A stretch of DNA of 64,000 nucleotides from Patiria pectinifera (lineage: Eukaryota > Echinodermata > Asteroidea > Valvatida > Asterinidae): the NCBI GenBank assembly GCA_029964075.1, contig CM057140.1:8574643-8638642 (forward strand), in the 5' to 3' direction. This document shows, one piece after another, positions 1 to 64,000 of the stretch. Position numbers and translations under genes: made by a program. The notes below the pieces were generated by a model, which saw nothing but the letters and a program-made list of their open reading frames with translations, did no database searches and was not told where the DNA came from. How positions within the stretch are numbered: the first letter of the stretch is position 1; each line of letters begins with the position of its first letter.

Positions 1-2640
1 ATTTTGAGTCTCTTCCAAACTGTCATCAGCAGCCACACTTCTGTGGTGCATCCATTGTTACATGGCAAGCGATCTAAATGTATTGGTGCTTATAAATTAC
101 AGGGGTGTTTTGGTATACAAGCAGGGAATGTTTTGTTAATGTGTTAATTAAAAAAAAAAAAACTTCCCCAACAAACCACAAGTGCTTACAGATTTTATCC
201 CTTTCTGGCGGGTATTTGGGTTTTTTTCTGAAAGGGAGGGGTACAGCACACTGTGATCCCCATGTTGATTTGCTTATACTTTGATCAATTTTCCTACAAC
301 CGATTTGGCAGGAAAATATTGGTTGACCATTACTCTATAATATGACATTCTTGGTTCTATTGCTGTTACCACTAGAGGTGTTTTTATATATTTTTCCAAA
401 CTCTTGTCTAGATAACATTTTAGGCATAATTTCTGTATTTCTGTGTAAACATTCATCCCAGTCAAGCAATTGTATGCATCCATTGTCACTGCCATAGGGA
501 CTTATAATTACTGATTTTATTCCAAGAACGTGTGGGTTTTCAACCCGAATTGGCAAAACTAAAGTAAATATACACAATTGTGGTGATATTATTTAATGAT
601 CTGCAATTGATTCATGTAATAACTAAAAGAAACGTATACATCAAAACAAAATGGTACAGATTGAGGGGTGAAAATTACATGCGCTTCTCGCACCAATGGC
701 GGCCACGCTACATACTGAGCACGTATTGTTGTTAATTATATAGCCATGAATTTCAGTCATAGGATAATACTTCCGTGATAGGCTTTGAAAATGGAAGTAT
801 TTTTGACTTTAGTTTATGAGCACCGATGTCTTTACAACGGTTGCCATGGTAATAATAAGCACACTACAGAAGTGTATTGGGTGCCACAAAACTTCATGTT
901 GATTAGGCAAATACAAATTTGGAGGACACTTCCACTAAAAAAATACTTCAGACCCTAACTACATGTATATAGCCAAGTCAAGTCAGAGTGAAATTCATGC
1001 AATCAAATTGATGCTGTGTTCTCTCGGAGCTTTCACTGGAGTGATCGTTGTTTTAAAGTACATGTATTTCAATATAAACAAATAAGAGTTGCTCTCTAAA
1101 TCGACAGATCTTTTCCGTTTTGAAATATAATAAAATAGACGTCATTTTGTTCACCACACCTTTTACTGTAATTCCAAAGAAGCTTGCAATATAAACAAAT
1201 GTGTACAGCGTACATGCATGTGTCCAGATCACCCCTCCCACCCCCCACCCACTCCCGCGACATACACACCCCTTCTCCTCCTCACTTTTTCGGATATTTC
1301 AAGCTGCCCCGTGTTGTAAAAAAGCCACCTTACATAATTCAGACTTTTCCCAAGGCCATATTCATGCAAGTAATCTCAACAAAATTGTACTTGTTGACTT
1401 GTTGGGGAGGGCGTGGTTATCTTTAAGCTTTGGGAGTGGGGGTGGCAGGGCAAAGGGGCTATCTGTGAGACGGCTGTTGGTGTAGATCGTAAAAGGTTCA
1501 CTTTCAAATTGATATCTAGTATTTACAATTTATTTTAGGCAAATACATGCAGAAATCAAAATCTGAATTTGGTGGCAAATGAAGGAGCGGGGCCTAGCTG
1601 GGAGGGGAGGATTGGACATCATTTGAATAATGGTGCACTTCAATCAGAGGACAATGGATATGGCCATTATTATTCATTGCGGCTTGCAATCACATGAGTT
1701 TTGCCCATGTGACAATGATTGTACCGACAATGCTAAGTTATTGGTGGGTGGTCACACCCCACCCTCAACCCCAAGCAACGCCCCGGGGTGGGAGAAGGGG
1801 AGGCTGTGAAAAGGAACTCTGTTATTTCTAAAGTGTTCACTTGCATATTATTTATTTACATTTGTTTCGTTATGCAACATACACATTCAAGATTCGGTGG
1901 CACAGGGGAGTGGGCGGGGCCTAGCCAGGTGTGGGGGAAGTACACTACCTACTATTCATCCAATGGTCTAAAAATGATAAACAGTCTGATTTTGTTTGTA
2001 ATAATGTGCTAGATTAATTAACAATACCAATTATACAAGTTTAATACCCAAAACAAAGGAAAACACTGAAAATACACTTTTTAAGGTGTTTGTGAAATTT
2101 ACCATTTTTGGAGCGCTGCTGCACAAAGGCTATACAATAACCCAACATTTTCTCACCAGATATGAAAAGACCAATGTCTGAACTAACCATAGCCGAAGGC
2201 AAATTATTCTGAGTGCCCTGGCAAGTGCCATTTTGGAGGGATAAAAATGGGGTAAAAAATGCAATTTTGCTAGTTGTAAAAACATGCTGTATTATAGGGC
2301 CTAAAAATAATATAAAGGAGATTTTTCAGAAGTGTTTTTATTTTTTCTTGTAAGGGTAAGGATGATACTTTGTCATGATATAGTTACTTTTGTGACATTA
2401 CTTTGCAGTTTGGCTTGATGACCTTTGAAAATAACGCAAAAACTGAATTTTTGCAGCCTCAAAATTTCCGAAAAATGGCCAAAACACATAATGGCCCGTA
2501 ACCATGGCAACGGGCAAAATATCGGATTAAAAAGTCTAATTTTGGTTACTTGCTCCCAAAGTCCTTTCATACCACAAAGTATTAAAAACAAATTCGATTT
2601 TTTGAGCGTGGACACTTATATGAAGTATTTACACGAAATG
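1..2640. other. Non-coding, AT-rich flank
   Basis: No reading frame here shows a recognisable domain or splice structure. The stretch around 1220-1480 is rich in CCCACCC-type and GGGTGGG-type words, and 1740-1800 and 1900-1940 carry short C- or G-rich tracts of the kind seen at ends of small non-autonomous transposons elsewhere in this window. I see no RNA gene or confident promoter. Confidence 0.5.
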
Positions 2641-2644
2641 ACTC

Positions 2645-3310
2645 TTAAGCCTTTATTTAGAAGCTATATCGACGGCTATAAAAATAGGGAAATGTTTGGT
2701 TTTTTGTTATAATAAATAATACGAAGTTGAAAAATGATCAGGGAAAAAAGTAAATAGATGCTCGAATCTGAGTTTATCTTCCTCTAAAACCTTAATTTAT
2801 CGTATCAAATGAAACCCTGTAACAAGAAAATATCAGCCAGATCTATTGAACGTTGTATTCTCGGTGATTTTAAAGTACTGATATATTATTTTAGCGTGGA
2901 ATATTTCTTGTTCGGTACAAAATGTTAGGGGTGTGTGACCGTACGACACTATAGCCTTGGTTCAAGAGATGGGGAGGGGTTAGCTGAACGGAGGTGTTAG
3001 TAGGCATGTTTCACGTTTTTCTGCACGATTCTCTTATCTGTTTGTGGCCCAAGTGGGTTAGACCGCCTAAGCCTCTAGAAGGATTTTCGCCTTTGGCATA
3101 ACTTAAGTAAGAATTATCTATATGAAAAACTCCCTGAAATTAATGCACATGGAATTGCTTTCATTGTGAAGTGAACGTAAATGCGTGAGGCTAACTTGCG
3201 TTTTGTTTTCATTTTATTTTTACACAGTTCATGCGTATTGTTTTTATGACGTTCCAGAAGCAATATGAACGTTTTATACGCCATGTTTATTATTTGGACT
3301 TATCTTTACA
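2645..3310 (+). repeat. Dispersed duplicated block P, copy 1 (first part)
   Basis: The sequence beginning with AAGCCTTTATTTAGAAGC and containing TTAGCTGAACGG and GTGTTAGTAGGCATGT recurs, diverged, at 46745-47700 and 51590-51990, with a fragment near 43838-43985. The copies are collinear over several hundred bases. Together with the next repeat it forms a larger ancient duplication between 2.6-4.2 kb and 46.7-49.6 kb. It contains no convincing coding sequence. Confidence 0.65.
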
Positions 3311-3349
3311 GTTTAATATTAATTGCTTTTTTCGAATATTGATTATTCT

Positions 3350-4150
3350 AATGTTTATATTTCAAAGATCATTGCCCTCAAGAAGAAAAGGTGACATTAT
3401 ATGACAATAATTACACGAATGGAACGTAAGAATCAATGCTTGTGTTTTAGAGATGTTAAATATGAGAAGTTATGTTATACAGACTTTATTTGGAAGAAAA
3501 TGAATATTATTATTAAAGAGACAAGTATGTTTAATCGGAAACCAATGCATCAACGGGAAATTTTTTACTCTTCCAAAAACTATAATTTCTCACATCTGAT
3601 TTCTTGCATTTCGAATCTGATCGATACTCACTTTGTGCATATCCTAATTTACATAAATCAGCCTTTGTTTGGACCAAAACATCGACCAAATTTGGACATT
3701 TCAAGAAAGATGGTGCGATACGACATTCATAGTGTGGTCTCAACCGCATTTTCCGCTCCCGCGCACTGTCGTTGGTTTGAAATTTTAGAATAACAGCACT
3801 GTTTCAAATAGTAAGAGATTATCAACAACAAAACAGTTTCCTTTACACTTTTTTTTATGTCAAAGGTAATTTAAACGTGCGTGTTCCAAGACTGTTGCCT
3901 ATATGACGTGTATTGACAGAACTGCTCACCGCATTCACTTTGCGCGTAACAGCGTACTGTCAGTGCTATTTTCGAGTTTAACCCAAAACCAGAATCGGTT
4001 GTTTTTTTAACTGGAATAAAAGAGTAATGAATCAGTATTAACTGCAGTTTCAAACTTTGCAGAGTCATGACCGTGATGACGCGCGGGTCACAGGTCGCGC
4101 AAAATCTATCAAATCAGAGCGTGAATTCATCAGCCCTTCCCAGCGTCCTG
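3350..4150 (+). repeat. Dispersed duplicated block P, copy 1 (second part)
   Basis: From AAGAAAAGGTGACATTATAT onward this matches 48880-49600 collinearly, and parts recur near 45045-45080, 49700-50050 and 50420-50530. The 4013-4150 end (CAATCAGAGCG-like words and CAGCCCTTCCCAGCG) also resembles 19850-19990. The 130-residue open frame inside is not conserved between copies, so I treat the block as non-coding. This copy supplies the uninterrupted site for the element at 47739-48837. Confidence 0.6.
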
Positions 4151-4559
4151 TTTGCAGGGCGGGGGGTACGAGCGAAACCCTTAGGATAAAAAAAATAGTG
4201 TGTAAAAGTCGGAGTTTTTGAAATTATTTTTGGTACATTTATTTCTTCAGAAAATCACCCTCGGAAAAGGTTTTTGCAAAATTTTAACTAGCAACTCAAT
4301 TTATGGTAACTGAAAAATCGCATGACGAGAACGAGGCATATCGTGCCAAAAAATTGCCTCTCACTTCCGAAAATCTAAAATACAGGCCAACTAGTTGAAC
4401 TATTATGAAACAATTTTGTGGCGGTCATTGGGTAAAAACTTCAACTTTAATTTGTTTGATTAAACTTGAAGGACTAATTGTCATTTATACATAAATATAT
4501 AATGACCGTTGATAAGAACTGTATTAAAGCGTGATTCAAACAAACCAGGCTAAATCTAG

Positions 4560-5160
4560 AATCCATCGGATGTAGGTAGGTAACAACCTCGTTCCTAGGG
4601 TGTCGAACAGTACACTCCACCACTACCTGCTCTCTCACCCTGAACACGTTTGCAAATGAGGAATAGTCTGGCGCCGTGCTGTGCCTTACATAAGCGTTTG
4701 TTTTGGTAAATGGTGTCTGGGGTAAAAACAGAATCAATTCGTCGCTCCGTGAGCATGGCGTAATTTACGAAAAACTTTTTTCAAGTTGAAATGTTACAAT
4801 CTTAGCCAGTCAATATGCAAATTGGATACGAAATGATTATTTTTAAGAAGGTGTAAACGTAATAATTGCAATGAACGTGAAAACGCGTTAATACACGAAA
4901 TACACGATATAATTCCATTTCTTGATAATTGAAGTTTCGAATCTGGATTCATGAAGTAAGTTCCAATCCCAGCGTTTACTTTTGGAAATGAGGTTGAAAA
5001 TAAAGTAAGCACTGGAGACGAGGTTGAGGTATAAATCTTCGCATCGTTTTTTTGTCCTCATGCAAGTACGCAATGTGAATACAAACGTGATCGAACAAGG
5101 AGACGTCAGTACGAAAATCTGGATTTGAAGGTCGTAAGTAAAATTCCTTTTTTACCAATC
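4560..5160 (+). repeat. Dispersed repeat shared with 18.9-19.7 kb
   Basis: Words such as ACCTCGTTCC followed by GGTGTCGA and CAGT, and a later GGAGACGAGGTTGAG, recur in the same order near 18930-19440. No coding signal is visible. The rest of 5160-5797 is non-coding sequence upstream of Ig gene A; 5390-5510 resembles 33535-33660 and is therefore also part of a dispersed repeat. Confidence 0.55.
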
Positions 5161-5797
5161 TCCAACTGATTATTCATAATTTTGTTCCCGCCAAGATCAA
5201 ATCCCAACATGAATATTACTCGGGGCTGATTACGGTTAAAAACATTCTGTCAAAAATTATAGCAAGAGAAGGGGCAACGCCGTGTAAAATGCCCGTAGAA
5301 GGGTCACGGAAGGTCCGGAAGCTCAAAGACAAATGGCGTACTTTCAGGCTCTATTGCTGACAAGAAATCGACGCTTCTGCATATGCAAAGGACTGGAGGA
5401 AGAGACTATGGGAACAAAGCTTTACTTGGAAAAAGAATTATGCAAAAACAAAGAGTAAAACTATTGAAACCAGTTTCCTTTGTTTCACGTTTCAAGGGAA
5501 TGTGGCACGATTCCGGTGGTGATTATTCCTACCACCGCAGTGCTGTAAATGGGGAAGGCTATTACCTTCGTGTGCGTGGACGCTAGTTGTTTCACTTCCC
5601 GCATGAAACTGACATCTGACTTATACTCAGAAAAAGCACAGTGAATTTTAGATGAAACAACCAAGGTCCTGCAACTTGTTGGAGTTTGATAACCGAGTGT
5701 ATAATAGATAAAAACTCAAAGATTTCAAACTGCTCGTTCCGAGGTTTTATCACCAAGACGCATCGACGTGTTTGTGAAATTGGTCCCGGATTAAACC

Positions 5798-6227
5798 ATG
5801 TTGTCTGTGGTTATCTTGGTCGCCTTGTGTACGGCCATTGGAGCCGAATTCGTAAGAAACCCCGAGAGTGTGACAGTGAATGAAGGAGACAATGTTACTT
5901 TGACCTGTGAAGAAACAAGCCATTATGAGGCTCAATCTTCGTGCACTGGGTATGTTTACTACTGGAGGAGGAATATTTCAACTGTTTTAGGGGAATACCT
6001 CACAAGCTGTATCTCAGTTGAAACTGCTTACAATGATCGAATGACAGTTACTAAAGACGGTGGTCTTTATACTCTCAATATTCACAAAGTGCGCCCCGAA
6101 GATACTGGCGATTACTATTGTTACATATATTACAATCGCTTTTTTGATTACTATTCAGACACTGCTCTTTTGACAGTTAATGCACTACCAAGGAACACTC
6201 CCAGTCCTTCACTGACCGTGTCTGAAG
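5798..6227 (+). CDS. Ig-family membrane receptor gene A, exon 1 (signal peptide + V domain)
   Basis: This exon encodes the first 143 residues of a predicted 324-residue type I membrane protein. Residues 1-16 form a hydrophobic signal peptide. A V-type Ig domain follows: canonical cysteines 37 and 108, core Trp 56, and the strand-F motif EDTGDYYC at 101-108. Cys49 and Cys71 form an extra pair placed as in genes B, C and D, a pattern also known from CD300/pIgR-like V domains. The frame ends in a stop 11 bases past an AAG/GTGAGT donor at 6227/6228. Joined to the acceptor CCACAG at 7757 the reading frame continues exactly (phase 1, Asp144). The ATG at 5798 is the only one preceding the signal peptide. 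Ligand and function are unknown; a surface immune-type receptor is inferred. Confidence 0.82.
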
Positions 6228-7757
6228 GTGAGTCTTAAAATATACTAAAAATGTAAAAAAGCCTGCACTTTGTTCCGACATTTTCTATCCACAATGCGAA
6301 AAACAAAATAAAAGAAAAACGGTACATGATACAGTCACGTCATTTCTTTCGAACAGAAAGGTATGAACAGAAGTCATTGGTCATAAACTATGGATTGAAA
6401 CCCCGTCAATAATTTTCAAAAATTTTAAAAATCATTACGAAGTTATACCAGTACCTGATAATGATGGGAGCAATGGACAATTATGCGCCCAAGACGAGTT
6501 CAGCGATAGCCTAAAGTTCGCACTCGATCTGCGATCATTCTATGGGAACGTTCAATTCAATTCAGAACATTTATTTCCACACCCGCAACAGCAATAATGA
6601 CACAGGACTAATACAATCATGTAGACACTTAATGTAATGCTAAATGAATGTCAAAATTACACAGGTTAAATACATACAGGTATAGAGATATGTACATGTA
6701 TATCAGGCTTCATTGCTTCCAGGCACCATATAACCCCACTTCACCGTTGGAATCCCTCAGTCTCCTGACGACGGGCAGAGCATACTGTCCGAAACGTTGA
6801 GTACCCTCCGGTTCTTTTCAGAACCACACATACTCACAAAAGAGATTTTGCCACATGGCGCTACCGCAACAACATAGATGGTATGTGATCTGTACGACCA
6901 TTGCAAACAGAGGTCACGGCTAGTTATTCCGAAATAAAACAAGAGTCTTAGTCAAGATCAAGTTGAAGGGAAGCAGGAAATGAACAACAGATCGTTAACG
7001 TTCAGTACCACATTGTAAACACGCACCTTACTCGATTTCCCACGACCTTGAACTGGTAACTTTCGTTCAGTTGCACTTCTCGTGAACTCTGACAAACTCG
7101 ACAATTTAATTTCTGACTGTTTTTCAACTCGTGAATAATGTATTTTAGTTTGCCATTTCCTGTTCATGTTTGGTGTCTGCAACCCACTGAGAAGAAACTT
7201 TCCTTTGGGTTGCTCTTGCGCGCCAACATTCGTTCTGCGAGTCGGACTGGTTCCAAGTCCCTATATTACTTTTTAATCAGATAGGCTCTGGAACCAGTCT
7301 ATCCTGTGATAACTGAATTATTGTCGGGCCGCAAAAAAATTCAGCAGTTATTCCATGGTAGTTATTCCAGTCTTTTTTATATCTCATACAAAAGTGAACA
7401 ACCTTGCATTGCTAGAGAATGGCAATTAAAAATTTTTAAATCTATTTAATTCGGGGTAAAAATCGAGGAAAAGCAACGAACAATGATCTTTAATCATATG
7501 ACTTTTTCACAATGAAATCAATATAATTGTTCGCACTGTCAGACATGGTGTATTGAAATCCCATTGAGACCATGGTATGTTGAGACCAAACAGTCTTCAA
7601 CTTTATGTAGGTAAATAAATCAATGAAACACTAGAATTTTGAATATGACACGTGACGCCGTGAAGTTTTTATATACTAAATAAACAGGTGAGAAAGTTCG
7701 GTTATGAGTAGGAATAGACCCACATAATCCTTTCGATACTTTCGACCGTTTCCACAG
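6228..7757 (+). other. Intron of gene A
   Basis: It begins GTGAGT and ends TTTCCACAG. About 6541-6720 looks like the AT-rich tail of an old retroelement, and CCGAAACGTTGAGTAC near 6792 resembles a word common in retroelement 3' parts. The inverted words GACTGGTTCC (about 7227) and GGAACCAGTC (about 7290) suggest a small TIR element. No further Ig-type exon was recognised, although gene D, which shares the tail, has a second Ig domain. Confidence 0.65.
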
Positions 7758-8302
7758 ATTCTAATAGCCGCACGTCGGCGGTGTATGAGGAGTTTCCCAC
7801 CCAAGGCAGCTCTGCTCTGACACATACACCGGTTGCCTCGACACAAGGAGTCACCTCTATCACAGAGTCAAACGACACCACTTTCTCCGGTAGTAATTCA
7901 TCTGAAGGTCTCACGTTTGGGGTAGTCTTTGCAGGCACTCTTGCCTTGATTTTCCTTCTCCTTGTCGTCGTACTCTCACGCTGCTTGTTGAAGTATAAAA
8001 AGAAAGCTGAACAATCGCATCAAGCTCAGAATCCCCTTCGAAAAGATGGGTGCACCGGTTCTACGAGAGCCCTGGAAAATTCACAGACGTACCAAGACCT
8101 TATACAAGAACCTCGGCTACACCACACGTACCAAGACCTTCAACAAGATCCTCGGGTACACCTTGGCCTTCCAAACAGACGGGACAACATCGTGGGATTC
8201 GTCTACGCGAACATGAACCCAGGGCAACCTGCTGAAGGCAATGAGACGACGCAGGGTGGCACTGGTGAGCAGACACTCTATGAAATTCCTAATGCCCTGT
8301 AA
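7758..8302 (+). CDS. Ig-family membrane receptor gene A, exon 2 (stalk, membrane span, tyrosine tail)
   Basis: This exon supplies residues 144-324. A Ser/Thr-rich stalk (about 145-193) leads to a strongly hydrophobic span at about 194-218 and a basic stop-transfer KYKKK at 222-226. The tail has four tyrosine boxes: YQDL at Y255 and Y268, with nine residues between the boxes (one more than the usual ITAM spacing of 6-8); YANM at Y293, matching the YxxM form bound by PI3K SH2 domains and the YxN form bound by Grb2; and YEIP at Y318. Span and tail are nearly the same as in gene D at 29.6 kb while the V domains differ, so the tail module is shared. No typical polyadenylation signal follows closely. 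Signalling roles are inferred from motifs only. Confidence 0.8.
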
Positions 8303-11300
8303 AATGGTACTATAACGCGTCTAAAAAAATGACTTGTATGAATGACTCACAAAATCTGCATCGAAAAAGTTTAAATAATCTATTTCAGAAAGAAACACGT
8401 CAGACGTAATTTTATTGGGCAGTTGATTTTCGTAATTTGTTAACGAATGTTTAATGAAACAACTAACATGATTATGTTTGTTCCACAAAGAAACGTGTTA
8501 TTCCAGAAACGTGTTATTCCAAACGTGCATAACTGTTGCTTAAAAAAAGGTGGAAACATTGGCGTAAATTAGGAGGGAGCTTGGGAGAAGACAGGCGCCC
8601 CCTTGTGGCCCTGACTCAGAATCTGGGCAAGCCCTTTAATTAAGCTTGCCCTTGTAAGTTTTACCCCAGTTTGCCACAGAGTGTCAATTGTTTTAACTGT
8701 ACGTGAAAAATTAATCAGTGTTTCATTGTTACAAAATGACAGCTGTCATAATTTCAAATTGAGCAATTATTTCATTCCGTTAAGTTATGTATATAATTAC
8801 TATAGGTTATAGAAAAAGCTGATATATACTTATGGGGGTTGCACGAAGGCCTGGTGGCCATTCTTGTACTATAACAGTGTGTAATTAGCATTAAGTAGAA
8901 TAAAAAAAACGTATGTCAGTTTGAAAGGAATTATACGCTTCAATGGGTAGAAAAAACTCACGTACTTTGCTATTTGCTATTTGTACGAACGAATGGTTAT
9001 CCTTGTATTGTTAAAAAAAAAACAAGTGCTTAATACTAATAGTAGGCCTAGGTTATTCGTATAAAGTCGAATTTTAATGGGGAACAAAATGATTCATGAC
9101 TTCTGACGAATGGTGTCGCAGCAAAAGCGGACGATATTGACACTACAGGACGTATTTATAAGTGGCGCTATTCGGGCGGCATTTTTGACGACAGACACGC
9201 GATTTTGTCGACAAGAACGATAAATGGGGACATAAGATGTCACCCCTCCCCACCACAACATGCTCTCTCTATCGACGCCCGTGACGACGTGAGAGATTGC
9301 TAGATGATGTTGCTTCAGGTCTGAAACTAACGGAGGAGTCTCATCAAATAGGCATGTAGTTTCTTGTGTCAGCCTCATGCCATGTTTCGTTATTGTAGGT
9401 ATAGAGAAAAGATGCTATGTATTGTAAATATTATATTAAAGGTTCAATAAAGATAAAAACGGTTAGTACGGCCTTGTAAAGTACAGGGTAGACATTGGCT
9501 AGGTAAATTGCATTGACTGGGATTGTAAAATCCGTGCATCTACATCACTCATAACCTTTATATAAATAATACTCTTTACAAACAACCCCTAGAAGTATTA
9601 GGCTATACGCTAAAGGAATCAGCCTATTGGTTCAAACAAATAAGGAACTTTAAAGGGGAGGAGGCTTCAACTCATATGTCACTCTAAATGAAAACAACAA
9701 TCTTAACAGAAACCAAAAATGTGTTGCCGAAGAAAAATTCTTTTTCTGGATTGCATAATTCAATCGGATGCTTAGGGTTAATATCCTGTTTGGAAACCTG
9801 CTGTGTAGCTTTATCAAGCGATACCAATCAATGAAATGATATCATCGTATCTTTGCCTTCAGACAAAGCTCTGATTGCAGTAACATATCATGTACTGTCT
9901 GTATTTTCTGTACATTGTATAATTGCGAATGTTACTCATTGTTTATGTGATATTTTAAGAATTGTATAATTTGGAACTTTGTAAATGTAATTTGCGAAGA
10001 TATTGGGACTGCACTAGACAACTTGAACTTGAAGTGTAGCATTTTTATAGGGTCTGATTTCTTTTTGATAAAAAAGGGTTAGGTTTTCGGTAAATTGTGA
10101 TTTATAAAATTTGCATTGTTTTTTTGGCCAATTTAATACTTTAACTGATCACTTAACGTAATGGTACGAGTGTTTTTGTCAGTCCTACGTATAAAAACCG
10201 GTATTGTAAAGTTATTGCAACTACAATAGCTATAATCTGCATGATGATGATGGGATTAAGTAAAGGATAACTCAGTTTATAAGCGTATCTCTGTTAAAAT
10301 GCCAAACTGCAACCATGTTGCTGCATTTTTCATAATTGATTTTAATTCCATGAGTAATTTATTTTTAAAAAATGTCTGCATGTAGGCTGCATCATGACAT
10401 TTATTCAAATCAGAGATTTGAGATAAAAAGTCCAAATTTGTAAAGGTCTTAACTCGAGGGTCAGCTCAGACAAGAGGTCTTGTTGTAAAAGGTTTGGTAT
10501 AGGACTATATGAAACGGCCGAAAACCACCCAGAAAATCTGTCAGTCTACATACTTTTTTTAAAATCCAGGGCCTTAATTTTCCAACTTGTACAAACACCA
10601 GAACACCACAGACAGCAGTATATAGAATTCCATCAAAGCAAACAACTGTTTTATTCTGTCTCCCAAAAAAAATCTGGTTTGGTTGCCTGGTAACCTGGCC
10701 CGGATTATCCAATAGGCACGCTAAGCACTGTGCATAGGGCCTACGAAAAATTGGGGGCCTACGAAAAAATCGGGGGCCTACGAAAATTCCGCAGTTTGCC
10801 ATGAAACACAAATAGGCCTTCCAACACACCCATCTTTGTAAAAACTGGCAATCGTGGACCCCTTTTGTCCGTACATTACTAACACATTGTCCTAAAGGTT
10901 GGTAACGGTATCTAGACATTTCTGTACAAAACCCCTACACCGGGGGTTTTGTGTAGAAAATATCAGACGGTTATTTTTTTACTCCCCATCATGCTCAATT
11001 CAATTCAGCAGCCGCCCCGAAGTCCGATTTTAAAGAATAAGTTAAGATGCAGATTCAAGGTACTAATACTTTTACGACAACGTGCTAGTTATGTACACAA
11101 AATCAAAGGTCGTTATGCTTATAAGGTATATTTGGAAAGATAATGTGCATTATATGATAATTAGGCCGTGTCCGCATTACTTGGTTACGTCTGGAAATTA
11201 CAACCATAGACAGGTGTAATTTATTCACAATGCAGTTTGCTACCAAGAGTTTGCCACGGAGAGTTCATTTTCCCAGTGCATTGTGTGAGATGGTCGACAA

Positions 11301-11600
11301 ATTCGCAGCGCGGGACATTTTGATAGTGTTCGTTTTTCCGGTCAGTAGTTTCGTAAGCGTATGATTCGAGTATCATTTTGCACTTTTCTTTTTCTTTTGT
11401 CAATATGGTGTTTTAGTAAGGCGGCAGGCTACGCCCAATCTATAACAAATTAGCTCAAGTCGACTACAGAGTACTGACACTCATTGAAATGGGCCATGTT
11501 TTGTCGACCGTAAACTTGAGAAATGGACTCTCCATGGCCAACTCTAAGTGTCTTTGTTGATTTTGTTCTCTAAACTCTGTTGATAAAAGATATTCAGCAA
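8303..11600. other. Non-coding region with old repeats
   Basis: AT-rich intergenic DNA. About 10060-10690 is a diverged copy of sequence at 33000-33480 and 52340-52810 (shared words GGTACGAGTGTTTTTGTCAGTC, TATAATCTGCATG, AACAACTGTTTTATTCTG). At 10735-10790 a short GGGGGCCTACGAAAA motif is repeated three times. The open frames here, including a 152-residue one on the minus strand across the duplicated block, are not conserved in the other copies. Confidence 0.5.
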
Positions 11601-12745
11601 TATTTTCTTAACTTTCAGTGCGCGTTACAATTTCAACTGTGGCATTAATCTATCACCGATTTCGACACAAGGGAGCTTAATTATTTCACACAAAATGTAT
11701 TAAGTGCTTTAACAATAATAAAGATTATGACATTAAAAATTACGAGCTGACGCATTTTACACCGGTCAAATCAACCAGTTTTGCGGTCATAAACACTAAA
11801 CAAACTGAAACAATTATGTATTTTTATAATCAAAATTAAAACAAAAACATTAAGGCACAGTGACTACGTCCGTAAAGAAATCATAATACGGTAATTATAA
11901 AGCTGACCAAAGACATTGACTGTTGCGGGATTGGAACGTGAGACCGGTCGATTAACTGGTTGAGGTTCAAATCCAACTCCGGTTAATTTGTTTTGTCCCC
12001 CTATTTGAACATAGTCATATGACATAATGAGGAACCGCCAACATAGGGCGGCAAGGATAGCTCAGTTGAAGGTTGCAGGTTCAAACCCAACTTCAGTCAA
12101 TCGCTTATTTAACAGTTAATAATAACATTTAATCATAAATTAATTTTTTTAATTTGTCTTAACATTTGTTTACTAATATTCAGCATTTTGCGATACAAAT
12201 TCAAACATTTATGCATGAACGATTACTCAAACAAAAATAAAGGTAGGCCTACATAGGAACATTTTGTTTGTTTCCGAATTTGTTTTATGTTTGAAGCAAC
12301 AAAATCTCTACAAAAAAATCTTAAAGGGACACCGCGTCCTGGAATACGCCCAATTGGGCTACAAAACGCGCTCAGTGAACGAAGAACGAAACGATGATAG
12401 GATATAAATATCCACACAACTATCCTTTAAAAACCGGGCGCCTTTGTTGTATTCTTGTGTTATTCGTGCGAGAACGACTTTCGGGGTTTCCACGTTTTGG
12501 ACTCCCAAAAGTTGGGCTGTTTGTGCTAGTGATTCCAGCCGTAAGGGAGTCGCCTTTTGCGGACGTGCAAGAATGATATCAGTCTATGATATCATTGAAC
12601 TTGAGAAATACTACGATGGGCCTTATGCATGAGTTGGCCATTTTTGTCGAGTTCCCTACATGCATTTCATTAATAAAATTGTGTACTGTTGAATATGATG
12701 GCGCCAGACTATTTATGCAGGCATATAATTTTTATATTATTATAA
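11601..12745 (+). repeat. Tandem array unit 1 (1145 bp)
   Basis: First of three direct repeats that start TATTTTCTTAACTTTCAG. It shares with unit 3 a segment around 12340-12580 (AATACGCCCAATTGGGC and later CGCCTTTTGCGGACGTGCAAGAA) but lacks the roughly 600 bp that follow that segment in unit 3. It ends with the shared TGATATCATTGAACTTGAG to GCAGGCATATAA segment. The open frames in it are broken differently in the other units, so it is judged non-coding. Confidence 0.82.
12046..12092 (+). repeat. tRNA-like A-box/B-box relic in array unit 1
   Basis: GGATAGCTCAGTTG resembles a tRNA D-arm (A box) and GGTTCAAACCC a T-arm (B box), but only a few bases lie between them, so anticodon arm and acceptor pairing are absent. 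A second B-box-like word, GGTTCAAATCC, lies about 80 bases upstream. It may be a SINE relic or a chance resemblance; it is not a functional tRNA gene. The same pair recurs near 13192 and 14750. Confidence 0.4.
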
Positions 12746-14303
12746 TATTTTCTTAACTTTCAGTGCGCGTTACAATTTCAACAGTGGCATTAATCTATCA
12801 CCGATTTCGACAAAAGGGGAGCTTAATTATTTCACACAAAATGTATAAAGTGTTTTAACAATAATACAATTTATGAAATTAAAAATTACAGCTGACACAT
12901 TTTACATCAGTCAAATCAACCAGTTTTGCAGTCATAAAAACTCCACAAACTGAAACAGTTATGTTTTTTTATAATTAAAATTAAAACAAAAAAACACAAA
13001 GGGACACTGACTACGTCCGTAAAGAAATCATAACACGGTAATTATAAAGCTGACCAAAGATATTGACTGTTGCGGGATTGGAACATGAGACCTGTCGATT
13101 AACTGGTTGAGGTTCAAATCCAACTCCGGTTAATTTGTTTTGTCCCCCTAATTGAACATAGTCATATGACATAATGAGGAACCGCCAACATAGGGCGGCA
13201 AGGATAGCTCAGTTGGAGGTTGCAGGTTCAAACCCAACTCCAGTCAATCATTTATTTAACAGTTAATAATAACATTTAATCATAAATTTATTTTTAAAAT
13301 TTGTCTTAACATTTGTTTACTAATAGTCAGCATTTTGCGATGCAAATTCAAACATTTATGCATGAACGATTACTCAAATAAAAATAAAGGTAGGCCTACA
13401 TAGGAACATTTTGTTTGTTTCCGATATGTTTGAAGCAACAAAATCTCTACAAAAAAATCTTAAAGGGACACGCCTTTTGCGGACGTGCAAGAAATCATAT
13501 ATTGTGCATTGGTGATTGGTCACCGCTGTTCGTGAGCTGTAAACATGTGTAATACCAGACACACACAATATGTATCGTACATTGTATGAAAACCGACAGA
13601 AAACGACAGGAAACACGCATCCTACTCCGCCGTGTCCGACGTAAACAGTCGGGGTCGTCTTTTCTCGGGAACGGTAAGACATTAGGTTGGTTTCCTTTCA
13701 ACCAGATATTTGAAATAGGATAAGTAATCGATCCCCAAAAAATGAAATTTTGGGGGATTTCAAGACGCAGTGCCCCTTTAAGATGGGTGCATTGCAACTA
13801 ACTTGTTAGTGGATACTAAACAGTTTGAGAAAACAGAGAAAACGTATTCACAATTATTGGGATATTGTAACTAAATTCCGTTGCAAATGCAGGCACATAA
13901 AAAACTGTGCCCGCGGGCATATTCTCTTTAACCAGTTAAATAGTTGTTTTCTTCCGAACGATACCACTTCAGATGGAATAATTTCACAGGGTATTTGGTA
14001 CCAGTCCTGTCTTCAATTTCAGCAAGTGATTTTTCTCATTAAATCGGTACAGGCACGTTTTCGGGTAATGGCAAATGTACCTACTTGCCTTTAAAAATAA
14101 TCGCATGTAAGGTTTACTTCTAAAAAAAATTGTGTTTCAGTCTGTTATATCATTGAACTTGAGAAATACTACGATGGGCCTTATGCATGAGTTGGCCATT
14201 TTTGTCGAGTTCCCTACATGCATTTCATTAATAAAATTGTGTACTGTTGAATATTATGGCGCCAGACTATTTATGCAGGCATATAATTTTTATATTATTA
14301 TAA
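12746..14303 (+). repeat. Tandem array unit 2 (1558 bp)
   Basis: Starts with the same word as unit 1. After AAAGGGACAC near 13470 it jumps straight to GCCTTTTGCGGACGTGCAAGAA, so it lacks the roughly 200 bp present there in units 1 and 3, and it then keeps the ATCATATATTGTG to CCAGTCCT segment that unit 1 lacks. Otherwise it closely matches unit 3. No conserved protein frame. Confidence 0.82.
13192..13238 (+). repeat. tRNA-like A-box/B-box relic in array unit 2
   Basis: Same arrangement as in unit 1 (GGATAGCTCAGTTGG, then GGTTCAAACCC after a few bases). It is non-functional as a tRNA because no anticodon arm can be drawn. Confidence 0.38.
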
Positions 14304-15955
14304 TATTTTCTTAACTTTCAGTGCGCGTTACAATTTCAACAGTGGCATTAATCTATCACCGATTTCGACAAAAGGGGAGCTTAATTATTTCACACAAAAT
14401 GTATAAAGTGTTTTAACAATAATACAATTTATGAAATTAAAAATTACAGCTGACACATTTTACATCGGTCAAATCAACCAGTTTTGCAGTCATAAAAACT
14501 CAACAAACTGAAACAGTTATGTTTTTTTATAATTAAAATTAAAACAAAAAAACACAAAGGGACACTGACTACGTCCGTAAAGAAATCATAACACGGTAAT
14601 TATAAAGCTGACCAAAGATATTGACTGTTGCGGGATTGGAACATGAGACCTGTCGATTAACTGGTTGAGGTTCAAATCCAACTCCGGTTAATTTGTTTTG
14701 TCCCCCTAATTGAACATAGTCATATGACATAATGAGGAACCGCCAACATAGGGCGGCAAGGATAGCTCAGTTGGAGGTTGCAGGTTCAAACCCAACTCCA
14801 GTCAATCGCTTATTTAACAGTTAATAATAACATTTAATCATAAATTTATTTTTAAAATTTGTCTTAACATTTGTTTACTGATATTCAGCATTTTGCGATA
14901 CAAATTCAAACATTTATGCATGAACAATTACTCAAATAAAAATAAAGGTAGGCCTACATAGGAACATTTTGTTTGTTTCCGAATTTGTTTTATGTTTGAA
15001 GCAACAAAATCTCTACAAAAAAAATCTTAAAGGGACACCGCGTCCTGGAATACGCCCAATTGGGCTACAAAACGCGCTCAGTGAACGAAGAACGAAACGA
15101 TGTTAGGATATAAATATCCACACAACTATCCTTTAAAAACCGGGCGCTTTTGTTGTATTCTTGTGTTATTCGTGCGAGAAAGACTTTCGGGGTCCACGTT
15201 TTGGACCCCCAAAAGTCGGGCTGTTTGTGCTAGTGACTCCAGCCGTAAGGGAGTCGCCTTTTGCGGATGTGCAAGAAATCATATATTGTGAATTGGTGAT
15301 TGGTCACCGCTGTTTGTGAGCTGTAAACATGTGTAATGTCAGACACACACAATGTGTATCGAACATTGTATGAACACCGACAGAACACGACAGGAAACAC
15401 GCATCCTACTCCGTCATCCTACTGCTAAACAGTCGGTGGGTCGTTTTTCTCGGGAACGGTAAGATATTAGGTTGGTTTCCTACCAACCAGATGTTTGAAA
15501 TAGGATAAGTAAACAATCCCCCCAAAAATGAAATTGTTGGGGATTTCAAGACGCAGTGCCCCTTTAAGATAGGTGCATTGCAACTAACTTGTTAGTGGAT
15601 ACTTAACATTTTGAGAAAACAGAGAAAACGTATTCACAATTATTGGCATATTGTAACTAAATTCCGTTGCAAATGCAGGCACATAAAAACTGTGCCCGCA
15701 GGCATATTCTCTTTAACCAGTTAAATAGTTGTTTTCTTCCTAACGATACCACTTCAGATGGTATAATTTCACAGGGTATTTGGTACCAGTCCTATCTTCA
15801 CTTTGAGCAAGTGATTTTCTCGTTAAATCGGTACAGGCACGTTTTCGGGTAATGGCAAATGTACCTACTTGCCTTTAAAAATAACCGCATGTAAGGTTTA
15901 CTTCTAAAAAAAATTGTGTTTCAGTCTGTTATATCATTGAACTTGAGAAAATTTA
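14304..15955 (+). repeat. Tandem array unit 3 (fullest copy, about 1.65 kb)
   Basis: It contains both the segment missing from unit 2 (AATACGCCCAATTGGGC to GGGAGTCG, about 15035-15255) and the segment missing from unit 1 (AATCATATATTGTG to AACGGTAAGATATTAGG onward). It is the best guess at the ancestral unit. The repeated identity ends at ATTGAACTTGAGAAAA near 15955. Confidence 0.8.
14750..14797 (+). repeat. tRNA-like A-box/B-box relic in array unit 3
   Basis: Third copy of the GGATAGCTCAGTTGG / GGTTCAAACCC pair in identical array context. It has no anticodon arm and is non-functional as a tRNA. Confidence 0.38.
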
Positions 15956-16467
15956 TATTATTCACTGAAGCAAACTGAAATTAACTAGTCATTGACTTGC
16001 TTTCAGTTCTCTTCGCAAATTCCAAAACTTAAGATTTTACCTCAATTTCAATTCAATATGGCCGCCTCGTGCATAAGGCCCCTGATGGATATTGCCAATA
16101 ATACACAACACATGACTTTTGACATTTAATATTAAAAACATATTTCAATGATGTCAAATATACAACAACATTCCACTCTTAAAATGCCTTCATGAAAAGT
16201 GGAATCATCGTCCAGAAATGGTCCCATTTTAAGCCTATTACACATCATGGAAATAACTTAATTCACACATATTCTGGGAGCCGCTAGGGCATATGGGGGT
16301 GTCACCTCCACCAGCATTTCGTTTTGACCGCAAAAATCATGTACCTCCTCTTGAAAAAATCATGGAATATTATGTTTTATATGACAAAATAAATCGTTTA
16401 AAAAATTTGGTTTATTCATCGACGCAACAATCCTATGCCAAAATGCACTCAATGCATAGCTTGGGCG
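15956..16467. other. Non-coding spacer
   Basis: AT-rich sequence between the tandem array and a small transposon. No gene, RNA or clear repeat boundary recognised. Confidence 0.4.
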
Positions 16468-16722
16468 CATGGGCGTCACCGTTTTTTTTTCTAGAGGGGG
16501 ACAAGGCACATTTTTCCCTGTACTTTTCCAGCATATTCTCGATTTATCATTTTTCGAGGATGGGCAGGGACACTTCACCCCATTAAATTAACAGCAATAT
16601 GACTTCGCGACTCTTTTTCTTTCTTTCTTTCTCTCCCCCCCTTTCAATTTTTTGCTTTTCGGGGATGGGGGGAAGCGCCCCCCCCCCCCCCCGTTGCGCC
16701 CCTCCGCTTCGCGACGCCCATG
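16468..16722 (+). mobile_element. hAT-like MITE, diverged copy
   Basis: A 255-bp element bounded by CATGGGCGTCACC and GCGACGCCCATG inverted ends. It is related over its length to the 44180-44450 element (shared CATATTCTCGATTTATCA, CAGGGACA, TATGACTTCGCG words) and includes a C/G homopolymer-rich part. The 8-bp flanks CTTGGGCG and CCTAGGCG match at 6 of 8 positions, which suggests an old 8-bp target-site duplication. It has no coding capacity. Confidence 0.7.
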
Positions 16723-16934
16723 CCTAGGCGTCTGCCCATTACTTTGCAGAAATAGGCTACCCTCATGCCAATTAATTAAACTATGCTCAGAAAATATTTG
16801 ACATGGGACAGCTAATATTTAACTCATGGACAAGAAATCTTTGGAATGGTTTGATGGTAAGATTGATTAACTCATCAAACAACACTATGATGAACCATAA
16901 TATGCACCAAGATCTCCAATAAAGCAGCTCCAAG

Positions 16935-17260
16935 GTCGGATCCAGAACACTCTTTTGTTTTGGTTTTTTTTAGGGGGTGGGGGCGGGGGGGGGGCGGGGA
17001 ATGAAACAATTTTGGTCCAACCTTGGGTCCTCCAAAAAGTTGGTCAAAAAAGTCACGGGGAGGGGTTCGGGGATTCTAGATGCCCTGTGGTGCGATCTGA
17101 GGCCATTTTTGATCACATTAACCATTTTTTGAGGAAAAGATAGTGGTGTACGCAGTGCCTGCCTTTATTGCGACGTCGCTTTAAAAACAATTGGGTTCGG
17201 GTTTTTTTTGGGGGGGGGGGCATGCCCCCATTGCCCCCCTCCCCCTGGATCCGCCCGTGA
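16935..17260 (+). mobile_element. G-rich MITE ending in GGATCCAG / CTGGATCC
   Basis: It begins GGTCGGATCCAGA, ends CCTGGATCCGCC, and has long G runs near both ends. The interior (CTCTGTGGTGCGAT-like word, GTGCCTGCCTTTATTGCGAC) recurs in reverse orientation at about 46965-47270, where the end word GGATCCG is also present. The ends suggest a hAT-type non-autonomous family. Exact boundaries are uncertain because of the homopolymer runs. Confidence 0.6.
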
Positions 17261-17455
17261 TTGGTTCATGCATTACGCATGGCTGCAACGTGATTATGTA
17301 CGAACAATGTCAACGAACAACCTTCGCCATGCACTTTCGAGCATCAAAATTATCCAGTTAAAGAATTAATCATATTATTAGAAATAATTTTGTCGTGACT
17401 AATGCACAAAACTATAATAAATGATGAATGGTTTGAATTCAATTTTGTTTTTCCT

Positions 17456-18445
17456 TTACGGATATGGACGAATTTTCATGCTCGTTTTTTTTACCGATAC
17501 TGGTTTTTTCCAGGTCATCCATCTGATACTTTTGACAAATTGTACTTGCCATTTATAAAACTTACCGTTCAGATTAGACTGGTAGCACCAGTCATACCAC
17601 CACGCCCCTTGACCCTCTTCGGCACAGCTACCGGTTGGGTGATTGTCATTGTCCTTATCTTTGGTTGAGAACAACTTGCCATTGTGCTTGCTTGTCAGTG
17701 CGTCTCCTGCCGTGCTGCTGTCACTGTAAGAGCCGACCGTGAGCTGATAGTTGGCCCCAGATACTTGAAAATCTCCATATTCGGCGTACACATTTTCATT
17801 GTCCCAGTCCAACAGATCGACCCGAAGCTGCCATGTTCCCTGTCCGGTCAAATCGCGTAAGATGTCGTGTCCGATCCAGAACTCACCAGACAAGTCACCA
17901 AAGCCTACCTGGTAGTCAGTCCAGTTGCGATAGAAGTCAACGCTGCCATCTTGGCGCCTCTGGATGATGATCCATCCTCCACCGTCGATCTCCATGTCAC
18001 AGTACACCTTCAAGCCATCACTGCCGAAATCAGCCGGGAATATGGTGTAGATACCACTCGCATTGTGGCCCGCTTGCAGGAACTCCTTGCAACTACTGTA
18101 ACGCCGCCACACAGAGAAGGAAGGTGTGAGTGCATCTGCATCGAAGTACACGCTGTCATACGAGACCCCGAAGCTTCCTGGATGCTCCTCTCTAGAGCTG
18201 TTATTGAGGTGACAGATGTGACGGATGGGGAGATAGTTGACGGACAAGCAGCCAGGCTCAGCATGACAATCTCTCACACATAAAACTTGAGATTTTGCGA
18301 GAGTTTGTCGGTATGATGCTACCAGTAGGCGTCTGTTAACCGCTGGTAGGAATTCCCTTTTCACCTGATGACTACATGACAATGTCCCAATTGCAGTAGT
18401 GACCGCTACAGCAGCAAAGGCAAAATCACAAATTGAAAAGAGCAA
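17456..18445 (-). CDS. Secreted PAN/Apple-like plus fibrinogen-related-domain (FReD) protein
   Basis: One uninterrupted 329-codon frame. Residues 1-25 form a signal peptide. Residues about 36-103 contain a cysteine-bearing module (C56, C60, C66, C78) of PAN/Apple type. Residues about 117-329 form a C-terminal fibrinogen-like domain: VYCDMEIDGGGWIIIQRR at 147-164, FWIG at 189-192, the calcium-loop-like DKDNDN at 263-268, WWYDWCYQSNLNG at 282-294 and a terminal MKIRPYP. FReD proteins of ficolin/tachylectin type bind acetylated sugars and act in invertebrate innate immunity. Oddities: no intron is seen, whereas such genes are usually multi-exon, and the last turn (residues about 308-322) is about one residue shorter than usual. 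A GGTAAGT word at the NLNG codons looks like a splice donor, but the frame reads on into a normal FReD end. Confidence in family is high; ligand is unknown. Confidence 0.88.
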   Translation of the reverse strand: MLFSICDFAFAAVAVTTAIGTLSCSHQVKREFLPAVNRRLLVASYRQTLAKSQVLCVRDCHAEPGCLSVNYLPIRHICHLNNSSREEHPGSFGVSYDSVYFDADALTPSFSVWRRYSSCKEFLQAGHNASGIYTIFPADFGSDGLKVYCDMEIDGGGWIIIQRRQDGSVDFYRNWTDYQVGFGDLSGEFWIGHDILRDLTGQGTWQLRVDLLDWDNENVYAEYGDFQVSGANYQLTVGSYSDSSTAGDALTSKHNGKLFSTKDKDNDNHPTGSCAEEGQGAWWYDWCYQSNLNGKFYKWQVQFVKSIRWMTWKKPVSVKKTSMKIRPYP

Positions 18446-20394
18446 GGGACTTGCAGCTGTTGAGCATACGCGGCCATTTCTGCTCGTACGATGATTTCGT
18501 TTCTGTTTTGTGCAAAAACTGTGACAGTCTCAGCCAAACGTCAACCGTAGTGGTGATACTGATCAAATCGAGTGGAACGATCGCTTGCTCGCGATTGCCG
18601 GAGCTCCACTAAAGTGACAGTAGGCAAGAATGAAAACTCATTTTGTTTTTGTCTCCGCGTAAAACAAGACAGGTTCGTCTGTATCATCGACGACGACGGG
18701 TATCTGGTAAATTACTATCGATTGCTCAGCCCTAGACAACAACGGTCTTGTTTTCCTAAAGGAAGCATAAAATCCATGCACGTGATTGCAATTTCTGGAT
18801 CGTTCGCCTGATAAGTGAGGGTCTGGGGAATATAATTGCACCGACCGGCCTTCCTCTATGATGTAACTGGAACGCGTAGTCACCAAACGGGGTAAATGCG
18901 GGGGTTTTTGTATCGCAAATCACGAGTAGGAGCGACCTCGTTCCCATGGTGTCGAGCAGTGCGCTCCCACCACTCTCTGCTTTCACATCCAGTGTTATTG
19001 GATCATTTTGCATGTTCAAAAATCTGGCACACGTGTGCGAATAGTAGGTGCGGAAATGGAATAGTCTGATGCCCGGCTGTGTTTTAAATCGGTGTCATTT
19101 CGTTTTTGTATGCGGAGTCTGGGTATTTGTTGCGACGTGAGATCCGAAAACACTATTTTCTATTCTGTCAAATCTAAATGTTACAATCTTATCCATCCAA
19201 TATATTATTATAAGCAAAATGGAGAAGGGAGGTTTTTTGTAGGTGGAGTGGACGTAATAATTCACAGTGAACGTTAAAATATCCATATTTTTTTTTCATT
19301 TATATTATATAAATTCACTACTTGCTATTGCTATATCGAATCAAGATGCAGGAAGCAAATTTCTTACCCAGTGGTTACTATTGGAAACGGGGCTGAAAAT
19401 ATGGTAACCCGTGGGGACGAGGTTGGAGCAGGGGTTGTTTTGAAGCCAGTCTGTACTGGCGAAGATGAGATAATTTGGTAAATTTGTAATTATCGGTTGC
19501 TCCGCCCCAGCAATAATTGCGGTGTTTTTCCCTAAAGACTCTACGTGATTGCAATTCTTGCTCACAATACGCGCAATACACGAGGCTCGGCCGGTATAAA
19601 ATAGTATTGCTTCGACTTTCCCCTTCTTCTATACTGCCTGGCAACGCGTAACAAACGGGCTAATTAGCTTTTGATTGCAAATCACGACCATGAGTTGTTT
19701 TGAAATCGGTCTGCCTGGTTCTCTGAGTTTGAATTTTTATGGCAAAAGGCGTTTTCTTTAGCATTTATAGACAAGAAAATCTATCTGAACTGTATGAAGT
19801 ATTCTAAAACAACCATTATTCTTCTCGAAAAAAAAAACATTTATGAATGGGAATAAAAGAGTAAAGACTCTGTCATAACGGCCGCTTCAAACCTTGCAGG
19901 GTCGAGGCCGTGATGACTTGCAGGTTACAGGTCAGGCAAAGTCTATCCAATCAGAGCGTAAATTTATTAGCCCTTCCCAGCGCCCTGTAAGCGAAGTATC
20001 ATTCGGTGCGTGACGCCGTGACTGTAGATTAAGATCTAGGAGGAAGACATTATGCACAAGTAAATGTGGCACCATTCCATGGCACATGACGTTAAAGACA
20101 GTGTAAGAGTTAAACAAAAGATTGGCTCCCACATACATGACATTATACTTTTAAAACGGTTGTTTTATAAAGATATCAGAGTAAGGACAATTATCTCAAT
20201 GTAGAAGATTATATCTGAGGCTGCACCAGTTCTTATGGTCTGATCGCATTTGGTTATCAAAACGATTGATTTTGAAAGAATATTCAATCACTTAAAAAAA
20301 AAATTAATATTTGCTCGTCAGCTTGTAAATCAATACAGTTTTGCACTTGTAATTTCATTTAAAATTATGATTTCAATAATTCATTTTATATTGA
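18446..20394. repeat. Non-coding region containing a diverged tandem duplication (period about 790 bp)
   Basis: Sequence at about 18690-18950 (TACTATCGATTGCTC, GTGATTGCAATT, GGAACGCGTAGTCACCAAACGGG) recurs at about 19485-19700 (TTATCGGTTGCTCC, GTGATTGCAATTC, GGCAACGCGTAACAAACGGG). Parts also match 4560-5160, and 19850-19990 matches 4013-4150. No coding frame or promoter for the neighbouring genes could be assigned. Confidence 0.5.
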
Positions 20395-20900
20395 AACTGT
20401 TGAGAACTTGCAGGTAACAGGTTCGGAAGCACAGCGATTCCTGACACAGGAACATGTAATTTAATTACTTTCCCTCTATCCAGACATCCAATACTACACA
20501 TTCATATAGCCAACACCCGAGTCAATTTAAAACGCGGAAACTATTTCAATACTGAGATACAATCGATTCATGCTCAAAAATAGAATCGAAACAGAAGTTA
20601 ATGTTGCCCGCCATACGCTTATCAAGGAAGTTGATCAGGAACTGCCGCCTTGTTTATATGGTAAGACGAACACAACGGAGACAGTGAATCATATAAAATC
20701 ATCACATAAGGGGGTCTGTTTTCCAATTTGTGCCACATCTATATGCAAACAGCCGAAACTGGTCATTCTTCGACACAACATGGTCTTCCGATACAACGGA
20801 GCCACTCCAACCAATATCTGCAGAACCGCTTCACACAAGACCTGATTGTCAAAGGAGAGGGTTTATTGTGAATTTGTCTAATGACTTTATGTCTTTCTTT

Positions 20901-20914
20901 TTTTTTTACTTCAG
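20901..20914 (+). promoter_or_regulatory. Probable 3' splice site just upstream of gene B start codon
   Basis: A pyrimidine run (TCTTTC then nine or more T) followed by ACTTCAG ends six bases before the ATG at 20920. A non-coding first exon spliced here is plausible. Gene C keeps TTTACTTCAG at the matching place (about 34465-34474) with a weaker pyrimidine tract. Confidence 0.5.
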
Positions 20915-20919
20915 TGAAG

Positions 20920-22260
20920 ATGTGTACCATGTTGCCACTTGTTACCATGCTCCTGTCTATTTTTGTGTGTGTGGCAAACGGCGGTCACTTTTTCCTCCAA
21001 CCGAGCAGCACTGAGGTGATCGAGGGAAGTACTGTAACATTCACTTGCGGCACCAGGTCTGTAGTTAATTGCCCTGGTGATGGCATACAGTGGCATAGAT
21101 ACATTGCAACAACGAATTTTGTTGCTAAATGTTACAGGGTAGAGCCCAACTCTGAGGAGCGGGTGACTGTTGAGCTTGATATGCGTACTGGAAAGTATCA
21201 GCTTCATATCAACAACGTGCGGATAGAAGACAGTGGGGATTACTGGTGTCTCCTCTATTTTGATGATTATCAACACGCTTCTAACCATGCCTTACTGGTA
21301 GTAAAGTCAACTCAATTGTCGTATTTGCCATCAACTGATCCCTCTACTGTTACACCTGACTTTAAAACATCTGTGGTATACGGAAACACTGTTGACGATT
21401 CATCGTCTTTTACATCGCAGGCGCAAGACGAATCTCCCACCACAGACACTTCTGAGGAGCAATCAACAGACGGTTCACCATCCACTTCCGAATCACAAGA
21501 CGAATTCATCACCACCATGTTCATGCGGCAACACGAACATGCATCGCCTCTTATGGCTTTGACACCAGATCAGTTCATCCCATCCACCCAAACCGACTTT
21601 ATCAGCACAAAACCCAGCCCACTACCCGCAGCAACAGCGACATTACAGCAAAACCCCACCAACAACGAAGACTCAGTACGTGAAACAGGCAACACATCTC
21701 TTACCAGAATAAGACCCAGACACACCACAGGCCCTGATCTGCCTCAAGTTTCCATCCGAACGTCACAAGACCCCAAACCCGACGATGATGAAGACAACGG
21801 TAGTGTCTCTCAGCCATATCCAGTATGGATCATCCTCGGTTGCTCCCTCGCTCTTGCCCTCCTTCTGGTTGCCATAGTTTCTTGTACGAGATTCCTGGTC
21901 AAGAAAACTCGAAAAGTCGTGAGATCACGCAATGCGCAGGAGAGCCAGGGTCAGGGACAACCCGGCGATGAGGGAGTGACGGCTTCCACGTCTGTGTTAC
22001 ATACCAATACCATCTACGAAGGTCTGGCACAAGACTCGGAGGCTCAACTCGACCAGCAGGATACGAGAGAGACGCCCGTGGATGAGGCATACCCAGCGGT
22101 CTTGTACGCCGCACCCGACAAGACTGGACGGGGTGTGATTCGCCATTACACGGCGCCAGTGATAGGCAATAACAGCAGAGCTAGCGTGGCATCGGTGATT
22201 GGCACTTCAGTTGTTGAAGGAGTTACCACTAGTGACCCAATCTACGCCAAACCATATTAA
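20920..22260 (+). CDS. Ig-family membrane receptor gene B (V domain, stalk, span, YxxP-rich tail)
   Basis: Starting at ATG 20920 the product is 446 residues; upstream in-frame codons read through a splice-acceptor-like pyrimidine tract, so this ATG is preferred. Signal peptide 1-20. V-type Ig domain about 22-129: canonical Cys43 and Cys110, extra pair Cys51/Cys71, Trp58, and EDSGDYWC at 103-110. A long Ser/Thr/Pro-rich stalk (about 131-300) looks heavily O-glycosylated. Membrane span about 302-323 is followed by basic KK and KVVRSR. Tail tyrosines: YEGL (Y365), YPAV (Y391) and three YxxP boxes, YAAP (Y396), YTAP (Y410) and YAKP (Y442). YxxP is the Crk-type SH2 recognition form; this assignment is by motif only. 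The coding sequence is one intact exon, and gene C is its close paralogue with a damaged tail. Confidence 0.85.
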   Translation: MCTMLPLVTMLLSIFVCVANGGHFFLQPSSTEVIEGSTVTFTCGTRSVVNCPGDGIQWHRYIATTNFVAKCYRVEPNSEERVTVELDMRTGKYQLHINNVRIEDSGDYWCLLYFDDYQHASNHALLVVKSTQLSYLPSTDPSTVTPDFKTSVVYGNTVDDSSSFTSQAQDESPTTDTSEEQSTDGSPSTSESQDEFITTMFMRQHEHASPLMALTPDQFIPSTQTDFISTKPSPLPAATATLQQNPTNNEDSVRETGNTSLTRIRPRHTTGPDLPQVSIRTSQDPKPDDDEDNGSVSQPYPVWIILGCSLALALLLVAIVSCTRFLVKKTRKVVRSRNAQESQGQGQPGDEGVTASTSVLHTNTIYEGLAQDSEAQLDQQDTRETPVDEAYPAVLYAAPDKTGRGVIRHYTAPVIGNNSRASVASVIGTSVVEGVTTSDPIYAKPY

Positions 22261-22601
22261 GGCGGCAAGAACTAGAGCCACAGGTAATGCGGCATTCTAG
22301 CCTAATTTGTTAACAGGCAGATATAATGGTTAAACAGGAGGAAACTTTTCTTCAGTCAAAATGTTATCCGAAAAAAACTCATCATTACTCAGTTCAGTAA
22401 TCACTTTTAATGGATCAGGACATATTTTCACCCAAAAAAATTCATAAAACCCACCGCCTGAAGAATGTGTTGAATTTAGTTGAAAGCAGACGGAGTATAC
22501 ATTTGGGTTTTGTCCTCCGACATGATTGTTATAAACACTGTAGGCCTAAACTCAGTGCTGCCCGAGGGCTTGCAAGAAAAAAACCCATTAGTTTACTCAG
22601 A

Positions 22602-22681
22602 TGGGACTCGAACCCAAGACATGATCCTGCTCATGATCATGATCTTTAGTGCAGACATCGTACCACTCGACTACTGAGCTT
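22602..22681 (-). repeat. tRNA-like sequence with B box (SINE-head candidate), copy 1
   Basis: On the minus strand CAAGCTCAGTAGTCGAGTGG is followed about 40 bases later by GGGTTCGAGTCCC, a near-perfect B box. Spacing is longer than in a normal tRNA and I could not draw a convincing cloverleaf, so a SINE head or pseudo-tRNA is likelier than a gene. It is duplicated with the block at 36066-36147. Confidence 0.42.
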
Positions 22682-23701
22682 GCCGGGGTCTGTTAGCTGG
22701 CTGGACAGGGGCTATCAATGTAAAACGACGACTTGGAGATATATTGTACATTGAAATACATGTGTCATAATCGGGCGAGGTTTAACTAACATTTACTTAG
22801 AAATCATAATCTTCTAGACTCCACTGTACAATATATATTAAAGTTATTCTAACGCACAAAGCTATCTGTGAAAGTCATGTTTCTACTGAGGAAAATGCAA
22901 GTTAAATTAGAATGAGAAATGAAGAATCCTTGTTGTATCATAACTGGAGTACCAAAGTCTGATAAAAAATCTGTATATTCAAGAAAAAAGTTAATTGTTA
23001 AAGTCGGTTATTATGTTATTTGCCATTTCGTCTTATTTTAATACTGTAATTCTTTAGCAATTATACTTTTCTTTAGCACTTTCTGTGGAAATTGTCATAA
23101 GTATCAAGAAACGAGTATCACAAGTTCCAAGTGTCAGAAAATCTCTTTAGAAGCTTGTCGTAGCAAATTCGAAGGGGGGGGGGAGAACCATTACTTGAAC
23201 ATTAGGGCCGCCCTTCTCGATGTTCGCATCTTTCTCCGTTTTATTACTTCACAAAACCGTAGAGGGAAAGGCGGGCTTCCGCTTATCATGACATTGTTTC
23301 CGGTTACACTTTATAGTTTTCCAACAAAAGATGCAGCTAAGGAGAAGGAAACAGAGTCAGTTATTGTGACGTTACGAAATAATGTCAGTTACTTTGACGG
23401 TACGGATATGATGATGGGGGAGGGGCAGGGAGCAATGAACTCGATGCTGCTTTCAATTCAGGCGACTGATCTTCCTTAGCACTGCTACTGTCCATTCACA
23501 ACGAGAAATTGTCGTTGGCGTGTGACTTTACGTTTATGCTCAACTTTGAATGTCGTTAGTTCAAACTAAACACTGAGGGGCGTCCACAGCTGATCTTACC
23601 TTCAGGAAACAGGAGGTGTTTTTCTTCTTAAACCTGCTGTACAATTAAACGAGATAACACTTCATTTAAGTGTAAGAAATGGTATCGGCAATGCTGTTTT
23701 G
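22682..23701 (+). other. Duplicated 3' flank of gene B leading into a dead V-exon's promoter-like region
   Basis: Near-identical to 36148-37173. The part from about 23285 (ATGACATTGTTTCCGGTT) resembles the sequence 320 bp upstream of the gene D start (about 29275), so it looks like an old upstream region of a gene-D-type gene. A 94-codon open frame over 23195-23479 lies entirely in this region and has no Ig, span or tail features. Confidence 0.55.
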
Positions 23702-24339
23702 CCAGTGTGGCCACTGCTTGAAAAAAATTTCAAGATCTTGAAAAATTGAGACCCAACTTGAAAACTTGAAGAAAAAAAAATGAAAAAGCAAGAAATCTTG
23801 AAAATTTTCAACTAAAAGTACAAGACCATATGTTTTGTAGAAACTTTGACAACTTTTTCCACTGAACACCCGAGCTTTTTAGCGACTTTTATTTTTACTT
23901 CGTAATTCTTTTAGCATTGGCGCGCTATACTTACGGTCAGACCCTGCAGTGTATAATGTAAGCTATAGGCTAGGCACTGCATGACGTGCGCTTCATTAGA
24001 TGCGCTCTCCGGGAGAGGGCATTGTGACCGTTTTAGCTGATTTTCGGCTAACTTTGACAGAATTTTTGTTAAAAAAAGAGTTTGACAGAAAATTTGACAG
24101 AATGGATTTTTTTGTCAGATTTCTGGCAGGATTCTGCAAAAATAGTATTTTGACAGAAAATTAACAGCAAATTTGAAAAAAAGGCACATTTGTTGAAAAG
24201 AGTTTCAATCCTTTCCAAAAAACCTTTGCATAATGGGACAGGTTGGCTGGTCTAGTAATTTTCATAGGCTTGAAAAATCTTGAAAACTTTTAGATGGCGA
24301 TCTTAAAAAAAAACTAAAAAAACAGAGTGGCCACACTGG
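23702..24339 (+). mobile_element. 638-bp TIR element inserted in block 1
   Basis: Perfect 14-bp terminal inverted repeats CCAGTGTGGCCACT / AGTGGCCACACTGG. The interior is A/T-rich, with many CTTGAAAA and TTGACAGAA words and no coding capacity. The paralogous site in block 2 (about 37180) is empty: GCAATGCTG, T run, GCATTCCTGC reads through there. The duplicated bases lie in the T run, so the target-site duplication (about 4 bp of T) is ambiguous. A non-autonomous DNA transposon of unassigned superfamily. Confidence 0.82.
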
Positions 24340-24661
24340 TTTTTGCATTCCTGCTTATCGAGCCACGCTCTGTGATGCATATGACATTCACTTATATTTC
24401 TCCATCCAGTTTGACGGTTGATGCTGGCAGCAATGTCACACTGACTTGTTAGTCCCCATATGCAACCGGTTCCTGCCTCTATGACCTATCACGGTACCAC
24501 AGACGAAACGGGCAAAGGACAGAACAAAGATTAGTCTCTTGTACCACGGTGCAAATTGCTCACCTCTTGACACGGATAACAGCTCGAATAGGCGACCGTG
24601 ATTATGATATTAGACTTAACCAGATTGATATCCGTACCGTAAAGCCAGAAGACAGTATTTA
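24340..24661 (+). pseudogene. Dead V-domain exon of gene D type, copy 1
   Basis: It closely matches gene D from its signal peptide (TTTTTGCATTCCTGCTTATCG) through TCCATCCAGTTTGACGGTTG to GCCAGAAGACAGT. It is interrupted by a TAG replacing the Trp after the first canonical Cys (TTGTTAGTCCCC near 24448), and it stops before the second canonical cysteine, where a fold-back element begins. The second Ig domain, span and tail of gene D do not follow. Confidence 0.78.
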
Positions 24662-24829
24662 AATAATGAATGTTTGTGAGTGCAATGGTAAGTAGAATAA
24701 TTTCATGAGGTGACCGATGAAATGTTCTATTCCACGTAGCAAAGCCAAGTGGAGTGGACCATTTCATCTGTCATCGAATGAAATAATTGTCACTATTGGT
24801 AGCCATTGCACTCATAAACATTCATTATT
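24662..24829 (+). mobile_element. 168-bp fold-back MITE inside the dead V exon
   Basis: Arms 24662-24688 and 24803-24829 (27 bp each, one mismatch, ending in the AATAATGAATG / CATTCATTATT words) are inverted, and pairing continues inward (ATAATTTCAT / ATGAAATAAT). The corresponding position in the block 2 copy (about 37490) lacks it. Confidence 0.72.
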
Positions 24830-25944
24830 ATGTTTTATACAGTACCTGAATAAATCCTCACCATCTGATATAGTGTGCCGCGTTTTCTCTTCTCAGTCCT
24901 GAGTAAAATTGCGACAAGTTGTGAATCAGTACAGTGCTTCAACAGATGTTCCAACATGTCATCATAATCATGGCCATTTTTAAAAATAGTGACCAAGGTT
25001 TAAGTACAAAATAGTATGTTCCAACAATTCCAAAATATCGTATCAACGCTTCCAAACAGAATTCAATCTTTCAAACTATTAATCTTCAAAATACAAAGTA
25101 TGTTTTGTACTCAAGATGTCCCAGCAGAAGGTGCATATCTCCAGCCATATGGTTGCGAAGGGCGATTTCTAAAGGTTACGTAACACTTTATTTTGAATGA
25201 AACCACATGTACACAGACATGTTCACGTTGGCGGGTGAAATCTTTGAAAAAATAATTTCTACTGTTTGGAAGACTTTCAGAATTTATTTCCCCTATAATG
25301 ATCCAAGTATGTGCTAAAAGTCGTTGCGATATGTTCATTACTTTTTGTTGAAATTGGAAAAATAGGCCTCGCTATGTGCAATTTTGAAAATTCTAACACT
25401 GGCGTGCGCAATATCTGTCAATCTGTTCAAGCCTCACGAATGTTGATGAGGTTACTATCCATTACGGTGTGCAGTAAACAATTGCCTAAAAACCTCCTTC
25501 ACGAGTTGTTAATTATCAAATATTACCCTTTTTGCCGGCTTCCATTGGTCGATACCGAGACACACGCCATGTCACGCCGAGTGACGCTAATGAATATGCT
25601 AATATGCCCGTCATCATTGTGTGTCGGGCCAAAATCGGTCAGCCGTAGCGCCTGCGGCCCTTTGCTGAACAATACACATGGGTTGGGTCGGCAAATAATT
25701 GTTTTAATCGTCTTCGAAATTTCCTTAGAGATGGTTCAAAGTGTATCACTATCGTCCGCAACAACCGTTAGCTGAAATTCGGAATATACTGAGATGATTA
25801 TAACTGTTCAACTACTCGTGAAATAACAACTCAGGTAAATTCCTAGAAAATGGGATAAAAAATACATTTGGGGACGTTTTCAATTGATTTCTTCCAGACT
25901 TAAAGGTCAGTTTTGACAGTAACCAGTATTGACGTTTCGGCATT
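24830..25944 (+). other. Block 1 spacer without a gene
   Basis: AT-rich DNA. The part from about 25238 matches 58414-58700 of block 3, and about 25785-25944 matches 37512-37665 of block 2. The 154-codon frame at 25311-25775 is not maintained in the block 3 copy, so no gene is called. Confidence 0.5.
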
Positions 25945-26225
25945 GATAAGTCGTCATAATAAGTGGCGGCCGCTGTACAAAAAATATATATATTCACACT
26001 TTTTTATGTGGCGGCCGCCAGATAAGAAGTGGCGGCCGCCACATAAAAAAGTGTGAATATATTTTGTTTGTACGTCTGAAAATATTTTTTTTGTACAGCG
26101 GCCGCCACTTATTATGACGACTTATGTGGCGGCCGCCACTTATTATCTGGCGGCCGCCACATAATAAGTGGCGGCCGCTGTACAACAAAAATATTTTCAC
26201 ACGCACCAAAAAAATATATTCACAT
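25945..26225 (+). mobile_element. NotI-rich palindromic (fold-back) element
   Basis: Seven GCGGCCGC octamers occur at 25966, 26011, 26032, 26098, 26129, 26150 and 26171 in otherwise AT-rich DNA. Several share a 21-bp unit of the form GTGGCGGCCGCCACTTATTAT, and the whole is built of nested inverted repeats joined by AAAAATATATTCACAC-type segments. Blocks 2 and 3 carry unrelated sequence at the matching position (37670-37975, 58700-58880), so it replaced or inserted into host sequence in block 1. It has no coding capacity. Confidence 0.75.
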
Positions 26226-26639
26226 TCACTGAGTGGCACTATCCATCTTCCGTAAGGCACAGCAACCAAAGTTGAAATATAATTAGCGCGGCTTGGTTTG
26301 AAACAACACTTCAAATTCTCCCAGTCTCTGTTCAGTGCTCACTGCATGATCTCTGAGATTTGACTGACACTCCCTCAAAGTCCTGACATGCTAACAGAAC
26401 TTTCACTGCATGCCATTGCTCGTTCATGAAGCACACAAACACAAAAGAAAGTAAAAGTGGTGCATCCTGAATCTATAATCGTAACCAAATTAGCAAAATT
26501 AGCACAAGGAGGAAAGATCACAAAAGAGAATTATAAATATTCATGAGTATACTTTAAAGTGAATTTTGAAGGGGCTGCATCTACAAAATAAACATACAAA
26601 TGGTTAAATAGACTCAAATTCTGACACGAGGGATACGAC

Positions 26640-26931
26640 ACTACGCGGTATCATCTCCAACCAACACCGACAGCCGTGACGTGAGCGGCCAGCCCCGAAG
26701 CACCGAGGGGACAGACGCAGCGAGTAGCGGCCCAGTCATCTACTCAACTACCCTACCTCCGGACGGGACACGGCAGGAGCAGACGGTGAATATGCTCAGT
26801 CAAAAGACACCAGTCGACAACTGGGACTCGTTTACTCTGACTTGGATCTCCAGGAGCAAACAGAGGCCAGTCAGATGATTCACGAACGCGCCGAGAAGAC
26901 ACTCTACGCTGAGGTTCGTGGTGATGTATAA
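26640..26931 (+). pseudogene. ITIM/ITSM-type receptor tail cassette, copy 1 (frameshifted)
   Basis: Homologous to the intact cassette at 38385-38642. The first half (PVIYST box) reads in one frame from 26681. The second half, with LVYSDL (ITIM-type LxYxxL) and TLYAEV (ITSM-type TxYxxV) 24 residues apart and ending ...EVRGDV then TAA at 26929-26931, reads in another, so one indel separates the parts. No signal peptide, Ig or membrane-span exon is recognisable immediately upstream, so this is a tail exon whose parent gene is either unseen or lost. Confidence 0.7.
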
Positions 26932-27009
26932 AACCCCTAACGAAAGTATAAAGAACTGCATTTATAGGCCTAATGTAACCAACAGTGTTATAGGCTTCCA
27001 CGCGTATTT

Positions 27010-27400
27010 TAATAATAATAATAATAATAATAATAACTGTGTTTATATAGCGCTTTTTGCCAGAGGATACAAAGCGCTGGGGGAGAATGCAACCAAAGCC
27101 AGGTAAATGAAGTATATGAACATTATGAGACCCATTATGTAGCACCTTTTTGCTAGGTGCTGCGGCGCATAATTGCTGCCACTGCCAGAAACACCGGGGC
27201 AAACCCCTCCTCTTAGCGACAAGTGTTACTGGGTTCTTTAACGTGCATTACACAAGCTTAACGTCCCATCCGAAGGACGAAGCAATAATGGTAAAGTGCC
27301 TTTGTCGAGAGCACAAGCACCATGTTCCCACGGTCAGGATTCGAACCCGTGTACCACGGCGCACGAGTCCAACACCGTAACCATTGGACCACAGCGTCCC
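27010..27400 (-). mobile_element. tRNA-derived SINE with (ATT)n tail
   Basis: On the minus strand the element starts GGGACGCTGTGGTCCAATGG (A-box-like), has GGTTCGAATCC (B box) near 27345 and ends AAGCGCTATATAAACAC followed by (ATT)n. Blocks 2 and 3 have the empty site (GCGTATTTTAAGCAAAA near 38717 and 59662). The A and B boxes indicate internal RNA polymerase III promoter origin, and the 3' end resembles LINE-recognised tails seen in many deuterostome SINEs. Confidence 0.8.
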
Positions 27401-29384
27401 AAAACATAAGTTTGTAAAACCATTGCGTGTGATTTTGTACTTACGATAAATGGGAATTACTGGACGAGATCTTAACAACGCAATAACCGCGAATCAGCTG
27501 AGGATCAGAAGTCACATTATATTTAATACCAGAACCTGACAATTGATTGGACAACTGTTGATTCAACCTCACAATTTGCTCTCCTTTCACTTTGAATACA
27601 CAAATCACACACATGGGTTTACAGTTAATAACGATATATCCAATGAGACATTCTGTAGCTTTAATTATGTAAAGAAGGTGGCGGTCATTATCTTGGAAGT
27701 ACTGTCGTCTCGAAGTACGTGGCATAAAGTAGTTTGATTTTACCTCATATTTAGAAGTAACTTAATTAGGCGATGTAATGATCAATTATTTGTTTTTAAT
27801 TTATGCACGAATCTTGAAGAATCTAAAAGTGATCAATATTATGCGGACACATAGAAATTACTATTACACCACGCCGAGATGTTCATACAGTCAAGAGTAA
27901 CACACGAAGAAATATAAAAACCTAAATTCCATTTTTCCTTCATAGGAAATGACCCAAGTTTCAACCGAATATCATATTTAATTTGTTTTACAGTGGCCTT
28001 ACAAATGTTACGGATTGAGAGTTTGTGCCCCTAATAGTTCATGGGCTTATGAATAACCGCTCTCGGCCTACATACCATGTCTGTTTAGACAATCATGATG
28101 ACATAGATACTTTTATTTCCTTGTACAAGTGGGAGTAATGCCTGGGTCAACAGGATGAGACAAGTTGAACTTGGCACAATGCCAAGATGACATGTGGGCC
28201 CAGAGCAGTGTATTTATACTAATTTTCACCTCATGCATCTTTGAAAACGGCATTCTTTCATTGTTTTCTTCAAAATGACAGCATGCCAGAAAGAATAATT
28301 TCACAGGGAGTTTAGTCCCCTTACTATCTTCAAACCAAGTATGTTTTTCAACGATACTTTCGTCAGTTACTTTTTGGATGTCTGCAAAATGATTGACTGT
28401 AGCCTTAAGGGCATGTTAAACAAACATTGGCGGGAGGAAATGAAGTTCATGATCTGCCGAGTGTTACTTCAGTAAAAAAGAAAAAAGAAATAGGGAATAT
28501 TATACTTCGACCCGTCCGGTAAAACAAAATGGGGATAATACAGTTTCCCCCGAATTAAAGCCTTTAACAAGAATTGCTTGATAGAAAGAATACCCTGTTT
28601 AATTAATGTGTATGTTATATTGCTTTCATTATATAGTAAAGGTAATACTGTAAGTGTAATTTGCAAATTTGAAAGTTCAACATTCTGTGATATTTAATAA
28701 TACTATAAAGAATGGAGAACTCTGTCCCAATACATGCTGCATTTAGTTAGTTTGAAAAGGGATACAAGAAAGGAAAACGCTACAACGGAAGAGTAACTTG
28801 GTTAAAATAACTACGATTTCAATACACTGTACATGTGGGAGATAGTTCAACCTTGCAAATTGACATATTGAATACAAACTCAGTTGTGTATTATTCACTT
28901 TTGTAACAATTTTAAGGCAAAGATAATTAGTTTGTTCTTAACTGTTCGAGTATAATGTAAAGTTTTGCGTGATAGAATTTCATTACAGTATGCATACGCG
29001 CAAACTGAGTATTTGATTTTACTTTTGAAGGGTGGGGGTGTAGACAAATATATGATTTTATTTTTTTCTTCAGATTTCATTCGTATTGTAATTTATATAT
29101 TTTGTTTCAGGAACAATATGAAAAGTGGAACACAACATCGTTCTTATTTGGAATTATCTACACCGTTTTCCTATAACTGCACAGGAAAAACAGTGTTGAC
29201 CAATTAAATACTTCTCTACAATCTATTGATACAAACTATACCCGGCAGGTTCCTGCTCGTTTTTTGTGTTTGTCATGGCACTTTTTCCGGTTTCACTTCA
29301 TAATCCAGAAAAAAATTAAAGGAAAGAGTAAATGACTTTTTTTTATTGGTCGTTTCATTTCCGGTTGGGGAAGAGATGGGGAGC
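27401..29384 (+). other. Block 1 distal part, non-coding
   Basis: It is collinear with 38725-41290 (block 2) and 59670-60987 (block 3). Shared landmarks are GACAATCATGATGACATAGATA, ATGTGGGCCCAGA and AATACATGCTGCATTT. The last word marks the LINE insertion point in block 3. No conserved coding frame is visible among the three copies. Confidence 0.65.
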
Positions 29385-29392
29385 TATAAATA
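29385..29392 (+). promoter_or_regulatory. TATA box candidate of gene D
   Basis: GCTATAAATAAAG lies about 200 bp upstream of the gene D start codon, just before a GC-richer stretch (CTGTCTTCGGTTCAGGCC) that could hold the cap site. The region about 110 bp further upstream (CATGGCACTTTTTCCGGTT) resembles sequence in the duplicated blocks at 23288 and 36772. Confidence 0.5.
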
Positions 29393-29589
29393 AAGAGCTG
29401 TCTTCGGTTCAGGCCAGTTGTTTGTCCATGCACAGCAGGATGATGTTTTAAATGTCAGTTGTTCATTTGCGATTATCATTCGATCTAACCAACTTACACG
29501 AGCCGTCTTCGGTGAAGTTTAAGCCCACGTTTGTTAAACTATAGAATTATTACTGCCCTACACTTTCTATTTCTAATTTAAAAAACAAA

Positions 29590-30873
29590 ATGCTGTTTTT
29601 TGCATTTCTGCTTATCGGAGCAACGCTTTGTAATGCAAACGACCTTTTCACACGAATTTCTCCATCCAGTTTGACGGTTGATGCTGGCAGCAATGTCACA
29701 CTGACTTGTTGGTCCCCGTATGCAACCGGTTCCTGTAACTTTCAACTATCGTGACGAAACGGGCAAATGACTGGAGACAGATTAGTCTCTTGTACCACGG
29801 TGCAAATTACTGGGCTTGAGACACGGATAACGGCTCGAATAGACGACCGTGATAATGATAATAGGCATTACCAGATTGATATCCGTAACGTACAGCAAGA
29901 GGACAGTGGGCAATACTGGTGTTATGTTAATCTTGGCAACAGTGGTCCTGGTGGTATGTCTGGTGAGATCTCACTGACAGTCAATAATCGACTACCAAGG
30001 ATTCCTCCTTCGTGTAAGGTAGACCCTCCACTTCCCACTGTCGGTACAAGAATCTCATTGAGATGTACTCTCTCCCAGGAAGATCCACTGAGCATCTTGA
30101 CATGGTACCAAACACCATCATATGGTCCTGCTGAGCAAATAGGTCCTGCACGTGAAACAAATTCAAGAAATGTCAGTTCGATTGAGCTCGTGCTGAACAA
30201 AACTGACAACATGAAGGAGTTCACATGTGTAGCCGGTCCCGATATCAGTGGTCCAAAGTGCTCCCTGACACCTCTCCAAATACCAACAGTTGTTTCTGTC
30301 TCCCCTTCATCAGTTACTTTGTCGGCACATGAGGAGTCTCCCACACAAGGCAGCTCTGTTCAGAAACCCGATGTCTCGGCCATAGACAGCGCATCACCCA
30401 CCCCCAATTCACATAACGAATTCATCTCGACAACAGAATCAAACAACATTAATTTCGCCGATTGTAATCCATCTGAAGGTCTCACGTTTGGGGTAGTCTT
30501 TGCAGGCACTCTTGCGTTGATTTTCCTTCTCCTTGTCGTCGTACTCTCATGCTGCTTGGTGAAGTATAAAAAGAAAGCTGAGAGATCGCACCAAGCTGAG
30601 AGTCCCACTAAAGAAGACAGGTGCACCGGTTCTACGAGAGCTCAGGAGAATTCACAGACGTACCAAGACCTGCAAGAACCTCGGGTACACCACACGTATC
30701 AAGACCTTCTACAAGATCCTCGGGTGCACCTTGGCCTTCCAAACAGACGGGACAACACCGAAGGAACCGTCTACGCGAACATGAACCCAAGGCAACCTGC
30801 TGAAGAAAATGAGACGACACAGGATGGCAGTGGTGAGCAGACATTCTATGATGAAGTTCCTAATGACATGTAA
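29590..30873 (+). pseudogene. Ig-family membrane receptor gene D (two Ig domains, ITAM-like tail) with one in-frame stop
   Basis: From ATG 29590 a single frame of 427 residues is broken only by TGA at codon 55. Signal peptide 1-16. V domain: Cys40/Cys111, extra pair Cys49/Cys68, EDSGQYWC at 104-111. Second Ig domain about 138-235 (Cys159/Cys213, Trp172). Stalk, then span about 298-322 and basic KYKKK. Tail: YQDL (Y358) and YQDL (Y370) separated by eight residues, which satisfies the ITAM spacing; YANM (Y395); and TFYDEV (Y420), an ITSM-like TxYxxV. The stop sits where the V-domain core Trp belongs: compared with the paralogous exons at 24.5 and 37.3 kb, nine bases are missing, leaving TCG-TGA. 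Everything else is open, so the loss is either recent or an assembly/haplotype artefact. An AATAAA lies at 30895. Confidence 0.82.
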
Positions 30874-30894
30874 AATGCTACTATCTCGCATCTA

Positions 30895-30900
30895 AATAAA
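30895..30900 (+). terminator. Polyadenylation signal of gene D
   Basis: AATAAA lies 22 bases after the stop codon of gene D in AT-rich sequence. It is the canonical hexamer, though unusually close to the stop codon. Confidence 0.5.
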
Positions 30901-31544
30901 TTTAACTTGCATGAATGCGTTTAAAATTGACCTCAATTTTCTGGGCTATACGTAAGAAATTGTTTGACATTTCATTGTTACATGTATGAAATTGATAGAG
31001 GAGTTATATTTAAGCTGGTATTTCGTTCACTAGTATGACTCTTATACTTAGGTAGAAAAGGCTGCTCTGTACTTTTGCACACGGAAAGATTAAACCGTCT
31101 ATCTTTTTATGTGAAAAGTATTAACACAAACTTTGTAAATGGCAAAAAGTGGGATAATTCTGTAAGATTTATTAGAGCCCTTTGGGTTAATAGGTTAAAG
31201 GTAAAATGATTTGAAGGCGAATAATATAAACATTTCGTTAAATGTACTTGTACATTTCGTGGTTGAAACAAAACTATTGTTTCAAAATTGGAGCAACTTC
31301 CATCTGAAATTTCATTTTTAATCCAAAAAGAAAAGGTTTACAACGATTGTAGAAAAATAATCCACGGCACAATATGGATTTCTCTATAATGCTTAAGGTT
31401 TATTTGTAAATTTGTAATTTTCATAAACAGGCATATAATCAGTGAGATGTAATTGTTGTTCGGAAACACAGATGTGATGTATCCACGTTTCCGATATAGG
31501 CCTATATAAATGTTAATTTGTCTGATTTTTTTTGTAAATTTTGC
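30901..31544. other. Non-coding spacer downstream of gene D
   Basis: AT-rich DNA without a conserved frame. Nothing recognised. Confidence 0.4.
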
Positions 31545-31552
31545 TAAATAAG

Positions 31553-31786
31553 CAGTGGCGTATCCAGGGGGCAGATATTGTTGAAAATAGAAAAAAATCA
31601 GTAAGTATTTCAATAAAAGGTTATAGATTTCTGACTTCAATCCCAAAAAAGAAAAGCAGCTCAAAAACCATTACAATGCGCCGAGAAAATTGGCATATAT
31701 TTTCAATTATACATAATAATGGTCAGTTTTGAAGAGCGCCCCCATTTCGAAGATGGGTACCAGCCCCCACTGGATACGCTATACTG
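31553..31786 (+). mobile_element. hAT-like MITE (CAGTGGCGTATCCAG ends)
   Basis: A 234-bp element. The left end CAGTGGCGTATCCAG and the right end CTGGATACGCTATACTG are inverted, with CAGT termini. The flanking octamers TAAATAAG (31545-31552) and TAAATATG (31787-31794) match at 7 of 8 positions, consistent with an 8-bp target-site duplication. Non-coding. Confidence 0.82.
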
Positions 31787-31794
31787 TAAATATG

Positions 31795-33954
31795 AATGAA
31801 ACAATAAGGGTGCTAAGTATTTAGCACAGATTTTGGCCTAAGAGCTTTAAAACTATTTCAAACTTGTAATTTTTGTCTCGATTTTTTTTTAAACGTTGCT
31901 CAGCAATTTGTATCTTATCATGCGTGTTTAAAAATTTAAAAATGCATCACTTTATTGTTATTGTACTTTTTACAATTGTAATCAGGTTTGTAAGCTTATA
32001 GTTATATTTGCACAGAAAAGCCCACTTGATTAGAATATCCTGGAAACTATAGACAATTCGTGTATTTATTCTTCGATTTAAATTATATTGAAACATTTAC
32101 AAGAACCGGTTTTGTTAAGGGAACATTTATTCACTTTATTAGCGCCTTTATCTCTTTTTCAAAGTGCAGCCTTCAATTTTCAACTGTAGAAAAATTCTGG
32201 CATATTTCCAGAATTTAAATTATATTGAAAATTTACAAGAACCCGAGGCACTATTCACTACACGACTCAACTAAAGAGAAGTAGCATATTTTTGACAAAA
32301 AAAGAGTCAACAAAATGTGCACATTTCTAGACTCGGCACTCAGAGAGAGGATTTTTATTATTATTGCCCACGATACAGTCTTTACTGCATGTTTTCAATT
32401 CCCTGAAAATCTAGCAGCTATATCTTTATACTGGTTAATGTCTATAGGAACTGTAACTGTCCAAAATGTAGGCGACAATCTGGGGGACGATGAACCCCAA
32501 CCCCAAGTTGTCTTCCCCCAATAATTTATCCCAGTGCAGAGAATCCAAAGTTACCTAAATCTTCACAATAATTTCAAGTGTACTTAACATTGCTCGTCCT
32601 ACACGTTCAAACTGAACAGCGCCCTCAGACCTCATAGCATGGTTACCTCCAGCCCCGGGTGGGGATGGGGGAGGGAACAAATCCCCCACCCCCTTTTCTA
32701 TGGGGGTTAAGGACGCCATTGTGATGTCCGACTCCCCAAATTTTATCCCGAATAGGCCTACGGTTTTTCGATTTCCCAAGCTACTCGTCCACCGCCGATG
32801 TTGACGAGGAATCGCACTGCTGCAAAAGAGGAAGAAACTATGCAAAATAAACAATGCAAATTATTAAGCCAGGTTATCCAAAAATAAAAAGTTTATTATT
32901 GAAACCATTTTCCTTGTCAGTAAAAGAAAAACTAACGGTCGCGCTTCAATTGAATGTGGCACATTTTAAATTCATTACGCTATAAAGACAATTAGAAAGA
33001 AACAAAAGGATTTGTTTTATTATAATTAAACGGGGTTAGGGTTTTGGTGGATTGAGATTTATAAAATGTGCATTACTTTGTGGCCAATCTGAAATGTAAA
33101 CTGATCACTTTACGTAATGGTACGAGTGTTTTTGTCAGTCCCACGTATAAAAGCTGGAATTGTAAAGTTATTGTAACTACAGTAGCTATAATCTGCATGC
33201 TGATGGGACATAATGTAAAGGACAACGCAGTATATCCGTTAAAATGCCAAACCGCAACCATATTGCTGCATTTGTCATAATGATTCCATGAGTAATTTAT
33301 TATTTTAAAAAAGATGTCTGCAGGAAGCGTCATGACATTTATTCAAATCATAGATTTGAAACAAAAAAATCCAAATTTGGAGAGGTCTTGACTAGAGCGT
33401 CAGGCAACTTGAGGCAAGAGGGCATTTTGTAGCAGGTTTGGTATGAAGCGGCCAAAACCCACCAAGAAAATATGTCAGTCTAAAAATAAATGAGGATCAC
33501 TCGGTGCGTTATTGCAGAATAGATCTGTATCAAAGGAGGAAGAGACTATGCAAAAATAAAAAAAAAATAAAAATATTGAAAGACGTTTCCTTGTTTTTTT
33601 TCCAAAGGAATATTAAGGGGGCGCATGACACGTAAATGTGGCACAATTCCATGCACATGATGTTGAAAGCAGTATACAAAAATAAAACGAGAGAATGGCT
33701 CCCATACACTTGTAGTTTTTAAATGGTTGTTTTATAAAGATGTCAAACTATGAATAATCATCTCAATTTATATAAATTACATAATTATGTGACTACACAA
33801 GTTATATTCGCCCGTGGTTATCTCAACGATTGTTTTTGAAAGAATAATCAATCACTTACAAAATATCTTCCCGTCAGCTTGTAAATCAATACAATTTTGC
33901 ACTTGTAATTCCATTTAGAATTATGATTTCAATAATTAATTTTATATTGAAAAA
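31795..33954. repeat. Non-coding region with a diverged repeat block at 33000-33480
   Basis: 33000-33480 matches 10060-10560 and 52340-52640 (words GGTACGAGTGTTTTTGTCAGTC and TATAATCTGCATG). About 33535-33660 (GGAAGAGACTATGCAAAAA) resembles 5390-5510. At 32640-32700 a G/C-run segment looks like a partial small transposon. No gene recognised. Confidence 0.5.
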
Positions 33955-34489
33955 CTGTTGAGAACTTGCAGGTAACAGGTTCGGAAGCACAGCGATTTCC
34001 TGACACAGGTACATGAAATTTAATTACTTTCACTCTATCTAGTCATCCACCATTACACATTCATATAGCCAACACCCGAGTCAATTTAAAACGCGGAAAC
34101 TATTTTAATACTGAGATAAAATCAATTCATGTTCAAAAATAGAATCGAAAGACATTTTAATGTTGCTTGCCATGCGCTTATCGGGGAAATTGATCAGGAA
34201 CTGACGGTTTGTTTATATGGTAAGACGAACACAACGGAGACAGTTAATCATATAAAATCATCACATAAGTGAGCCTTTTTTCCCAATTGTGCCACATTAA
34301 TTACACAAAGAGACGAAACTGGTGATTCTTCTACACGATGATTTTCCGATACAAGTTACCGGTGTCTACTCCAAGCAATCTCCGCAGTACATGTATGGCT
34401 GCTTTACGCGAGGCCTGATTATCAAAGAAGAGGGTTTATTGGGATTTCATTGGGAGTCAATGTTATTTACTTCAGTGAAGAAGAAAACC

Positions 34490-35602
34490 ATGTTGGCACT
34501 TATTAGCTTACTTCTCACTACTCTGCTCTGTGCGGCGAGCGAGGATCACTTTTTCCTTCATCCAAACAGCACTGAGGTGACCGAGGGAAACAATGTAACA
34601 TTCACTTGCGGCACCACGTCTGCCTTCAATTGTCCTGCCAAGGACAGATTACAGTGGCAAAGGAACGTTACAACATTTGAGGTTCTAGCAAAATGTTCTA
34701 AAGTAGAATCCAACTTTGACAGGCGTATGACTGTCGAACTTGATCAGAATGGAAACGAGTATCATCTTCATATCTACAACGTGCAATTAGAAGACAAAGG
34801 CACATACTGGTGTCAGCTGTTCAGTAATCCAAAAACTCTCTCCCGCGAAGCAGTCCTCACGGTAAAGCCAATTCCATCGACGTTTTTACCGTCAACTGAT
34901 CCTTCCGTACTTCCGGAGTACTTTAGTACAAGCAGTGGATACGAAAGCAGTGTTGACAACTTGTCATCTTTTACCGTGACACTGACGACACCAGACAAAT
35001 CTCCCACGGACATTTCTGAGGAGAAACCAACAGCAGATGGTGCACCTTATCCCGAATCACAAGACAAATTCATCACCACCACTGAATACAACACCAATAC
35101 AAGGTACACCAGTACACTACCCGAAGCAACAGCAACAACACAGCAAAACCCAATCAGCAACGACGACTCAGTACGTGAAACAGGCAACACATCTCTTGTC
35201 ACTATAGTACCCTCGCACTCCTCACACCCCGATCAGCCTCAACCTACTATCCCAACGTCGCAAGACCTCGATAGTCAGTTATATCCAGTATGGATTATCC
35301 TCGGATGTTCACTCGGCCTTGCCCTCCTTCTGGTTGCCATAGTTTCTTGTACAAGATTCCTGGTTAAGAAAACTCAACAAGTCTCGAGATCACGTGAGGC
35401 AGACGAGAGCCAGGGTCAGGGACAACCCGGCGATGAGGGAGTAACGGCTTCCACGTCCGTGTTACAAATCAACCCCATCTATGAAGGTCTCGCACAAGAC
35501 TCGGAGGCTCAACTCGACCAGCAGGATGCGAGAGAGACGCCCGTGGATGAGGCATCCAAGGGGTCTTGTACGCTGCACCCGACAAGACTGGACGGGGTGT
35601 GA
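34490..35602 (+). CDS. Ig-family membrane receptor gene C, paralogue of B with a frameshifted tail
   Basis: From ATG 34490 the frame gives 370 residues. Signal peptide 1-17. V domain: Cys40/Cys108, extra pair Cys48/Cys69, Trp56 and EDKGTYWC at 101-108. Ser/Thr/Pro-rich stalk about 127-263, span about 266-288, and YEGL at Y331. The upstream in-frame codons (from 34322) lack a signal peptide, so the internal ATG is preferred. At 35555 one base is missing relative to gene B (GCATCC versus GCATACCC). The frame then ends after 15 unrelated residues, dropping the YPAV, YAAP, YTAP and YAKP boxes. The abandoned frame is still open and conserved as far as a TAG at 35737-35739. It is either a truncated-tail variant, a recent null, or a sequencing or assembly error. 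Confidence 0.8.
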   Translation: MLALISLLLTTLLCAASEDHFFLHPNSTEVTEGNNVTFTCGTTSAFNCPAKDRLQWQRNVTTFEVLAKCSKVESNFDRRMTVELDQNGNEYHLHIYNVQLEDKGTYWCQLFSNPKTLSREAVLTVKPIPSTFLPSTDPSVLPEYFSTSSGYESSVDNLSSFTVTLTTPDKSPTDISEEKPTADGAPYPESQDKFITTTEYNTNTRYTSTLPEATATTQQNPISNDDSVRETGNTSLVTIVPSHSSHPDQPQPTIPTSQDLDSQLYPVWIILGCSLGLALLLVAIVSCTRFLVKKTQQVSRSREADESQGQGQPGDEGVTASTSVLQINPIYEGLAQDSEAQLDQQDARETPVDEASKGSCTLHPTRLDGV

Positions 35603-36065
35603 TTCGCCATTACACGGCGCCAGTGATAGGCAATAACAGCAGAGCTAGCGTGGCATCGGTGATTGGCACTTCAGTTGCTCAAGGAGTTACCACTAGTGAC
35701 CCAATCTACGCCAAATCATATAAAGGCGGCAAGAACTAGAGCCACAGGTAATGCGGCATTCTAGCCTAATTTGTTAACAGGCAGATATAATGGTTAAACT
35801 GGAGGAAACTTTTCTTCAGTCAAAATGTTATCCGAAAGTAACTCATCCTTACTCAGTTCATTAATCACTTTTAATGGATCAGGACATATTTTCACCCAAA
35901 AAAAATTAATCAAACCCACCGCCTGAAGAATGTGTTGAATTTAGTTGAAAGCAGACGGAGTATACATTTGGGTTTTGTCCTCCGACATGATTGTTATAAA
36001 CACTGTAGGCCTATACTCAGTGCTGCCCGAGGGCTTGCAAGAAAAAAAAATCATTAGTTTACTCA
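35603..36065 (+). other. Residual former coding end and 3' flank of gene C
   Basis: Bases 35603-35739 continue the gene B-like tail frame abandoned at 35555 and end with a longer C terminus (AKSY plus four residues) than gene B. The following flank is almost identical to 22261-22600. Confidence 0.65.
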
Positions 36066-36147
36066 GATGGGACTCGAACCCAAGACATGATCCTGCTCAT
36101 GATCATGATCTATAGTGCAGACATCGTACCACTCGACTACTGAGCTT
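36066..36147 (-). repeat. tRNA-like sequence with B box, copy 2
   Basis: Duplicate of 22602-22681 within block 2 (GGGTTCGAGTCCC on the minus strand). No good cloverleaf; SINE-head candidate. Confidence 0.4.
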
Positions 36148-37173
36148 GCCGGGGTCTGTTAGCTGGCTGGACAGGGGCTACCAATGTAAAACGACGACTT
36201 GGAGATATATTGTACATTAAAATATATGAGTCATAATCGGGCGAGGTTTAACTAACATTTACTTAAAAGAAATCATAATCTTCTAGACTCCACTGTACAA
36301 TATATATTAAAGTTATTCTAACGCACAAAGCTATCTGTGAAAGTCATGTTTCTACTGAGGAAAATGCAAGTTAAATTAGAATGAGAAATGAAGAATCCTT
36401 GTTGTATCATAACTGGAGTACCAAAGTGTGAAAAAAATCTGTATATTCAAGAAAAAAGTTATTTGTTAAAGTCGGTTATTATGTTATTTGCCATTTTGTC
36501 TTATTTTCTTATTGAATACCGCAATACTGTAACTCTTTAGCAATTATACTTTTCTTTAGTACTTTCTGTGGAAATTGTCACAAGTATCAAGAAACGAGTA
36601 TCACAAGTTTCAAGTGTCAGAAAATCTCTTTGGAAGCTCGTCGTAGCAAATTCGAATGGGGGGGGGGAGAACCATTATTTGAACATTAGGGCCGCCCTTC
36701 TCGATGTTCGCATCTTTCTCCGTTTTATTACTTCACAAAACCGTAGAGGGAAAGGCGTGCTTCCCTTATCATGACATTGTTTCCGGTTACACTTTATAGT
36801 TTTCCAACAAAAGATGCAGCTAAGGAGAAAGAAACAGTGTCAGTTATTGTGACGTTACGAAATAATGTCAGTTACTTTGACGGTACGGATATGATGATCG
36901 GGGAGAGGCAGGGAGCAATGAACTCGATGCTGCTTTCAATTCAGGCGACTGATCTTCCTTAGCACTGCTACTGTCCATTCACAACGAGAAATTGTCGTTG
37001 GCGTGTGACTTTACGTTTATGCTCAACTTTGAATGTCGTTAGTTCAAACTAAACACTGAGGGGCGTCCACAGCTGATCTTACCTTCAGGAAACAGGAGGT
37101 GTTTTTCTTCTTAAACGTGCTGTACAATTAAAAGAGATAACACTTCATTTAAGTGTAAGAAATAGTATCGGCA

Positions 37174-37497
37174 ATGCTGTTTTTGCATTCCTGCTTGAGC
37201 CACGCTTTGTGATGCATATGACATTCACTTAGGCCTATATTTCTCCATCCAGTTTGACGGTTGATGCTGGCAGCAATGTCACACTGACTTGTTGGTCCCC
37301 ATATGCAACCGGTTCCTGCCTCTATGACCTATCGTGGTACCTCAGACGAAACACGACAGAACAAAGATTAGTCTCTTGTACCACGGTGTAAATTGCTCAC
37401 CTCTTGGCACGGATAACAGCTCGAATATACGACCGTGATTATGATAATAGACATTACCAGATTGATATCCGTAACGTAAAGCCAGAAGACAGTAGGC
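37174..37497 (+). pseudogene. Dead V-domain exon of gene D type, copy 2
   Basis: It starts with an ATG in the same context as the gene D start (GGCAATGCTGTTTTTGCATTCC) but the signal-peptide frame is shifted. The V-domain body matches gene D and keeps the Trp after Cys and the core Trp-Tyr (CTATCGTGGTACCTC) that gene D has lost. A CAA to TAA change (ACGGTGTAAATTGC near 37387) terminates it, and the exon ends before the second canonical cysteine. Confidence 0.78.
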
Positions 37498-38340
37498 CTA
37501 CATGTAGTTTGATGATTATAACTGTTCAACTACTCGTGAAATAACAACTTAGGTAAATTCCTAGAAATTGGGAAATTGGGATAAAAATACATTCGGGGAC
37601 GTTTTCAATAGATTTCTTTCAGACTTGAAGGTCAGCTTTGACAGTAACCAGTATTGACGTTTCGGCATTGATGACGGCGATTTTTTTTTTACTGACGTGA
37701 AGTTTAGAATTTCTTTTTCAGTTAGAATGTAACATTTTAATCATACCGAGCATATTTTCTGAGAAACACAACGTTCAAAAGGCCATGTTTTCGGGGGTTC
37801 ACGAATTTCAATGCTCTATTACAGCGTCCTAGTACGTAATCGGATTAGCTTTCCTTGACAACGACCGACGCTTTGCCGTAGCAACCATATGGTTGTCTCA
37901 GCCGCCTCAGGCTCATTTTCCCACCAATAAATGCACAGACAGCCTGAAAATGTTGTCTATGGATAGCAGTTAAAAGGCAGGCACAGCAACCAAAGTTGAA
38001 ATATAATCAGCGCGGCATGGTTTGAAACAACACTTCAAATTCTCCCTGTCTCTGTTCAGTGCTCACTACATGATCTCTGAGATTTGACTGACACTCCCTC
38101 AAAGTCCTAACATGCTAACAGAACTTTCACTGCATACCATTGCTCATTCATGAAGCGCACAAAAACAAAAGAAAATAAAAGTGGTTTTAACCTGAACCTA
38201 TAATCGTAACCATTGCAAATTAGCACAAGGAGGAAAGATTCATAAGTATACTTTAAAGTGAATTTTGAAGGGGCTGCATCTACAAAATAAACATACAAAT
38301 GGCTAAATAGACTCAAATTCTGACACGAGGGATACGACAC
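37498..38340 (+). other. Block 2 spacer without a gene
   Basis: Collinear with block 3 (about 58680-59270) and, outside the NotI-rich insertion, with block 1. Landmarks are GCACAGCAACCAAAGTTGAAATAT and CTCCCTGTCTCTGTTCAGTGCTCACT. No coding frame is conserved. Confidence 0.5.
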
Positions 38341-38384
38341 TACGCGGTATCATCTCCAACCAACACCCGGCCGACAGCCGTGAC

Positions 38385-38642
38385 GTGAGCGGCCAGCCCC
38401 GAAGCACCGAGGGGACAGACGCAGCGAGTAGCGGCCCAGTCATCTACGCAACCTGTCACCCTACCTCCGCACGGGACACGGCAGGAGCAGACGGTGCAGA
38501 TGGTGAGCATGCCCGGCCAGAAAACACCGGCCGACAACACATGAATACTGAGGGACTCGTATACGCTGACCTGGATCTCAATCAGATGATTCACGACCGC
38601 GCTGAGAAGACACTCTACGCTGAGGTTCGTGGTGATGTATAA
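38385..38642 (+). CDS. ITIM/ITSM-type receptor tail cassette, copy 2 (intact exon, partial gene)
   Basis: An 85-codon frame opened by GTG is probably an internal exon, because the frame is open further upstream and no ATG begins it. It encodes a hydrophilic tail with PVIYAT, then LVYADL (ITIM-type LxYxxL), then TLYAEV (ITSM-type TxYxxV), and ends RGDV-stop. The ITIM and ITSM tyrosines are 18 residues apart here and 24 in copies 1 and 3. In vertebrate inhibitory receptors such boxes recruit SHP phosphatases or SAP-family adaptors; applying that here is inference. No Ig or membrane-span exon is recognised next to it, and the nearest V exon (37.2 kb) is dead. Of the three copies only this one has no frame damage. 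Confidence 0.6.
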   Translation: MSGQPRSTEGTDAASSGPVIYATCHPTSARDTAGADGADGEHARPENTGRQHMNTEGLVYADLDLNQMIHDRAEKTLYAEVRGDV

Positions 38643-39852
38643 AACCCCTTACGAAAGTATTAAGAACTGCATTTATAGGCCTAATGTAACAAACAGTATT
38701 ATAGGCTTCCATGCGTATTTTAAGCAAAACATAAGTTTGTAAAACCACTGGGTGTGATTTTGTATTAGGGGAAATTACTGGACGAGATTTTAGCAACGCA
38801 ATAATCTCGAATCAGCTGAGGATCAGCTGGCTATTAAAGCTTTTAAGTCACATTATATTCTATACCAGAACCTGACAATTGATTGTGGAGAACTGTTGAT
38901 TCAACCTCACAATTATCTCTCCTTACACGTTGAACACAAAAATCACATACAGGGGTTTACAGCTTATAACGATATATCCAATGAGACATTCTGTAGCTTT
39001 AATAATGGAAAGCATTGGCGGTGGTCATTATATTTGAAGGACTGTCGTTTCAAAGTAACTGGCATAAATTAGTTTGAATTGATCTCATATTTAGAAGTAA
39101 CTTAATCAAGTGATATTATGGTCATATTTTGTTTTTAATGTATGAACGAAACTGGACGAATTTGAAAGCGATCAATGTTATGCCGTACACCTTAGTTATG
39201 GATGATGCATTGTGGTATTATTCAAAATAATTTCATGATTATCAGTCAAGGGTCACACACAAAGAAATATAAAATCCTTAATTCTATTTTTTCTTCAAAG
39301 GAAATGACTAAGGTTCAACCGAATGTCATAATTTTCTAATTAATTGTTTTACATTGGCCTTGCAAATGTTAAGGATTGAGTGTTTGTGTCCCTAATCTTT
39401 CATGGGCTTATAGAATAACCGCTCTTGCATACGATGTCTGTTTAGACAATCGTGTTTAGACAATCATGATGAAATTGTATTTTTCTTCAAAGGAAATGTC
39501 AGAAAATTAAAATTAATTTCATGATTAATTGTTTCACATTGGCCTTACAATATGTTAAGAACTTAGGGATTGAGTGTTTGTGCCCCTAATATTTCATGGG
39601 CTTATAGAATAACTGCTCTTACATGCCGTGTCTGTTTAGACAATCATGATGACATAGATATTTTTCATTTCCTTGTACAAATGTGAGCAATGTCTGGTAA
39701 ACAGGATGAGACGTGTTGAACTTGACACAATGTCAAATTGACATGTGGGCCCAGACCAGTTAAATTATACTTCCATTTTCACCTCAAGTTTATATCTACA
39801 CCACACAACAGACGCGGCTACTGTCGAACATATACGTGTTCGTTCGGTTACA
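38643..39852 (+). other. Block 2 distal part, non-coding
   Basis: Collinear with 26935-28250 and 59589-60560. A short internal duplication is visible (GTGTTTAGACAATCATGATGA to TTTCTTCAAAGGAAATG, about 39290-39490 and 39480-39660). No gene. Confidence 0.5.
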
Positions 39853-40509
39853 GCCCGATAGTCCGAAGGTTCGATAGTCCGAAGTTCTTTAGTCCGAAGG
39901 GTCATTAGTCCGAAGGTTCGTTAGTCCGAATAGACGATGGGATTCGATAGCCAGAATCGACAATAAGGTTTAATAGTCCGAATAGATTATAAGGTTCGAT
40001 AGACCGAATATACGGTAGGGTTCGATAGTCCGAATTGACAATAAGGTTCGATAGTCCGAATTGAGAATAAGGTTCGATAGTCCGAATGGGCAATACGGTT
40101 CTTCAGTATGACACTTCGGACTATCGGACCTTACTGTTGATTCGGACTATCGGACCTTATTGTCGATTCGGACTATCGGACCTGATTGTCGATACGGACT
40201 ATCGGACCTTATAGTCTTTTCGGACTGACGAACCTTATTGTTAATTCGGAATAATGAACCTTCGGACTATTGAACCTTATTTTTGTTTCGGACTATTGAA
40301 CCTTCGGAATGATTATCCTTATTCTAAATTCGGACTATCGAACCTTCGGATAAAGTAACCTTCGGACTAATGAACCTTCGGATTAATGAACCTTCGGACT
40401 ATTGCATCAAATGTTCGGATTAACGAACCTTATTTCATTTTCGGACTAACGAACTCCCTCTTATGGAAATTTTGTGCATTCGGACTATCGAACCTTCGGA
40501 CTATCGGGC
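39853..40509 (+). mobile_element. Fold-back element built from a TCCGAA-containing minisatellite
   Basis: The ends are perfect 31-bp inverted repeats (39853-39883 and 40479-40509; outer word GCCCGATAGTCCGAAGG). The left half is a run of about 26-bp units of the form TTCGATAGTCCGAAT plus an ATAAGG spacer; the right half carries the same unit in reverse complement (TTCGGACTATCGAACCTTA). The two halves could pair over several hundred bases. Blocks 1 and 3 lack it. No coding capacity. Confidence 0.82.
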
Positions 40510-40639
40510 GGCCCCCGTTGGTTCAAGTCCTCATCACAGTTTTATGGTGTACTATAGATGACACGCCGCGTCGCCTGTTCAACACGCGACTTAGGGGCAC
40601 GTGGGATATATATACATTTGTTCAATTCAAAATTGTAAA

Positions 40640-40735
40640 TTTGGGGGGGGGGGCACCCGGTGGAGCATGAACATTCGCTGGGGGCACGTGCCCCCCCCCC
40701 CCGTGCCCAACCCCCTGTACGCCATTGTGAAGAGG
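40640..40735 (+). repeat. G/C-run transposon fragment
   Basis: Runs of G, the central word GGGGGCACGTGCCCCC and the end CTGTACGCCATTGT resemble ends of the G-rich small elements elsewhere in the window. Only part of an element is recognisable. Confidence 0.4.
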
Positions 40736-41328
40736 CAACGCAGTGTGTCGTAAATAGTACACAATAACATTTTCTTTTGTACTTTCATTTTCGTTTCAGT
40801 TTATAAGGGTATGTAAAAATAGAAAAAAAGACAGGAGGAAGTGAATTTCATGATAATCCTACGACCTGACCCTTCCGGTAAAAAAATGGGGAAAATGTAA
40901 TTTCCCCCGAATTAAAGCCCTTGAGATACATTTTTATAAGAATTGGCTGATAGAAAGAATATTGTTTATTTAATGTGCATGTTACTGCTTTCATTATATA
41001 GTAATGGTAATACTGTGAGTGTAATTTGCATATTGAAATTCAACGTTCTTTGTTATCTAATAATGCAATTAAAACAATTGGAGCACTACGGCACAATACA
41101 CGCTGCATTTATTTAGTAAAAAGAATAAAAGATAAGAAAACGCTACAAATTACAACGGAGGAGTAACTTGGTTGAAATAACTACATTTTCAATACACTTT
41201 TCATGTATGGGAGATAATTTAACCTTTAATTGCAAATTGTCATTTTGAATATAAACTCAGTTGTGTAGTGTTCACTTTTTGTTCAAGTTCAAGGCAAATA
41301 CCATATGGATACTATAGTCTCGCTCAAT
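40736..41328 (+). other. Block 2 end, non-coding
   Basis: Resembles 28430-28910 of block 1 (TAAAGGTAATACTGTAAGTG-type words, AATACACGCTGCATTTA). The gene D copy expected next in block 2 is absent; unrelated repeats follow. Confidence 0.5.
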
Positions 41329-41693
41329 AATAATAATAATAATAATCGGCATTTAAGAACGCTCGTTTTAGTACAGTAAATCACAGCGCTTACAGTATTA
41401 TTATTATTACCCCTGATCATTGGGCCAATTTATCATTCCAAATACCATCTCAGCTCCCTGGGGAGTATACAGCTCGATGCTGCCTGTTAGGCGCAAGCAA
41501 GCTAAATCAATCACATAACCATCTCTGCCCTCACAGGTACCCATTTACTCCTGGGTGGAGAGAAGCAATGAGTGACAAAGTGCCATTCTCAAGGGCACAC
41601 GCACCATGACCCCGCCAGGACTCGAAACCACAACCCGCAGCTTTACCCACAGACCATGAATCCAGTGTCCTTAACCACGAGGCCACAGTACTC
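41329..41693 (-). mobile_element. tRNA-derived SINE, second family or diverged copy
   Basis: On the minus strand the head CTGTGGCCTCGTGGTTAAGG has an A-box-like word, GGTTTCGAGTCC near 41625 is the B box, and the element ends in (ATT)n near 41330. An internal AGTAAATGGGTACCTGTGAG block recalls conserved central domains of deuterostome SINEs. A further short tail-like fragment (GCGCGTTATAAATACTGTG plus ATT repeats) lies at about 44025-44095 on the plus strand. Confidence 0.75.
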
Positions 41694-41842
41694 CACAATA
41701 GCGCGGATATGCAATGGTCTGGTAGGAAAATACACGGTATACCCCAGACTGTTATGTAAATAAAATAAAAAATCGCTGGCGGATTCTGTTTGCGCGCAAA
41801 GGCAGCCTCCAAAACAACGTAAAACACCTTATTTAGAAGGGT

Positions 41843-42299
41843 GCAGACCAGTAAATCGGTCCGAAATTGCCTGCGCCGGCCAAATCACGATTTGCATGCC
41901 CTCAAAATCTTCGGTATTTGAGCATGCTGTGGGCCATGATCTTGAGGGTTTGTTAAAAATATGGATGGAAACCGTGCACAGGACTTGGAGCTTGCAGTTC
42001 TGTGTAATTTTGATGTAATTTGGAGCCTAAAAGCGCTCTACTTTGCAATGGAGTGTAGGCATCGTTTTTCAAAATGGCGATGGGCTTCAGGACTATTTTC
42101 AGGGGTGATCGTCTTCAGATGGAAATTTCTCCTAAAAGTCATCAGTTGACCCCCCGTAAATTGAAGAGAAATTGAAAGATGATGAAATAAGCTTTAATTT
42201 GATGTGTGTCTCGAACACCTTGAGGTGAGTATTTTTCCCGAATTTTTGAAGTGGGAGCATTTACCATTGGGGTCTATGGAAGTTTATTTACTGGTCTGC
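41843..42299 (+). mobile_element. MITE family M, copy 1
   Basis: Inverted ends GCAGACCAGTAAAT / ATTTACTGGTCTGC bound 457 bp. Almost identical to 43077-43538, and a diverged copy lies at 50727-51179. The 62-codon frame inside is identical in both near copies only because the copies themselves are near-identical; it has no domain and is not called a gene. Confidence 0.82.
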
Positions 42300-42310
42300 T
42301 ACCTACAGTG

Positions 42311-43073
42311 TAGTTTCAAAATGGCGTCTTCCACCGTTTGTTGTCAAAATGTTTGCGGAGTGGTTTTTTCGGAACCTGGGGGCAGCGTTTCAAAAGGGGT
42401 CACCAATGGCGGTTCCGCATCAAATGCGCCCAAAATCTGAATAGGGCCGATGGACCGTCCTCCGATCACAGCAATTTCGAGCGAACAAGGGGGTCGGAAG
42501 GAGCAAAAACTCAATTCACGCCCGTTGGGGGCGCCCTACAGTAAGGTAGCCGCAAAAAGAGGGCTTGTTTTCAGGCCAGAAATCGTAGTCAGAGATTTTT
42601 TTTCTCGCCATTTTTTGATGAAATATGAGTCATCCATCCTTCCTCGTGCCGCACAAGTGGTTTGGAGAAATTTTTCAAAACCTCGCTTCTCTGTAGTTTC
42701 AAAATGGCGTCTTCCACCGTTTGTTGTCAAAATGTTTGCGGAACCTGGGGGGCAGCGTTTCAAAAGGGGTCACCAATGGCGGTTCCGCATCAAATGCGCC
42801 CAAAATCTGAATAGGGCCGATGGACCGTCCTCCGATCACAGCAATTTCGAGCGAACAAGGGGGGTAATTTGGGGTCGGAAGGAGCAAAACTCAATTCACG
42901 CCCGGGGGCGCGCAACAGTAAGGTAGCCGCAAAAAGAGGGCTTGTTTTCAGGCCAGAAATCGCAGTCAGAGATTTTTTTTCTCGCCATTTTTTGATGAAA
43001 TATGAGTCATCCATTCTTCCTCGTGCCGCACAAGTGGTTTGGAGAAATTTTTCAAAACCTCGCTTCTCTATAG
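42311..43073 (+). repeat. Two-copy tandem repeat, period 383 bp
   Basis: Unit 1 is 42311-42693 and unit 2 is 42694-43073, both starting TAGTTTCAAAATGGCGTC and ending CCTCGCTTCTCT. They differ by a few indels, for example GAGTGGTTTTTTCG only in unit 1. Open frames across them are broken between units. The array is flanked on both sides by copies of MITE family M in the same orientation. Confidence 0.85.
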
Positions 43074-43076
43074 GGT

Positions 43077-43538
43077 GCAGACCAGTAAATCGGTCCGAAA
43101 TTGCCTGCGCCGGCCAAATCACGATTTGCATGCCCTCAAAATCTTCGGTATTTGAGCATGCTGTGGGCCATGATCTTGAGGGTTTGTTAAAAATATGGAT
43201 GGAAACCGTGCACAGGACTTGGAGCTTGCAGTTCTGTGTAATTTTGATGTAATTTGGAGCCTAAAAGCGCTCTACTTTGCAATGGAGTGTAGGCATCGTT
43301 TTTCAAAATGGCGATGGGCTTCAGGACTATTTTCAGGGGTGATCGTCTTCAGATGGAAATTTCTCCTAAAAGTCATCAGTTGACCCCCCGTAAATTGAAG
43401 AGAAATTGAAAGATGATGAAATAAGCTTTAATTTGATGTGTGTCTCGAACACCTTGGAGAGTTGTGAGTATTTTTCCCGAATTTTTGAAGTGGGAGCATT
43501 TACCATTGGGGTCTATGGAAGTTTATTTACTGGTCTGC
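43077..43538 (+). mobile_element. MITE family M, copy 2
   Basis: Same 14-bp inverted ends as copy 1 and nearly the same sequence; it differs mainly by a short insertion (CTTGGAGAGTTGTGAG) near 43453. It abuts the tandem repeat on its left. Confidence 0.82.
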
Positions 43539-43560
43539 TACCAGAAGGTTTCACACGTCT

Positions 43561-43738
43561 TAATACGGGCGATTCCCAATAGTGCGCCTCCAAGAGTTTG
43601 CAACGCGTTGGCCAATCACAATGCGCGAAATCAGTCGACCTTTTCCAAACGCGCATTGGGTCGACAGATTTTGCGCATTGTGATTGGCCAACGCGTTGCA
43701 AACTCTTGGAGGCGCACTATTGGGAATCGCCCGTATTA
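43561..43738. mobile_element. Perfect 66-bp-arm hairpin element
   Basis: Bases 43561-43626 are exactly the reverse complement of 43673-43738, with a 46-base centre that itself contains GTCGACC/GGGTCGAC. The ends (TAATACGGGCGATTCCC) suggest a small TIR element, perhaps with a TA target. Perfect arms mean a very young insertion or active correction. No coding capacity. Confidence 0.85.
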
Positions 43739-44179
43739 GAAAACTGCATGTAGTATGTTTTGTTTTATTAAATCATACAAGGTAAAAAATTCTTCAAGGG
43801 AAAAAAATAATACACTTTCATTTCTTCTTAAACCTCATACATGCATTAAATCAAATGAAACCCTGATGAAGAATATCTCACAAAGATTTCGGTATTTTTT
43901 GGGGGAAAAACACGACTATCGCGGCATATTTTGAGTTCAGTACAAAACCCGAGGGGTGATCGTACGACCCATTCCTGGTGAAGACTAGAAAAGGGACATA
44001 TATCCTTTATTTTTTCTTTACATCTATAGACTGGCGCCTTTGAATGGATTCTAGAGATAGTGCGCGTTATAAATACTGTGTTATTATTATTATCCTCCCC
44101 ATCTTTCTTCGGATTTACGCCTTTGGAAGAATTTTGTAGTAAGCAAAATCTGCATAGCTTAATGTTCACAACTTGAGTT

Positions 44180-44450
44180 CATGGGCGTCGCCAGGATTTT
44201 TTCTGGAGGGGGGCAAAACATATTTTTCCCAAAACAATTCCTGTATTTCTCAACATATTCTCGATTTATCAGTTTTAGCAGGGGGCAGGGACATTTTGTC
44301 CCCCAACCCATTAAACTTACACCACTATGACTTCGCGCCTCTTTTTTGTTTGTTTGTTTGTTGGGGTGTTTGTTTGTTTGTTTGGTCTTTTTCTTTTCCG
44401 GGGGGGGGACAAGTGCCCCCCCCCGCCCCTTCCCCCTCGCGACGCCCATG
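44180..44450 (+). mobile_element. hAT-like MITE with exact 8-bp target-site duplication
   Basis: Perfect 12-bp ends CATGGGCGTCGC / GCGACGCCCATG bound 271 bp, flanked by CTTGAGTT on both sides (44172-44179 and 44451-44458). The interior contains GTTT repeats and G/C runs. The diverged relative at 16468-16722 confirms the family. Confidence 0.9.
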
Positions 44451-46744
44451 CTTGAGTTGTAAACTTAATGTGAAGTCGTAATTTGCAATATTGATTATTA
44501 AATATACATTAGCATTTAATAAATGTATTAATCTAGTGTGGAAACAGATAACAGATATAACATAGGCTACAGATTGCAACGGAAGAGTTACTTGGTTGAA
44601 ATACATTATATTTCAATATTGAAGATAATTCCACCTGGCGAGTTGTCATTTAATTAAATAAAATATGGTGCGTATTGTTCGCGTTTTTACAAATCCAGAC
44701 ATTGATTTCAAATATCAAACGAATTGAATATGAGTTAAAGCTTTGCATGGTGGGATTTTACATCAATAACCTCACTCGAACACCATGCAAGTACATGTGT
44801 GAGTTTTTGTGTGTGTGAACACACACACAAAATTATATGAGTCCACTGAGTTTCAAGCTTATTTTTCCAAATTGCATTTGTATCGTTATTTGTACATTTT
44901 CATGAGCAATATGAGCAAAGTAAAATGAATAGTTATATTTATCTGCAATTATCCACACAGTTGTACTAATAATTGCTTTTAGGAATATAGAGTATTGTAA
45001 TTTATATTTTGAACACGGTACTTTGGCAAATATGTACCTCTGAAAGATCATTGCAAAAGGCAAAAGGCAAAGGTGACATTATAGGACAATAATTATACGG
45101 ATGACTTAACTCTTGTTTTTAACTGAACATTGTTAAATAGCTTTGTAGTTAGTTGTGTGCGTAAAACTGATAGCTTTTGCTGTAAATGTGTTTAAGTATG
45201 AGAGGGTATTTTATACAGGATAAAATTGGAAGAAAAAAGGAACATTAAATGAAAGAGGCACATTTTAAAACATTGACATTCATTTCTTTTTACCTTATAG
45301 GAGACATTTTGTCGTCATATAAATGATACCTTAGAGAGACACCGGACATTAGGGGATCATTTCTATGTCGACGACAACATTAAAGAGAATATACATCATT
45401 TGCTTTTGCTGTAATTTTCAGAAATGGATGGAATTGGGGGGTTGGAAATATATAGCAAATATAGTTACACTGACTTTTTTGAGGTTTTGGGTTCGAAAAT
45501 GCTATAAAAACCAAGAAAAACAATCATTTTCCTGTAGTCTGGTTCCCTGACTCCATATAAGAAGAAACAGAGCAGTTCACATACATTGGGGAATTGTAAG
45601 GTCAGAGAACCAGTCTAGCTGGCTTTTACCCGTTCATAGGTGTGTAATCGATTGCAAACAAGTGCGATGGTCAATTGGGGCCAGTATTTGAAAAAAACCC
45701 AGTTTTTTCCAACGCTGGTCGGCCGACCAGCGTTGGAAATTGATACAAAAATACCACTTTTCTTGAAAATGACAGTATACCAGGTGCCATGATTTTACAG
45801 GATGCTTTACACTGTCATTCACTAACAGTCCAGCAAGGTATTTCAAAAGGATTTGGTAGTTTTATTTTTTGATGTTTGCAAATGTTGTATTTGCCCTTTA
45901 AAACGAATTAAAAAAAATAATTTGCCTTTTCAATTCAACACCGATTGCTACACGAGACGAATCGGTATTAAATTTGAATTATACTGAACCTTAAATGACA
46001 TCTAGTGCTGACTTTTTGAAATTTAATTGAGAATTGAGCTTGGCGATGTTCGGGGACAAATTTAAAGTATCGCAATAGGGTAATACGTGTGATACAAGTG
46101 TTTAAAAAAATGTTATTGCTCACAAAAAAATGCACGATTGTTTCTGATTCAGAATGTTTGTATTAAAAGTATTAAAAAGTCATGGCTGTAATGTATGGCT
46201 ATAGTTCTAAATTGTAAACATTATTAGTTTTCTCAGAGTCAGATTGGTACCCGCTTTGCATATACATGTCATACTTTACATTAATCACTTCGGAGAAACA
46301 GCCTTTTTTGGAGGAAAAAATCTACCAAATTTGGACATTTCAAGCCACGAAGCTCAGGAAAGGGGTTTTCCCTTATTGGTATGGTGTGGTGTGGTATGAC
46401 ATGATATGATCTCAACTGCATGTTCCGTTACCAGGCACTTTCTTTGGAATGGTATTTTAATAATAATATCTATGTTTCCAATAAGGAAGAGATTATCCAA
46501 AAATAAAACAAAACAACACCAGTTTCCTTATTCATTGGTATGTTTTATGTCGAAAGTAATTTAAACAGTGTGTGTTCCAAGACTGTTGCCTAATTCAGAA
46601 ACATGACGTGTACTGACACTGCATGACACTGTTCTTGCAGAATAGACTGGTTCCCACCCCTATCATATCATTATCGATAACGTAGAGACCGTAACCATTT
46701 CACTCGCAGGGTGGGTCTGTTTCGGTGCGAAGGCAGCATGCTAT
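44451..46744. other. Non-coding region with small palindromes
   Basis: No gene recognised. 45536-45619 is bounded by TCTGGTTCCCTGAC and GTCAGAGAACCAGTCTA, probably a tiny TIR element whose end word (AGACTGGTTCCC-like) recurs at about 7227, 46645, 49651 and 50685. 45048-45080 and 46240-46620 are diverged copies of part of block P. Confidence 0.45.
45706..45739. repeat. 34-bp perfect palindrome
   Basis: Centre CTGGTCGGCCGACCAG; the two 17-base halves are exact reverse complements. It is isolated from any gene, with no TIR-element ends recognised around it. Confidence 0.85.
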
Positions 46745-49600
46745 TTAAGCCTTTATTTAGAAGCTATATCGACGGCTAAAATAGGAAAATGTATTATTTT
46801 TTTTTGTTATAATAAAAGATTCGAAGTTGAAAAATCATCAGGGGAAAAAAGTAAATAGATGTTCAAATCTAATTTAATCTTCCTCTAAAACCTTGTAACA
46901 AGAAAATATCAGCAAGATATATTGAACGTTGTATTTTCTGTAATTTTGAAGTACAGATATACATCTAGGGCGCATGGTGGGGGCAAAAAAGATTATTTTT
47001 TTTAAAGTGATGTCGCAATAAAGGCAGGCACTAAAGCTCACAACTATTTTTTTGTAAAAAGAATTAAAGTTAAAGTGGTCATAAATTGCCTCAAATCGCA
47101 CCACAGAGCATCTAGAAGCCAAATCTTTTTCGGGGCCCTAAAGCGGGCCCCGGACCCCTTAAGCGGGCCCGGACCCCTCGTCGTAATGTTTTGATCCACT
47201 TTTTGGGGACCAATATTTTTTGTCCCCCCCCCCCCACAAAAAATTGTATTCCGGATCCGCCCTTCATGTATATTTTTTATCGCGGAATATTTCTGGTTTG
47301 GTACAGAATTCTGGGGATGGGTGATCGTACGAATTAAGGGAGGAGGAGGGGTTAGCTGAACGGGGGTGTTAGTAGGCATGTGTCACGTGTTTTCTGTACG
47401 AGAGGGTTAGTGGGTTAGACCGCCTAAACCTCTCCACCCAAACGGGGGATTTACACCTTTGGCATAATTTGTGCAAGAATTTGTACATAGGGAAAACTCT
47501 CTGAGATTATTGCACATGGGATTGCTTTCTTTGTGAAGTAAACGTAAAGCCGTGAGGGTAACTTGCGTTTTGTTTTCATTTGTTTTTACAGAATTCATGC
47601 GTATTGTTTTAAGTGATGTTTCAGAAGCAATATAAAAAGTTAAATACGCCAAGTTTATTAGTTGGACTTATCTTTACAGTTTTAATATTAATTGCTTTTT
47701 CCGAATATTGATTACTGTAATGAATTTTTTGAAATTGGCAGTCAGTTGCCGTGTCAGGCGTAGCTGCTCTATTTTCTCGTCCACGCAACATACAGCAACG
47801 CGAGGCCAGCGAACGATGGCCGTAAAAAGGGCTTAAGAAAATTCGCAATTTCCATGGCAAACCACAACCGATCCAAACAAACAAAGTTATTTTAGATAGT
47901 AGACCTACTTCATACATCTATCAAGGTATTTTTTCTCAAAAAAAAAAAGATTTCGATGCATCTTGACGATATTATTTCACGGACAAATCGACTAAAAATT
48001 AGGTCATGAAATTTCCGGGGTTTTTTTCAAGAACGACGAAAGTCTCCCAAATGTTGAGGTAATCAAACGAAAGAGTGAACCTTCATCTACAAAAAATCTC
48101 GTGAACGTGATGTCGTTACTATTTTAAGAATTCGATGTACACCTAATGTTTCCAACAACCTCCATTTTTCACAACGCGAAAAGATCGTCGCCATTATAAA
48201 GCATAGAGCGAGGAACCCAAACACGGTGTGACCTTGTGACCCATACGCCCACTGATTGGTCGAGCTCGCGCTCGAATATTGCCTGCTTAATATTCATAAG
48301 TCATTCATTATGTTATTATGTTATTCACAATGTTTTCAGGCCACGTACGTCGGCGTACGTTTACACGCGTACATTGTGATTGTAAATCATGAAATCTCGC
48401 AAAAGTCTTCATTTTTCAACCGGCGATTTGGACCAAACATTAGAAGTCTCCTGCACGTGTTTCACATGAAAATGAAGCGTATAAATTCCTCTATCCACTA
48501 AGCCTTGCCATTTGTTTCGGCCTTCTGTAAGAATCAAATGTTCACCTAAAAACTATCGGCCCTCGATTGTGTTGATAAAAAATATGATTTTGTTTGACAG
48601 GCCATAACAACACTTTATATTTGTCAAAAGCAGTTAATTTTGTTATCAAAATAAAGCTTTTCACTTATTTAGGTATCTTGGCCAAACAGTGCATGTATCG
48701 AGGTACTTTTTTTGTTTTTCTGTAGTCTTGAATAAATCGCGTAAAATCTCGCGTACGCTTTTGGGCCATGAATGCTTGACCTCGGGACGAGAAACTGAGG
48801 TCAAACAGGGTTGTGTGCGTGACACGGCTACTGACTGTTGGTATTTAGGTAAATGTGTATATTATTTCAAGACCATTGCTCTGCAGAAGAAAAGGTGACA
48901 TTATATGACAACAATTATACAAATGGGACATAAAAATCAATGCTTGTGTTTTAAAGATGTTTAAATATGAGAGGTTATGTTATACAGACTTTATTTTGAA
49001 GAAAATGAATAATTTATAAGAGACAAATGTGGTTAATCGGAAACCAATGCATTATAACGTGAACTGTAAAATATTCTTTTATTTCTCTTCCCAAAACTAT
49101 CATTTCTCGCATCTGATTTTTCGCACTTCGAATCTGATTGATACTCGCTTTGTACATATCATACTTGACATTATTCACTTAGGAGAAACAGCCTTTGTTT
49201 GGACCAAATTTGGACATTTCAAGAAAGAGGTTTTCCGTTAATGGTATGGTGTGGTACGACATTCCTAGTGCGGTTTCAACCGCATATTTGCCGTTCACAG
49301 GCACTTTTGTTGGTGTTGGCTTTTAGAATAACAACTCCGTTTCCAATAAGGAAGATATTATCCAAAAATGAAAAAAAAGTTTCCTTATTCATTGGGTTCT
49401 TATGTCGAAGGTAATGTTGCCTAATTCATTATGACGTGTACAGACCGAACTGCACACTGCATTCACTGTGCGCGTTACGATCTGGAAGTGTACTGTCAGT
49501 GCTATAACTTACCCAAACATTTTCTAGCAACACAAAAGTTTTTGAATTTAAACATCGAACACAAGAATTGGCTAATGTTTAATTATCGTATAGTAAATAC
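46745..49600 (+). repeat. Dispersed duplicated block P, copy 2
   Basis: Collinear with 2645-4150 after removing two insertions: a G-rich MITE at about 46965-47275 (same family as 16935-17260, opposite orientation) and the TIR element at 47739-48837. Landmarks are TATATCGACGGCTA, TTAGCTGAACGG and AAGAAAAGGTGACATTATAT. No conserved protein frame. Confidence 0.65.
47739..48837 (+). mobile_element. 1.1-kb non-autonomous TIR DNA transposon
   Basis: Ends CAGTCAGTTGCCGTGTCA and TGACACGGCTACTGACTG are inverted repeats with one internal mismatch. TTGG lies on both sides (47735-47738, 48838-48841). The paralogous site near 3350 is uninterrupted. No open frame of transposase length or type is present. 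Confidence 0.78.
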
Positions 49601-50136
49601 TTGACAACTTGCGGCCCAACTATAAATCCGTTCTGGCAGTTGCAGAGTAGACTGGTTCCCGCCCACTATCAGTATTGATAACGTAGAGGCTGTAAACCAC
49701 TCCATATAAAAACAATGTTTTATTTTTCTTCCAAAACCTATTATTCTCGCAAGAATGCGCACTTTTCTTAGAATCTTGATTGATACTCGCTTTGTACATG
49801 TCATACTTTACATTAATCACTTCGGAGAAACAGCCTTAGAAAATCGACCAAATTTGATATTTTAGGAAACGGGGCTCAGGAAAGAGGTTTTCCGTTCATG
49901 GTGTGGTGTGGTACGACATGATGTGATCTCAACCGCAGTCATGTTCCTTTCCTAGGCACGTTCTCTGGTATGACATTTTAGAATAACAACTCTGTTTTCC
50001 AATGAGGAAGAGATTATCCAAAAATGATATAAATGATATTTCTTATTATGTTAAAGGTAATGGAAACGTAGTCTACAGAAGGTCCCCTCTCACAACTAAG
50101 GTCTATGACAGTGAGCAGATTCGGCGATTAATTATG

Positions 50137-51478
50137 CAAAGCAAGACTGCGTCTTGACCTCGAGATTCTGACCATTCAGCAGGCGCCTTCTATCAGGTCT
50201 TCAGTAACCCATTGTTGTAATACAAAATATGGCATCCAACTTGACCAATCAACAGCTTAGTCCACATTTCTGATCGCAATGACGTTACAGTTTCTGAAGT
50301 CAAGTCCGATTGGCTAACGCGAGGGGTCGCATAAAATTTGCATGTTAGGATATATCAGACGTTCGACCGTTGCTCTGCACACGTGAATGTCTGATCCTTA
50401 GGCTAATGGAAACGGTTCGTGTTCCAAGAATGTTGCCTAATTAAAAAATATGACGTGTACACACAGAACTACACACCGCATTCACTGTGCGCGTTGCGAT
50501 CTGAAAGTGTACTGTCAGTGCTATTTTCGAGTTAAAATGAATGGGTTCGTTATTTGAATTGCTATTTTCTAGAAACACATATATTATTGAACAAAACATC
50601 GAACACAACAATTGGCTAATGATTGGTTATAGCAGTACTTCACAACTTGCGGCGCGACTTGCGACTATAAATCCGTACTTGCAAGTAGACTGGTACCCGC
50701 CCCTTCAGTATCGATAAAGTAGGGGTGCAGACCGGTAAATAATCTCAAAATTGCCAATCTGGTCAAATCACGATTTGTTTACCCTCAGTTTTTTGGCTAC
50801 ATTTTGGGGTCCATGAATTTGAGGGTTTGTGAACAAAGAATGATGGAAGACGTGCACAGGACTGCGAGCTCGTATTTTTATGAAATTCGGATGAAATTGA
50901 GCATTAAAACGCTCTATTTTGCAATGGGGCGCAGGCATCATTTTTCAAAATGGCGATGGACCACGTAACTACTTTTAGGGGCGATAGTCTTTGGATGGAA
51001 TTTTCTCCAAAATGTCATCGGATCACCACCCAAGAAAATTAAAGATGATGAGATTGGCTTTATAATAATTTGATGGGTGTCTCAAACATCTTGGAGAGTT
51101 GCGAGTGTTTTTAATAATTTTAGGAAGAGTGCGTTATTCATATCATCACTGAGGTCTGTGGGAGTCGATTTACTGGTCCGTGTGGACCATTCGACTTGCT
51201 GGGAGGGTGTTTTTGTAGTCTTAGGATCAAAAATTTACGTGGGCAAAGCCACGGATGAACGTCTGATATATCATATCATGTAAATTGTATGCGACACCGC
51301 GTGCCAGCCAATGCGGTGTGGTCTTTAGAGACTGTGGCGTCATTTCGATCAGAAATATGGATTTATTGGTCAATTTGGATGCCATGTTCTTGTAATGCAA
51401 CAAAGGGTTACGGAAGACACGATAGAAGGCGCCCGCTCAATGGTCAGAATATCGAGTTCAAGGCGCAGACTTGTTTTG
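50137..51478. mobile_element. Long inverted-repeat (fold-back) element with a nested MITE
   Basis: An approximately 230-bp left arm (50137-50374) is a diverged reverse complement of 51256-51478 (shared GATATATCAGACGTTC / GAACGTCTGATATAT, GAAGGCGCC and TGACCATT/AATGGTCA words). The roughly 880-bp centre carries MITE family M copy 3 (50727-51179). No coding frame recognised. Confidence 0.7.
50727..51179 (+). mobile_element. MITE family M, copy 3 (diverged)
   Basis: Ends GCAGACCGGTAAAT and ATTTACTGGTC correspond to those of copies 1 and 2. The interior keeps TTTTCAAAATGGCGATGG and AAAGATGATGA words. It lies inside the fold-back element. Confidence 0.68.
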
Positions 51479-51589
51479 AATGTAATCGCCGTACCTGCTC
51501 GCATATCATAGACACTTGCTGTGCAAGGGATATTCCACAGATTAGTCTGTTTGCGCCCAAAGCTTAAAATAATTCCTAAAAAACGATGC

Positions 51590-52990
51590 TATTCAAAGCC
51601 TTTATGTAGAGGCTATCGACGGCTAAAATAGGAAAATACATTTTGTTTTTATAATATATAATACGAAGTTGGAAAAAAAGCATCTGGGGAAAAATGGAAA
51701 ATAGGTGCTCGAATCTGCGTTTATTTTCTTAAACCTTAATGTATCATATCAAACGAAAACCCTGTAGCAAGAAATTATCAGCAAGATATTGAACGATATA
51801 TTCTCGATTTTTTTTAAGAATATATTTCACCATGGGATACCTTTGTTCCTTACAAAAGTAACTCTATATAGGGGTGATCGTACGACCCATGCTTGACCCG
51901 GCGGGGGCCGATACAGCTTTGGCTTAAGGGGAAGGGGTTACCTGTCCGAGGGGGTGTTAATAGGCATGTGTCACGTTTTTCTGCATGATTTTTCTATTTG
52001 TCTGTGGCCAAAGGGGATCATGAACGCCTGACCCCTCTCCCGCGTAGATTCACCACTGTCCAGTCAAAAAAAGGGGGAATTTACGCCGTTTGGGGGAATA
52101 ATGTGTGCAATAATTGTGTAGATATATTTATAAAGGCCTATCTACACGTGCAATCTTTAAAAACAGGTGGTTATGGAAACATGACGTTACTTTGTAGGAA
52201 GCATGAGAGAATGCAGGTGCCCTTTTGTGCCCCCCGCAGGCCCCGCTTAGAATCTGAAGAAGACGAAAATGATCTTTTGGTGCTGCCTCATAACATGCTG
52301 GTAACTTTGCAAGTCCACCGCATAAAAGCTGCAGTGTTGTAAAACAATTTAACTACAACATGATGGGATATGTGTAAAGGATAACTCAATATATAATCCG
52401 TATATCCGCGTCAAAATGCAAAACTGCAACCATATTGCTTCATTTATCGTAATAATGGTTAATTCCATGAGCAATTTATACAACAAAAAGAATAAGTTTA
52501 CAGGAAGTGTCACGATATATTTATTCCAATCAGAGATTTGAGACAAAACGTCTACATTTGGAGAGTTCTTCACTCGAAGGTCAGGCGAGAGGTCTTTTTG
52601 TAAAAGATTTGGTATGAAACGACCAAAAATCACCTAGAAAATCTGTAAGTTTAAAAAAAAAACATTTTTTTGGTTAAGTTTTAGAACTGTTATTCAAGGC
52701 CTTGATATTGTCCAACTCGTACATACACGGTAAACTGGAGTAGAATTCCTTTGAAGTAAACAACTGTTTTATTCTGACTCTCAAAACACTTGGTTTGGTT
52801 GCCGGGTAACCGGTTCATAATTAGGTCATGGAGGCAGAAATGGATTCTACGGTTAGGTTGGTGATTGTTTATACAATTTCTTCCCTCTGAAGCAACCCTC
52901 CCTGGCTGCAGTTGGACTTAAAGGCTGCATAGAAACGACACATATTAAAGGGTGATATTACAACAATCAGGTCCCAGGCAATATCAATTC
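51590..52990. repeat. Non-coding region with old repeats, left flank of the DIRS element
   Basis: 51590-51990 is a partial copy of block P. 52340-52810 is a copy of the 10060-10690 / 33000-33480 repeat (AACAACTGTTTTATTCTG, GGTTTGGTTGCC). No gene recognised. Confidence 0.5.
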
Positions 52991-53019
52991 TATTACATAA
53001 CACTTCGTACAAGTCTTCA

Positions 53020-53150
53020 GAGGGTATGCATTCCTTTCAGGTGCCAGGCATGCGGATCACACAATACATTCAAAGAATCTATAGTAATTCAAATGAGGTA
53101 GTGTAGCATGGGTATATAAACCCCCGGCTGAAAGGAGCCAGCATCTTTTC
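53020..53150 (+). repeat. DIRS left inverted terminal repeat with TATA box
   Basis: 131 bp, reverse complement of 57717-57847. It contains TATATAAA at 53113-53120, about 97 bp before the gag-like ATG, so the repeat probably carries the element's promoter. Confidence 0.88.
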
Positions 53151-53209
53151 TTCGTGTGATAGGCATAGCGGACAGAGCTGAACAGTTCAGCTCCTTGTTC
53201 ATTGCAATA

Positions 53210-54358
53210 ATGAATACTGACTCGTCCGAAGACGACATTAAATCACTCCAACCAGGCCAAGGTAAGCCTAGTTCTCGCCGGGACATGGATGCTCGGTTAC
53301 AGGCCAATGCCGACGGTATCCAGAAGTTATCGGCTTCTGTTAATGCCATGCAAGAGATGCTGGCATCAGTGGTTCATTCCCGTGACTTATCCGGACGTGC
53401 GAAGCACGCCGGCCCCAGCAACTCCGCTGGTAGTCCACCCCAGTTTGAGATCTCGGCTCAATACGACGAGGAGTTTGTAGACGAGCTACTAAGTCAGGAA
53501 GCTGTGGCATACGACCCAGCTCAATCTGAGTTTGATCTGACCAGTGTACTGGCGGATAACCAAGCCATTACAGCGCAAGCTGATTTTGACGTTCTTCCAA
53601 GTGAAGATATTTACAATGACAGTGAGGCTAAAGGCCCCGAGATATTTAGTAACTTAGCAGAAAGAGCTGTAAAAGCGGTAACTTTGCCAATCAAGAAAGA
53701 GACGTATGCAAAAATTGCAGAAAAATACGTTACACCGTCAAATGCGGTAGCTGTGTCGGCACCCAGAATAGACAGTGAACTTTGGGGAACCATCCCCGCC
53801 TCAGCTAGATCCAAGGACGTGATCTTACAGAAAATCCAAAAACAAGTTATCAAAGGTTTGCTCCCTTACTGCAAAATGTTGACTGAATTGCGTGATGCAA
53901 CAAAGTCAGGCCAAGTTGTGAACATTGACAAGTTAAAGGAACTTGCTTTAGATGGCATTACCCTTGCAGGGAACGCCTCTTATGAACTAAGTATGAGACG
54001 TCGAGAGGAACTGAAACAAGTCCTCAACCCCATGTATCGCGGTCTGTGTTCCCGCAATACTCCCATCTCAGAAATGCTGTTCGGGAAAGACATGAATAAT
54101 ACAATGAAACAGGTAGCTGAAGCCTACAAAGCAGGCAAAAAATTGACCTCAGACGAGAGGAAAAATCAGTCTTCCTATCGCCGTTCCTATGTGCCTTATA
54201 ACCAGCAGAGAACAGGCAAAGGCTCGTCCGCAAACTACAGCGGGGTTCTCGGGGTTCAAATGTTCCCCAACACAGCCGTGGGCGATCCACCTGGCAGCAG
54301 AGATCTAACAAACCATCTACTGCAACGAAGCCTACTTCAGAAAAAAACGGGTATGTAA
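53210..54358 (+). CDS. DIRS ORF1, gag-like protein
   Basis: 382 residues from ATG 53210; the frame is open 54 bases upstream but only from a GTG. The N-terminal part is acidic and Ser-rich. The central and C-terminal parts are helical, including a KDVILQKIQKQ stretch and an ELSMRRREELKQ stretch, as in first ORFs of other DIRS elements. No zinc knuckle is visible, which is usual for DIRS gag. It is followed after 20-30 bases by the RT frame. Function is inferred from position. Confidence 0.75.
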   Translation: MNTDSSEDDIKSLQPGQGKPSSRRDMDARLQANADGIQKLSASVNAMQEMLASVVHSRDLSGRAKHAGPSNSAGSPPQFEISAQYDEEFVDELLSQEAVAYDPAQSEFDLTSVLADNQAITAQADFDVLPSEDIYNDSEAKGPEIFSNLAERAVKAVTLPIKKETYAKIAEKYVTPSNAVAVSAPRIDSELWGTIPASARSKDVILQKIQKQVIKGLLPYCKMLTELRDATKSGQVVNIDKLKELALDGITLAGNASYELSMRRREELKQVLNPMYRGLCSRNTPISEMLFGKDMNNTMKQVAEAYKAGKKLTSDERKNQSSYRRSYVPYNQQRTGKGSSANYSGVLGVQMFPNTAVGDPPGSRDLTNHLLQRSLLQKKTGM

Positions 54359-54381
54359 AATCAAACCTACTATCCTCTCCA

Positions 54382-56215
54382 TTGGCAAGTGCCGGGAGAC
54401 TAAAATTACACAAGGGCGATTGGTCTCAAATCACTTCTGATAGGTGGATTCTAAACACCATATCAGGTTGTAAAATTGATTTCTTGAGCTGTCCAATTCA
54501 AACCTCAAAACCTCAAAAGAAATCCTTCTGTGATCAAGAATCACTTGTGATCAATACTGAGATTAGTGAACTGCTGCACAAAGGTTCAATCAGAGAACTT
54601 CCTCTGGCTAAATGCCAGTTTCTGTCAAACTTTTTTCTGATAGCGAAAAAGACAGGTGGATTGAGACCAGTTATTAATTTGAAAGATCTTAACAAATTTG
54701 TGTCGTACGAGCACTTCAAAATGGAAAATATCAAGCTCGTGAAAAACCTAATTCAAGTTAATGACTTTCTCACTTCAATTGACCTGAAAGATGCTTATTT
54801 TTCTATTCCAATGTGTGAGAAGGATCAACCTTATCTTTGCTTCTCTTGGGCAGAAAAATGTTTCTGCTTTACTTGCCTACCATTTGGCTTATCATCAGCC
54901 CCTAGAATTTTTACTAAGGTTATGAAACCTGTAGTAGCATCAGCGAGAAGTCGAGGTATTCGCTTGGTCATTTATTTAGATGACATCCTCATCATGTCTT
55001 CTTCAAAAGAAGAAAGCACCACAAACACTGATTTCGTGATAAACCTACTCCAAAATCTTGGATTTGAAATTAATTATAAAAAAATCTTGTTTGATCCCTG
55101 AAACAAAAGTGACATACTTGGGATTCGTAATCGACTCGGAAACTATGTCAATTCACATCCCTAAAAGTAAGGTGGAAAAGGTCAAGTTGGAATGTAGACA
55201 GTTAATTTCCAAAAAATCAGTAAGCATCCGCCAACTGGCCAGATGTATTGGCCTCATTGTTTCAACGTTTGAGGCCTTTCCGCAAGGAAAATTACATTAC
55301 CGACAGATGGAAGTTGCCAAAGTTAAAGCACTTCAGTCTGAATCGGGTAATTATGATGCCCATATTGATACCACACCATTACTTGAAGAAATTCAGTGGT
55401 GGTTGACGGTTTCCTCTGATGGAGTATATTGTAATATAAAATTACCATCCATCGATATTGTTATCTCCACAGATGCCAGTAAACTGGGATGGGGAGCAGT
55501 CTGTCATACAGACGATTCTTATGCACAGGGTAAGTGGAAAGACATCCATAAAAAGCTTCATATTAATGTGTTGGAGCTCCTGGCTGTGCAAAATGCACTG
55601 CTCAGTCTGTGTTCACAGGTGCAAAATGCACATGTTCTCATAAAATCAGATAACAGCACGGCTGTATCATACATCTCCAAAATGGGGGGATCTATGGTTT
55701 CCTTAAACCAGATTTCGACCGCAATTTTTAAGTGGTGTTTGCAAAAGAATATTCACTTATCTGCAACTCACATTGCCGGAAAAACCAATGTCACGGCCGA
55801 TCTTCTTTCTCGTAAAGAGTTGAACAAAGAAATAAGTATCAAGTGTGTAGTCTTTGATCATATTGTCAAGCATACCTTCTGCCCAGACGTTGACCTTTTC
55901 GCATCTTGTGAAAATCGAAAATTGAATCAGTATGTTTCATGGAAAAAAAGATCCATATGCTTGGGCTGTAGATGCGTTTACAATTTCATGGGGGAATTTA
56001 TCTCCTTATATTTTCCCTCCATTTTGTTTGCTACCCAGAATCCTGGACAAGATTTCCAGAGACAGGACAGACTTATGTCTAGTAATCGCCCCCTTGTGGC
56101 CAACCCAAGCCTGGTTCCCTCAGCTACTCTCAATGTGTGTAGCACAACCAATCCAACTGCCACAGACTGCTCTGAACCAACCTCAGCAAATTCAACCTCT
56201 GAATCTAAGATTAGC
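54382..56215 (+). pseudogene. DIRS ORF2, reverse transcriptase-RNase H-methyltransferase-like region, two frameshifts
   Basis: Reverse transcriptase motifs are clear in the first frame: SIDLKDAYFSIP, LPFGLSSAPRIF and the catalytic YLDD (about 54979). The frame is lost in an A7 run at 55078-55084 and resumes one frame over with RNase H motifs: STDASKLGWGAV (about 55470), SDNSTAVSYI (about 55650) and HIAGKTNVTADLLSR (about 55770). It is lost again in an A7 run at 55943-55949. The next frame carries the DPYAWAVDAFTISW segment in the region where DIRS elements have a Dam-methyltransferase-like domain. Each break matches one extra A, so mutation and homopolymer sequencing error are both possible. 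The end overlaps the recombinase frame, as is usual in DIRS. Confidence 0.88.
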
Positions 56216-57196
56216 CGCTTGGACCATCTCAGGCAACGATGGAAAGCAGAGGGACTTTCGAGTGACGCTACCAAGCTCATCTCAAGATCCTGGAGACAGA
56301 GCACAGAAAAACAGTACGAGTCTGCCTGGAAATGTTAGGTTAGCTGGTGCAGTGGAAGGAAAATTGATCCATTTGCGTCATCTGTTTTAGATATTGCTAA
56401 TTTTCTGGCTCACGAACATTCAGAAGGAAAGTCTTACTCTACCTTAAATTTGTACAGGTCAGCATTATCAATGACTCTGCCTTTAGCAGGAGGTCATCCT
56501 GTTGGGCAACACCCTCTCATTGTTCGCCTACTAAAAGGGATTTTTAATTCCACACCACCAAAACCAAGATATTCAAAAATGTGGAAAGTATCTACTTTAT
56601 TAAATCACATTTCAAGTTTACCTGATAATAAAGATCTTTCGCAACTCATCCTTAGCGAAAAATTGGTTAGTCTGTTGGCTCTCGTAACCGCACAGCGAAC
56701 TCAGACGCTCGCGGCCCTAGACATACGATATTTTGACTTTTCAGATAATTGTTGTTATATTACAGTTATGGAATTACTTAAAACTAACTGTCCTAAGAGA
56801 GGTATCTCTAATAATAAATTAACTCTGCCAGCCTTTGAGGGAAACCAAAAGTTATGCGTTTTTTCAACCTTGAAAGATTACCTTGGCAGAACAGAAAAGA
56901 TAAGAAATTCTGTCACTGAACTATTTATTTCCACTAGAAAACCACATAAAGGTGTGACAACTGGTACATTGGCAAGATGGATGAAAAGTATACTCCTTGC
57001 AGCAGGGATAGACACAAATGTCTATACTGCTCATAGTTTCAGAAGTGCATCAACTTCAACTGCTTTAGCTCAGGGTGTATCACTTCAAGATATACTTCAT
57101 ACTGCAGACTGGACTAATGCCAGTACCTTTGCAAGGTTCTACAACAAACAAACAGAAGATTCGACCTTTGCAGCTTCAGTTCTTAAAGGAAAATAA
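56216..57196 (+). pseudogene. DIRS ORF3, tyrosine recombinase with one nonsense codon
   Basis: The frame runs from about 56216, with LRQRWKAEGLS and SWRQST typical of the DIRS recombinase N terminus, to a TAA at 57194-57196. It is interrupted once, by TAG at 56336-56338, where relatives usually have Trp. Active-site residues are visible: R in AQRTQTL (codon at 56696), HSFR (His codon at 57032, Arg at 57041), the HTADW segment near 57100 and the nucleophile Tyr in ARFY (codon at 57140). It would integrate the circular cDNA. Apart from the stop the frame is undamaged. Confidence 0.88.
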
Positions 57197-57504
57197 ACGA
57201 AAGAGTTGCACGAGTATTGGGACAGTTATTTTGTAATCTGTCTGCTTGTATTTTGTCTAAGTATCGAAATTATAATATAATACTAAGTTACATTATCAGA
57301 GATAATGGCTCTTTTGACAGTTCTTTGCAATCTGTCAGCTTGTGTTTTGTCTATAAGTATCAAAGATAAATATCAATTAAGTTACATTATCAGAGATAAT
57401 GGTTCTTTTATGTGAACAGTAATACTGACAAATAAAGAATCGTTTGGATTCATGACATTATGTTCTGGTCTTGAACTCACCTTTTTTTGGTTGAGCTTTG
57501 AACA

Positions 57505-57623
57505 TGCATACCCTCTGAAGACTTGTACGAAGTGTTATGTAATAGCATTCAAAAATTATGTGAATATGAAATATGAAATATAATTTGAATTCTATGAATA
57601 ATAATGAAGTACAAGTCGAAGAG
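57505..57623 (+). repeat. DIRS internal complementary region
   Basis: 57505-57544 is the exact reverse complement of the 40 bases at the left end (52991-53030). 57552-57623 is the reverse complement of the right end (57845-57916). In DIRS models this region templates circular cDNA formation. Confidence 0.9.
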
Positions 57624-57716
57624 TTCCCATAACATAGTGCGCTAGTTTACTCAGAATTGATGTTGTTTACACCCACCCTATAAAAAAAGGGGTTCGTTCT
57701 TTTTAATCTGGACTTT

Positions 57717-57847
57717 GAAAAGATGCTGGCTCCTTTCAGCCGGGGGTTTATATACCCATGCTACACTACCTCATTTGAATTACTATAGATTCTTTGAATG
57801 TATTGTGTGATCCGCATGCCTGGCACCTGAAAGGAATGCATACCCTC
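57717..57847 (-). repeat. DIRS right inverted terminal repeat
   Basis: Reverse complement of the left repeat. It carries the TATA box in antisense orientation (57747-57754), so transcription from here would run leftward into the element. Confidence 0.88.
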
Positions 57848-57916
57848 TTCGACTTGTACTTCATTATTATTCATAGAATTCAAATTATATTTCATATTTC
57901 ATATTCACATAATTTT

Positions 57917-59270
57917 AGAATTTTACAGTTGAATGACCGTGCACTTTAACTTGAATGAAACATGTAACTTTAAACGAGCCAAGTATTAAGTAGTGAGTAT
58001 TAACACTGGGTCATAGCGATGAGCATGAGTCAACTTAAAACCATTTCCCCCCGTTTTTGAACTAGAAGAACTTACTCCAAAAACTACTACATTTTATGGC
58101 ATATAAAAACTACTTTACATGCACAACAATGATAAAAGCACGTGTGCTTTCCCAATATATAGTGTAATCTTCACTGTACAATACATATTCAAATTATTCT
58201 TATACATAAAGTTATCTGTGAAAGGCATTTTTACTGAGGAATATACAAGTTAAATTACGATGAGAAATGAACAATCCTCGATGTATCACAACTAGCCTTG
58301 GTCAAGGCTATCGTCATTATTCGTCCGTACGCGGTAAACGAATGGCGGCATATCCTCGCTATGCAGTGCATTAAAAATACAGAGCGAGACTCATACGACC
58401 TCATGCGGACACTATTTGAAATCTTTGAAAATTTCTACCATTTGGAAGACTTTCAGGGTTTATTTTCCCTATAATGATCCAAGTATATGCTAAAAGTTGT
58501 TGCGATATGTTCATTACTTTTCGCTGAAATTGGAAAAATAGGCAATTTTGAAAATTCTAACACTGGCGTGCGCAATAACTATCAATCTTTTCAAGCCTCA
58601 CGAATATTAATGAGGTTACTATCCATTACGGTGTGCAGTAATCAATTGCATAAATGCCTCAGATCAAACGTTCAGATCAAAAAGCCATGTTTTGGGGGGT
58701 TCACGAATTTCAAGGCTCTATTACATCGTCTTAGTACGTAATCGGATTAGCTTTCCCTGACAACGACCGACGCTTTGCCGTATCAACCATATGGCTGTCT
58801 CAGCCGCCTCAGACTCATTTTCCCACCAATAAATGCACAGACAGCCTGAAAATGTTGTCTCTGGATAGCAGTTGAAAGGCAGGCACAGCAACCAAAGTTG
58901 AAATATAATCAGCGCGGCTTGGTTTGAAACAACACTTCAAATTCTCCCTGTCTCTGTTCAGTGCTCACTGCATGATCTCTGAGATTTGACTGACACTCCC
59001 TCAAAGTCCTTACATGCTAACAGAACTTTCACTGCATACCATTGCTCGTTCATGAAGCGCACAAACACAAAAGAAAGTAAAAGTGGTGCATCCTGAACCT
59101 ATAATCGTAACCAAATTAGCAAAATTAGCATAAGGAGGAAAGATCATAAAAGAGAATTATAAATATTCATGAGTATTGGCCTACTTTAAAGTGAAGATTG
59201 AAGGGGCTGCATCTACAAAATAAACATATAAATGGTTAAATAGACTCAAATTCTGACACGAGGGATACGA
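57917..59270 (+). repeat. Segmental duplication block 3, proximal non-coding part
   Basis: From about 58163 it matches 22808-22950 (CTGTACAATA, GTTATCTGTGAAAG). From 58414 it matches 25238-25480, and from 58680 it matches 37775-38330 of block 2. The V exon seen in blocks 1 and 2 is absent, so block 3 carries a deletion there. No gene. Confidence 0.65.
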
Positions 59271-59312
59271 CACTACGCGGTATCATCTCCAACCAACTCC
59301 GACAGCCGTGAC

Positions 59313-59588
59313 GTGAGCGGCCAGCCCTGATGCACCGAGGGGACAGACGCAGCGAGTAGCGGCCCAGTCATCTACGCAACCTGTCACCCTACCTCCGCAC
59401 GGGACACGGCAGGAGCAGACGGTGCAGATGGTGAGCATGCCCGGCCAGAGGACACAGGTCGACAACACATGAATGCCGAGAGACTCTTTTACTCTGACTT
59501 GGATCTCAAGGAGCAAACAGAGGCCAGTCAGATGATTCACGACCGCGCTAAGAAGACACTCTACGCTGAGGTTCGTGGTGATGTATAA
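59313..59588 (+). pseudogene. ITIM/ITSM-type receptor tail cassette, copy 3 (nonsense codon)
   Basis: Same frame as copy 2 from GTG 59313 to TAA 59586-59588, but CGA has become TGA at 59328-59330, near the start of the exon. Downstream the tail is intact: LFYSDL (ITIM-type) and TLYAEV (ITSM-type) 24 residues apart, ending RGDV. Because the rest of the frame is preserved, the nonsense change looks recent, unless an alternative acceptor skips it. Confidence 0.7.
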
Positions 59589-60987
59589 AACCCCTTAAGA
59601 AAGTATTAAGAACTGCATTTATAGGCCTAATGTAACCAACGGTGTTATAGGCTTCCACGCGTATTTTAAGCAAAATATAAGTTTGTAAAACCATTGCGTG
59701 TGATTTTGTACTTAGAATAAATGGGAATTACTGGACGAGATCTTAACAACGCAATAACCGCGAATCAGCTGAGGATCAGAAGTCACATTATATTTAATAC
59801 CAGAACCTGACAATTGATAGAACTGTTGATTCAACCTCACAATTTGCTCTCCTTTCACTTTGAATACAAAAATCACACACAGGGGTTTACAGTTAATAAC
59901 GATATATCCATGAGAAATTCTGTAGCTTTAATTTTGGAAAGAAGGTGGTGGTCATGTTCTTTGAAGTACGTAGCATAAAGTAGTTTGATTTTACCTCATA
60001 TTTAGAAGTAACTTAATTAGGCGATGTTATGGTCAATTATTTGTTTTTAATTTATGCACGAATCTGGAAGAATCTAAAAGTGATCAATATTATGCGGGAC
60101 ACCGTAGTTGATGGATGATGCATTGTGGTAGGTATTATTCAAAATAACTCCATAGAAATTATTATTACACTACGCCGAGACGTTCGTCCAGTCAAGAGTA
60201 ACACACGAAGAAATATAAAAACCTAAATTCCATTTTTCCTGAAGGTTAAACCGAATATGTTATTTAATTTGTTTTACACTAGCCTTACAAATGTTACGGA
60301 TTGAGTGTTTGGAGTGTGCCCCTAATAGTTCATGGGCTTATGAATAACCGCTCTTGGCCTACATACCATGTCTGTTTAGACAATCATGATGACATAGATA
60401 CTTTTATTTCCTTGTACAAGTGGGAGTAATGCCTGGGTCAACAGGATGAGACATGTTGAACTTGGCACAATGCCAAGATGACATGTGGGCCCAGAGCAGT
60501 TTAATAATACTAATTTTCACCTCGTATTAACCGAAGTACTAACGGAAATTTCAAAGAATGCGCCTTTACATGCATCGTTGAAAACGGCCTTCTTACATTG
60601 TTTTCTTCAAAATGACAGCATGCCAGAAAGAACAATTTCACAGGGAGTTTAGTCCCCTTACTATCTTTCAGTCAAGTATGTTTTTCAACGATACTTTCGT
60701 CAGTTACTTTTTAGATGTCTGCAAAATGATGGACTGTAGCTTTAAGGGCATGTTAAACAAACATTGGCGGGAAGAAATGAAGCTCATGATCTGCCGAGTG
60801 TTACAACGGATTTTTTGTAAGAATTGGTTGATAGAAAGAATAACTTGTTTAATTAATGTGCGTGTTATATTGCTTTCATTATATAGTAAAGGTAATACTG
60901 TACAGTCTAATTTGCATACTTGAAATTTCATCGTGATATTTAATAATACAATAAAGAATGGAGCACTTCGTCCCAATACATGCTGCA
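59589..60987 (+). other. Block 3 distal part, non-coding
   Basis: Collinear with 26935-28750 and 38643-41110. It ends at CAATACATGCTGCATTT, where the LINE begins; the other blocks continue past this word with unrelated sequence. Confidence 0.65.
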
Positions 60988-61457
60988 TTTTTTTATTTTT
61001 TTTTATTTCCATTAATTACAATATTGCAAATAATTATTACAATGTTAGTTATTACAATGTTTAGAAAGTATGCATATAACAATCATAAATGATATACACA
61101 ACATTGGTTTTGATGTACTACATGTATATAATGTATGTTAGAACCATAGGTTATAATATATCTGGTGTTATCACTTTGAATATAAATATATAAGTGTGAA
61201 CAGCAGTAGGCATATTAATTAAAGAAATATACAGTTAAGTCATAAAATGTTGCCAGCAGTCTGTGTTTTTCTTTTGAAACTTTGCTCTGAATAAAAGCTC
61301 TATAATAAACACATTAAAAATATTTATCCTTTTATTTTCTATACTCATTTTTATTCTTGCTTTATGTATCAAAAACATTGCTATCGTAATTATTAAATTA
61401 ACCTCAGGTCTTCTATCAAGACCTGTTAATAGGTTTGACAATGTTGGTGTGATAAAA

Positions 61458-61826
61458 CTACTTTTTGTTTTTTCTTGGTAGTAAAGCCTTTAATTGATTC
61501 CAAAATTCAATTGTTTGTAAACAGGTTAAGAATGCGTGTTTATAGTCGTCAATCATGTCACACATTGAGCACAACGGGCTATTCTCAATTTTCCATTTAT
61601 ACAATAAATCTTTTGTTGCTATTAAACGATGCATGAATCTGTAATTGAAGTTTCTCAACTTAATTTCTTTAATGTCGACTATTTTCTTTTTCCATGTGGA
61701 AGTCCAATTTATCTTCTCACCAAGTACGTTTTCCCACCACGTTTCAATCTGAGGTGTTTTACTTCTTTCGTCTATCAATATATTATAAATATAGACTAGG
61801 ATTAACATGAAGTTTAAAATCAACAC
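61458..61826 (-). pseudogene. LINE C-terminal zf-RVT segment
   Basis: Contains WWENVLGEKINWTSTWKK, FNYRFMHRLIATKDLLYKW and a finger C-x2-C-x7-H-x4-C (CSMC ... H ... C), the zf-RVT signature at the end of many LINE polyproteins. It is terminated by a stop after LLPRKNKK. The upstream part of the polyprotein lies in other frames (about 61830-62080). Confidence 0.82.
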
Positions 61827-62192
61827 CGATCTTTTCTTTACTGTCTACTATAATCGATAACCAGTCTTTTGGTAAGGCCTTTTTCGACATAAATATTTCG
61901 ACTAACCAATTCCGTTTTGTGGTCAGCTTTGTTTTAAGATAGTTTATAGAAAATTCCCCTTCTTCATTAAACAGATCATTTACATAAATAATGTTGGATT
62001 TTATCCAATTACGGAAAAATAGTATTTTACCATTGAAAGTTATAAGTTGGTTACCCCATAGCAGTTCTGTTTTATTTCAGTGGGACTAAATCGTTTCTGC
62101 ATATCAGGTTGTGGATGTAGTTCCTGCCAACACAGAATTAGTTCTTTGTAAAATTGTGGTAACGACTGTGTTATAGTTGACCCATATTTTGT

Positions 62193-63005
62193 TTACCCAA
62201 AGTTCATGTTCAAAACTGTAAGGTTGGGACTACAGGAATCTAGGAAATATTTACAAAGGGTTTTCCATTTACCGCTCGTGTTGTTTAGTAGTTTAACAAT
62301 CCAGTTGCATTTTAATGCCATGTTATGGGTGTCCATGTCGATGAGGTTCAAACCGCCTTCGTCAAGCCTCCGTATGATAGTTTTTCTTGCAATTCTGTCT
62401 GTGCGTCCATTCCAAATAAAAGGAAAGACAAGTTTGTTAATTTTTGAGATATACTTTTGTGGCGTTGGGATTACGGATGCCAGAAAGGTAAATATAGGTA
62501 ACGCTAGACTGTTTAATATAGTTACTTTGCCGGGAAGTGTTAATGCCCTTCTCTTCCATTGGTTTATTAAAACTGTACATGTTTTAATTTTTTCTTCCCA
62601 AATTAATTCGTAACATTGACTCATGTTTTTTCCAAAATGAACTCCAAGAGTTTTAATTGGTTCTTCTTGCCAATTTATCAATTCAAGCAAACGTGTATCA
62701 ATGATCATTTTGCCGATAATAAGCCCTTTTGTTTTTTGAAGATTCAGTTTAGGTCCAGCAATTTGCCCAAAGTTTGATACAATGCTTATAGTATTTTTTA
62801 TGGATGTGGGATCTGACACAAAAATTGTCGTATCATCTGCATACATTGTGATACGCAAATTTGATGTTTCTGATAATTCAATTCCATTTATGTCTTTGTT
62901 ACTTCTAATTCTATTAGCTAGTACCTCAGCAACGAGTAAGAATAAGAGGGCTGAGAGCGGACATCCTTGCCTAAGGCCTCGATTTAATGTAAAGAATCCG
63001 GACAT
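62193..63005 (-). pseudogene. LINE reverse transcriptase core and thumb
   Basis: A 270-codon open segment beginning just before NRGLRQGCPLSALLF (RT motif), with the catalytic MYADDTTIF following about 40 residues later. The thumb/linker part (INQWKRRALTLPGKVTILNS, RRLDEGGLNLID) is typical of LINEs. The preceding RT segment (NWRPISLLN, FLDYEKAFD) is recognisable at about 63120-63365 in a different frame, so the gene is inactivated. Confidence 0.88.
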
Positions 63006-63379
63006 GTATGTATCCGTTGTTAATAATAGTGCTTTGTATGTTTGTATACAATGTTTTTATCCATTGAATGAAACTATTTCCAAAGTTAAATTTGTTGAGT
63101 GTTTCTTGTAGGAAGTTCCATTCATATCAAAAGCTTTTTCATAATCCAGAAAGAGGATAGCAGCATTTTTATTATTACTACGTAAAAAGTGGATGGTGTC
63201 ATCAATCAATCTAATGTTATCTCCAATAAATCGTCCTTTTATATATCCGGATTGGTCTTCCTGTATAATATGGCCTATGACTTCAGACAGACGATTTGCC
63301 AGGGCTTTTGCAGCTATTTTGTAATCTATGTTCAGTAGACTAATTGGTCTCCAGTTTTTTTTTAAGTTTGTGCGTTTTT

Positions 63380-63989
63380 TTAAGTTATAATCGCGCGGCG
63401 TTGTGAAATAGACAATTCTCCTTCCTTGTAACTTCTATTCATTGATTCAGTATAAAGTGTCTTTATTTGGTTCCAGAATTTGTTATAAAACTCTACCGTT
63501 ATACCATCTGTACCGGGACTTTTATTGGTTTTTAAGTTGTTTAAAGCTCGTTCATACTCTGCCTCAGTAATTATTCCCTCACATTTCTCTTTTTGTTCAT
63601 TATTTAATACACAGTCAAACTGTGTGTCATCTAGATACTGTTTCACCTGACTTGTTTCAACAGAGTTAGAAGAATACAATACATTTTTGGTAAAAACTTT
63701 TTTCTTCGCGTAGTATTTGCCTTTTGTCTTTAATGATACGATCATTTTCGCTTTTCAGTAAAGTAATGTGTTTTTTGACTGCGTTTCGTTTTTCTAAACC
63801 TAAAAAGATACGATCATTTTCGCTTTTCAGTAAAGTAATGTGTTTTTTGACTGCGTTTCGTTTTTCTAAACCTAAAAAATATCGACTGTTTTTTTCGCCG
63901 CCCTCGGCCCACTTTTCGCGAGATCTAACCTTTTGACCCTCAATTTCTCGTTCATATATTCTGTCTAATGCGTTTTGGAGTTCATACAC
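63380..63989 (-). pseudogene. LINE linker and N-terminal RT segment
   Basis: Overlapping open segments encode a charged linker and then ALNNLKTNKSPGTDGITVEF, the motif that opens the RT domain of many LINEs. A 72-bp tandem duplication lies in the linker. The frame changes near 63670-63745 and is lost at about 63380. Confidence 0.8.
63735..63878 (-). repeat. In-frame 72-bp tandem duplication in the LINE linker
   Basis: Two copies (63735-63806 and 63807-63878) begin GATACGATCATTTTCGC and differ by only a couple of bases. Seventy-two bases is 24 codons, so the duplication (residues FLGLEKRNAVKKH...NDRI twice) keeps the frame. Confidence 0.88.
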
Positions 63990-64000
63990 CTCCTCGTTTT

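Follow-up and report, generated by a model that had tools for sequence, protein, structure and literature searches.

The best-known paired activating and inhibitory V-set receptors are those of vertebrates, in which the CD300, TREM, KIR, NITR, and SIGLEC families each comprise Ig receptors that are encoded in clusters and occur as inhibitory and activating forms. A 64-kb window of sea star DNA (a bat star, Patiria, as indicated by a neuropeptide precursor in the genome; a COX1 search gave no match) raises the question of whether similar V domains have also been combined with opposed signaling tails in an invertebrate. The window is enclosed by a cluster, on contig C12, of type I receptors with a V-set domain, up to two further Ig domains, a transmembrane segment (TM), and a tyrosine-rich tail. 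Invertebrate receptors with ITIM/ITAM-type motifs have been described from a tunicate and a cnidarian, in both cases in connection with allorecognition (PMC12065747).

The window is a mosaic of mostly decayed copies from a large family of sea star Ig surface receptors. All seven features claimed in the original prediction are present where it placed them, but most are decayed, and only B has an uninterrupted receptor frame. Among the four proposed V-type Ig membrane proteins, the V-set domains of A, B, and C score above the Pfam cut-off of 26 bits, but A is chimeric, C is frameshifted, and D contains a stop. B (positions 20920 to 22260, plus strand) is a single-exon receptor with a V-set domain (40.5 bits, E 3.4e-10), a long Ser/Thr/Pro-rich stalk, a TM, and a tail with the motifs YEGL, YAAP, YTAP, and YAKP. 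Its paralogue C (34490 to 35602, plus strand; V-set, 46.5 bits) ends early, as a single-base deletion near 35550 closes the frame ahead of three YxxP sites that remain, unread, up to 35721. Therefore, the description of both genes as YxxP-rich applies to B, with its YAAP, YTAP, and YAKP sites, but not to C in frame. The possibility that B tails represent a genome-wide class was rejected; besides B and C, a single gene located downstream of the window was found to have a full B-type tail, and matches to other C12 genes were weaker.

D (29590 to 30873, plus strand) encodes a V domain, a C2-like Ig domain, a stalk, a TM, and a tail with YQDL-x8-YQDL, YANM, and TFYDEV, and is interrupted by an in-frame TGA at the V-domain Trp position. 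Its relative L004 (C12:8642314-8643606) is unbroken. A is a chimera in two plus-strand fragments, a signal peptide and V-set domain (5798 to 6227; 46.6 bits, E 4.4e-12) and a stalk, TM, and tail with YQDL-x9-YQDL, YANM, and YEIP (7758 to 8302), which can be joined in frame only by splicing of a putative intron. The V part is 88% identical in nucleotides to that of an unbroken gene, L001 (C12:8526344-8528203), relative to which A has lost the second Ig domain, and from 7851 onward A is 86 to 87% identical to D and L004. The homology with L001 stops at CTGAAG|GTGAGT, which resembles a splice donor and is not present in L001. There are three A-type tails (A, D, and L004), with weaker matches in four other C12 genes. 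The tails of A and D do contain ITAM-like pairs, as was originally proposed, with spacers of 9 residues in A and 8 in D, as in L004. However, the D tail terminates in the ITSM-like TFYDEV and thus is not purely ITAM-like; the D and L004 tails each combine an ITAM-like pair, an ITSM-like motif, and a YxNM motif.

The remaining features, E, F, and G, all on the plus strand, had been regarded as orphan tail cassettes with ITIM plus ITSM. E comprises a V-domain relic of the L004/D type (24336 to 24660), with an early stop and an end before the second V Cys, and a frameshifted tail relic with LVYSDL and TLYAEV (26672 to 26931), of the type found in two ITIM genes, P1 and P2; no TM was seen upstream of this tail relic. 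F likewise comprises a V-domain relic with stops and the same truncated end as E (37179 to 37494) and a tail relic without a TM (38376 to 38642), which is an open frame with VIYATC, LVYADL, and TLYAEV and a tyrosine-to-tyrosine spacing of +18 following a 6-aa deletion. The tail relic G (59304 to 59588) contains a TGA, and no V relic of its own was found in the interval from F to G. Their interpretation as spare tails available for splicing to V exons was rejected because they are relics without a TM, because E and F have a common V truncation point, and because P2 is unbroken from V to tail in one frame, as is P1 except for one stop.

This degree of decay is consistent with the possibility that the window, taken alone, is a graveyard of pseudogenes in which B, at most, still works and nothing else has a present function. 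The stops and frame losses in C, D, E, and G and in the V-domain relics of E and F, as well as the dependence of A on a putative intron all fit this explanation, which we consider a substantial possibility, although a doubtful one. B is unbroken, and there is constraint in the TM and proximal tail of B, C, and H. Furthermore, the acceptor-like site of A (CAG|ATTCT) is common to a second relic, recurring ahead of a relic module at C12:8726443. The single sequenced haplotype may hold null alleles, and either null alleles or assembly errors could account for the stops in D and P1 and for the deletions in C and H.

Because B is the only unbroken receptor, pairing is not readable from the genes inside the window. 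However, D, the V domain of A, and the tail "cassettes" all have unbroken relatives within 50 kb of the window, and 121 receptor loci with frames of at least 300 aa were listed over 12 contigs. The receptor family has expanded in multiple clusters. In the unbroken members that were read, the sequence from V domain to tail lies within one open frame. Scores above Pfam's curated cut-off, together with the V fold, place these proteins in the V-set immunoglobulin superfamily. Sequence searches against the PDB listed mostly antibodies, plus matches to pIgR for B, which appear to reflect generic V similarity; there were no CD300, TREM, or KIR chains among 50 listed matches, a result that excludes nothing. 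A literature search, with most subscription journals outside its reach, yielded, among the papers listed, no account of such a receptor family in sea stars or other echinoderms.

The genes neighboring the window provide the evidence for exchange. P1, with an ITIM tail, and L004, with an ITAM-like tail, share 82% amino acid identity in the V domain (dS 0.157) but only 43% in the tail (dS 0.911), and the P1 tail matches that of P2. Profiles of identity and dS along P1 indicate that the exchanged part is the V domain and most of C2. A and L001 likewise have similar V domains and different tails, with the reservation that the intron in A is putative. Highly similar binding domains on different tails, the feature that defines paired receptors, are therefore found in P1/L004 and A/L001, with P1 carrying a stop. 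P1 and D have one stop each, whereas L004 and P2 are unbroken, and the V domains of the latter two share 53%. The V tree and the tail tree conflict, with approximately unbiased (AU) test P values for four forced groupings of 9e-48, 1.8e-6, 9.4e-5, and a marginal 0.0445, the last for grouping P1 with P2 in the V tree. V/C2 regions have been exchanged between genes with different tails, and the predicted similarity of V domains with swapped tails is found in comparisons that involve the window's neighbors rather than among the window's genes alone.

Tail motifs were evaluated in 25 tails, those of relatives plus B, with A, C, and D excluded; tyrosine positions were fixed and the remaining residues were shuffled 1,000 times. 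Strict ITIMs (20 observed versus 5.2 expected), YxxP sites (42 versus 15.8), and ITAM-like pairs, defined as Yxx[LI]-x6-12-Yxx[LI] (3 versus 0.2), were enriched, none of the 1,000 shuffles reaching the observed number in any of the three cases, with counts that are not independent because close paralogues are included. ITSMs were not enriched beyond chance in the same tails (3 versus 1.2 expected; 119 of 1,000 shuffles). Together with the Pfam scores, this enrichment bears out the claim that an invertebrate, the sea star, has V-set receptors with tyrosine-coded tails.

How far the tails fall into opposed classes is less clear. The 20 ITIMs are in 11 tails, and ITAM-like pairs are present only in L004, L008, and L036, the last two of which also carry ITIMs. 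Most members that were read belong to neither class, because 14 of the 25 tails lack a strict ITIM and 22 lack an ITAM-like pair. The division between putative activating and inhibitory tails is not clean, because the tails of L004 and D also hold an ITSM-like motif and P1 carries a stop. Furthermore, the site matching an ITSM in the unbroken P2 is TLYAEF, which is not strict, so that the putatively activating L004 has the sole strict ITSM among the unbroken members read at C12:8.5 Mb. One alternative is a V-set family without opposed pairs, in which tails are SH2 docking arrays that serve adhesion or graded signaling, and in which tandem paralogues exchange V domains by ordinary gene conversion. 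The mixture of YxxP, YxN, and Yxx[ILV] in most tails is consistent with this alternative. So is the homogenization of tails as well as V domains, seen between D and L004 (tail dS 0.011, V dS 0.168) and between B and C (92.6% DNA identity in the tail half, 75.4% in the V half), which shows that exchange extends beyond V. However, as a result of the exchange in P1, similar V domains are combined with tails of opposite classes, and we consider this alternative unlikely.

We favor, with a probability of about 0.6, the reading that the window covers part of a single cluster, belonging to a large type I V-set receptor family whose members are mostly single-frame, with exchanged V domains on putatively opposed signaling tails in a paired-receptor-like arrangement. 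Under this model, the V domain of each receptor would bind ligand, a Src-family kinase would phosphorylate the tail, and SH2 proteins would read it. Inhibition would come from an SHP-type phosphatase recruited by tails that end in LxYADLD followed, about 24 residues later, by a further tyrosine site; a candidate is encoded on C6 (minus strand, 19.72-19.69 Mb), where SH2, SH2, PTP, and PTP matches occur in order, as an exon order and not a gene model. Activation would depend on a Syk-type kinase and Grb2/PI3K, recruited by tails with YQDL-x8-YQDL and YANM, and the YxxP tails of B would recruit Crk/Nck-type adaptors. Exchange of V cassettes would prevent the V domains of genes with opposite tails from diverging, as in vertebrate paired receptors such as CEACAM1/CEACAM3. 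Such receptors would most likely be used by immune cells (coelomocytes) to recognize microbes or self.

Activating forms of CD300, TREM, KIR, NITR, and SIGLEC mostly have a charged TM residue and rely on DAP12-type adaptors. In contrast, 1 of 26 sea star TM cores (best hydrophobic 19-mers, from the members read among the 121 loci) is charged, a Glu in L005, whose tail is 121 aa; no DAP12-style receptor with a charged TM and a short tail was seen among them. A closer parallel is CEACAM1/CEACAM3 of mammals, along with Xenopus Ceacam families, in which ITIM/ITSM and ITAM-like tails are described on similar V domains (PMC5112662), although the kinship seen with the sea star receptors is at the level of the V-set fold. 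In the CEACAM account, a separate, ligand-binding exon encodes the V domain, and gene conversion is restricted to this exon (PMC5112662), whereas the unbroken sea star genes that were read are single-frame, their tails are homogenized too, and their polarity is putative.

Botryllus FcoRs, type I receptors of another invertebrate, are described as having one V-type Ig domain, sushi, two C2-type Ig domains, a TM, and a long tail that carries ITIM, hemITAM, or core-tyrosine motifs (PMC12065747). FcoR is reported to differ from the sea star family in its motif-swapping splicing and single allorecognition locus (fuhc), and its sushi domain has no counterpart in the ten sea star receptor proteins that were scanned. 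Hydractinia candidates are reported to have ITIM/ITAM-type motifs as well (PMC12065747, PMC11999971), and the likeness of the sea star family to both systems in Ig domains or tail motifs is the argument for an allorecognition function. As described, Hydractinia Alr is, like the sea star family, a large invertebrate family of Ig-type membrane proteins, but its 41 genes form one cnidarian allorecognition complex, whereas the sea star has many clusters and canonical V-set domains above the Pfam cut-off. An allorecognition system like fuhc/FcoR or Alr, serving self discrimination and fusion or rejection, is improbable, because a Pfam scan found no sushi domain in ten receptor proteins, the loci are spread over 12 contigs rather than confined to one locus, and sea stars are not known to be colonial.

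The reading of exchanged V domains on opposed tails may extend further. Tentatively, and at somewhat less than even odds, this echinoderm may have a genome-wide repertoire of more than 100 single-frame V-set receptors, in which conversion shuffles V cassettes between genes with ITIM/ITSM- and ITAM-like tails, an invertebrate paired system on the scale of NITR or KIR that arose independently or came from a deuterostome ancestor. A large sea star V-set family of single-frame genes, which are easy to clone, would permit a direct test of whether matched V domains with opposed ITIM/ITAM control preceded vertebrates or have arisen repeatedly.

All four V-type Ig receptors (A, B, C and D) and all three tail cassettes (E, F and G) that the original prediction had placed within 54 kb are present, but C, D, E, F and G are decayed. 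The V-set scores in Pfam were 46.6 bits for A, 40.5 for B and 46.5 for C (cut-off, 26), and the open part of D was above the cut-off for both V-set and ig. An extra Cys pair, with one Cys before the Trp and one after it, was invariant in seven of seven aligned family V domains. B (20920-22260) is a single unbroken frame. D has TGA in place of the V-domain Trp. In both E and F, a stop-bearing V relic that breaks off short of the second V Cys is followed by a tail relic without TM; G is a tail relic alone, with a TGA. Upstream of the window lie two genes whose tails the three cassettes match: P2, an unbroken frame of 593 aa (C12:8565976-8567754), and P1, which has a single TAG in its V domain (C12:8544810-8546609).

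The B paralogue C (34490-35602) had been described as YxxP-rich, a description that fails because its three YxxP sites stand past a single-base deletion near 35,550, where the frame is lost, and are no longer read. Just outside the window, H (C12:8647188-8648430; L018/L019), which is related to B and C, carries a separate single-base deletion some 20 bases from that of C and loses the same three sites. Different deletions end both of these B-type frames before the same sites, which may be coincidence or may reflect repeated selection for a truncated tail.

V domains and tails have been shuffled between genes, with either direction possible. The V tree grouped A with L001 (100/99), a receptor on the same contig, and P1 with D and the further receptor L004 (94/94, not starred). 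The tail tree conflicted with it, grouping A with D and L004 (100/100) and P1 with P2 (100/99). AU tests gave low p values when V was forced to {A,D,L004} (9.3e-48) and tails to {A,L001} (1.8e-6) or {P1,D,L004} (9.4e-5); forcing V to {P1,P2} was marginal (0.0445). Identity of P1 to P2 and to L004 was profiled in 100-column windows. The first 200 columns of the 5' flank were nearer P2 (73-78% versus 52-56%), and the following 200 columns up to V were clearly nearer neither (52-61% versus 52-55%). V and most of C2 were nearer L004 (79-97% versus 55-83%), the end of C2 was the turning point (92%, versus 97% to P2), and TM and tail were nearer P2 (89-97% versus 47-71%). Likewise, dS between P1 and L004 was 0.157 in V and 0.911 in the tail, versus 0.635 and 0.136 between P1 and P2. 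The prediction of similar V domains on swapped tails is therefore borne out by tree conflict, P1 profile and dS, but the copies in the window are mostly broken and the neighbouring genes give the stronger support.

A itself is a chimera. Its V part shares 88% DNA identity with L001 (C12:8526344-8528203), although A has lost the second Ig domain, and from 7851 onward its TM and tail show 86-87% identity to D and L004. The homology to L001 stops at CTGAAG|GTGAGT in A, where L001 has CTGAAGGAGAG, and the DNA between the two parts (6337-7541) contains stretches that share 71-78% identity with intergenic sequence lying upstream of P1 and of P2. The acceptor-like CAG|ATTCT before its tail recurs before a relic module at C12:8726443, and a two-exon gene is plausible.

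Tail motifs were evaluated in 25 tails (P1 included, L039 excluded) by shuffling all letters except Tyr in 1,000 rounds; some tails are related, so the counts are not independent. Observed versus shuffled counts were 20 versus 5.2 for ITIM, 42 versus 15.8 for YxxP, 67 versus 21.9 for Yxx[ILV], 3 versus 0.2 for ITAM-like and 8 versus 0.0 for YADLD-type motifs, none reached in any round, and 12 versus 6.7 for YxN (35/1000). Neither ITSM (3 versus 1.2; 119/1000) nor YxxM (2 versus 2.4; 710/1000) was enriched in these tails. Per 1,000 Tyr, tails versus ectodomains had 129 versus 31 ITIM, 271 versus 31 YxxP and 19 versus 17 ITSM. Within this set of 25, strict ITSMs were carried by P1, L004 and L037, and P2 has TLYAEF. 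Y[AS][DE]LD occurred in 8 of the 25 tails, with a further Tyr at +20 to +30 in seven of the eight and at +24 in four. The ITIM and ITSM of PD-1 and BTLA lie some 25 residues from each other, a spacing that serves the tandem SH2 domains of SHP2. The L034 tail weakly resembled SIT, an SHP2-interacting adaptor (20.1 bits, below the Pfam cut-off of 27.6). The ITAM-like label for A and D fits the YQDL pairs in both tails, but D also ends in the ITSM-like TFYDEV: D and L004 have YQDL-x8-YQDL, YANM and T[FL]YDEV, and A has a spacer of 9 and TLYEIP in place of T[FL]YDEV.

Within B/C/H, dN/dS (NG86) was 0.48-0.58 for V, 0.53-0.90 for the remainder without V but with stalk, 0.25-0.43 for TM and proximal tail, and 0.89-1.18, on few changes, for the tail past the deletions. 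Tail values were 0.31 for P1-P2, 0.62 for A-D, 0.54 for A-L004 and 0.89, on 4 changes, for D-L004. The F and G relics gave 0.33-0.57 against P1/P2, which may be constraint dating from before decay.

A V-set search of the 613.5-Mb genome, in which the window occupies C12:8574643-8638642, scored 150 of 978 candidates. Of the 150, 94 lie in open frames that reach 300 aa or more, and 3 of the 94 carry a stop. Combining them with a separate protein search (77 matches) gave at least 121 loci on 12 contigs, 5 with a stop, including 36 on C6, 35 on C12, 17 on C15 and 16 on C1; this lower bound counts search matches rather than members of a family drawn from a tree. Further V-set matches in open frames shorter than 300 aa lie on C20 (40 of 56), C21 and C3, perhaps a separate multi-exon V-set group. 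Twenty-six proteins, picked for long frames, were read; the tails of L008, L033, L035 and L038 extend past the DNA that was read, and L039 has a masked stretch. Only Ig families exceeded the Pfam cut-off in ten scanned receptor proteins, in which no sushi domain was found. One SALMFamide precursor exon of this genome encodes PAGSPVFHSALTY, AFHSALPF and GYHTGLPF, with GKR after every peptide. All three have been described from Patiria miniata (PMC3594158), and Asterias rubens has PAGASAFHSALSY in place of PAGSPVFHSALTY (PMC4772807). By this comparison with P. miniata and A. rubens, the animal would be a Patiria, most probably P. miniata.

Exon order suggests candidate partners. Minus-strand matches on C6 (SH2 19721609, SH2 19718176, PTP 19698352, PTP 19694713) fit an SHP-type gene, and those on C16 (SH2 14080417, SH2 14071536, kinase 14067848, kinase 14066756) a Syk-type gene. 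SH2 and kinase matches arrayed on one strand of C14 (13.04-13.58 Mb) probably represent an expanded SH2/kinase gene family, and C3, C17 and C19 have arrays with many protein tyrosine phosphatase exon matches.

The window also contains a fibrinogen-related gene within the receptor cluster (17456-18529, minus strand), an open frame with PAN/apple (E 6.3e-7) and fibrinogen C-terminal (E 9.7e-68) Pfam domains. A run of long frames (53132-57196, plus strand) looks by eye like a DIRS-type retroelement; its first long frame had no Pfam match. Fragments of LINE-type reverse transcriptase (RVT_1, zf-RVT) lie at 61458-63754 (minus strand), and 39859-40431 is a hairpin-like array of about 570 bases, whose tandem units of 16-42 bases also align with one another in inverted orientation. 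Large direct repeats (11599-15950; 93-98% identity) are a recent duplication, in which receptor sequence was not found.

The original prediction of paired activating and inhibitory receptors was thus partly right: architecture, repertoire and V/tail shuffling are observed, and function, polarity and expression are inferred. The tails have been homogenised too, with dS between D and L004 of 0.011 in the tail versus 0.168 in V, and B-C DNA identity of 92.6% in the tail half versus 75.4% in the V half, which counts against an exchange process confined to V. In Xenopus Ceacam pairs with ITIM/ITSM versus ITAM-like tails, conversion is reported to be limited to the N exon (PMC5112662). P1 and L004 are similar to the Xenopus pairs, with similar V domains and differing tail classes, whereas in the sea star the tails have been homogenised as well.
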